From Trematomus loennbergii (Eukaryota > Chordata > Actinopteri > Perciformes > Nototheniidae), in assembly GCA_012861695.1 (NCBI GenBank), contig JAAOOA010000055.1, forward strand, positions 1,207,712 to 1,271,711: a DNA stretch of 64,000 nt. The letters run 5' to 3'. The notes under the pieces are model-generated. The model searched no databases. It was not told where the DNA came from and saw nothing but the letters and a program-made list of their open reading frames with translations. Shown here piece by piece: positions 1 through 64,000 of this stretch (positions are counted from its first letter, which is position 1; each line of letters starts with the position of its first letter). A program made the translations under genes and the position numbers.

Positions 1-14
1 TCTAATGAGTTTCA

Positions 15-10023
<10,009 letters not shown>

Positions 10024-10234
10024 CTCACACACACACACATATGCTACTGCAGGCACATCGCTGTCACGTAGACACACACCATTTCACCCTCTTCCTTGTC
10101 TGTCATACACTCAACACACTCTTGAAGGGATCCATTGAAGCTAAAAGAAAACAACAATCATTTCACAAACAACTTTTTGGTTTTAAAGAACATTCGTATC
10201 CGGGATAACGATTCAGCTTCTCTCGGTACTCACC
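10024..10234 (-). promoter_or_regulatory. 5' UTR splice sites of the ptk2b-like gene, with short upstream ORF
   Basis: Upstream of the ptk2b start, a good acceptor (TTTTAG, exon from 10140) opens the exon that continues into the coding sequence. A strong donor (ACCG/GTGAGT, exon end 10234) closes an earlier non-coding exon on the minus strand. Between the acceptor and the main ATG, an ATG at 10135-10133 begins a 10-codon upstream ORF ending in TGA at 10103. It could lower translation of the main frame. The transcription start is not identifiable by eye. Confidence 0.5.
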
Positions 10235-10263
10235 GGTCTTGCACAAACTTCACGACCCAGCAC

Positions 10264-12000
10264 CCAGAAATGTAATGTCAGTCTCTAAAAGTGAACACAA
10301 GCCAGTGCAGGTAACACACACACAAACACATGTTATTTTGTAAAGTGTATATTTCGTTTTCTTTCTCAGGTTAAGGGACGATTTCTCCGAAGCTGCGTCC
10401 TGAAGAAGAGCTGCATCTGTACGCGAAAGAGGAAACGGTACTAACTTACAAACAAGGAAGTTGAAGAGCAGCACACAGAAAAACTGACAGGTCTGATGAA
10501 ACCGCCTCACCCCTCTCCCCCCCCTCACATGCAATGGCACAGTCCAGCATCAAAACCACAACTGTGCAACAGAACTTCCTCTTCCAAAAGTTATGATGCA
10601 GGTGAAAACTGGGGATTAAGACACTATTATTATATAATATAAGTACAGCATGAGCTAATAATGTACAGGTTTTACAATGTACAATTTGTTGCAGACATTC
10701 ATGATCATCACCACGTGAATCATACTGACTTTTGCAATATTTTCTGCTAACATGACGTTTTTGGTTTGAGTTTCCACAACTATTAGATAGATGGAAAATG
10801 TGGTACAGATATTAAACTCCCCATCAGGATTAATTGTAATAATGTCATAAGAGACAGGCGTTAAAACGGTGTGTTTCAGACAGAGTGTTGATCCAGGTAT
10901 ATTCAGACGGACAGTAAGAGAAAATAAAGTGTATTTTGAACATTAAAACGTGTAAATATGTTCAAATCAATCACAAAATAATGAATATTAACCTAAAAAT
11001 GAGCATGATATGTTCTGCCCAAAACACTGCTATTCATGAGTACATATAAGTGGTAGGTTTAAGCTAGATTAAATATAATTAAAAAGAATAATAAGGAAGT
11101 ATTTATGCAAAGCTGTTGCCTGGCAGTAGCTGAACCTATTGAAAGTGAGATGTACCCTGTGGTGACCATGAGGCTGTGGAAGGAAAATTCTTTACTTGCT
11201 TTCAGATTCGACCTCAGTGGTTTTGTTCTTCACATTCTGACTGTTAGCAAACTGGGTCACGCATGTAGAAAGAATATGTCTGACAGCAGTAACCACTGTC
11301 AGGAAAGTGTGGCCTCCTCACAAAACACAGGGTTGTTTCTATAGTCGAGAATTATGCATATGATTCTTCACACATCAAAGTGACACTTTTCGTATGAACT
11401 TACATCCTGTTATTCACAATGTAGACACGACCCATTCCTCTGAAAACAGCACGCTTTGCATTTAGCACAAAGCACTAATATCACATGTACGGTGACTAAA
11501 CATGTGGTGCAGAAAGCCCACGCACCATCATTACTGACCAATTTAGAATAATAATTAATAATGACCTTTGCACACATGTCTTTTGTTACAATACTACATT
11601 CTGTCTTCATGTTTTTCTTGATGGGAGTTAATTACCCGGCCGTGTCACTTACTAATATATTACACAATATTGTAGGACATGTTACTGACATAAGTTTAGT
11701 ATACAACTTTGCTATATGCAAAACCTATGACACAAACTTTCCTACAGATGGCGACACAGGCCAGTTTGTTGCAGTGGATAAAAGGCATTTATTCAATACA
11801 TTAATGATGTCATGCCCCTGCAGGCAAATGGAAAAATCGACTTAACACGCTGTTTGGTTAGGTACCACTCTAATAGAGTCAATAGTGGAATCATCACATG
11901 AATGGATAGGGAGTAATTCACATTTTGAAAGATTAAGAGATAACCTGATGCTTTTGAAAAATTGAAATTGTGTTAAGAGTTTCCTTTACCATGGATTTAT
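10264..12000. other. Intergenic stretch, no gene recognised
   Basis: AT-rich sequence upstream of the ptk2b-like 5' end. The open frames here are short, overlap in several frames and show no recognisable motif or splice-consistent coding pattern. Promoter elements of ptk2b may lie in the first few hundred bases, but I cannot point to one. Confidence 0.5.
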
Positions 12001-12009
12001 TCTTTAGGA

Positions 12010-13585
12010 AAATGGATGTGTCATCCGCAAATTGGGGGGAATAGGGCAACCCTGTAGAATACCACGTAAAACCTTAAACCTAGGGCTCATTCCAGGGTTC
12101 AAAGATACAGAACTATAAATGTCCGAGTAGAGCATCCTAATTATGTTGCAGAAATGTTCACCAAAACCCAGAAATGTCAGAGTTTCCATTAAAAAGGAAT
12201 GTTCAACAGTATCAAAAGCCTTGTAAAAATCCAGAAATAGTACGAGACCTTCAGTATCAATAAACTCCTGGTAATCAAGCATATCCAATATCAGTCTGGT
12301 ATGGTTATGAATACTTCTGCCCTTTATAAGGCTGATTGACATTCATCTATTAGTTGATTCAGACCCGAGTTTTACCTGTTAGCATAAACATGTGCTAAAA
12401 GTTTGTAATCATTACATAACAGGGTAATAGGTCTCCAATTATCCAACAAAAGATTATTTATATTTGGTTTTGGAATTAAGGTAATAAGGCCATGTTTCAT
12501 GGTTGGCGAAAGGTTTCCTGCTGAAATGCAATCTGTGAACGCCTTATAAAGCACTTCTCGCACATCTGACCAAAAACATTTATAAAACTCTATGGTTAAA
12601 CCATCCAGCCCTGGTGATTTGCCACCAGACATTTGCAGTAATGCACTATCTAATTCTTCAATTTTTAGTCCATCGTCCATATACTGTTTAAAAGAATAAT
12701 CTATTGTCTTTTTGAATTCTGTAATTTTACTAAAAAAGTTATCACAATTTTCTTTAGAAAACTTTGAGTTATATAAATTGCTATAAAAAAGTCTAATTTC
12801 TTCATTTATCTGGTCTTGATTTTCAATAGTGACATCATTAATAATCAGTTTTTGGATTTTCTTTTTCACTTGTCTTTGCTTTTCAAGATTGAAGAAATAA
12901 GAAGTGTTTTTCTCTCCTTGCTCAATCCATCGGGCTCTCGAACGAATAAAAGCTCCCTTTGCTTTTTCCAAATAAGTTGTCTAATTGAATTTGTAAATTG
13001 TTCAGTTGAATTTGCTCATCCAATGATAACTCAGCTTTAAGGCATACATTATTAATTGCACTTGTCATCTCTTGTTGTTTTTGTTTCTTTAACCTAGAAG
13101 AGTATTTACAGGATTTTATCGCAATCTGTCTCACACTAAATTTAAACCATTCCCATTTACTGAGAGATGACATATCCAAAGCCAGAGTTTCTTTTATCAG
13201 TTGTTTGATCTCTCTACAAAAATCTGCATTCTCCAAAAGACTATTATTGAATTTCCATATAGGTTTAAGATTGGACTGAAGTTGCATAGTAAAAAGGACA
13301 AAGAGAGGACAGTGATCCGTCAGAGGTGATGCTGAAATGTCACACTTTGAGACATTATTATAAACTAGTAGAGATTAACCAATAATCGAGCCTAGAGCAC
13401 TGACCATTGTTAGAAGAGTTAAACCAGGTATATTGTGACTTTGAGGGATTATTTATTCTCCAAACATCAGTTAAATTAAGTTTAGAGGCCAAGTGAATAA
13501 TAGAATCATTAAAATTATGACATTGTCCCCTTAAAGGAAGACGATCTAACCACTCATCAGGAACTACATTATCAGACGTTACGCA
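12010..13585 (-). pseudogene. L1-like LINE ORF2 fragment (endonuclease tail plus reverse transcriptase)
   Basis: Read on the minus strand from 13585, the translation gives the end of an APE-type endonuclease (block SRLDYWLIS, then LTDHCPLFV near 13310). A linker and the N-terminal reverse transcriptase blocks follow: SPGLDGLTIEFYKCFW, LITLIPKPN, NWRPITLLCNDYKLLA, GLVLFLDFYKAFDTVEHSF and ILQGCPIPPN. Frame changes occur near 12960 and 12345, and an in-frame stop is visible upstream of 13290. The copy stops just before the expected FADD motif and lacks ORF1, the first part of the endonuclease, the rest of ORF2 and a 3' tail. It is an inactive internal fragment of an L1-clade element. Confidence 0.85.
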
Positions 13586-13750
13586 TCGAACTGATGTTCA
13601 CAATCATGTTTATTTCATAATATTCATCATATTTTATGTTTAACTTGCCTCAACAACATTAAACAAAGTTCAAGCATACATGAAGCACTCTTCAAAAAGG
13701 AACAATCCTCCGTGTTTGAACCTCTTAAATCGCTGCATAGCCGATTTATT

Positions 13751-14365
13751 TGGACTGGATTATCCCAGAGAGGCTAAACATTCTTTATAACACAGTTTCA
13801 GATTTGTGAAACCTTTAATTCTATTTGTGAAAATACAAAAAAGAGAGATTTTAGTGCTTTTTCGCATCCTGGCCACATTAGACCAGGTCCTGATCTAAAA
13901 CCACTATACCTAGACTCATCAAATCTGGACTGGATTATCCCAGAGAGGCTAAACATTCTTTATAACACAGTTTCAGATTTGTGAAACCTTAATTCTATTT
14001 GTAAAATACAAAAAAGGGAGATTTCAGTGCTTTTTTACATGTAGACCACATTAGACCAGGTCCTGATCTAAAACCACTATACCTAGACTCATCAAATCTG
14101 GACTGGATTATCCCAGAGAGGCTAAACATTCTTTATAACACAGTTTCAGATTTGTGAAACCTTAATTCTATTTGTAAAATACAAAAAAGGGAGATTTCAG
14201 TGCTTTTTTACATGTAGACCACATTAGACCAGGTCCTGATCTAAAACCACTATACCTAGACTCATCAAATCTGGACTGGATTATCCCAGAGAGGCTAAAC
14301 ATTCTTTATAACACAGTTTCAGATTTGTGAAACCTTAATTCTATTTGTGAAAATACCAAAAAAAC
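13751..14365. repeat. Tandem repeat, ~173-bp unit, about 3.5 copies
   Basis: The motif TGGACTGGATTATCCCAGAG recurs at 13751, 13926, 14099 and 14272, giving periods of 175, 173 and 173 bp. Each unit contains an ACAGTTTCAGATTTGTGAAA block, and complete units end with ACCAGGTCCTGATCTAAAAC. The last copy is cut after about 90 bp. No coding frame persists through it. Confidence 0.9.
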
Positions 14366-14439
14366 ATTCCTAGTATGTTGTAAAACTACATGGCGACTAA
14401 ACAGATCTTGTATCTTGCTTATTTTCCCCTCTTAGGAAA

Positions 14440-14580
14440 GCGGGACACGGGATGCGAATTTCTTTGACACCGCCAGGCGTTGGAGGACCGGCGTGCCGTG
14501 GTGAAAGAGTCGATGCACGGGGATCAGATGGTGCTGTTCACCAAGGCCCAGGAAACGGAGGACAAGATGCTCACCAGTTC
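14440..14580 (+). pseudogene. GC-rich coding-like remnant, possibly a Harbinger Myb-like partner
   Basis: This short GC-rich island in AT-rich surroundings has an open plus-strand frame (EDRRAVVKESMHGDQMVLF, ending near KMLT). It could be the charged C-terminal part of the Myb/SANT-like protein that autonomous Harbinger elements encode opposite the transposase. A Harbinger transposase tail lies 0.6 kb away on the other strand. The match is by character and context only. Confidence 0.25.
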
Positions 14581-15176
14581 ATTTTATATTATTGTTATTA
14601 CTGTTATTATATAGTCTTGATACAACTGACACTTTATTTTATATTGATAATGTTATTTACATGTACAACTTCTATTTTATTTACATTAAAAATGTGAACT
14701 TCTATTTACTGTTAAACAGATCCTGTAGCTTGCTTATTTCTCCTGACACTTTATCTTTAGTGACCTGTGTAGCATCCTATACATCACATGTAAGTGATTA
14801 TTCTGATACCATCATGTTTCATCGGTTATAAACTGGCAAAGCTTTATTTGTCATTTATTTATCATCAATGTTGCAACCTTGTGGAGGAATGGCAGGGGCA
14901 CATACACAAATGATAATTTATATAATTTTAAATATTATTTGACCTAAAACTAAATGTTTTTATGATTGTCCTCTGAGGAGGACATGGGGATTTGCAAACT
15001 TTTAATTCCCCCCCCCATTTTACACAACACAAAATGGAGTCCACTATGGGCCGAAACTAACATGTATGTTTATGGCAGACGGATGCAGTGGGTCTCAGGA
15101 AGATAAATAATAACGGTGGGTTTGCTGCTGAGCCTATTTACTGTGCATACAACACACCTGGCACAGTTTATTGTTA

Positions 15177-15545
15177 TTATTTGCCACACTGTACACTATT
15201 GTAATGTTGCCTGTCTTGACTGGAAAATAAAAGAGAAACAAAAGCACTGTACAAAAGATCATCTTTATTGTCAAAATGTTTACAATTTACACGCTGTTCA
15301 GATGCCTCATAAAGCTGGGTCGCCGGTAAGGCAGTCCATTCGTCCCTGTACTCATTACTTTCACAAAGGTTATGTAATATGCAACATGCTGCCACCTGGA
15401 ATGTGATCTTGTCCATCTTGCAGTCGTTTCTTTTCATCAAGCACCGCCACCTGCCCTTCAGTCTGCCAAAAGCGTTCTCCACCACCACTCGTGCTCGGCT
15501 TGTTTTGTTATTGTACGCAAGTTGCTCAGGCTGCATTAACTCAGT
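15177..15545 (-). pseudogene. PIF/Harbinger transposase (HARBI1-like) C-terminal fragment
   Basis: The minus-strand translation contains SRARVVVENAFGRLKGRW, the conserved block around the third catalytic acidic residue of the Harbinger DDE nuclease. AACCILHNLCE follows, which is typical of the family's C-terminus. Upstream of about residue 20 of the open frame (from 15605) the homology stops, so the first two catalytic aspartates are missing. It lies 0.3 kb left of the giant tandem array. Confidence 0.85.
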
Positions 15546-15736
15546 TACAAAGCTGTATAACATGAGCACAAACAGCACAACTTCAGTCGACTCCATCTCC
15601 ATCATGTCTGAGGTCGGAAGGTAAACAACAGACGCCTAATGTACAGCGAGTGGGTGGGCGTCGCAGTATACGCGGGAAGTTTTTTTCTTCTTCTTCTCTT
15701 GTTTTGCAGCGGATTGCAAACAACTTTAAGGTGCAT

Positions 15737-15830
15737 CCCGTTTGAATTGTGCCACGAATTACACATATGATGTTTGTCAATTGAAAAGATAATTTTGCAA
15801 GTCAAAAAAAAAAAATGTGTCGTAAAACTG
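15737..15830 (+). repeat. Left inverted-repeat arm flanking the array
   Basis: From CCCGTTTGAATTGTGCCA to CGTAAAACTG this ~94-bp segment matches the reverse complement of 55452-55545, with a few mismatches and small gaps. A TTCTTC-rich stretch and a GGTGGGCG motif lie just outside both arms, so the related region may extend to about 15640. The array begins 29 bp inside this arm. Confidence 0.8.
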
Positions 15831-15858
15831 AAGTAACACATTTGTTTGTGTGAAACCA

Positions 15859-16529
15859 GCTCCGTTCCTGTACTCAACCCTCTGAAGATGGTGTCATTGT
15901 GGCGTCACCCTCCCCAGCCAGAGCTGATTGACAGTGTTGATGATCTTCCCTGCGCCAAGTATTTTCATCTGGAAGCCAGAAAATGACAATTTGATGGGAC
16001 GGCTGAGGAACAACTACACTCTGCCGTGTATTGACGGCTGTGCTCAGCCTCAATTGCCTCTGCTGGTGTTGGTAGGCCTCGTGTGATTGTCGGCATCACC
16101 GGACAGTACTACTTGCTGTCTTCAAGGCTCTGCTGCAAAGTCTGCCGGAAGAGGTGGTATGCCGACAACCCATCCTGGCTGGAAAAGCTCCCCAAGAGGT
16201 TCACCAACCTGCTGCCAGCAGTACTGACTTACAAGAAAGCCATCTGTAAGTCGGTACTGGACGAGCTCAGGCGCACCGGTAAGTCACCCACTGATATGGC
16301 AAAGCAGATCACGGAGATGATGCACCTGATATATGAACGGGCTGACCTGGCGTACCTCCTCAGCTGTAAGAACATCATGGATGGTGAGGAAGGAAAGTAC
16401 GACCAGAAGACAATTACCCAGTTCCTTCGGCAATTGTCTCCCTTTGGAGAGTATGGGGACTCTGATGGCTGGAACGGGATCTCTGTGTCTGCACACTACC
16501 TGACAGACTGCCTCCTGTGTGTCTGTTAA
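15859..16529 (+). pseudogene. Array gene copy 1 (5'-truncated; only the end of exon 4)
   Basis: The first copy begins inside exon 4 at the left array border, so promoter, exons 1-3 and the poly-proline tract are absent. It has the short 14-base-deleted form of the hotspot and lacks one A near 16051 (CCTCAATTG rather than CCTCAAATTG), which breaks the upstream frame again. From 16083 the C-terminal domain is open to TAA at 16529. It carries Ile for the usual Lys (HLIYERAD) and has lost the AATAAA signal (TTATAAAAAGATG). Confidence 0.85.
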
Positions 16530-17877
16530 TGCCAAATTGTCATCCTTTCTGTTGTTTATAAAAAGATGTTTTCTTGATTCATATCTACATGTCTCATTCA
16601 TAAGTAAATGATTTATACTACATGGTCCATATCTTAAATATAAATAATACCTTCTGAGTTTTTCTTTATATTTAAATAAATATAAACACAATAACAGTTA
16701 CTATAACACATTAGGATAAGATGTTTTCTTGATTAATATATACATGTCTCATTCATAAGTAAATGATTTATACTACATGGTCCATATCTTAAATATAAAT
16801 AATACCTTCTGAGTTTTTCTTTTGAAGGTAATAAATAAATATAAACACAATACAGTTACTATAACACATTAGGATTCACATTTCTTGATTCATAGATAGC
16901 TCTTTATCTTTGATAATGTATCACAGACTTTGCCCCAACCGGGTGTCGAACCTGCGAACAGAAGAAATCTCAGCTGGCTAAGACGGCGGTTCACAGCTTC
17001 AGTAATGCTGCAATTTTATTGGCTGTCCTAAGCACGTCTCGCATTGGCTGTCACTCTATGCCACCTAAGCACGTCTCGCATTGGCTGTCACTCTATGCCA
17101 CCTAAGCACGTCTTCCCTCTGCGGGGGAAATGTTTGCGAAAAACGTGTATGAAATGTCCGAAAACGGACCAATGTCTGTGATTCTATAGATTTATCAGTC
17201 CAGAAACGGGACATTTATCTGTTCCAGCCCAGAACCTCCACCCCGCTGCGGGACCCGTGGTATTATAATAATATATTATATATATATATTATAATTTAGT
17301 TGAATTAAGAGTGCGAGTCTCTACATTAGGTTAGTTATTATAGCTTTATTTCTTTATAATTATTAAATATAAAACACAGAATTTGTGTGACTATATTAAA
17401 CTGCCTCTGGCAGTGTGCATTCATTGTTTTGAAATTAGAGTAGATGTCTTAGATATTATATTATTATTACAGTTATTACTCAATCAGCAAAAAAAATAAT
17501 TATTTAACAATAATAATATAATATCTAACACATCCACTATAATTTAAAACATTTAAATTCACAGTGCCAGAGGCTGTTTTCGAACCCTGGCTTTCCACAC
17601 CAAGGGGCGACACTTATCTACCAACACCACCCTTTGGCCTAAAGCTCATTAAACATAAGTCTTATTTATACTGCAGTAACGGGACCTTTTCCTTTCTTTT
17701 CTCCGTCAAAAATTAACAAACGACCCCTCAAATAGCATCTACAGATCAAGACGAAGCTAATGGAAGTACTCCCGGAGACCTAGCGTGGGAAGACATGTTT
17801 GGATTATTTCATGATTTTTTAATGGAAGCAACAAACCAGTCCCATTCATTCTCTATGGCACTGTTGAACCAGAGCCG

Positions 17878-20169
17878 ATGTCATATATATTTGGCCGCTT
17901 CTTTTCAACTCTGGACATTACGACCAAATTATAAGGTAAGTTAAGTTATATTAACATGAATTAACAGAGAAGCGACATGTAATGTTATGTTATCTGGGCT
18001 TTGTCTGACGTGTTTTAGTTTAAATATAAAATAAAATACGCTATAAAGTGGTCCGTGTTTCCTACGTGTATCGAGTCTAACGGTACTTTGGGATGAATTA
18101 CATTGTTAATGTAAAGTTAATTCAACTTAAGCCGCTTAAAGTTCATGTGGTAGGATTTCTGTGTGAGTTTATTGTGTTTTTGTTGACTTGGTGAGGCGCA
18201 ATTACCGCGAGTTACTTGTGGCGAAATCCTCCGTGCGCGTTTACATTAATGTATATTTAAATATATAAATTAACGCTAACTACCATGTAAGATTACCATT
18301 AACTCCCGTATTATTTTCCAATAAACCGGGGTTAGATATACTAACCCATCACTGTTACAAAACACAGCGTGGGACAAGTTAACAGCAGTTTACTTTTGGA
18401 TAAAAAAGTATTATGTATATTCAGCTGTGCCGTTGCCCAGACGGGGTTAAATATACATAATAGATGCAGACACACACACACACACTGCTAAACACCAGAA
18501 CTGTTGAAACCACATCCATAACATTCATCTACTACTTAGTAATTATTTATCTAATATATCATTCAGCCTTGGTTGAGCTCCCTTGTTAGTTAAAAGGGTT
18601 TGACCCATGGGGGAGGGGTAATGGAAGTGTAAATAGTTTCAACAAACACACAGCTCCAGACATACAGGAACAAAGATCAACAATATCTGATCCAAAGTAA
18701 AATAGCACTACATATATCATAGCACAATGTGAATGTGCAGACAGTTAAAGTCTGCTCTCTATTAGACCCCACCTGTGAACATCATTAACTCACTGATATA
18801 TATTTTCTTCTTGACAGATCAAATGCAAAAATCTTTTGGCTATCCCTCCATGCAGCCCCTGCTCTTCCTGTAAAGAGACTTGTGCCCTACCAAAGGAGCT
18901 GATGTTTCTGATGCCGGAACCATCCGCCCCAACACCAACAGAGACCAACATCACTGTTCCAGGTGTGTATATGTTTGACTCTTTGCACCTGTACAGTTTG
19001 CTGACTACAGTGAAGATGCTAAGCGTCATACAACATTATTTCTTTATTTTACTGTTGATAATAATGACATGTTTTAATATTTTCTATAGTGGCTCCTGAG
19101 ATTTCTGCAGAGCCCTGTCAACCGACACTGCATCCACCAGCTGCACCAACACAAAGTGAGTAATAATAACAATACATCACATTTTTGAGGCACCTTCAAG
19201 TGTTTGAATGTTTCTCATTTGGATGTGTACTTGCTAGAAATCATTTTTCACAAAATCACACACACACACAATATCGTAATTATTTGCCATGTGTTTTTAT
19301 TATTGTCTGCCTAGGTCAGCCATTACCCAGGCCATCAACGGTCCCAGCTGTCCTCCTCCTCCTCCTCCCCTCCCCTCCTCCTCCTCCTCCTCCTCCTCAG
19401 CTTCCTGCCTACAACCAGGATGTCAGTCAGTGGAACTGTTCGCCTCAGCAGAGGACCTGGATGAAGACGGAGCTGGAATCCATGGGGCTCTGGCCAAGCT
19501 CCGTTCCTGTACTCAACCCTCTGAAGATGGTGTCATTGTGGCGTCACCCTCCCCAGCCAGAGCTGATTGACAGTGTTGATGATCTTCCCTGCGCCAAGTA
19601 TTTTCATCTGGAAGCCAGAAAATGACAATTTGATGGGACGGCTGAGGAACAACTACACTCTGCCGGTGTATTGACGGCTGTGCTCAGCCTCAAATTGCCT
19701 CTGCTGGTGTTGGTAGGCCTCGTGTGATTGTCGGCATCACCGGACAGTACTACTTGCTGTCTTCAAGGCTCTGCTGCAAAGTCTGCCGGAAGAGGTGGTA
19801 TGCCGACAACCCATCCTGGCTGGAAAAGCTCCCCAAGAGGTTCACCAACCTGCTGCCAGCAGTACTGACTTACAAGAAAGCCATCTGTAAGTCGGTACTG
19901 GACGAGCTCAGCGCACCGGTAAGTCACCCACTGATATGGCGAAGCAGATCACGGAGATGATGCACCTGAAATATGAACGGGCTGACCTGGCGTACCTCCT
20001 CAGCTGTAAGAACATCATGGATGGTGAGGAAGGAAAGTACGACCAGAAGACAATTACCCAGTTCCTTCGGCAATTGTCTCCCTTTGGAGAGTATGGGGAC
20101 TCTGATGGCTGGAACGGGATCTCTGTGTCTGCACACTACCTGACAGACTGCCTCCTGTGTGTCTGTTAA
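17878..20169 (+). pseudogene. Array gene copy 2 (multiple frameshifts)
   Basis: Exons 17878-17935, 18818-18962, 19090-19155 and 19315-20169. Relative to copy 5 it lacks one T in exon 1 and one C in exon 2 (GTGCCCTACC). It has a disordered CCT tract with CCCC runs, the 14-base-deleted hotspot at ~19598, one extra G near 19665 and one missing G near 19911. Splice sites are kept. It lacks the 88-bp exon-1 segment. It cannot encode the full protein as written. Confidence 0.85.
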
Positions 20170-21518
20170 TGCCAAATTGTCATCCTTTCTGTTGTTTATA
20201 ATAAAGATGTTTTCTTGATTCATATCTACATGTCTCATTCATAAGTAAATGATTTATACTACATGGTCCATATCTTAAATATAAATAATACCTTCTGAGT
20301 TTTTCTTTATATTTAAATAAATATAAACACAATAACAGTTACTATAACACATTAGGATAAGATGTTTTCTTGATTAATATATACATGTCTCATTCATAAG
20401 TAAATGATTTATACTACATGGTCCATATCTTAAATATAAAAATACCTTCTGAGTTTTTTCTTTGAAGGTAATAAATAAATATAAACACAATAACAGTTAC
20501 TATAACACATTAGGATTCACATTTCTTGATTCATAGATAGCTCTTTATCTTTGATAATGTATCACAGACTTTGCCCCAACCGGGTGTCGAACCTGCGAAC
20601 AGAAGAAATCTCAGCTGGCTAAGACGGCGGTTCACAGCTTCAGTAATGCTGCAATTTTATTGGCTGTCCTAAGCACGTCTCGCATTGGCTGTCACTCTAT
20701 GCCACCTAAGCACGTCTCGCATTGGCTGTCACTCTATGCCACCTAAGCACGTCTTCCCTCTGCGGGGGAAATGTTTGCGAAAAACGTGTATGAAATGTCC
20801 GAAAACGGACCAATGTCTGTGATTCTATAGATTTATCAGTCCAGAAACGGGACATTTATCTGTTCCAGCCCAGAACCTCCACCCCGCTGCGGGACCCGTG
20901 GTATTATAATAATATTATATATATATATTATAATTTAGTTGAATTAAGAGTGCGAGTCTCTACATTTAGGTTAGTTATTATAGCTTTATTTCTTTTATAA
21001 TTATTAAATATAAACACAGAATTTGTGTGACTATATTAAACTGCCTCTGGCAGTGTGCATTCATTGTTTTGAAATTAGAGTAGATGTCTTAGATATTATA
21101 TTATTATTACAGTTATTACTCAATCAGCAAAAAAAATAATTATTTAACAATAATAATATAATATCTAACACATCCACTATAATTTAAAACATTTAAATTC
21201 ACAGTGCCAGAGGCTGTTTTCGAACCCTGACTTTCCACACCAAGGGGCGACACTTATCTACCAACACCACCCTTTGGCCTAAAGCTCATTAAACATAAGT
21301 CTTATTTATACTGCAGTAACGGGACCTTTTCCTTTCTTTTTCTCCGTCAAAAATTAACAAACGACCCCTCAAATAGCATCTACAGATCAAGACGAAGCTA
21401 ATGGAAGTACTCCCGGAGACCTAGCGTGGGAAGACATGTTTGGATTATTTCATGATTTTTTAATGGAAGCAACAAACCAGTCCCATTCATTCTCTATGGC
21501 ACTGTTGAACCAGAGCCG

Positions 21519-23814
21519 ATGTCATATATATTTGGCCGCTTCTTTTTCAACTCTGGACATTACGACCAAATTATAAGGTAAGTTAAGTTATATTAACATG
21601 AATTAACAGAGAAGCGACATGTAATGTTATGTTATCTGGGCTTTGTCTGACGTGTTTTAGTTTAAATATAAAATAAAAATACGCTATAAAGTGGTCCGTG
21701 TTTCCTACGTGTATCGAGTCTAACGGTACTTTGGGATGAATTACATTGTTAATGTAAAGTTAATTCAACTTAAGCCGCTTAAAGTTCATGTGGTAGGATT
21801 TCTGTGTGAGTTTATTGTGTTTTTGTTGACTTGGTGAGGCGCAATTACCGCGAGTTACTTGTGGCGAAATCCTCCGTGCGCGTTTACATTAATGTATATT
21901 TAAATATATAAATTAACGCTAACTACCATGTAAGATTACCATTAACTCCCGTATTATTTTCCAATAAACCGGGGTTAGATATACTAACCCATCACTGTTA
22001 CAAAACACAGCGTGGGGACAAGTTAACAGCAGTTTACTTTTGGATAAAAAAGTATTATGTATATTCAGCTGTGCCGTTGCCCAGACGGGGTTAAATATAC
22101 ATAATAGATGCAGACACACACACCACACACTGCTAAACACCAGAACTGTTGAAACCACATCCATAACATTCATCTACTACTTAGTAATTATTTATCTAAT
22201 ATATCATTCAGCCTTGGTTGAGCTCCCTTTGTTAGTTAAAAGGGTTTGACCCATGGGGGAGGGGTAATGGAAGTGTAAATAGTTTCAACAACACACAGCT
22301 CCAGACATACAGGAACAAAGATCAACAATATCTGATCCAAAGTAAAATAGCACTACATATATCATAGCACAATGTGAATGTGCAGACAGTTAAAGTCTGC
22401 TCTCTATTAGACCCACCTGTGAACATCATTAACTCACTGATATATATTTTCTTCTTGACAGATCAAATGCAAAAATCTTTTGGCTATCCCTCCATGCAGC
22501 CCCTGCTCTTCCTGTAAAGAGACTTGTGCCCCTACCAAAGGAGCTGATGTTTCTGATGCCGGAACCATCCGCCCCAACACCAACAGAGACCAACATCACT
22601 GTTCCAGGTGTGTATATGTTTGACTCTTTGCACCTTGTACAGTTTGCTGACTACAGTGAAGATGCTAAGCGTCATACAACATTATTTCTTTATTTTACTG
22701 TTGATAATAATGACATGTTTTAATATTTTCTATAGTGGCTCCTGAGATTTCTGCAGAGCCCTGTCAACCGACACTGCATCCACCAGCTGCACCAACACAA
22801 AGTGAGTAATAATAACAATACATCACATTTTTGAGGCACCTTCAAGTGTTTGAATGTTTCTCATTTGGATGTGTACTTGCTAGAAATCATTTTTCACAAA
22901 ATCACACACACACAATATCGTAATTATTTGCCATGTGTTTTTATTTATTGTCTGCCTAGGTCAGCCATTACCCAGGCCATCAACGGTCCCCAGCTGTCCT
23001 CCTCCTCCTCCTCCTCCTCCTCCTCCTCCTCCTCCTCCTCCTCAGCTTCCTGACCTACAACCAGGATGTCAGTCAGTGGAACTGTTCGCCTCAGCAGAGG
23101 ACCTGGATGAAGACGGAGCTGGAATCCATGGGGCTCTGGCCAAGCTCCGTTCCTGTACTCAACCCTCTGAAGATGGTGTCATTGTGGCGTCACCCTCCCC
23201 AGCCAGAGCTGATTGACAGTGTTGATGATCTTCCCTGCGCCAAGTATTTTCATCTGGAAGCCAGAAAATGACAATTTGATGGGACGGCTGAGGAACAACT
23301 ACACTCTGCCGTGTATTGACGGCTGTGCTCAGCCTCAAATTGCCTCTGCTGGTGTTGGTAGGCCTCGTGTGATTGTCGGCATCACCGGACAGTACTACTT
23401 GCTGTCTTCAAGGCTCTGCTGCAAAGTCTGCCGGAAGAGGTGGTATGCCGACAACCCATCCTGGCTGGAAAAGCTCCCAAGAGGTTCACCAACCTGCTGC
23501 CAGCAGTACTGACTTACAAGAAAGCCATCTGTAAGTCGGTACTGGACGAGCTCAGGCGCACCGGTAAGTCACCCACTGATATGGCAAAGCAGATCACGGA
23601 GATGATGCACCTGAAATATGAACGGGCTGACCTGGCGTACCTCCTCAGCTGTAAGAACATCATGGATGGTGAGGAAGGAAAGTACGACCAGAAGACAATT
23701 ACCCAGTTCCTTCGGCAATTGTCTCCCTTTGGAGAGTATGGGGACTCTGATGGCTGGAACGGGATCTCTGTGTCTGCACACTACCTGACAGACTGCCTCC
23801 TGTGTGTCTGTTAA
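21519..23814 (+). pseudogene. Array gene copy 3
   Basis: Exons 21519-21577, 22462-22607, 22736-22801 and 22960-23814. Exons 1-3 are in frame and the poly-proline run has 15 CCT codons. Exon 4 has an extra A just after the tract (CTTCCTGACCTAC, ~23052), the 14-base-deleted hotspot near 23250 and one missing C near 23477. No 88-bp segment in exon 1. Broken in three places in exon 4. Confidence 0.85.
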
Positions 23815-25165
23815 TGCCAAATTGTCATCCTTTCTGTTGTTTATAATAAAGATGTTTTCTTGATTCATATCTACATGTCTCATTCATAAGTAAATGATTT
23901 ATACTACATGGTCCATATCTTAAATATAAATAATACCTTCTGAGTTTTTCTTTATATTTAAATAAATATAAACACAATAACAGTTACTATAACACATTAG
24001 GATAAGATGTTTTCTTGATTAATATATACATGTCTCATTCATAAGTAAATGATTTATACTACATGGTCCATATCTTAAATATAAATAATACCTTCTGAGT
24101 TTTTTCTTTTGAAGGTAATAAATAAATATAAACACAATAACAGTTACTATAACACATTAGGATTCACATTTCTTGATTCATAGATAGCTCTTTATCTTTG
24201 ATAATGTATCACAGACTTTGCCCCAACCGGGTGTCGAACCTGCGAACAGAAGAAATCTCAGCTGGCTAAGACGGCGGTTCACAGCTTCAGTAATGCTGCA
24301 ATTTTATTGGCTGTCCTAAGCACGTCTCGCATTGGCTGTCACTCTATGCCACCTAAGCACGTCTCGCATTGGCTGTCACTCTATGCCACCTAAGCACGTC
24401 TTCCCTCTGCGGGGGAAATGTTTGCGAAAAACGTGTATGAAATGTCCGAAAACGGACCAATGTCTGTGATTCTATAGATTTATCAGTCCAGAAACGGGAC
24501 ATTTATCTGTTCCAGCCCAGAACCTCCACCCCGCTGCGGGACCCGTGGTATTATAATAATATATTATATATATATATTATAATTTAGTTGAATTAAGAGT
24601 GCGAGTCTCTACATTTAGGTTAGTTATTATAGCTTTATTTCTTTTATAATTATTAAATATAAAACACAGAATTTGTGTGACTATATTAAACTGCCTCTGG
24701 CAGTGTGCATTCATTGTTTTGAAATTAGAGTAGATGTCTTAGATATTATATTATTATTACAGTTATTACTCAATCAGCAAAAAAAATAATTATTTAACAA
24801 TAATAATATAATATCTAACACATCCACTATAATTTAAAACATTTAAATTCACAGTGCCAGAGGCTGTTTTCGAACCCTGACTTTCCACACCAAGGGGCGA
24901 CACTTATCTACCAACACCACCCTTTGGCCTAAAGCTCATTAAACATAAGTCTTATTTATACTGCAGTAACGGACCTTTTCCTTTCTTTTTCTCCGTCAAA
25001 AATTAACAAACGACCCCTCAAATAGCATCTACAGATCAAGACGAAGCTAATGGAAGTACTCCCGGAGACCTAGCGTGGGAAGACATGTTTGGATTATTCA
25101 TGATTTTTTAATGGAAGCAACAAACCAGTCCATTCATTCTCTATGGCACTGTTGAACCAGAGCCG

Positions 25166-27466
25166 ATGTCATATATATTTGGCCGCTTCTTTTCAACTCT
25201 GGACATTACGACCAAATTATAAGGTAAGTTAAGTTATATTAACATGAATTAACAGAGAAGCGACATGTAATGTTATGTTATCTGGGCTTTGTCTGACGTG
25301 TTTTAGTTTAAATATAAAATAAAATACGCTATAAAGTGGTCCGTGTTTCCTACGTGTATCGAGTCTAACGGTACTTTGGGATGAATTACATTGTTAATGT
25401 AAAGTTAATTCAACTTAAGCCGCTTAAAGTTCATGTGGTAGGATTTCTGTGTGAGTTTATTGTGTTTTTGTTGACTTGGTGAGGCGCAATTACCGCGAGT
25501 TACTTGTGGCGAAATCCTCCGTGCGCGTTTACATTAATGTATATTTAAATATATAAATTAACGCTAACTACCATGTAAGATTACCATTAACTCCCGTATT
25601 ATTTTCCAATAAACCGGGGTTAGATATACTAACCCATCACTGTTACAAAACACAGCGTGGGGACAAGTTAACAGCAGTTTACTTTTGGATAAAAAAGTAT
25701 TATGTATATTCAGCTGTGCCGTTGCCCAGACGGGGTTAAATATACATAATAGATGCAGACACACACACACACACTGCTAAACACCAGAACTGTTGAAACC
25801 ACATCCATAACATTCATCTACTACTTAGTAATTATTTATCTAATATATCATTCAGCCTTGGTTGAGCTCCCTTTGTTAGTTAAAAGGGTTTGACCCATGG
25901 GGGAGGGGTAATGGAAGTGTAAATAGTTTCAACAAACACACAGCTCCAGACATACAGGAACAAAGATCAACAATATCTGATCCAAAGTAAAATAGCACTA
26001 CATATATCATAGCACAATGTGAATGTGCAGACAGTTAAAGTCTGCTCTCTATTAGACCCCACCTGTGAACATCATTAACTCACTGATATATATTTTCTTC
26101 TTGACAGATCAAATGCAAAAATCTTTTGGCTATCCCTCCATGCAGCCCCTGCTCTTCCTGTAAAGAGACTTGTGCCCCTACCAAAGGAGCTGATGTTTCT
26201 GATGCCGGAACCATCCGCCCCAACACCAACAGAGACCAACATCACTGTTCCAGGTGTGTATATGTTTGACTCTTTGCACCTTGTACAGTTTGCTGACTAC
26301 AGTGAAGATGCTAAGCGTCATACAACATTATTTCTTTATTTTACTGTTGATAATAATGACATGTTTTAATATTTTCTATAGTGGCTCCTGAGATTTCTGC
26401 AGAGCCCTGTCAACCGACACTGCATCCACCAGCTGCACCAACACAAAGTGAGTAATAATAACAATACATCACATTTTTGAGGCACCTTCAAGTGTTTGAA
26501 TGTTTCTCATTTGGATGTGTACTTGCTAGAAATCATTTTTCACAAAATCACACACACACACAATATCGTAATTATTTGCCATGTGTTTTTATTTATTGTC
26601 TGCCTAGGTCAGCCATTACCCAGGCCATCAACGGTCCCCAGCTGTCCTCCTCCTCCTCCTCCTCCTCCTCCTCCTCCTCCTCCTCCTCCTCCTCAGCTTC
26701 CTGCCTACAACCAGGATGTCAGTCAGTGGAACTGTTCGCCTCAGCAGAGGACCTGGATGAAGACGGAGCTGGAATCCATGGGGCTCTGGCCAAGCTCCGT
26801 TCCTGTACTCAACCCTCTGAAGATGGTGTCATTGTGGCGTCACCCTCCCCAGCCAGAGCTGATTGACAGTGTTGATGATCTTCCCTGCGCCAAGTATTTT
26901 TCATCTGGAAGCCAGAAAATGACAATTTGATGGGACGGCTGAGGAACAACTACACTCTGCCGTGTATTGACGGCTGTGCTCAGCCTCAAATTGCCTCTGC
27001 TGGTGTTGGTAGGCCTCGTGTGATTGTCGGCATCACCGGACAGTACTACTTGCTGTCTTCAAGGCTCTGCTGCAAAGTCTGCCGGAAGAGGTGGTATGCC
27101 GACAACCCATCCTGGCTGGAAAAGCTCCCCAAGAGGTTCACCAACCTGCTGCCAGCAGTACTGACTTACAAGAAAGCCATCTGTAAGTCGGTACTGGACG
27201 AGCTCAGGCGCACCGGTAAGTCACCCACTGATATGGCAAAGCAGATCACGGAGATGATGCACCTGAAATATGAACGGGCTGACCTGGCGTACCTCCTCAG
27301 CTGTAAGAACATCATGGATGGTGAGGAAGGAAAGTACGACCAGAAGACAATTACCCAGTTCCTTCGGCAATTGTCTCCCTTTGGAGAGTATGGGGACTCT
27401 GATGGCTGGAACGGGATCTCTGTGTCTGCACACTACCTGACAGACTGCCTCCTGTGTGTCTGTTAA
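25166..27466 (+). pseudogene. Array gene copy 4
   Basis: Exon 1 (25166-25223) lacks one T. Exon 2 begins at 26108 and exon 4 at 26608, with 16 CCT codons. The hotspot reads AAGTATTTTTCATCTGG near 26895 and throws the frame, so the long frame ends at 26930 instead of joining the C-terminal domain. The C-terminal domain itself is open to 27466. No 88-bp segment. Confidence 0.85.
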
Positions 27467-28814
27467 TGCCAAATTGTCATCCTTTCTGTTGTTTATAATA
27501 AAGATGTTTTCTTGATTCATATCTACATGTCTCATTCATAAGTAAATGATTTATACTACATGGTCCATATCTTAAATATAAATAATACCTTCTGAGTTTT
27601 TCTTTATATTTAAATAAATATAAACACAATAACAGTTACTATAACACATTAGGATAAGATGTTTTCTTGATTAATATATACATGTCTCATTCATAAGTAA
27701 ATGATTTATACTACATGGTCCATATCTTAAATATAAATAATACCTTCTGAGTTTTTCTTTTGAAGGTAATAAATAAATATAAACACAATAACAGTTACTA
27801 TAACACATTAGGATTCACATTTCTTGATTCATAGATAGCTCTTTATCTTTGATAATGTATCACAGACTTTGCCCCAACCGGGTGTCGAACCTGCGAACAG
27901 AAGAAATCTCAGCTGGCTAAGACGGCGGTTCACAGCTTCAGTAATGCTGCAATTTTATTGGCTGTCCTAAGCACGTCTCGCATTGGCTGTCACTCTATGC
28001 CACCTAAGCACGTCTCGCATTGGCTGTCACTCTATGCCACCTAAGCACGTCTTCCCTCTGCGGGGGAAATGTTTGCGAAAAACGTGTATGAAATGTCCGA
28101 AAACGGACCAATGTCTGTGATTCTATAGATTTATCAGTCCAGAAACGGGACATTTATCTGTTCCAGCCCAGAACCTCCACCCCGCTGCGGGACCCGTGGT
28201 ATTATAATAATATATATATATATATATTATAATTTAGTTGAATTAAGAGTGCGAGTCTCTACATTTAGGTTAGTTATTATAGCTTTATTTCTTTTATAAT
28301 TATTAAATATAAAACACAGAATTTGTGTGACTATATTAAACTGCCTCTGGCAGTGTGCATTCATTGTTTTGAAATTAGAGTAGATGTCTTAGATATTATA
28401 TTATTATTACAGTTATTACTCAATCAGCAAAAAAAATAATTATTTAACAATAATAATATAATATCTAACACATCCACTATAATTTAAAACATTTAAATTC
28501 ACAGTGCCAGAGGCTGTTTTCGAACCCTGACTTTCCACACCAAGGGCGACACTTATCTACCAACACCACCCTTTGGCCTAAAGCTCATTAACATAAGTCT
28601 TATTTATACTGCAGTAACGGGACCTTTTCCTTTCTTTTTCTCCGTCAAAAATTAACAAACGACCCCTCAAATAGCATCTACAGATCAAGACGAAGCTAAT
28701 GGAAGTACTCCCGGAGACCTACGTGGGAAGACATGTTTGGATTATTTCATGATTTTTTAATGGAAGCAACAAACCAGTCCCATTCATTCTCTATGGCACT
28801 GTTGAACCAAGCCG

Positions 28815-31125
28815 ATGTCATATATATTTGGCCGCTTCTTTTTCAACTCTGGACATTACGACCAAATTATAAGGTAAGTTAAGTTATATTAACATGAATT
28901 AACAGAGAAGCGACATGTAATGTTATGTTATCTGGGCTTTGTCTGACGTGTTTTAGTTTAAATATAAAATAAAATACGCTATAAAGTGGTCCGTGTTTCC
29001 TACGTGTATCGAGTCTAACGGTACTTTGGGATGAATTACATTGTTAATGTAAAGTTAATTCAACTTAAGCCGCTTAAAGTTCATGTGGTAGGATTTCTGT
29101 GTGAGTTTATTGTGTTTTTGTTGACTTGGTGAGGCGCAATTACCGCGAGTTACTTGTGGCGAAATCCTCCGTGCGCGTTTACATTAATGTATATTTAAAT
29201 ATATAAATTAACGCTAACTACCATGTAAGATTACCATTAACTCCCGTATTATTTTCCAATAAACCGGGGTTAGATATACTAACCCATCACTGTTACAAAA
29301 CACAGCGTGGGGACAAGTTAACAGCAGTTTACTTTTGGATAAAAAAGTATTATGTATATTCAGCTGTGCCGTTGCCCAGACGGGGTTAAATATACATAAT
29401 AGATGCAGACACACACACACACACACTGCTAAACACCAGAACTGTTGAAACCACATCCATAACATTCATCTACTACTTAGTAATTATTTATCTAATATAT
29501 CATTCAGCCTTGGTTGAGCTCCCTTTGTTAGTTAAAAGGGTTTGACCCATGGGGGAGGGGTAATGGAAGTGTAAATAGTTTCAACAAACACACAGCTCCA
29601 GACATACAGGAACAAAGATCAACAATATCTGATCCAAAGTAAAATAGCACTACATATATCATAGCACAATGTGAATGTGCAGACAGTTAAAGTCTGCTCT
29701 CTATTAGACCCCACCTGTGAACATCATTAACTCACTGATATATATTTTCTTCTTGACAGATCAAATGCAAAAATCTTTTGGCTATCCCTCCATGCAGCCC
29801 CTGCTCTTCCTGTAAAGAGACTTGTGCCCCTACCAAAGGAGCTGATGTTTCTGATGCCGGAACCATCCGCCCCAACACCAACAGAGACCAACATCACTGT
29901 TCCAGGTGTGTATATGTTTGACTCTTTGCACCTTGTACAGTTTGCTGACTACAGTGAAGATGCTAAGCGTCATACAACATTATTTCTTTATTTTACTGTT
30001 GATAATAATGACATGTTTTAATATTTTCTATAGTGGCTCCTGAGATTTCTGCAGAGCCCTGTCAACCGACACTGCATCCACCAGCTGCACCAACACAAAG
30101 TGAGTAATAATAACAATACATCACATTTTTGAGGCACCTTCAAGTGTTTGAATGTTTCTCATTTGGATGTGTACTTGCTAGAAATCATTTTTCACAAAAT
30201 CACACACACACACAATATCGTAATTATTTGCCATGTGTTTTTATTTATTGTCTGCCTAGGTCAGCCATTACCCAGGCCATCAACGGTCCCCAGCTGTCCT
30301 CCTCCTCCTCCTCCTCCTCCTCCTCCTCCTCCTCCTCCTCCTCCTCCTCAGCTTCCTGCCTACAACCAGGATGTCAGTCAGTGGAACTGTTCGCCTCAGC
30401 AGAGGACCTGGATGAAGACGGAGCTGGAATCCATGGGGCTCTGGCCAAGCTCCGTTCCTGTACTCAACCCTCTGAAGATGGTGTCATTGTGGCGTCACCC
30501 TCCCCAGCCAGAGCTGATTGACAGTGTTGATGATCTTCCCTGCGCCAAGCTCCATTTTTTCATCTGGAAGCCAGAAAATGACAATTTGATGGGACGGCTG
30601 AGGAACAACTACACTCTGCCGTGTATTGACGGCTGTGCTCAGCCTCAAATTGCCTCTGCTGGTGTTGGTAGGCCTCGTGTGATTGTCGGCATCACCGGAC
30701 AGTACTACTTGCTGTCTTCAAGGCTCTGCTGCAAAGTCTGCCGGAAGAGGTGGTATGCCGACAACCCATCCTGGCTGGAAAAGCTCCCCAAGAGGTTCAC
30801 CAACCTGCTGCCAGCAGTACTGACTTACAAGAAAGCCATCTGTAAGTCGGTACTGGACGAGCTCAGGCGCACCGGTAAGTCACCCACTGATATGGCAAAG
30901 CAGATCACGGAGATGATGCACCTGAAATATGAACGGGCTGACCTGGCGTACCTCCTCAGCTGTAAGAACATCATGGATGGTGAGGAAGGAAAGTACGACC
31001 AGAAGACAATTACCCAGTTCCTTCGGCAATTGTCTCCCTTTGGAGAGTATGGGGACTCTGATGGCTGGAACGGGATCTCTGTGTCTGCACACTACCTGAC
31101 AGACTGCCTCCTGTGTGTCTGTTAA
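28815..31125 (+). CDS. Array gene copy 5: only copy with a fully open frame; uncharacterised protein
   Basis: Exons 28815-28873, 29760-29905, 30034-30099 and 30260-31125 (59+146+66+866 nt) join in phase to 378 residues plus stop, and all junctions are GT/AG. The start is the first in-frame ATG after an upstream TGA (MSYIFGRFFFNSGHYDQ). The N-terminal ~90 residues are Pro/Thr-rich, followed by 17 consecutive prolines and a Trp-rich linker. The C-terminal ~220 residues hold an FFIWKPE block, two cysteine pairs (LPCIDGC and CCKVC) that could bind zinc, and a helical stretch with FTNLLPAVLTYKKAICKSV. The layout recalls a domain of large transposase-like fish proteins (from memory, Pfam DUF6729), of which this would be only the N-terminal part. 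An AATAAA lies 31 bases after the stop. Function unknown. An out-of-frame upstream ATG overlaps exon 1. Confidence 0.75.
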
Positions 31126-31155
31126 TGCCAAATTGTCATCCTTTCTGTTGTTTAT

Positions 31156-31161
31156 AATAAA
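31156..31161 (+). terminator. AATAAA polyadenylation signal of array gene copy 5
   Basis: A canonical AATAAA lies 31 bases after the stop codon of the open copy. It is present at the same place in the other copies except copy 1, where it has changed. Each unit thus appears to end its own transcript. Confidence 0.6.
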
Positions 31162-31162
31162 G

Positions 31163-31484
31163 ATGTTTTCTTGATTCATATCTACATGTCTCATTCATAA
31201 GTAAATGATTTATACTACATGGTCCATATCTTAAATATAAATAATACCTTCTGAGTTTTTCTTTATATTTAAATAAATATAAACACAATAACAGTTACTA
31301 TAACACATTAGGATAAGATGTTTTCTTGATTAATATATACATGTCTCATTCATAAGTAAATGATTTATACTACATGGTCCATATCTTAAATATAAATAAT
31401 ACCTTCTGAGTTTTTCTTTTGAAGGTAATAAATAAATATAAACACAATAACAGTTACTATAACACATTAGGATTCACATTTCTT
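31163..31484 (+). repeat. 155-bp direct duplication downstream of each gene copy (shown for copy 5)
   Basis: The block starting GATGTTTTCTTGATT occurs twice, at 31163 and 31318, 155 bp apart. The second copy differs slightly (AATATATACATG for CATATCTACATG, and an added GAAGGTAATA segment). The first copy begins directly after the AATAAA at 31156-31161. The same pair follows every other gene copy, for example 16565/16720, so the duplication predates the array's expansion. Confidence 0.9.
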
Positions 31485-31526
31485 GATTCATAGATAGCTC
31501 TTTATCTTTGATAATGTATCACAGAC

Positions 31527-31600
31527 TTTGCCCCAACCGGGTGTCGAACCTGCGAACAGAAGAAATCTCAGCTGGCTAAGACGGCGGTTCACAGCTTCAG
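31527..31600 (-). repeat. tRNA-like remnant 1 in each array unit (shown for unit 5)
   Basis: On the minus strand the segment has a perfect B-box match (GGTTCGACACC) preceded by an A-box-like CTTAGCCAGCTG. The spacing between boxes is only about 18 bases and the T-stem does not pair well. It looks like a decayed tRNA or tRNA-derived SINE head rather than a working tRNA gene. It is conserved in all units. Confidence 0.4.
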
Positions 31601-31610
31601 TAATGCTGCA

Positions 31611-31750
31611 ATTTTATTGGCTGTCCTAAGCACGTCTCGCATTGGCTGTCACTCTATGCCACCTAAGCACGTCTCGCATTGGCTGTCACTCTATGCCACC
31701 TAAGCACGTCTTCCCTCTGCGGGGGAAATGTTTGCGAAAAACGTGTATGA
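31611..31750 (+). promoter_or_regulatory. ATTGG (inverted CCAAT) cluster upstream of each exon 1 (shown for one unit)
   Basis: Three ATTGGCTGTC boxes (near 31616, 31641 and 31678) sit in an internal direct repeat of ~37 bp (unit CTAAGCACGTCTCGCATTGG plus GCTGTCACTCTATGCCAC). A GC-richer stretch with CTGCGGGGG and ACCGCCG-like motifs lies nearby. It is about 0.7 kb upstream of the next exon 1. NF-Y-type boxes in this setting suggest a promoter, but no TATA or initiator could be fixed. Confidence 0.45.
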
Positions 31751-32165
31751 AATGTCCGAAAACGGACCAATGTCTGTGATTCTATAGATTTATCAGTCCA
31801 GAAACGGGACATTTATCTGTTCCAGCCCAGAACCTCCACCCCGCTGCGGGACCCGTGGTATTATAATAATATTTATATATATATATTATAATTTAGTTGA
31901 ATTAAGAGTGCGAGTCTCTACATTTAGGTTAGTTATTATAGCTTTATTTCTTTTATAATTATTAAATATAAAACACAGAATTTGTGTGACTATATTAAAC
32001 TGCCTCTGGCAGTGTGCATTCATTGTTTTGAAATTAGAGTAGATGTCTTAGATATTATATTATTATTACAGTTATTACTCAATCAGCAAAAAAAATAATT
32101 ATTTAACAATAATAATATAATCTAACACATCCACTATAATTTAAAACATTTAAATTCACAGTGCC

Positions 32166-32237
32166 AGAGGCTGTTTTCGAACCCTGACTTTCCACACCAA
32201 GGGGCGACACTTATCTACCAACCCACCCTTTGGCCTA
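32166..32237 (-). repeat. tRNA-like remnant 2 in each array unit (shown for unit 5)
   Basis: Minus-strand reading gives a D-arm-like block (GTTGGTAGATAAG), a middle block CCCCTTGGTGTGG and a T-arm-like AGGGTTCGAAAAC, in tRNA order and near-tRNA spacing. The B box is imperfect and the ends pair only over about four bases (GCCA with TGGC). This particular unit also has a 2-base deletion (ACCCACCC). Probably a tRNA-derived fossil. Confidence 0.45.
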
Positions 32238-32474
32238 AAGCTCATTGAACATAAGTCTTATTTATACTGCAGTAACGGGACCTTTTCCTTTCTTTTTCTC
32301 CGTCAAAAATTAACAAACGACCCCTCAAATAGCATCTACAGATCAAGACGAAGCTAATGGAAGTACTCCCGGAGACCTCGCGTGGGAAGACATGTTTGGA
32401 TTCTTTCATGATTTTTTAATGGAAGCAACAAACCAGTCCCATTCATTCTCTATGGCACTGTTGAACCAGAGCCG

Positions 32475-34848
32475 ATGTCATATATTTGGCCGCTGCCGTG
32501 AGTGGCGCTGTGGCGCACTTTGCCAGTGAGCTCTCCTTCAGTGAATGAGAGAGAGCTTCACAGCGACGTAAATGCATACATCTTTTTCAACTCTGGACAT
32601 TACGACCAAATTATAAGGTAAGTTAAGTTATATTAACATGAATTAACAGAGAAGCGACATGTAATGTTATGTTATCTGGGCTTTGTCTGACGTGTTTTAG
32701 TTTAAATATAAAATAAAATACGCTATAAAGTGGTCCGTGTTTCCTACGTGTATCGAGTCTAACGGTACTTTGGGATGAATTACATTGTTAATGTAAAGTT
32801 AATTCAACTTAAGCCGCTTAAAGTTCATGTGGTAGGATTTCTGTGTGAGTTTATTGTGTTTTGTTGACTTGGTGAGGCGCAATTACCGCGAGTTACTTGT
32901 GGCGAAATCCTCCGTGCGCGTTTACATTAATGTATATTTAAATATATAAATTAACGCTAACTACCATGTAAGATTACCATTAACTCCCGTATTATTTTCC
33001 AATAAACCGGGGTTAGATATACTAACCCATCACTGTTACAAAACACAGCGTGGGGACAAGTTAACAGCAGTTTACTTTTGGATAAAAAAGTATTATGTAT
33101 ATTCAGCTGTGCCGTTGCCCAGACGGGGTTAAATATACATAATAGATGCAGACACACACACACCACACTGCTAAACACCAGAACTGTTGAAACCACATCC
33201 ATAACATTCATCTACTACTTAGTAATTATTTATCTAATATATCATTCAGCCTTGGTTGAGCTCCCTTTGTTAGTTAAAAGGGTTTGACCCATGGGGGAGG
33301 GGTAATGGAAGTGTAAATAGTTTCAACAAACACACAGCTCCAGACATACAGGAACAAAGATCAACAATATCTGATCCAAAGTAAAATAGCACTACATATA
33401 TCATAGCACAATGTGAATGTGCAGACAGTTAAAGTCTGCTCTCTATTAGACCCCACCTGTGAACATCATTAACTCACTGATATATATTTTCTTCTTGACA
33501 GATCAAATGCAAAAATCTTTTGGCTATCCCTCCATGCAGCCCCTGCTCTTCCTGTAAAGAGACTTGTGCCCCTACCAAAGGAGCTGATGTTTCTGATGCC
33601 GGAACCATCCGCCCCAACACCAACAGAGACCAACATCACTGTTCCAGGTGTGTATATGTTTGACTCTTTGCACCTTGTACAGTTTGCTGACTACAGTGAA
33701 GATGCTAAGCGTCATACAACATTATTTCTTTATTTTACTGTTGATAATAATGACATGTTTTAATATTTTCTATAGTGGCTCCTGAGATTTCTGCAGAGCC
33801 CTGTCAACCGACACTGCATCCACCAGCTGCACCAACACAAAGTGAGTAATAATAACAATACATCACATTTTTGAGGCACCTTCAAGTGTTTGAATGTTTC
33901 TCATTTGGATGTGTACTTGCTAGAAATCATTTTTCACAAAATCACACACACACAATATCGTAATTATTTGCCATGTGTTTTTATTTATTGTCTGCCTAGG
34001 TCAGCCATTACCCAGGCCATCAACGGTCCCCAGCTGTCCTCCTCCTCCTCCTCCTCCTCCTCCTCCTCCTCCTCCTCAGCTTCCTGCCTACAACCAGGAT
34101 GTCAGTCAGTGGAACTGTTCGCCTCAGCAGAGGACCTGGATGAAGACGGAGCTGGAATCCATGGGGCTCTGGCCAAGCTCCGTTCCTGTACTCAACCCTC
34201 TGAAGATGGTGTCATTGTGGCGTCACCCTCCCCAGCCAGAGCTGATTGACAGTGTTGATGATCTTCCCTGCGCCAAGTATTTTCATCTGGAAGCCAGAAA
34301 ATGACAATTTGATGGGACGGCTGAGGAACAACTACACTCTGCCGTGTATTGACGGCTGTGCTCAGCCTCAAATTGCCTCTGCTGGTGTTGGTAGGCCTCG
34401 TGTGATTGTCGGCATCACCGGACAGTACTACTTGCTGTCTTCAAGGCTCTGCTGCAAAGTCTGCCGGAAGAGGTGGTATGCCGACAACCCATCCTGGCTG
34501 GAAAAGCTCCCCAAGAGGTTCACCAACCTGCTGCCAGCAGTACTGACTTACAAGAAAGCCATCTGTAAGTCGGTACTGGACGAGCTCAGGCGCACCGGTA
34601 AGTCACCCACTGATATGGCAAAGCAGATCACGGAGATGATGCACCTGAAATATGAACGGGCTGACCTGGCGTACCTCCTCAGCTGTAAGAACATCATGGA
34701 TGGTGAGGAAGGAAAGTACGACCAGAAGACAATTACCCAGTTCCTTCGGCAATTGTCTCCCTTTGGAGAGTATGGGGACTCTGATGGCTGGAACGGGATC
34801 TCTGTGTCTGCACACTACCTGACAGACTGCCTCCTGTGTGTCTGTTAA
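32475..34848 (+). pseudogene. Array gene copy 6 (long exon 1)
   Basis: Exon 1 (32475-32617) contains the extra segment found in four units, here minus two bases, and an in-frame TGA appears within it. Exons 2 (33502-33647), 3 (33776-33841) and 4 (from 34000) keep splice sites. The poly-proline run is the shortest, with 13 CCT codons. The 14-base-deleted hotspot near 34283 breaks exon 4. The C-terminal domain is open to 34848. Confidence 0.85.
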
Positions 34849-36192
34849 TGCCAAATTGTCATCCTTTCTGTTGTTTATAATAAAGATGTTTTCTTGATTC
34901 ATATCTACATGTCTCATTCATAAGTAAATGATTTATACTACATGGTCCATATCTTAAATATAAATAATACCTTCTGAGTTTTTCTTTATATTTAAATAAA
35001 TATAAACACAATAACAGTTACTATAACACATTAGGATAAGATGTTTTCTTGATTATATATACATGTCTCATTCATAAGTAAATGATTTATACTACATGGT
35101 CCATATCTTAAATATAAATAATACCTTCTGAGTTTTTCTTTTGAAGGTAATAAATAAATATAAACACAATAACAGTTACTATAACACATTAGGATTCACA
35201 TTTCTTGATTCATAGATAGCTCTTTATCTTTGATAATGTATCACAGACTTTGCCCCAACCGGGTGTCGAACCTGCGAACAGAAGAAATCTCAGCTGGCTA
35301 AGACGGCGGTTCACAGCTTCAGTAATGCTGCAATTTTTGGCTGTCCTAAGCACGTCTCGCATTGGCTGTCACTCTATGCCACCTAAGCACGTCTCGCATT
35401 GGCTGTCACTCTATGCCACCTAAGCACGTCTTCCCTCTGCGGGGGAAATGTTTGCGAAAAACGTGTATGAAATGTCCGAAAACGGACCAATGTCTGTGAT
35501 TCTATAGATTTATCAGTCCAGAAACGGGACATTTATCTGTTCCAGCCCAGAACCTCCACCCCGCTGCGGGACCCGTGGTATTATAATAATATATTATATA
35601 TATATATTATAATTTAGTTGAATTAAGAGTGCGAGTCTCTACATTTAGGTTAGTTATTATAGCTTTATTTCTTTTATAATATTAAATATAAAACACAGAA
35701 TTTGTGTGACTATATTAAACTGCCTCTGGCAGTGTGCATTCATTGTTTTGAAATTAGAGTAGTGTCTTAGATATTATATTATTATTACAGTTATTACTCA
35801 ATCAGCAAAAAAAATAATTATTTAACAATAATAATATAATATCTAACACATCCACTATAATTTAAAACATTTAAATTCACAGTGCCAGAGGCTGTTTTCG
35901 AACCCTGACTTTCCACACCAAGGGGCGACACTTATCTACCAACACCACCCTTTGGCCTAAAGCTCATTAAACATAAGTCTTATTTATACTGCAGTAACGG
36001 GACCTTTTCCTTTCTTTTTCTCCGTCAAAAATTAACAAACGACCCCTCAAATAGCATCTACAGATCAAGACGAAGCTAATGGAAGTACTCCCGGAGACCT
36101 CGCGTGGAAGACATGTTTGGATTCTTCATGATTTTTTAATGGAAGCAACAAACCAGTCCCATTCATTCTCTATGGCACTGTGAACCAGAGCG

Positions 36193-38570
36193 ATGTCAGA
36201 TATATTGGCCGCTGCCGTGAGTGGCGCTGTGGCGCACTTTTGCCATGAGCTCTCCTTCAGTGAATGAGAGAGAGCTTCACAGCGACGTAAATGCATACAT
36301 CTTTTTCAACTCTGGACATTACGACCAAATTATAAGGTAAGTTAAGTTATATTAACATGAATTAACAGAGAAGCGACATGTAATGTTATGTTATCTGGGC
36401 TTTGTCTGACGTGTTTTAGTTTAAATATAAAATAAAATACGCTATAAAGTGGTCCGTGTTTCCTACGTGTATCGAGTCTAACGGTACTTTGGGATGAATT
36501 ACATTGTTAATGTAAAGTTAATTCAACTTAAGCCGCTTAAAGTTCATGTGGTAGGATTTCTGTGTGAGTTTATTGTGTTTTTGTTGACTTGGTGAGGCGC
36601 AATTACCGCGAGTTACTTGTGGCGAAATCCTCCGTGCGCGTTTACATTAATGTATATTTAAATATATAAATTAACGCTAACTACCATGTAAGATTACCAT
36701 TAACTCCCGTATTATTTTCCAATAAACCGGGGTTAGATATACTAACCCATCACTGTTACAAAACACAGCGTGGGGACAAGTTAACAGCAGTTTACTTTTG
36801 GATAAAAAAGTATTATGTATATTCAGCTGTGCCGTTGCCCAGACGGGGTTAAATATACATAATAGATGCAGACACACACACACACACTGCTAAACACCAG
36901 AACTGTTGAAACCACATCCATAACATTCATCTACTACTTAGTAATTATTTATCTAATATATCATTCAGCCTTGGTTGAGCTCCCTTTGTTAGTTAAAAGG
37001 GTTTGACCCATGGGGGAGGGGTAATGGAAGTGTAAATAGTTTCAACAAACACACAGCTCCAGACATACAGGAACAAAGATCAACAATATCTGATCCAAAG
37101 TAAAATAGCACTACATATATCATAGCACAATGTGAATGTGCAGACAGTTAAAGTCTGCTCTCTATTAGACCCCACCTGTGAACATCATTAACTCACTGAT
37201 ATATATTTTCTTCTTGACAGATCAAATGCAAAAATCTTTTGGCTATCCCTCCATGCAGCCCCTGCTCTTCCTGTAAAGAGACTTGTGCCCCTACCAAAGG
37301 AGCTGATGTTTCTGATGCCGGAACCATCCGCCCCAACACCAACAGAGACCAACATCACTGTTCCAGGTGTGTATATGTTTGACTCTTTGCACCTTGTACA
37401 GTTTGCTGACTACAGTGAAGATGCTAAGCGTCATACAACATTATTTCTTTATTTTACTGTTGATAATAATGACATGTTTAATATTTTCTATAGTGGCTCC
37501 TGAGATTTCTGCAGAGCCCTGTCAACCGACACTGCATCCACCAGCTGCACCAACACAAAGTGAGTAATAATAACAATACATCACATTTTTGAGGCACCTT
37601 CAAGTGTTTGAATGTTTCTCATTTGGATGTGTACTTGCTAGAAATCATTTTTCACAAAATCACACACACACACAATATCGTAATTATTTGCCATGTGTTT
37701 TTATTTATTGTCTGCCTAGGTCAGCCATTACCCAGGCCATCAACGGTCCCCAGCTGTCCTCCTCCTCCTCCTCCTCCTCCTCCTCCTCCTCCTCCTCCTC
37801 CTCCTCGCCTACAACCAGGATGTCAGTCAGTGGAACTGTTCGCCTCAGCAGAGGACCTGGATGAAGACGGAGCTGGAATCCATGGGGCTCTGGCCAAGCT
37901 CCGTTCCTGTACTCAACCCTCTGAAGATGGTGTCATTGTGGCGTCACCCTCCCCAGCCAGAGCTGATTGACAGTGTTGATGATCTTCCCTGCGCCAAGTA
38001 TTGCTCATCTGGAAGCCAGAAAATGACAATTTGATGGGACGGCTGAGGAACAACTACACTCTGCCGTGTATTGACGGCTGTGCTCAGCCTCAAATTGCCT
38101 CTGCTGGTGTTGGTAGGCCTCGTGTGATTGTCGGCATCACCGGACAGTACTACTTGCTGTCTTCAAGGCTCTGCTGCAAAGTCTGCCGGAAGAGGTGGTA
38201 TGCCGACAACCCATCCTGGCTGGAAAAGCTCCCCAAGAGGTTCACCAACCTGCTGCCAGCAGTACTGACTTACAAGAAAGCCATCTGTAAGTCGGTACTG
38301 GACGAGCTCAGGCGCACCGGTAAGTCACCCACTGATATGGCAAAGCAGATCACGGAGATGATGCACCTGAAATATGAACGGGCTGACCTGGCGTACCTCC
38401 TCAGCTGTAAGAACATCATGGATGGTGAGGAAGGAAAGTACGACCAGAAGACAATTACCCAGTTCCTTCGGCAATTGTCTCCCTTTGGAGAGTATGGGGA
38501 CTCTGATGGCTGGAACGGGATCTCTGTGTCTGCACACTACCTGACAGACTGCCTCCTGTGTGTCTGTTAA
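36193..38570 (+). pseudogene. Array gene copy 7 (long exon 1)
   Basis: Exon 1 (36193-36336) has the extra segment with several small deletions. Exon 2 is 37221-37366, exon 3 is 37494-37559 and exon 4 starts at 37720. An 8-base deletion removes AGCTTCCT right after the CCT tract (~37806). The hotspot has its own form, AAGTATTGCTCATCTGG (~38000). The C-terminal domain is open to 38570. Copies 6 and 7 share the rare CTCGCG variant upstream of exon 1 (32378, 36099), suggesting a recent common origin. Confidence 0.85.
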
Positions 38571-39920
38571 TGCCAAATTGTCATCCTTTCTGTTGTTTAT
38601 AATAAAGATGTTTTCTTGATTCATATCTACATGTCTCATTCATAAGTAAATGATTTATACTACATGGTCCATATCTTAAATATAAATAATACCTTCTGAG
38701 TTTTTCTTTATATTTAAATAAATATAAACACAATAACAGTTACTATAACACATTAGGATAAGATGTTTTCTTGATTAATATATACATGTCTCATTCATAA
38801 GTAAATGATTTATACTACATGGTCCATATCTTAAATATAAATAATACCTTCTGAGTTTTTCTTTTGAAGGTAATAAATAAATATAAACACAATAACAGTT
38901 ACTATAACACATTAGGATTCACATTTCTTGATTCATAGATAGCTCTTTATCTTTGATAATGTATCACAGACTTTGCCCCAACCGGGTGTCGAACCTGCGA
39001 ACAGAAGAAATCTCAGCTGGCTAAGACGGCGGTTCACAGCTTCAGTAATGCTGCAATTTTATTGGCTGTCCTAAGCACGTCTCGCATTGGCTGTCACTCT
39101 ATGCCACCTAAGCACGTCTCGCATTGGCTGTCACTCTATGCCACCTAAGCACGTCTTCCCTCTGCGGGGAAATGTTTGCGAAAAACGTGTATGAAATGTC
39201 CGAAAACGGACCAATGTCTGTGATTCTATAGATTTATCAGTCCAGAAACGGGACATTTATCTGTTCCAGCCCAGAACCTCCACCCCGCTGCGGGACCCGT
39301 GGTATTATAATAATATATTATATATATATATTATAATTTAGTTGAATTAAGAGTGCGAGTCTCTACATTTAGGTTAGTTATTATAGCTTTATTTCTTTTA
39401 TAATTATTAAATATAAAACACAGAATTTGTGTGACTATATTAAACTGCCTCTGGCAGTGTGCATTCATTGTTTTGAAATTAGAGTAGATGTCTTAGATAT
39501 TATATTATTATTACAGTTATTACTCAATCAGCAAAAAAAATAATTATTTAACAATAATAATATAATATCTAACACATCCACTATAATTTAAAACATTTAA
39601 ATTCACAGTGCCAGAGGCTGTTTTCGAACCCTGACTTTCCACACCAAGGGGCGACACTTATCTACCACACCACCCTTTGGCCTAAAGCTCATTAACATAA
39701 GTCTTATTTATACTGCAGTAACGGGACCTTTTCCTTTCTTTTTCTCCGTCAAAAATTAACAAACGACCCCTCAAATAGCATCTACAGATCAAGACGAAGC
39801 TAATGGAAGTACTCCCGGAGACCTAGCGTGGGAAGACATGTTTGGATTCTTTCATGATTTTTTAATGGAAGCAACAAACCAGTCCCATTCATTCTCTATG
39901 GCACTGTTGAACCAGAGCCG

Positions 39921-42222
39921 ATGTCATATATATTTGGCCGCTTCTTTTTCAACTCTGGACATTACGACCAAATTATAAGGTAAGTTAAGTTATATTAACA
40001 TGAATTAACAGAGAAGCGACATGTAATGTTATGTTATCTGGGCTTTGTCTGACGTGTTTTAGTTTAAATATAAAATAAAATACGCTATAAAGTGGTCCGT
40101 GTTTCCTACGTGTATCGAGTCTAACGGTACTTTGGGATGAATTACATTGTTAATGTAAAGTTAATTCAACTTAAGCCGCTTAAAGTTCATGTGGTAGGAT
40201 TTCTGTGTGAGTTTATTGTGTTTTTGTTGACTTGGTGAGGCGCAATTACCGCGAGTTACTTGTGGCGAAATCCTCCGTGCGCGTTTACATTAATGTATAT
40301 TTAAATATATAAATTAACGCTAACTACCATGTAAGATTACCATTAACTCCCGTATTATTTTCCAATAAACCGGGGTTAGATATACTAACCCATCACTGTT
40401 ACAAAACACAGCGTGGGGACAAGTTAACAGCAGTTTACTTTTGGATAAAAAAGTATTATGTATATTCAGCTGTGCCGTTGCCCAGACGGGGTTAAATATA
40501 CATAATAGATGCAGACACACACACACACACTGCTAAACACCAGAACTGTTGAAACCACATCCATAACATTCATCTACTACTTAGTAATTATTTATCTAAT
40601 ATATCATTCAGCCTTGGTTGAGCTCCCTTTGTTAGTTAAAAGGGTTTGACCCATGGGGGAGGGGTAATGGAAGTGTAAATAGTTTCAACAAACACACAGC
40701 TCCAGACATACAGGAACAAAGATCAACAATATCTGATCCAAAGTAAAATAGCACTACATATATCATAGCACAATGTGAATGTGCAGACAGTTAAAGTCTG
40801 CTCTCTATTAGACCCCACCTGTGAACATCATTAACTCACTGATATATATTTTCTTCTTGACAGATCAAATGCAAAAATCTTTTGGCTATCCCTCCATGCA
40901 GCCCCTGCTCTTCCTGTAAAGAGACTTGTGCCCCTACCAAAGGAGCTGATGTTTCTGATGCCGGAACCATCCGCCCCAACACCAACAGAGACCAACATCA
41001 CTGTTCCAGGTGTGTATATGTTTGACTCTTTGCACCTTGTACAGTTTGCTGACTACAGTGAAGATGCTAAGCGTCATACAACATTATTTCTTTATTTTAC
41101 TGTTGATAATAATGACATGTTTTAATATTTTCTATAGTGGCTCCTGAGATTTCTGCAGAGCCCTGTCAACCGACACTGCATCCACCAGCTGCACCAACAC
41201 AAAGTGAGTAATAATAACAATACATCACATTTTTGAGGCACCTTCAAGTGTTTGAATGTTTCTCATTTGGATGTGTACTTGCTAGAAATCATTTTTCACA
41301 AAATCACACACACACACAATATCGTAATTATTTGCCATGTGTTTTTATTTATTGTCTGCCTAGGTCAGCCATTACCCAGGCCATCAACGGTCCCCAGCTG
41401 TCCTCCTCCTCCTCCTCCTCCTCCTCCTCCTCCTCCTCCTCCTCCTCAGCTTCCTGCCTACAACCAGGATGTCAGTCAGTGGAACTGTTCGCCTCAGCAG
41501 AGGACCTGGATGAAGACGGAGCTGGAATCCATGGGGCTCTGGCCAAGCTCCGTTCCTGTACTCAACCCTCTGAAGATGGTGTCATTGTGGCGTCACCCTC
41601 CCCAGCCAGAGCTGATTGACAGTGTTGATGATCTTCCCTGCGCCAAGTATTTTCAGCTCCATGGAAGCCAGAAAATGACAATTTGATGGGACGGCTGAGG
41701 AACAACTACACTCTGCCGTGTATTGACGGCTGTGCTCAGCCTCAAATTGCCTCTGCTGGTGTTGGTAGGCCTCGTGTGATTGTCGGCATCACCGGACAGT
41801 ACTACTTGCTGTCTTCAAGGCTCTGCTGCAAAGTCTGCCGGAAGAGGTGGTATGCCGACAACCCATCCTGGCTGGAAAAGCTCCCCAAGAGGTTCACCAA
41901 CCTGCTGCCAGCAGTACTGACTTACAAGAAAGCCATCTGTAAGTCGGTACTGGACGAGCTCAGGCGCACCGGTAAGTCACCCACTGATATGGCAAAGCAG
42001 ATCACGGAGATGATGCACCTGAAATATGAACGGGCTGACCTGGCGTACCTCCTCAGCTGTAAGAACATCATGGATGGTGAGGAAGGAAAGTACGACCAGA
42101 AGACAATTACCCAGTTCCTTCGGCAATTGTCTCCCTTTGGAGAGTATGGGGACTCTGATGGCTGGAACGGGATCTCTGTGTCTGCACACTACCTGACAGA
42201 CTGCCTCCTGTGTGTCTGTTAA
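39921..42222 (+). pseudogene. Array gene copy 8 (one lesion only)
   Basis: Exons 39921-39979, 40864-41009, 41138-41203 and 41364-42222. Exons 1-3, the 15-codon proline run and the C-terminal domain are all open. The sole break against copy 5 is at the hotspot, where CAGCTCCATGGAAGCC (~41653) lacks about ten bases. This is the next-best candidate for a functional copy if that site is a sequence error. It has the short exon 1 but the upstream ATTCTTT variant otherwise linked to long exon 1, so it looks recombinant. Confidence 0.85.
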
Positions 42223-43569
42223 TGCCAAATTGTCATCCTTTCTGTTGTTTATAATAAAGATGTTTTCTTGATTCATATCTACATGTCTCATTCATAAGTA
42301 AATGATTTATACTACATGGTCCATATCTTAAATATAAATAATACCTTCTGAGTTTTTCTTTATATTTAAATAAATATAAACACAATAACAGTTACTATAA
42401 CACATTAGGATAAGATGTTTTCTTGATTAATATATACATGTCTCATTCATAAGTAAATGATTTATACTACATGGTCCATATCTTAAATATAAATAATACC
42501 TTCTGAGTTTTTCTTTTGAAGGTAATAAATAAATATAAACACAATAACAGTTACTATAACACATTAGGATTCACATTTCTTGATTCATAGATAGCTCTTT
42601 ATCTTTGATAATGTATCACAGACTTTGCCCCAACCGGGTGTCGAACCTGCGAACAGAAGAAATCTCAGCTGGCTAAGACGGCGGTTCACAGCTTCAGTAA
42701 TGCTGCAATTTTATTGGCTGTCCTAAGCACGTCTCGCATTGGCTGTCACTCTATGCCACCTAAGCACGTCTCGCATTGGCTGTCACTCTATGCCACCTAA
42801 GCACGTCTTCCCTCTGCGGGGGAAATGTTTGCGAAAAACGTGTATGAAATGTCCGAAAACGGACCAATGTCTGTGATTCTATAGATTTATCAGTCCAGAA
42901 ACGGGACATTTATCTGTTCCAGCCCAGAACCTCCACCCCGCTGCGGGACCCGTGGTATTATAATATATATTATATATATTATAATTTAGTTGAATTAAGA
43001 GTGCGAGTCTCTACATTTAGGTTAGTTATTATAGCTTTATTTCTTTTATAATTATTAAATATAAAACACAGAATTTGTGTGACTATATTAAACTGCCTCT
43101 GGCAGTGTGCATTCATTGTTTTGAAATTAGAGTAGATGTCTTAGATATTATATTATTATTACAGTTATTACTCAATCAGCAAAAAAAATAATTATTTAAC
43201 AATAATAATATAATATCTAACACATCCACTATAATTTAAAACATTTAAATTCACAGTGCCAGAGGCTGTTTTCGAACCCTGACTTTCCACACCAAGGGGC
43301 GACACTTATCTACCAACACCACCCTTTGGCCTAAAGCTCATTAACATAAGTCTTATTTATACTGCAGTAACGGGACCTTTTCCTTTCTTTTTCTCCGTCA
43401 AAAATTAACAAACGACCCCTCAAATAGCATCTACAGATCAAGACGAAGCTAATGGAAGTACTCCCGGAGACCTAGCGTGGGAAGACATGTTTGGATTCTT
43501 TCATGATTTTTTAATGGAAGCAACAAACCAGTCCCATTCATTCTCTATGGCACTGTTGAACCAGAGCCG

Positions 43570-45949
43570 ATGTCATATATATTTGGCCGCTGCCGTGAGT
43601 GGCGCTGTGGCGCACTTTTGCCAGTGAGCTCTCCTTCAGTGAATGAGAGAGAGACTTCACAGCGACGTAAATGCATACATCTTTTTCAACTCTGGACATT
43701 ACGACCAAATTATAAGGTAAGTTAAGTTATATTAACATGAATTAACAGAGAAGCGACATGTAATGTTATGTTATCTGGGCTTTGTCTGACGTGTTTTAGT
43801 TTAAATATAAAATAAAATACGCTATAAAGTGGTCCGTGTTTCCTACGTGTATCGAGTCTAACGGTACTTTGGGATGAATTACATTGTTAATGTAAAGTTA
43901 ATTCAACTTAAGCCGCTTAAAGTTCATGTGGTAGGATTTCTGTGTGAGTTTATTGTGTTTTTGTTGACTTGGTGAGGCGCAATTACCGCGAGTTACTTGT
44001 GGCGAAATCCTCCGTGCGCGTTTACATTAATGTATATTTAAATATATAAATTAACGCTAACTACCATGTAAGATTACCATTAACTCCCGTATTATTTTCC
44101 AATAAACCGGGGTTAGATATACTAACCCATCACTGTTACAAAACACAGCGTGGGGACAAGTTAACAGCAGTTTACTTTTGGATAAAAAAGTATTATGTAT
44201 ATTCAGCTGTGCCGTTGCCCAGACGGGGTTAAATATACATAATAGATGCAGACACACACACACACACTGCTAAACACCAGAACTGTTGAAACCACATCCA
44301 TAACATTCATCTACTACTTAGTAATTATTTATCTAATATATCATTCAGCCTTGGTTGAGCTCCCTTTGTTAGTTAAAAGGGTTTGACCCATGGGGGAGGG
44401 GTAATGGAAGTGTAAATAGTTTCAACAAACACACAGCTCCAGACATACAGGAACAAAGATCAACAATATCTGATCCAAAGTAAAATAGCACTACATATAT
44501 CATAGCACAATGTGAATGTGCAGACAGTTAAAGTCTGCTCTCTATTAGACCCCACCTGTGAACATCATTAACTCACTGATATATATTTTCTTCTTGACAG
44601 ATCAAATGCAAAAATCTTTTGGCTATCCCTCCATGCAGCCCCTGCTCTTCCTGTAAAGAGACTTGTGCCCCTACCAAAGGAGCTGATGTTTCTGATGCCG
44701 GAACCATCCGCCCCAACACCAACAGAGACCAACATCACTGTTCCAGGTGTGTATATGTTTGACTCTTTGCACCTTGTACAGTTTGCTGACTACAGTGAAG
44801 ATGCTAAGCGTCATACAACATTATTTCTTTATTTTACTGTTGATAATAATGACATGTTTTAATATTTTCTATAGTGGCTCCTGAGATTTCTGCAGAGCCC
44901 TGTCAACCGACACTGCATCCACCAGCTGCACCAACACAAAGTGAGTAATAATAACAATACATCACATTTTTGAGGCACCTTCAAGTGTTTGAATGTTTCT
45001 CATTTGGATGTGTACTTGCTAGAAATCATTTTTCACAAAATCACACACACACACAATATCGTAATTATTTGCCATGTGTTTTATTTATTGTCTGCCTAGG
45101 TCAGCCATTACCCAGGCCATCAACGGTCCCCAGCTGTCCTCCTCTCCTCCTCTCCTCCTCCTCCTCCTCCTCCTCCTCCTCCTCAGCTTCCTGCCTACAA
45201 CCAGGATGTCAGTCAGTGGAACTGTTCGCCTCAGCAGAGGACCTGGATGAAGACGGAGCTGGAATCCATGGGGCTCTGGCCAAGCTCCGTTCCTGTACTC
45301 AACCCTCTGAAGATGGTGTCATTGTGGCGTCACCCTCCCCAGCCAGAGCTGATTGACAGTGTTGATGATCTTCCCTGCGCCAAGTTTTCATCTGGAAGCC
45401 AGAAAATGACAATTTGATGGGACGGCTGAGGAACAACTACACTCTGCCGTGTATTGACGGCTGTGCTCAGCCTCAAATTGCCTCTGCTGGTGTTGGTAGG
45501 CCTCGTGTGATTGTCGGCATCACCGGACAGTACTACTTGCTGTCTTCAAGGCTCTGCTGCAAAGTCTGCCGGAAGAGGTGGTATGCCGACAACCCATCCT
45601 GGCTGGAAAAGCTCCCCAAGAGGTTCACCAACCTGCTGCCAGCAGTACTGATTACAAAAAGCCATCTGTAAGTCGGTACTGGACGAGCTCAGGCGCACCG
45701 GTAAGTCACCCACTGATATGGCGAAGCAGATCACGGAGATGATGCACCTGAAATATGAACGGGCTGACCTGGCGTACCTCCTCAGCTGTAAGAACATCAT
45801 GGATGGTGAGGAAGGAAAGTACGACCAGAAGACAATTACCCAGTTCCTTCGGCAATTGTCTCCCTTTGGAGAGTATGGGGACTCTGATGGCTGGAACGGG
45901 ATCTCTGTGTCTGCACACTACCTGACAGACTGCCCTGTGTGTCTGTTAA
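43570..45949 (+). pseudogene. Array gene copy 9 (long exon 1, most degraded)
   Basis: Exon 1 (43570-43716) has the full 88-bp segment. Exon 2 is 44601-44746, exon 3 is 44875-44940 and exon 4 starts at 45100. The CCT tract is interrupted (CTCCTCTCCTCCTCTCC), the hotspot is AAGTTTTCATCTGG (~45385), two bases are lost at ACTGATTACAAAAAGC (~45653), and the final codons lose two bases (TGCCCTGTG) before the TAA at 45947-45949. It shares the GGCGAAGC variant with copy 2. Confidence 0.85.
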
Positions 45950-47302
45950 TGCCAAATTGTCATCCTTTCTGTTGTTTATAATAAAGATGTTTTCTTGATT
46001 CATATCTACATGTCTCATTCATAAGTAAATGATTTATACTACATGGTCCATATCTTAAATATAAATAATACCTTCTGAGTTTTTTCTTTATATTTAAATA
46101 AATATAAACACAATAACAGTTACTATAACACATTAGGATAAGATGTTTTTCTTGATTAATATATACATGTCTCATTCATAAGTAAATGATTTATACTACA
46201 TGGTCCATATCTTAATATAAATAATACCTTCTGAGTTTTTCTTTTGAAGGTAATAAATAAATATAAACACAATAACAGTTACTATAACACATTAGGATTC
46301 ACATTTCTTGATTCATAGATAGCTCTTTATCTTTGATAATGTATCACAGACTTTGCCCCAACCGGGTGTCGAACCTGCGAACAGAAGAAATCTCAGCTGG
46401 CTAAGACGGCGGTTCACAGCTTCAGTAATGCTGCAATTTTATTGGCTGTCCTAAGCACGTCTCGCATTGGCTGTCACTCTATGCCACCTAAGCACGTCTC
46501 GCATTGGCTGTCACTCTATGCCACCTAAGCACGTCTTCCCTCTGCGGGGGAAATGTTTGCGAAAAACGTGTATGAAATGTCCGAAAACGGACCAATGTCT
46601 GTGATTCTATAGATTTATCAGTCCAGAAACGGGACATTTATCTGTTCCAGCCCAGAACCTCCACCCCGCTGCGGGACCCGTGGTATTATAATAATATATT
46701 ATATATATATATTATAATTTAGTTGAATTAAGAGTGCGAGTCTCTACATTTAGGTTAGTTATTATAGCTTTATTTCTTTATAATTATTAAATATAAAACA
46801 CAGAATTTGTGTGACTATATTAAACTGCCTCTGGCAGTGTGCATTCATTGTTTTGAAATTAGAGTAGATGTCTTAGATATTATATTATTATTACAGTTAT
46901 TACTCAATCAGCAAAAAAAATAATTATTTAACAATAATAATATAATATCTAACACATCCACTATAATTTAAAACATTTAAATTCACAGTGCCAGAGGCTG
47001 TTTTCGAACCCTGACTTTCCACACCAAGGGGCGACACTTATCTACCAACACCACCCTTTGGCCTAAAGCTCATTAAACATAAGTCTTATTTATACTGCAG
47101 TAACGGGACCTTTTCCTTTCTTTTTCTCCGTCAAAAATTAACAAACGACCCCTCAAATAGCATCTACAGATCAAGACGAAGCTAATGGAAGTACTCCCGG
47201 AGACCTAGCGTGGGAAGACATGTTTGGATTATTTCATGATTTTTTAATGGAAGCAACAAACCAGTCCCATTCATTCTCTATGGCACTGTTGAACCAGAGC
47301 CG

Positions 47303-49618
47303 ATGTCATATATATTTGGCCGCTTCTTTTTCACTCTGGACATTACGACCAAATTATAAGGTAAGTTAAGTTATATTAACATGAATTAACAGAGAAGCGA
47401 CATGTAATGTTATGTTATCTGGGCTTTGTCTGACGTGTTTTAGTTTAAATATAAAATAAAATACGCTATAAAGTGGTCCGTGTTTCCTACGTGTATCGAG
47501 TCTAACGGTACTTTGGGATGAATTACATTGTTAATGTAAAGTTAATTCAACTTAAGCCGCTTAAAGTTCATGTGGTAGGATTTCTGTGTGAGTTTATTGT
47601 GTTTTTGTTGACTTGGTGAGGCGCAATTACCGCGAGTTACTTGTGGCGAAATCCTCCGTGCGCGTTTACATTAATGTATATTTAAATATATAAATTAACG
47701 CTAACTACCATGTAAGATTACCATTAACTCCCGTATTATTTTCCAATAAACCGGGGTTAGATATACTAACCCATCACTGTTACAAAACACAGCGTGGGGA
47801 CAAGTTAACAGCAGTTTACTTTTGGATAAAAAAGTATTATGTATATTCAGCTGTGCCGTTGCCCAGACGGGGTTAAATATACATAATAGATGCAGACACA
47901 CACACACACACTGCTAAACACCAGAACTGTTGAAACCACATCCATAACATTCATCTACTACTTAGTAATTATTTATCTAATATATCATTCAGCCTTGGTT
48001 GAGCTCCCTTTGTTAGTTAAAAGGGTTTGACCCATGGGGGAGGGGTAATGGAAGTGTAAATAGTTTCAACAAACACACAGCTCCAGACATACAGGAACAA
48101 AGATCAACAATATCTGATCCAAAGTAAAATAGCACTACATATATCATAGCACAATGTGAATGTGCAGACAGTTAAAGTCTGCTCTCTATTAGACCCCACC
48201 TGTGAACATCATTAACTCACTGATATATATTTTCTTCTTGACAGATCAAATGCAAAAATCTTTTGGCTATCCCTCCATGCAGCCCCTGCTCTTCCTGTAA
48301 AGAGACTTGTGCCCCTACCAAAGGAGCTGATGTTTCTGATGCCGGAACCATCCGCCCCAACACCAACAGAGACCAACATCACTGTTCCAGGTGTGTATAT
48401 GTTTGACTCTTTGCACCTTGTACAGTTTGCTGACTACAGTGAAGATGCTAAGCGTCATACAACATTATTTCTTTATTTTACTGTTGATAATAATGACATG
48501 TTTTAATATTTTCTATAGTGGCTCCTGAGATTTCTGCAGAGCCCTGTCAACCGACACTGCATCCACCAGCTGCACCAACACAAAGTGAGTAATAATAACA
48601 ATACATCACATTTTTGAGGCACCTTCAAGTGTTTGAATGTTTCTCATTTGGATGTGTACTTGCTAGAAATCATTTTTCACAAAATCACACACACACACAA
48701 TATCGTAATTATTTGCCATGTGTTTTTATTTATTGTCTGCCTAGGTCAGCCATTACCCAGGCCATCAACGGTCCCCAGCTGTCCTCCTCCTCCTCCTCCT
48801 CCTCCTCCTCCTCCTCCTCCTCCTCCTCCTCCTCAGCTTCCTGCCTACAACCAGGATGTCAGTCAGTGGAACTGTTCGCCTCAGCAGAGGACCTGGATGA
48901 AGACGGAGCTGGAATCCATGGGGCTCTGGCCAAGCTCCGTTCCTGTACTCAACCCTCTGAAGATGGTGTCATTGTGGCGTCACCCTCCCCAGCCAGAGCT
49001 GATTGACAGTGTTGATGATCTTCCCTGCGCCAAGTATTTTCAGCTCCATTTTTCATCTGGAAGCCAGAAAATGACAATTTGATGGGACGGCTGAGGAACA
49101 ACTACACTCTGCCGTGTATTGACGGCTGTGCTCAGCCTCAAATTGCCTCTGCTGGTGTTGGTAGGCCTCGTGTGATTGTCGGCATCACCGGACAGTACTA
49201 CTTGCTGTCTTCAAGGCTCTGCTGCAAAGTCTGCCGGAAGAGGTGGTATGCCGACAACCCATCCTGGCTGGAAAAGCTCCCCAAGAGGTTCACCAACCTG
49301 CTGCCAGCAGTACTGACTTACAAGAAAGCCATCTGTAAGTCGGTACTGGACGAGCTCAGGCGCACCGGTAAGTCACCCACTGATATGGCAAAGCAGATCA
49401 CGGAGATGATGCACCTGAAATATGAACGGGCTGACCTGGCGTACCTCCTCAGCTGTAAGAACATCATGGATGGTGAGGAAGGAAAGTACGACCAGAAGAC
49501 AATTACCCAGTTCCTTCGGCAATTGTCTCCCTTTGGAGAGTATGGGGACTCTGATGGCTGGAACGGGATCTCTGTGTCTGCACACTACCTGACAGACTGC
49601 CTCCTGTGTGTCTGTTAA
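47303..49618 (+). pseudogene. Array gene copy 10
   Basis: Exon 1 (47303-47360) lacks one A. Exons 2 (48245-48390), 3 (48519-48584) and 4 (from 48745) keep splice sites, with 17 CCT codons. The hotspot is the longest form seen (TATTTTCAGCTCCATTTTTC, ~49036) and differs from a full in-frame version by one T in the T-run. This copy best shows what the ancestral hotspot may have looked like. The C-terminal domain is open to 49618. Confidence 0.85.
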
Positions 49619-50970
49619 TGCCAAATTGTCATCCTTTCTGTTGTTTATAATAAAGATGTTTTCTTGATTCATATCTACATGTCTCATTCATAAGTAAATG
49701 ATTTATACTACATGGTCCATATCTTAAATATAAATAATACCTTCTGAGTTTTTCTTTATATTTAAATAAATATAAACACAATAACAGTTACTATAACACA
49801 TTAGGATAAGATGTTTTCTTGATTAATATATACATGTCTCATTCATAAGTAAATGATTTATACTACATGGTCCATATCTTAAATATAAATAATACCTTCT
49901 GAGTTTTTCTTTTGAAGGTAATAAATAAATATAAACACAATAACAGTTACTATAACACATTAGGATTCACATTTCTTGATTCATAGATAGCTCTTTATCT
50001 TTGATAATGTATCACAGACTTTGCCCCAACCGGGTGTCGAACCTGCGAACAGAAGAAATCTCAGCTGGCTAAGACGGCGGTTCACAGCTTCAGTAATGCT
50101 GCAATTTTATTGGCTGTCCTAAGCACGTCTCGCATTGGCTGTCACTCTATGCCACCTAAGCACGTCTCGCATTGGCTGTCACTCTATGCCACCTAAGCAC
50201 GTCTTCCCTCTGCGGGGGAAATGTTTGCGAAAAACGTGTATGAAATGTCCGAAAACGGACCAATGTCTGTGATTCTATAGATTTATCAGTCCAGAAACGG
50301 GACATTTATCTGTTCCAGCCCAGAACCTCCACCCCGCTGCGGGACCCGTGGTATTATAATAATATATTATATATATTATTATAATTTAGTTGAATTAAGA
50401 GTGCGAGTCTCTACATTTAGGTTAGTTATTATAGCTTTATTTCTTTTATAATTATTAAATATAAAACACAGAATTTGTGTGACTATATTAAACTGCCTCT
50501 GGCAGTGTGCATTCATTGTTTTGAAATTAGAGTAGATGTCTTAGATATTATATTATTATTACAGTTATTACTCAATCAGCAAAAAAAATAATTATTTAAC
50601 AATAATAATATAATATCTAACACATCCACTATAATTTAAAACATTTAAATTCACAGTGCCAGAGGCTGTTTTCGAACCCTGACTTTCCACACCAAGGGGC
50701 GACACTTATCTACCAACACCACCCTTTGGCCTAAAGCTCATTGAACATAAGTCTTATTTATACTGCAGTAACGGGACCTTTTCCTTTCTTTTTCTCCGTC
50801 AAAAATTAACAAACGACCCCTCAAATAGCATCTACAGATCAAGACGAAGCTAATGGAAGTACTCCCGGAGACCTAGCGTGGGAAGACATGTTTGGATTCT
50901 TTCATGATTTTTTAATGGAAGCAACAAACCAGTCCCATTCATTCTCTATGGCACTGTTGAACCAGAGCCG

Positions 50971-53359
50971 ATGTCATATATATTTGGCCGCTGCCGTGAG
51001 TGGCGCTGTGGCGCACTTTTGCCAGTGAGCTCTCCTTCAGTGAATGAGAGAGAGACTTCACAGCGACGTAAATGCATACATCTTTTTCAACTCTGGACAT
51101 TACGACCAAATTATAAGGTAAGTTAAGTTATATTAACATGAATTAACAGAGAAGCGACATGTAATGTTATGTTATCTGGGCTTTGTCTGACGTGTTTTAG
51201 TTTAAATATAAAATAAAATACGCTATAAAGTGGTCCGTGTTTCCTACGTGTATCGAGTCTAACGGTACTTTGGGATGAATTACATTGTTAATGTAAAGTT
51301 AATTCAACTTAAGCCGCTTAAAGTTCATGTGGTAGGATTTCTGTGTGAGTTTATTGTGTTTTTGTTGACTTGGTGAGGCGCAATTACCGCGAGTTACTTG
51401 TGGCGAAATCCTCCGTGCGCGTTTACATTAATGTATATTTAAATATATAAATTAACGCTAACTACCATGTAAGATTACCATTAACTCCCGTATTATTTTC
51501 CAATAAACCGGGGTTAGATATACTAACCCATCACTGTTACAAAACACAGCGTGGGGACAAGTTAACAGCAGTTTACTTTTGGATAAAAAAGTATTATGTA
51601 TATTCAGCTGTGCCGTTGCCCAGACGGGGTTAAATATACATAATAGATGCAGACACACACACACACACTGCTAAACACCAGAACTGTTGAAACCACATCC
51701 ATAACATTCATCTACTACTTAGTAATTATTTATCTAATATATCATTCAGCCTTGGTTGAGCTCCCTTTGTTAGTTAAAAGGGTTTGACCCATGGGGGAGG
51801 GGTAATGGAAGTGTAAATAGTTTCAACAAACACACAGCTCCAGACATACAGGAACAAAGATCAACAATATCTGATCCAAAGTAAAATAGCACTACATATA
51901 TCATAGCACAATGTGAATGTGCAGACAGTTAAAGTCTGCTCTCTATTAGACCCCACCTGTGAACATCATTAACTCACTGATATATATTTTCTTCTTGACA
52001 GATCAAATGCAAAAATCTTTTGGCTATCCCTCCATGCAGCCCCTGCTCTTCCTGTAAAGAGACTTGTGCCCCTACCAAAGGAGCTGATGTTTCTGATGCC
52101 GGAACCATCCGCCCCAACACCAACAGAGACCAACATCACTGTTCCAGGTGTGTATATGTTTGACTCTTTGCACCTTGTACAGTTTGCTGACTACAGTGAA
52201 GATGCTAAGCGTCATACAACATTATTTCTTTATTTTACTGTTGATAATAATGACATGTTTTAATATTTTCTATAGTGGCTCCTGAGATTTCTGCAGAGCC
52301 CTGTCAACCGACACTGCATCCACCAGCTGCACCAACACAAAGTGAGTAATAATAACAATACATCACATTTTTGAGGCACCTTCAAGTGTTTGAATGTTTC
52401 TCATTTGGATGTGTACTTGCTAGAAATCATTTTTCACAAAATCACACACACACACAATATCGTAATTATTTGCCATGTGTTTTTATTTATTGTCTGCCTA
52501 GGTCAGCCATTACCCAGGCCATCAACGGTCCCCAGCTGTCCTCCTCCTCCTCCTCCTCCTCCTCCTCCTCCTCCTCCTCCTCCTCCTCAGCTTCCTGCCT
52601 ACAACCAGGATGTCAGTCAGTGGAACTGTTCGCCTCAGCAGAGGACCTGGATGAAGACGGAGCTGGAATCCATGGGGCTCTGGCCAAGCTCCGTTCCTGT
52701 ACTCAACCCTCTGAAGATGGTGTCATTGTGGCGTCACCCTCCCCAGCCAGAGCTGATTGACAGTGTTGATGATCTTCCCTGCGCCAAGTATTTTCATCTG
52801 GAAGCCAGAAAATGACAATTTGATGGGACGGCTGAGGAACAACTACACTCTGCCGTGTATTGACGGCTGTGCTCAGCCTCAAATTGCCTCTGCTGGTGTT
52901 GGTAGGCCTCGTGTGATTGTCGGCATCACCGGACAGTACTACTTGCTGTCTTCAAGGCTCTGCTGCAAAGTCTGCCGGAAGAGGTGGTATGCCGACAACC
53001 CATCCTGGCTGGAAAAGCTCCCCAAGAGGTTCACCAACCTGCTGCCAGCAGTACTGACTTACAAGAAAGCCATCTGTAAGTCGGTACTGGACGAGCTCAG
53101 GCGCACCGGTAAGTCACCCACTGATATGGCAAAGCAGATCACGGAGATGATGCACCTGAAATATGAACGGGCTGACCTGGCGTACCTCCTCAGCTGTAAG
53201 AACATCATGGATGGTGAGGAAGGAAAGTACGACCAGAAGACAATTACCCAGTTCCTTCGGCAATTGTCTCCCTTTGGAGAGTATGGGGACTCTGATGGCT
53301 GGAACGGGATCTCTGTGTCTGCACACTACCTGACAGACTGCCTCCTGTGTGTCTGTTAA
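50971..53359 (+). pseudogene. Array gene copy 11 (long exon 1)
   Basis: Exon 1 (50971-51117) has the full 88-bp segment, which shifts the frame from the usual ATG. Exons 2 (52002-52147), 3 (52276-52341) and 4 (from 52502) are otherwise regular, with 16 CCT codons. The hotspot near 52792 is the 14-base-deleted form. The C-terminal domain is open to 53359. The sequence downstream of this last full copy carries a private variant near 53941-53970. Confidence 0.85.
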
Positions 53360-54708
53360 TGCCAAATTGTCATCCTTTCTGTTGTTTATAATAAAGATGT
53401 TTTCTTGATTCATATCTACATGTCTCATTCATAAGTAAATGATTTATACTACATGGTCCATATCTTAAATATAAATAATACCTTCTGAGTTTTTCTTTAT
53501 ATTTAAATAAATATAAACACAATAACAGTTACTATAACACATTAGGATAAGATGTTTTCTTGATTAATATATACATGTCTCATTCATAAGTAAATGATTT
53601 ATACTACATGGTCCATATCTTAAATATAAATAATACCTTCTGAGTTTTTCTTTTGAAGGTAATAAATAAATATAAACACAATAACAGTTACTATAACACA
53701 TTAGGATTCACATTTCTTGATTCATAGATAGCTCTTTATCTTTGATAATGTATCACAGACTTTGCCCCAACCGGGTGTCGAACCTGCGAACAGAAGAAAT
53801 CTCAGCTGGCTAAGACGGCGGTTCACAGCTTCAGTAATGCTGCAATTTTATTGGCTGTCCTAAGCACGTCTCGCATTGGCTGTCACTCTATGCCACCTAA
53901 GCACGTCTCGCATTGGCTGTCACTCTATGCCACCTAAGCACGCATCTGTCCTCTCCACTGCGTGGGGGGAAATGTTTGCGAAAAACGTGTATGAAATGTC
54001 CGAAAACGGACCAATGTCTGTGATTCTATAGATTTATCAGTCCAGAAACGGGACATTTATCTGTTCCAGCCCAGAACCTCCACCCCGCTGCGGGACCCGT
54101 GGTATTATAATAATATATTATTATATATATTATAATTTAGTTGAATTAAGAGTGCGAGTCTCTACATTTAGGTTAGTTATTATAGCTTTATTTCTTTTAT
54201 AATTATTAAATATAAAACACAGAATTTGTGTGACTATATTAAACTGCCTCTGGCAGTGTGCATTCATTGTTTTGAAATTAGAGTAGATGTCTTAGATATT
54301 ATATTATTATTACAGTTATTACTCAATCAGCAAAAAAAATAATTATTTAACAATAATAATATAATATCTAACACATCCACTATAATTTAAAACATTTAAA
54401 TTCACAGTGCCAGAGGCTGTTTTCAAACCCTGACTTTCCACACCAAGGGGCGACACTTATCTACCAACACCACCCTTTGGCCTAAAGCTCATTGAACATA
54501 AGTCTTATTTATACTGCAGTAACGGGACCTTTTCCTTTCTTTTTCTCCGTCAAAAATTAACAAACGACCCCTCAAATAGCATCTACAGATCAAGACGAAG
54601 CTAATGGAAGTACTCCCGGAGACCTAGCGTGGGAAGACATGTTTGGATTCTTTCATGATTTTTTAATGGAAGCAACAAACCAGTCCCATTCATTCTCTAT
54701 GGCACTGT

Positions 54709-55440
54709 TCAGAGCCGTATAATGTGAAACGCTCAATGAACTACATCTCTGGTCAACAACACACGTCACCAAGATGGCCGTCACTACTGTCTTGTCAACA
54801 AACGATTGACTACCCTCACTATCACCACAATGAAACACGTCCTGAAGAATGTCATGCAAAGCTGCTGCTGCCTGCCTTCCTTTGATTCTCTCTGAACTGC
54901 CTGGTCGTTTTAATGTTTAATGTCAACCATTTGTGCAGATAGCATGAAGTAGAGAAGATCGCCGATGCCAACGTTAGCGTTAGCATTTCTCCCCCGGGCT
55001 TAAATGGTGTATTATAGAATGATCACACCGGTGACAGTACTATTCAAAGGGTTCACGAAATATGACTACTACTCTTACTGTTTAACATGTTGGGTTACTT
55101 CATGTTACTTCATGTTAAGGCTAATAAAAATGACAAGGCTGTAATGCTAACTAACGTGCTAGCTACTAGCTAGGTAGCTAACTTGATCAAGCCACTCCTG
55201 GTCCTTTCATCAGACGGGAAGCAAAAGAACGAGCAAGACCCATTGCTGGTATAATAACAACCTGGTACTAAGCACACAGGCATCTTGTTAAAGTTATCTT
55301 ATCTTAGCCAGCGCCATATAGATAGATTATATCTATATTGCGCTGATCTTAGGTATCTGAATGGTGGAGGAAAACAATTGTGACATCACTTACGCGACTC
55401 TGGGATTTGTAGTCTTTCTAGTTACGTATTTTTCATAGTC
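54709..55440. other. Right flank of the array, no gene recognised
   Basis: Right of the last unit the sequence resembles the exon-1 region for a short way (ACTGTTCAGAGCCGTATAATG against ACTGTTGAACCAGAGCCGATG) and then departs completely. It contains an AAGATGGCC motif and a run of GCTAGCTA-type short repeats near 55150. The minus-strand open frame 54653-54859 has no recognisable motif. It is probably part of a transposable element related to the source of exon 1. Confidence 0.4.
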
Positions 55441-55451
55441 TTATATTTCAA

Positions 55452-55545
55452 CAGTTTTACGACAAACTGTGACTTTTTGACATGGAAATTATTTTTTAAG
55501 ATTGACAAACATCATATGTGTAATTCATGGCACAATTCAAACGGG
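55452..55545 (-). repeat. Right inverted-repeat arm flanking the array
   Basis: Reverse complement of 15737-15830 at roughly 80% by eye, from CAGTTTTACGACA to CAATTCAAACGGG. It faces the left arm across the whole 39-kb array. See the left arm for the shared outer motifs. Confidence 0.8.
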
Positions 55546-55599
55546 ATCGAAAGATAAGTTTTCTCTCCCCATTGACTTCAATGCATAATTTTTCCGAAA

Positions 55600-55880
55600 T
55601 AAGGTCCCATTACCCGGAAGTAGGTGGGCGTGACTTCGCCACTCAATACCGCCACCTACTGTACTCGCCGTGAAGTGGTTTGTGGCCTGCCAGTAAAGCC
55701 AAAGCAGAAGAAGAAGAAGTGACGTCAGCGGCTCATTTGCGTAATCTTCCCTCAGGGAAAAGTACTCCGGTGTGAACGCGATCTGTACTAAGTGCCCTGG
55801 GGTTAAAAGCGCCGGGGCTCTTAGTGCCGGAACTAAGTACAGGAAAGTACTTGGTGTGAACGCAATGGCTCTTAAACCAA
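55600..55880. repeat. Probable DNA-transposon/MITE end
   Basis: The segment has motifs typical of fish non-autonomous Harbinger-type repeats: GGTGGGCG, a GAAGAAGAAG run, and an imperfect dyad around GTGCCGGAACTAAGTAC with AAGTACTTGGTGTGAACGC at its right side. Boundaries and target duplication were not found. The nearby inverted arm and Harbinger transposase tail are consistent with one family. Confidence 0.35.
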
Positions 55881-56569
55881 TACCCATAAATAATCCTTAC
55901 AACTGTGGATAAACCATGGATGTATAAAGATAAGGGCTAAACAGTAAAGCTCCTGCATTCGAATCAGCGCGGTTAGCCAGGCGTTAGTAGAGCCCTCTGC
56001 CAGAAATGATCACACACTCCTGTAACCAATCCTGCTTCAGACTGAGGTTAGGACCGCCCACCTCATTAGCATACGGACACATAATAAATAAATAAATGTA
56101 TGTCGAGTAAATGTAGAAATATATGAAAGATATATAATAACGTGCAGTCTTTAAAAAAAAATTGAATTTCTTTTTTTATCGATAACGGCTTGAGGTTAAA
56201 AAATAATAAACGAATTTGAAACTGGGGGGGGGGGGACGACACACAAACGGGCAGACAGCAGAGCTCGGGCAATAATGCAGATTTGTTTGACTTTTTTACA
56301 CTTTGTTGTTCTCCTCCTTTCCTCCGCTCGTGTCTCAGAAACAGAGCGGAGGGAGAATGTGAATACGCAAAGCAGTGGACACTGAAACATGCACATACAT
56401 TGGATAAATAACATAGGCGTTTAGTTTATTTAATAAAAGAGCACATGTTCAATGTGAAAAGTGACCGTAGATAGATTACTTCAGTTGCAATTTGGTGCTA
56501 TATATATATATATCTTTTAATTAAAAAAAAGATTACATTTAAAAAAAAATTAAAAAACTAAATAAAACA

Positions 56570-56647
56570 CCTTGAATTTCAGGCGGGGCGCGGGGCACCG
56601 TTGGCAGGGCGCAGCGCCCCGCCAAGACAATGGTAGGGGAAACACTG
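56570..56647 (-). mobile_element. Single hAT-like terminus
   Basis: The right edge reads TAGGGGAAACACTG, the inverse of the CAGTGTTTCCCCTA terminus common on fish hAT elements. It is preceded by the GC-rich palindrome GGCGGGGCG...CGCCCCGCC. No matching left terminus was found, so this is an orphan end or the remnant of a longer decayed element. Confidence 0.5.
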
Positions 56648-56662
56648 ACGTGTGTTCTGTTT

Positions 56663-56872
56663 TCTTTATTTATACATTGGTGTATTTATTTCCATATTTA
56701 TTTATGCATTTATTTATTCTTTTTTTATTTATTTGTGTATTTCAACATTTATTTATTTCTGTATTTATTTCGTCATTTATTTATCCCTGTATTTATTTAT
56801 TTATTTACGTATTTATTTATTTATTCCTGTATTTCTTCATACATTTATTTACACATTTATTTATTTATACTT
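56663..56872. repeat. ATTT-rich microsatellite
   Basis: About 210 bp of imperfect ATTT repeat. It gives long hydrophobic open frames in all three plus frames (Phe/Ile/Tyr-rich) that are an artefact of the repeat and are not genes. Confidence 0.9.
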
Positions 56873-56879
56873 AAGTCAT

Positions 56880-57990
56880 GTTCCGTCCTCCATAATCCTC
56901 ACCTCCAAGGTCTCCAAGGTTAGATTTCTGACAGAAGCACTCAGTCATTAGTGGTCTTTCACTTGTTGCCTGGAAATGGAAACTTTGACATTGTTGGATG
57001 TTGAACAGTAGTAGATCTTTACCCGTACACAGAAGTGACTTTGTGGCAAGATAAAAGAAATGTCCCTCTGTAATTGAGTCCATCCATTTGTAATTGAGTT
57101 TACTCTTGATTTACAACTCTATTGAAGTGTTGTTGTAAAAGCCCCAACTTTCTTTCCCTTTTAAAGTCATCACTGGGATATGTATATTTACCAAATAACC
57201 TCCTTTGTGCCACGACAAGTCCATGCATGTCCATGCATTGCGCACGTGTTAACCATGATCATTATTTGAGGCACATTTTTAAAGGATTATTGGAGCAGAT
57301 TCTTTTTTTTGAGGGACATTGCAATTTAAAATGTTAGAAAATGACAAAACGAAATCCAGCACTATGCTCGACTGTATCAAGAGGCCGGTTTTGCTTTTTG
57401 TAAACCACTCAGCAACTGAATATCAGGGGTGGGTTGTACAAATTGAACATACCATGGCAGAATGTGTGTCCATTTCCCGACTTGTCGCAGCACTGTATTT
57501 GTACTAACCCGTCCTTTTTCAGTCGATGCCTCCTTGTGTATAGTGTAGAAATTCTAAAAAGGAAGGTGTATATTCTGCATGTAAAAACAGTGCTCTGTTC
57601 AAGTTCTCCTTGTCAACTGACAAAGTATTGCACAATTTGTGAGGAAAGAAAAATCAATTTGAATGTTTCAGGTTAAAAAAGCCCATTAAATCCAGTTTGT
57701 TTATATTTCATTACCACAAAGGGGAAGGAGTGTGTCTCCAACTGTAAAGACCAGGGATTACATCAGATTTATAGAAGGATATTAACAGACTAGTTTATGT
57801 ATTGTAGTCGTGTGTTTTATGCTTAAAAATATCGCTTCTTGAACTATAAAAAAGGCACTTACTGAAATGTACAATTTAAAGGAAAAAAAAAAAAAGGAAT
57901 ATATTTTCTAATTTCTCCTTTTCCATAAAGTACTCAGTTTGGTCTTTTACATCTGAAAATATAACAGCAACGGACGGGTTTCACAAAGCG
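56880..57990. other. Unassigned sequence between repeats and the mdh1b 3' end
   Basis: No splice-consistent coding pattern or known motif was found. The stretch could be a 3' untranslated region of a plus-strand gene, with an ATTAAA at 57684 as a possible signal, but no upstream coding exon is visible in the window. Confidence 0.4.
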
Positions 57991-57998
57991 GAAAAAAC

Positions 57999-58004
57999 TT
58001 TATT
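57999..58004 (-). terminator. Polyadenylation signal of the mdh1b-like gene
   Basis: AATAAA on the minus strand, about 110 bases beyond the mdh1b stop codon (58116-58114). It fits as the cleavage signal of that gene. Confidence 0.6.
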
Positions 58005-58113
58005 GTCATGAAACTGGTCAAATAAAACTGCAACACCACATGTGAAAGTTTGAGAATAAAAGAACAAACTGAAACAAAAATAAGATGTGGCAGTGAGATT
58101 CTTCTGGATTACT

Positions 58114-61100
58114 TCATGTTTTAGTCTGTTTTAATCGTCCATCAACTCTTTTTTTATTGATCGCAACCGTGTTATCCTCTGATCCCAGTTCTTTCTCCTG
58201 GGGAAGAAAAACCTGTTAGAATTTGTTTTAAACACCATGATTTGTCAGATTGTGAGCACCATTGTTCATTTTTGTGTAATTTCACAAACCTGCCTGAGTT
58301 CACTCGCCGCAATCTCAAGTCTCTCCTTCAAATTGTCTTCACGTGTCACATCAGAAAGCACGGACCACTTCCTGTCTGTGAAAATGACCGGGACTGAGAG
58401 GACGATGCCACCTGGGAGATTATAGTCACCTACAAGCATCCAAAAAAGATTAGTTCAAACACAAGATAGATCAGCCAAAATCAATGTCTGAGATGATTGT
58501 ATCCTCACCTGGGCAAAGCACTCCCAAAGAGAAGATCTCATCTGGACCACAAATGCCATTCCACGCCTTTAGGACCTCAAGGATCCCATTAGCGAGCGAC
58601 ATGGGAGCAGCACGGCAGGTCTTTGAAGCCACAGCTGCACGCTGACAACGCACCAACTCCTGTAAATCTGTTTCCAACCATTTCCTGGAAGAGAGAAGGA
58701 GATTATTCACTTTTTTGGGGACGTTTCAACTGTACATTTCACCCATTGAACTGAATCCCCAGCAGGGTACGGTTTGATTGGCAGTTTTGCCATTTCATAT
58801 CATTTATTTTTATTATGACAAACCTTTCTTGGAGGATGTTTTTGGCTGGTTGGGAAAAGTAAGCTGGTCCTTTGATTGGCCCTCATAGTTGAAAACCTTT
58901 GCTCTCTGGAGGTCAATATAGAAACTGCCGCTGATGTTTCCCCACACAATGACGTGTGTGACATCTACAGAGAAGGGAGGGATCATTCATCTTGCTTAAG
59001 AAGGTGATGTATTTAAAAGACCTATTAGGTACAAAGGGAGAATTTCCTACCTGACGTCCTCACTTTCAGCTTCCTTGCGATGATGGCCCTCGCTTCATTC
59101 TCCAGCTGAGTTGCCACGGTGACAAATTGGTTGCTGTCAATCAAGTTTACGTTGTCCAAAAGTAGTGAGCATCTCAGGTTGACAAAGGAGTCCCCAGACA
59201 CGATGACCTTTACCTCCCTGTTGGCCCGTGTGTCAATCAGCTGTCCATACTCTCTGTATCTGTCTGAGATTCTCTTCACCTTCTTCTTCATTTCCTCCTC
59301 ATCTTCTGTATCACTGTCATCAGACCAACACTCATCCTGAAGTAGAATGACATCAGCTTCTGTAAAGGCCTGTTCCAGATCTGTGTGAATGGTCACCTGT
59401 GAATGAATAGATGGCTTTGTTTCCTTCTGATTAGGTTTAAAAATAGTCTCCAAAAGAAGCATACTTGATATAGCAGAGGGAGTGCCAGGTTCTCCGTCTC
59501 CATCCTAAGCCACTGAAGTTGCTCCTCTTTCCCCTCCAGGTTTAAAAGGTGGAGGCTGATAGCAGAAGTGTTGGGGAAACACCTCAGCAGAGAGCAGATT
59601 GGGGATCAGGAGGTGGCCGGTTGGGCTGAGAGCGCTGGAAATACCCAATCTGTCAGCTGACAATTAAAAAAAATATCAACATTTGTTTTATTTTCAAACC
59701 AACCCACCTGCTGAGCCATATATGAAGGGGTTTAATAAGACTGACACGATGTTGCTCCTCTACGATTGAGTTCATCTTGGTTTCCAGATTCTCTGATGCA
59801 ACACTCAGCATGATATCTGTAGGCATATCTGATGTGACGCGTAATAGTCCTGCACAACAAGGGATGACAACAATAACATGTGGCAGACCTGAACCTATAA
59901 TCCAAGCCATTTGTTATATTTCTCACAGTTTAAAGAACATATAAGGAAGTCATTCATGGGGACAGAAATGATGCAGCATAACAGGATTTACTGTAGGTTT
60001 AGACGGGATTTTGAAGGGTTATATACCTGACAATGCTCTAGGAAGTCACTAAACCCCCTAAAAGCATCGCTTTCCCCCCTTGGTCCACCAGCTCCCTCCA
60101 AACCAAAGGGGACTGCTCGTGTTTCCAGCCATTTCTTGTGCAGGTGCACAGTAAATTTCTCTGAGTAAAATTGACTCAAATTGAAGAAAATGTTACTCTA
60201 AAAATATAACATTTGGTCCCAACCTATATAGAGTAAAATGTACTCTTTGTTCAGAGTTGTATTTTTAGAGTTCATTTTACTCTATTATGTGCTTAGATTT
60301 GACTCTGCTTAATGGTTATTTACTCTATGTAGTGTATATTAAAAACAACTCTACTGCCATTTTACTCATAATAGAAGGTAATTTTACTCCCAATCGAACG
60401 TAATTTCACTCCAACTAGAAGGTAATTTTACTCCCAATAGAAGGTAATTTGACTCAGAATAGAATAAATGAACCATAATGATCTTTACTAGTGATGACGA
60501 GATGAAGCCGAGGCTTCGGAGCGTGTGTCGAGTAATCGCCGAAGCTTTCTGTGAAGCCTGTGTCGAGGCTTGTATCATTTGGGGGCCAGTGACGTCATCG
60601 ATGACAAACGAAGCCTCGTTTGTCGATACCACGTGACTGCTTCAGGAAGCGATTCAGATCTTGGCGCGAGCTTCTGACAGATAAAAAGCCATGGGATTCG
60701 ATTCAAGATGTGTGATCCTTGTGAGAGGAAAACACTTGTCGTTTTGCCAGTTTTGGTTGTACGATATTTTTGCTACTTGCAAAGTTAGAATGGAGCCAGC
60801 TAAGAAGAGAAAGACTTCCCCTATGTGGGAATACTTTGATCAGATTTCACACAATAAGGTAAGGTTTGCATACATGGTTTATTACAACAATGTATTATGT
60901 TAGATTTTGTATGGTTCTTTTTTACTTTTCTATTTCATTCAAAGGTGAAGTGTTTATTGTGCTCAGGGAACTGCATGCATCCACATCTCAACCTGAACAA
61001 GAAATCCCAGGTAATTTTATTAATTTTAAATCAATTTGAAGTAATTACTACAACATCCACTGACACTCTCTGTGTATACTTTTCAGGAAACAAACTCTGG

Positions 61101-62933
61101 CAAAAATTGGATCGGACTGTAAAGCTGTCCAGAAAGACCAAGAATCCAACAGCTGACGCAACTGTTGAAGTCCAGCGGTACTGGCTGAACCAAATATCGG
61201 ACGCTTGGAGGACCCTCTGAACTACTGGCAGACACAAAGACATGTGTATCCAAACTTATATACACTTGCTGTCACTTTCTTGTGCACACCTGCTTCCTCA
61301 GTCCCGTGTGAAAGGGTATTTTCAAAGGTAGGAGAAGTTTGTGTCCAAGAAAAGAAATCGCCTAAGCCCGAAAAGTGTGGAAAAAATATTGTTTTTAACA
61401 AAAACCAATAAATTGTTCCATGTATCACAAGCATTTTCACTGGCCTCTGCAAGTCACACAAGCACATTCACTGGCCTCTGCAAAGTCACACAAGCACATT
61501 CACTGCCCTCTGCAAGTTAAACCCTTTGTTCTTTTCCAGTTTTCGAACATATATTGCTTTCTTTTGTCTTTATAGAAGGCAGCAGACATTACATTTATTA
61601 TGTATAGATGTAACAACAAGATACTATATTGACACATTGTTTTTATTATTATATACAGTCATTTTAAAACACTTACTGGTGTAAATTCTGTTCATACAGG
61701 ATGACAAATACATTTGACATCTTTTACCTTTTTGTATCATTATTTCCAGTATTTTAGTATGTCAAAGATTACAAATAATATGTGGCTGTTTTACACCTGT
61801 TCACCAACAGGGGGTCTTGTGAGCACATGAAGCCCATGATGAAGCTTCATGAGATGAACCTTTTAGCGAACCGATTTGCTGGAAAGCTTCAAAGCTTCAT
61901 GAGGCTTCATCTCGTCATCACTAATCTTTACAATAAAAAAGGTCAATAAACCAAAGTGCTTAAGGAACATGAGTGGGCGTGTGTGAAGCTGACCATTGAG
62001 CTGCCCGACCAAGCAAGGAGGCAGAGGCAGAGAGTTCAAATACAACCCGGTGTGGGCATGTATTCCTCTTTGTGGTACATGATACACAGCCTCAATATGA
62101 CTGTCTCACGTGAACACAGTCACCAGCCACCAGGACCTCACACACACACACTAACAGGAAAACAGAACCTAAATACACACAGGACTAATCAAACCAACAA
62201 GACACAGGTGAGGAGGAGGAGAAACACAGGGCACCAGGTGAACGCAATCACCAGCAACAGACAAGACGGGAGGGGGAACACTTTTCAAACTAAAACAGGA
62301 AACAGAGACAGACAAACTAAAACATAGACAGATTGTGACTAATATATGCATAAATTACATATAATCACATGCTTCCTGTGCAATGTTTTAGCGTGGAACA
62401 AATGAATATACTTCGCCAATAATGAAGCTATATAATCCGTAACGGAGACCGAGATCTATGGCCCCAGAGATCAACTCCAATAGAATTGACTCTGCATTTT
62501 GATCGCACTCTAGAAGCTATGAGTAATAAATACACTCCAAAATGATTAAATATCACTATTTCAGAGCAAAATAGTAATTACTCTGGAAAAAATACTCACC
62601 AATATTTCCTGTGTGTCCTCGAGCCATTCCTATCGAGAGACAAGTGAGAGGAAACAGGATAAATATACTGATGATTTGTAAGTCAAAGAGACTTAATATA
62701 GTTTAAAATAAGCAATATTACCTTCCATGCATGTGGAAGGACTGAGATCTTGTGGATCCTGAAGTTTGGCAGACATCTCTGCAGACTGTCTGCTAATAGT
62801 TCCGCTTTGGCGTAATGTGGGCAGTCAGTTTTGCCTGAAGAGATAACAAGTGTAGCAGTTATATGTTTTATATTCTACATTAACACGTTAAAAGAAAATG
62901 AGTTACTTTACCAGCGAGCACAAATGTAGCCAT
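58114..62933 (-). CDS. mdh1b: Malate dehydrogenase 1B-like gene with four frameshifts as written
   Basis: Eleven coding exons in gene order: 62912-62933, 62722-62834, 62600-62629, 60027-~60160, 59708-59849, 59465-59634, 59051-59396, 58824-58964, 58509-58684, 58290-58429, 58114-58197; about 499 residues once four indels are allowed for (human ~518). Recognisable blocks: MATFVLAG then [15 protein letters not shown] and PNFRIHKI (N-terminus of MDH1B); [71 protein letters not shown]; and [11 protein letters not shown]. The family resembles cytosolic malate dehydrogenase but its catalytic role is uncertain. Lesions: -1 in a G-run at ~60060, -1 at ~59840, +1 at ~59572 (TTTCCCC), -1 at ~58885. Splice phases agree only if these are corrected. 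An acidic insert ([10 protein letters not shown]) lies in exon 7. The 5' border of exon 4 is uncertain. Pseudogene or consensus error remains open. Confidence 0.82.
60489..61923 (+). mobile_element. Internally deleted hAT element with 8-bp duplication
   Basis: A 1435-bp element flanked by ATCTTTAC on both sides (60481-60488, 61924-61931). Its inverted ends are TAGTGATGACGAGATGAAGCC (60489-60509) and the inverse at 61903-61923. The subterminal regions repeat GAAGCTTC-type motifs. It lies inside the TTTACTC-rich repeat, so it is the younger insertion. It carries only the two ends of a transposase gene. Confidence 0.93.
60790..61411 (+). pseudogene. Remnant hAT (ZBED-like) transposase: BED finger and dimerisation tail only
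   Basis: The ATG at 60790 starts [21 protein letters not shown] plausible intron (donor after AATAAG at 60858, acceptor before GTGAAGTG at ~60945) joins it to the zinc-binding half KCLLCSGN...HPHLNLNKK of a BED finger. After a large internal deletion the hAT C-terminal motif appears ([15 protein letters not shown]), which then shifts frame relative to the family pattern. The catalytic core is missing, so it cannot transpose by itself. Confidence 0.75.
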
Positions 62934-63003
62934 TGCATCCCGGATGGCGTCGGTTGCTAGGAAACTGTGGGTGTAGCGCTTATTTGAGTCCGTGTAGGAA
63001 GCG
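62934..63003 (-). promoter_or_regulatory. 5' untranslated exon segment of mdh1b
   Basis: A good acceptor (TTTGTTTGCAG, exon from 63003) lies 70 bases ahead of the mdh1b ATG on the minus strand. The first coding exon therefore appears to follow an upstream non-coding exon. The 63.0-63.9 kb interval would then hold the promoter, possibly shared with a divergent plus-strand gene. Confidence 0.5.
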
Positions 63004-63754
63004 CTGCAAACAAACATAAAACCAGGGCCTGTTATTGTGATGAATATGAGGCCTATCATTAAACATGTACACCATGTGGTGGTATAAAGCGTGATAAATA
63101 TTGTGCTTGAGACGTTGTATATTTACAATGACCATTTTTTACTATTGTATTCGTGCTGAACCGGGTTGACAGGGGGACTTAATATGGCAGCGCACACAGC
63201 ACGGAGCAGCGCATGGAGTGCGAGCAAACATTAGTATCGTTTTAGTGTAATGTAGCCCTGTGTCCCTTAGTTTAACACATTTCAAACTCAAACATGTTTT
63301 AGCAAGAGCCGTGTGTTTCTTTGTGACAGTTACTTGTGTTGGAGTAATAAGGTATGGTGCGTCACTTTGCTAACATTAGATAATGTGAGCTAGCCAGTGT
63401 TTTTGGAGGAGCCAGTCCGTTGACCTTGTTTTATCTTCAGTCATAGTACTTTGTAATACTTAATTTTTACTAATTACTTATTTGAGGTAACCGTCTATGT
63501 GGCCAATAATGTAAATAAAGTGTTGACTGAAGATAATTTGGAAATAAATGCCATACTTTTTACATTTTACTCAAATTGCTAGCTACATTTGCAGGGAAAT
63601 AGAATGTTACATGCAAAAATTCATTCATAGCATTCTATTTCCTGCAAACTACTGCTTTATTTATCTTATTGCTATTTAACTATTTTATTACGGTGTAAAA
63701 AAGATTTTGTGTTTTATATTAGATTTCTTGTTTTTTATATTTTATGTATGCACC
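63004..63754. other. Putative divergent promoter interval
   Basis: This ~0.75-kb interval between the mdh1b 5' end and the retroelement tail shows no coding pattern. It contains a GC-richer patch with GCGCACACAGCACGGAGCAG near 63190 that could be a first exon or core promoter, followed by AT-rich sequence. Confidence 0.3.
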
Positions 63755-63822
63755 ATGACATCAAGTCAAATTCCTAGTATGTGTGAACCTACCTGGCAAT
63801 AAACCTGATTCTGATTCTGAAA
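63755..63822 (+). mobile_element. 3' tail of an L2/CR1-type LINE or related SINE
   Basis: The block CAAATTCCTAGTATGTGTGA, then ACCTGGCAATAAACC and a short GATTCT tandem, is the common 3' end of fish L2-like retroelements. Only the tail is recognisable. Confidence 0.6.
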
Positions 63823-63916
63823 TACCTGATTGAGATTTTTCCTTCACATAGGGGCAGTGCGTAAATTAAGGACGCAAGGACTCTTTCTATCTCGTCCCCT
63901 AAGTCATTACAGTACA

Positions 63917-64000
63917 ATGTCTGTCTGGGTGACAAAAGAGGTAATGAGATGGGGATGCCTTTGCAGCCGCAGGTCTCTATGGCAACAGAGCAATCTAATG
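63917..64000 (+). CDS. Start of a plus-strand gene at the right edge, possibly fastkd2
   Basis: The ATG at 63917, in the context TACAATGT, opens 28 codons to the window end. The N-terminus (MSVWVTKEVMRWGCLCSRRS) is rich in Arg and hydrophobic residues and lacks acidic residues apart from one Glu, as in mitochondrial targeting peptides. A pyrimidine-rich acceptor-like stretch (CTATCTCGTCCCCTAAG and TTACAG) lies just upstream. In human, to my knowledge, MDH1B lies head-to-head with FASTKD2, a mitochondrial RNA-binding protein. Identity is inferred from position only. The minus strand is also open here, so this may be chance. Confidence 0.3.
   Translation, partial: MSVWVTKEVMRWGCLCSRRSLWQQSNLM

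Follow-up and report, generated by a model that had tools for sequence, protein, structure and literature searches.

The genome of Trematomus loennbergii contains, within a 64,000-nucleotide stretch of contig JAAOOA010000055.1 (the whole stretch analysed, hereafter the window; the contig is called C55), a run of near-identical units lying head to tail. The original prediction saw in every unit a complete small spliced gene. Is this an array of working genes, and from what gene did it arise?

Organization of the array

The computed bounds of the array (Table 1) lie one base outside the predicted ones, 15859-54708, at either end. Eleven anchors spaced by 3639-3754 bp account for the eleven regularly spaced copies of the prediction, but full genes number only ten: the array starts inside exon 4 and ends inside exon 1, so that on the left it opens with a partial exon 4 and on the right it closes with a promoter and an incomplete exon 1. 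As predicted, the splice sites of the four exons are kept in all ten full units, and AATAAA is found in 10 of the 11 3' ends, copy 1 alone being without it. Near-identity over kilobases was confirmed by pairwise comparison, the ten full periods being 99.48-99.97% identical (45 pairs, ungapped). With many near-identical kilobase units arranged head to tail, the locus has the organization of a macrosatellite. D4Z4, which carries DUX4, and DXZ4, whose unit is bound by CTCF, are likewise made of near-identical kilobase units arranged head to tail, with unstable copy number; their likeness to the fish array is one of layout only. Two forms of exon 1 are found in the window.

Table 1 Features of the array and its flanks (positions within the window)
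Feature	Position	Strand	Remarks
DDE_Tnp_4 transposase remnant, presumably of Harbinger type	15180..15635	-	immediately left of the array
Tandem array	15858..54709	+	10.6 units of 3.64-3.75 kb, head to tail; from anchors, spacing, unit map and ends
Partial first copy	15858..16530	+	exon 4 truncated, no AATAAA
Unit 1 gene, exons 1-4	17878..20169	+	frameshifted
Unit 2 gene	21519..23814	+	frameshifted
Unit 3 gene	25166..27466	+	frameshifted
Unit 4 gene	28815..31125	+	378 aa, sole gene in the window with an unbroken frame
Unit 4 exons	28815-28873, 29760-29905, 30034-30099, 30260-31125	+	
Unit 4 YFQLHPFFIWKPE motif site	30550..30564	+	lesioned yet in frame, reads KLHFFIWKPE
Unit 5 gene	32475..34848	+	long exon 1, frameshifted
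Unit 6 gene	36193..38570	+	long exon 1, frameshifted
Unit 7 gene	39921..42222	+	frameshifted at the YFQLHPFFIWKPE motif site
Unit 8 gene	43570..45949	+	long exon 1, frameshifted
Unit 9 gene	47303..49618	+	frameshifted
Unit 10 gene	50971..53359	+	long exon 1, frameshifted at the YFQLHPFFIWKPE motif site
Last 3' UTR, promoter region, partial exon 1	53360..54709	+	array end
High-copy repeat adjoining the right end	54723..55648		98-99% at at least 39 other places (40 scored)

Relation to the DUF6729 family

The protein of unit 4 matches the Pfam domain DUF6729 (PF20499) with 64.2 bits, against a cut-off of 27. Hence, what had been described as a multi-exon gene of unknown function is indeed multi-exon, and its identity can be narrowed to that of a truncated DUF6729 gene. 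The two best database matches of the unit protein come from notothenioid fishes. P0001, from Pagothenia borchgrevinki, matches at 95% over 87% of the query, has the same truncated end, and represents a cluster of 12 member sequences. P0011, from the same species, carries two extra residues at the place of the exon-4 YFQLHPFFIWKPE motif.

The full-length family, of about 1150 aa, is multicopy in ray-finned fishes. One full-length member, P0139 from Gymnodraco acuticeps, shares DUF6729 and the exons preceding it with the unit; its MDQNEELEQ exon and everything past about residue 330 are missing from the unit. The truncation can be read in the same genome. Contig C33 carries pieces that correspond to residues 517-1148 of P0139, and sequences matching the last codons, stop and 3' region of the unit (86% over 254 bp and 95% over 321 bp) follow 73 bp past the last of these pieces; the 3' end of the unit thus matches the 3' flank of a full-length gene. 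C150 has kept the MDQNEELEQ exon and shows a 75% 3' match over 101 bp, and the copy on C99 bears a different 3' end. Overall, these comparisons show the predicted gene of the unit to be an internally deleted version of the full-length family, in which the N-terminus and DUF6729 are joined to the parent's 3' UTR.

The literature searched contained no paper using the term DUF6729. A sequence search of the PDB gave two matches, with E values of 0.48 and 0.96. The structure model of the family alignment was poor (mean pLDDT 42.6) and was not used; with a model of the DUF6729 part (mean pLDDT 62.6), Foldseek returned 18 PDB matches at E <= 10 and none at E <= 0.001. Scans of the window with ARAGORN (bacterial settings) and with Rfam at gathering thresholds gave nothing, and a permissive Rfam pass on one unit gave three matches, each under its gathering score.

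Copies, reading frames and assembly quality

The exon 3/intron junction of the unit was found at 33 places in the assembly: 10 lie in the window, and the other 23 are spread over 15 further contigs. The reversed pattern used as a control gave none. The count of 23 overstates the spread, because some contigs are haplotigs or duplicates and at least one place, on C33, belongs to a full-length gene. Five repeat-bearing contigs (C31, C1256, C1582, C3546 and C660) contributed no sequence to the copy comparisons that follow. Twenty-five copies were aligned with the poly-proline tract masked, C127b and one partial C2326 copy being left out. Relative to C99, 22 of the 25 have no intron substitution over up to 1171 intron bp, and the remaining three have 2-4. 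Such near absence of intron substitutions indicates that the spread and expansion are recent. Together with the identity of the units, it bears out the gene-bearing layout and recent homogenization put forward originally. A processed retrogene was discarded as an origin, since introns are present in all ten units and a search allowing up to 2 mismatches found no spliced exon 3-4 junction in the assembly (unspliced control, 33).

The claim of a complete gene in every unit was not supported. As assembled, the frame is open in a single window unit out of ten, and in 6 of the 16 copies on other contigs in which an exon-1 start was found, some of these contigs covering the same locus. C47, C150 and C127b, a piece without exon 1 whose exons 2-4 are open, fall outside this count. 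The intact copies on other contigs encode 377-389 aa. Consensus error may hide further open frames. The YFQLHPFFIWKPE motif, near-invariant in the fish DUF6729 family (30 relatives), is lesioned in all 11 window copies, with seven alleles. On other contigs, a pattern search found it intact in 14 of 18 copies, with a 17-bp deletion in three and one base short in one; this count excludes C150, C111 and the other C1918 copy, which the pattern did not match.

Contigs C286 and C1336 have the same left flank and left junction as C55, yet hold about 1.5 units versus 10.6, and look like the other haplotype of the C55 locus. By this comparison of contigs, the copy number is either polymorphic or uncertain. 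Taken further, assembly artefacts could account for the length of the array and for most of the broken frames in the window, a short real array of about 1.5 units having been over-extended or chained from reads of several loci, with frames disrupted by consensus errors. Besides the two short contigs, this would fit the position of the repeat near a contig end in C286, C1336, C2109, C1918 and C2326, and the presence of part of the right flank twice more on C55. It would also fit the 720 indel events against 363 substitutions among window units (45 pairs, about 2:1; 2.6:1 without unit 1), and the location of 33 of the 46 one-base indels of the 25 aligned copies at homopolymers of 3 or more, as against 34.5% of positions. 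Nevertheless, we consider an artefact on this scale unlikely. The window contains no N, five of its ten gene bodies are free of one-base indels outside the poly-proline tract, and tandem copies with spacings of 3.75 and 5.6 kb occur on other contigs. In addition, the units differ in a patterned way, by an 88-bp segment and a TCC run, and are therefore not one read copied.

Origin of the array and comparable systems

The locus is probably a gene-bearing macrosatellite of a truncated DUF6729 gene, recently spread and tandemly amplified, and weakly constrained. As the sequence shows, a full-length DUF6729 gene lost an upstream exon and everything past DUF6729, and the leftover frame reads into the former 3' UTR, giving a predicted protein of 377-389 aa while introns and poly(A) signal were retained. 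The truncated unit may then have reached several places and grown in tandem through unequal exchange and/or gene conversion. The window array would combine the two exon-1 forms and, probably, two kinds of exon-4 allele, one intact and one with the 17-bp deletion, the mixture being blurred by assembly; its true length would reflect a haplotype difference or be ambiguous. Most likely, rather than ten working genes, the array represents a multicopy gene or gene remnant that was amplified recently, is under weak constraint and drifts in copy number.

A DUF6729-only protein could instead be under selection, its many copies being kept for their dosage or because the product competes with the full-length protein. 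The six open frames on other contigs, among which the poly-proline tract varies by whole codons, and the open frame in P. borchgrevinki agree with this. The copies are, however, too recent for intact frames to be independent evidence of selection, and as assembled the frame is broken in 9 of the 10 window units and in 10 of the 16 copies elsewhere. Comparison of the C99 copy with the remnant on C150, itself decayed, gives a dN/dS of 0.57 (16 synonymous and 34 nonsynonymous changes over 260 codons), a weak sign of constraint, and we regard selection on the protein as unlikely. A value of 1.14 for C99 versus C47 was discarded, as it covers only 55 codons before a frameshift.

Quite unlikely, too, is an origin of the entire unit as a non-autonomous mobile element, an internally deleted transposon that moved as a block and was later repeated in tandem. 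Near-zero divergence between contigs, introns included, the multicopy nature of the family across many fishes and a D-x-x-H stretch (DLFH) in its C-terminal part, of a kind present in DDE transposases, would suit such an element. Against it, the array ends lie inside exons 4 and 1, and on C99 and C47 the breaks fall elsewhere in the unit; among the contigs of the unit map, similarity ends at differing unit positions. Moreover, in a Pfam scan of ten relatives the lone transposase domain was a DDE_Tnp_4 at the far end of P0129, possibly a neighbour fused into that gene model.

A related and distinctly improbable idea starts from a transposase-like fish gene reduced to its putative zinc- and DNA-binding part. 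The macrosatellite would then supply a DNA-binding-only protein, or an RNA, competing with the full-length family, and copy number would tune repression of the parent family. The KP deletion product competes in this manner against the P element.

Finally, the exon-4 site could be a recurrent break point at which copies were broken and rejoined independently, yielding the seven alleles. These occur also in units otherwise without one-base indels, and the two extra residues of P0011 lie at the same place. Such a history is very unlikely: most of the odd alleles fall between the intact form and the one with the 17-bp deletion, as a consensus of mixed reads would give, and several of these lesions look like consensus blends of the two. 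In addition, the 17-bp deletion sits between TTTTCA repeats, and the pattern search outside the window found just those two forms and the one-base variant. Lesions as footprints of a nuclease or element were set aside.

Returning to the truncated, recently amplified gene, the array offers a case from fishes of a macrosatellite bearing a multi-exon gene, and a single genome lets one read the parent gene, its truncation and the sister copies. Such arrays can mislead genome readers: here the near-identity of the units, a site at which two or more real alleles occur, and probable haplotigs together make genes look broken and leave the copy number uncertain. In the report on primate ELOA3 (PMC10664989), an intronless retrogene lies in a tandem cluster and its frame is kept in 97% of copies (228/234). 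The two systems share a coding gene in a tandem unit, homogenization within lineages and an older parent gene, and ELOA3 copy number differs between haplotypes, as unit number does between the fish contigs. The fish units are, in contrast, four-exon genes derived by internal deletion, with one window frame in ten kept. Antifreeze arrays of polar fishes, as described in two reports (PMC13032017, PMC13131655), also combine tandem genes, haplotype copy-number differences and assembly uncertainty; they concern a different gene, the function of which is known.

Array organisation and gene structure

The window sequence is free of N, and the eleven regularly spaced head-to-tail copies of the original prediction are borne out by eleven exon-4 anchors lying 3639-3754 bp apart. 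The array begins within exon 4 (15858) and ends within exon 1 (54709). The near-identity over kilobases was also recovered, the ten full periods being 99.48-99.97% identical (ungapped) with unit 1 the most divergent. Over the 45 unit pairs, 720 indel events were counted vs 363 substitutions. For the introns of the ten units the mean substitution is 0.00%; it is 0.15% in coding sequence, a figure partly due to the misaligned motif site, and 0.23% across ten intergenic stretches. A 37-bp minisatellite of ~2.4 copies occurs once per unit (e.g. 17027-17113).

Regarding the four exons with consensus splice sites proposed earlier, exons 2-4 have canonical sites in 10/10 units. Exon 1 exists in two forms. 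The long form, with an 88-bp segment containing the start MRERLHSDVNAYIFFNSGHYDQIIR, is found in units 5, 6, 8 and 10, and in the 16 other-contig copies whose site the pattern found, some slightly changed; the C99 copy is of this form. The short form lacks the segment, uses the start MSYIFGRFFFNSGHYDQIIR and is found in units 1-4, 7 and 9, some with a one-base change. Ten of the 11 3' ends have an AATAAA after the stop; the exception, as predicted, is copy 1, the partial first copy. The predicted protein has a proline-rich part, then DUF6729 (64.2 bits vs a Pfam cut-off of 27) and ends in ...HYLTDCLLCVC. The claim of a complete gene in every unit did not survive: as assembled, frameshifts interrupt 9/10 units and only unit 4 is open (378 aa).

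Features of the window and of related contigs
Feature	Position	Strand	Remarks
Kinase exons left of array	15-736	minus	Pfam PK_Tyr_Ser-Thr on 377-736; presumably PTK2/PTK2B-like
Open frame, 337 aa, Tc1/mariner type	3584-4594	minus	HTH_Tnp_Tc3_2 + DDE_3
Open frame in insertion, 644 aa	7081-9012	minus	zf-C2H2_12; DUF4371 below cut-off
Exon-4 anchors (11)	15854, 19493, 23139, 26789, 30444, 34172, 37893, 41542, 45279, 48929, 52683		
High-copy repeat, ~925 bp, start of right flank	54723-55648		39 other places among 40 scored, 98-99%
5.6-kb tandem units	C1836 (L015-L018), C1918		Same gene unit with 1.9-kb insert in 3' part
Promoter part alone, five tandem copies of 655-680 bp	C127:20904000-20923999 (L024-L025)		

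Copies on other contigs and lesions of the frame

The assembly contains 33 instances of the exon 3/intron junction. Ten of them are in the window, and 15 other contigs carry the remaining 23, which include the full-length locus on C33. Tandem copies ~3.75 kb apart lie on C2109 and C127. Relative to the C99 reference, 22/25 copies have no intron substitution over up to 1171 bp, and three have 2-4. C1836 and C2326 are 99.6% identical over 23 kb, and C2109 and C31 share the same coordinates. Because several contigs are haplotigs or duplicates, the other-contig copies are not independent loci.

Uninterrupted frames of 377-389 aa were found in 6 of the 16 other-contig copies whose exon-1 start could be located (C286, two on C1836, two on C2326, C99), and one C2109 copy loses its frame only close to the end. 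Among all 25 aligned copies, 33/46 one-base indels fall at homopolymers, vs 34.5% of positions, as would be expected if the assembly carried long-read consensus error.

The exon-4 motif YFQLHPFFIWKPE, near-invariant among 30 relatives, is lesioned in 11/11 window copies in seven ways: a 17-bp deletion between TTTTCA repeats is common to five copies, and the six others differ. Among 18 other-contig copies found by pattern, 14 are intact, three carry the 17-bp deletion (the two C1336 copies and one of the two from C286) and one, on C1918, is a base short. In length, most of the odd window alleles fall between the intact and deleted forms, and we interpret them as the outcome of consensus calls made on a mix of intact and deleted units. 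Several occur in units without other one-base indels (units 3, 4, 7, 9 and 10), and recurrent breakage at the site may instead have produced them.

A long parent gene and the predicted product of the unit

The two best protein matches are notothenioid: Pagothenia borchgrevinki (P0001, 95%, with the same truncated end as the unit) and Pogonophryne albipinna (P0002, 88%). A lower-ranked match, Chaenocephalus aceratus P0090, reaches 93% across one third of the query. Among the matches listed (at least 120) are longer relatives from many ray-finned fishes, many of these proteins being 1000-1150 aa in length, and their clusters often hold several sequences. In T. loennbergii itself, C33, read as two pieces 5.5 kb apart, carries parts of the long gene equivalent to residues 24-207 and 517-1148 of Gymnodraco acuticeps P0139; 73 bp past the last piece comes a stretch that matches the end of the unit, from the final codons through the stop into the 3' region (86% over 254 bp, 95% over 321 bp). 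C150 carries an exon absent from the unit (MDQNEELEQ...), with unit-like intron sequence to its left (58 bp, 97%). Given this 3' match and this extra exon, sequence comparison makes the unit an internally deleted derivative of the long gene, in which the sequence past YLTDCLL was once the 3' end of the parent.

Conserved C-x3-C and C-x2-C pairs in DUF6729 suggest zinc binding, and DNA binding is predicted. A Pfam scan found DUF6729 in all ten relatives examined (five of 1000-1150 aa); the sole transposase domain there is a DDE_Tnp_4 located at the extreme end of P0129, possibly a fused neighbour. One relative, P0073, has PF05485, presumably a THAP domain, in its precomputed Pfam list. The DLFH stretch of the C-terminal part of the long gene is no more than a hint of a transposase. 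At ≤2 mismatches the assembly contains no spliced exon 3-4 junction (unspliced control, 33), so there are no processed copies hinting at germline expression. The dN/dS between the C99 copy and the C150 remnant is 0.57. Our preferred reading is a multicopy gene under weak constraint that was amplified recently and whose copy number would be drifting; a selected, putative DNA-binding-only product is possible but unsupported.

Copy number, flanks and comparable arrays

The left flank recurs on C1336 and C286, and the left junction AAACCAGCTCCGTTCC is identical in all three. Across 7.7 kb, a single 12-bp indel separates C1336 from C286, with no substitution; a 4-kb comparison of the window with C1336 shows 2 substitutions and 8 indels. 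An insertion at ~6429-9190, with GACTACAA on each side and hAT-like by our reading, is polymorphic between contigs, since C1336 and C286 have a clean empty site. These two contigs look like the other haplotype. Their array continues into other sequence after ~1.5 units, vs 10.6 in the window: either the haplotypes are very unlike, or one array was collapsed or the other extended during assembly. When 2 kb from the right flank of C286 was compared with the assembly, C2109, C1256 and C31 matched, and C55, the window's contig, was not among the 40 places scored.

The high-copy repeat to the right of the array also adjoins units on C1836 and C2326. Further right, 58300-60150, which by appearance we take to be MDH1B exons, is found again on C55, in part at 1278610 (98%) and in inverted orientation at 1727766 (99%), through either segmental duplication or misassembly.

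A literature search returned no paper with the term DUF6729, and none of the matches listed for macrosatellites in teleosts, cryonotothenioids or fish concerns this locus. In layout and behaviour the array resembles gene-bearing macrosatellites, best of all ELOA3, with its homogenised arrays whose copy number differs among haplotypes (PMC10664989). The present unit is distinguished by having four exons, by its origin through internal deletion of the parent and by being mostly out of frame as assembled. Similar haplotype differences and assembly uncertainty are reported for polar-fish antifreeze arrays (PMC13032017, PMC13131655).
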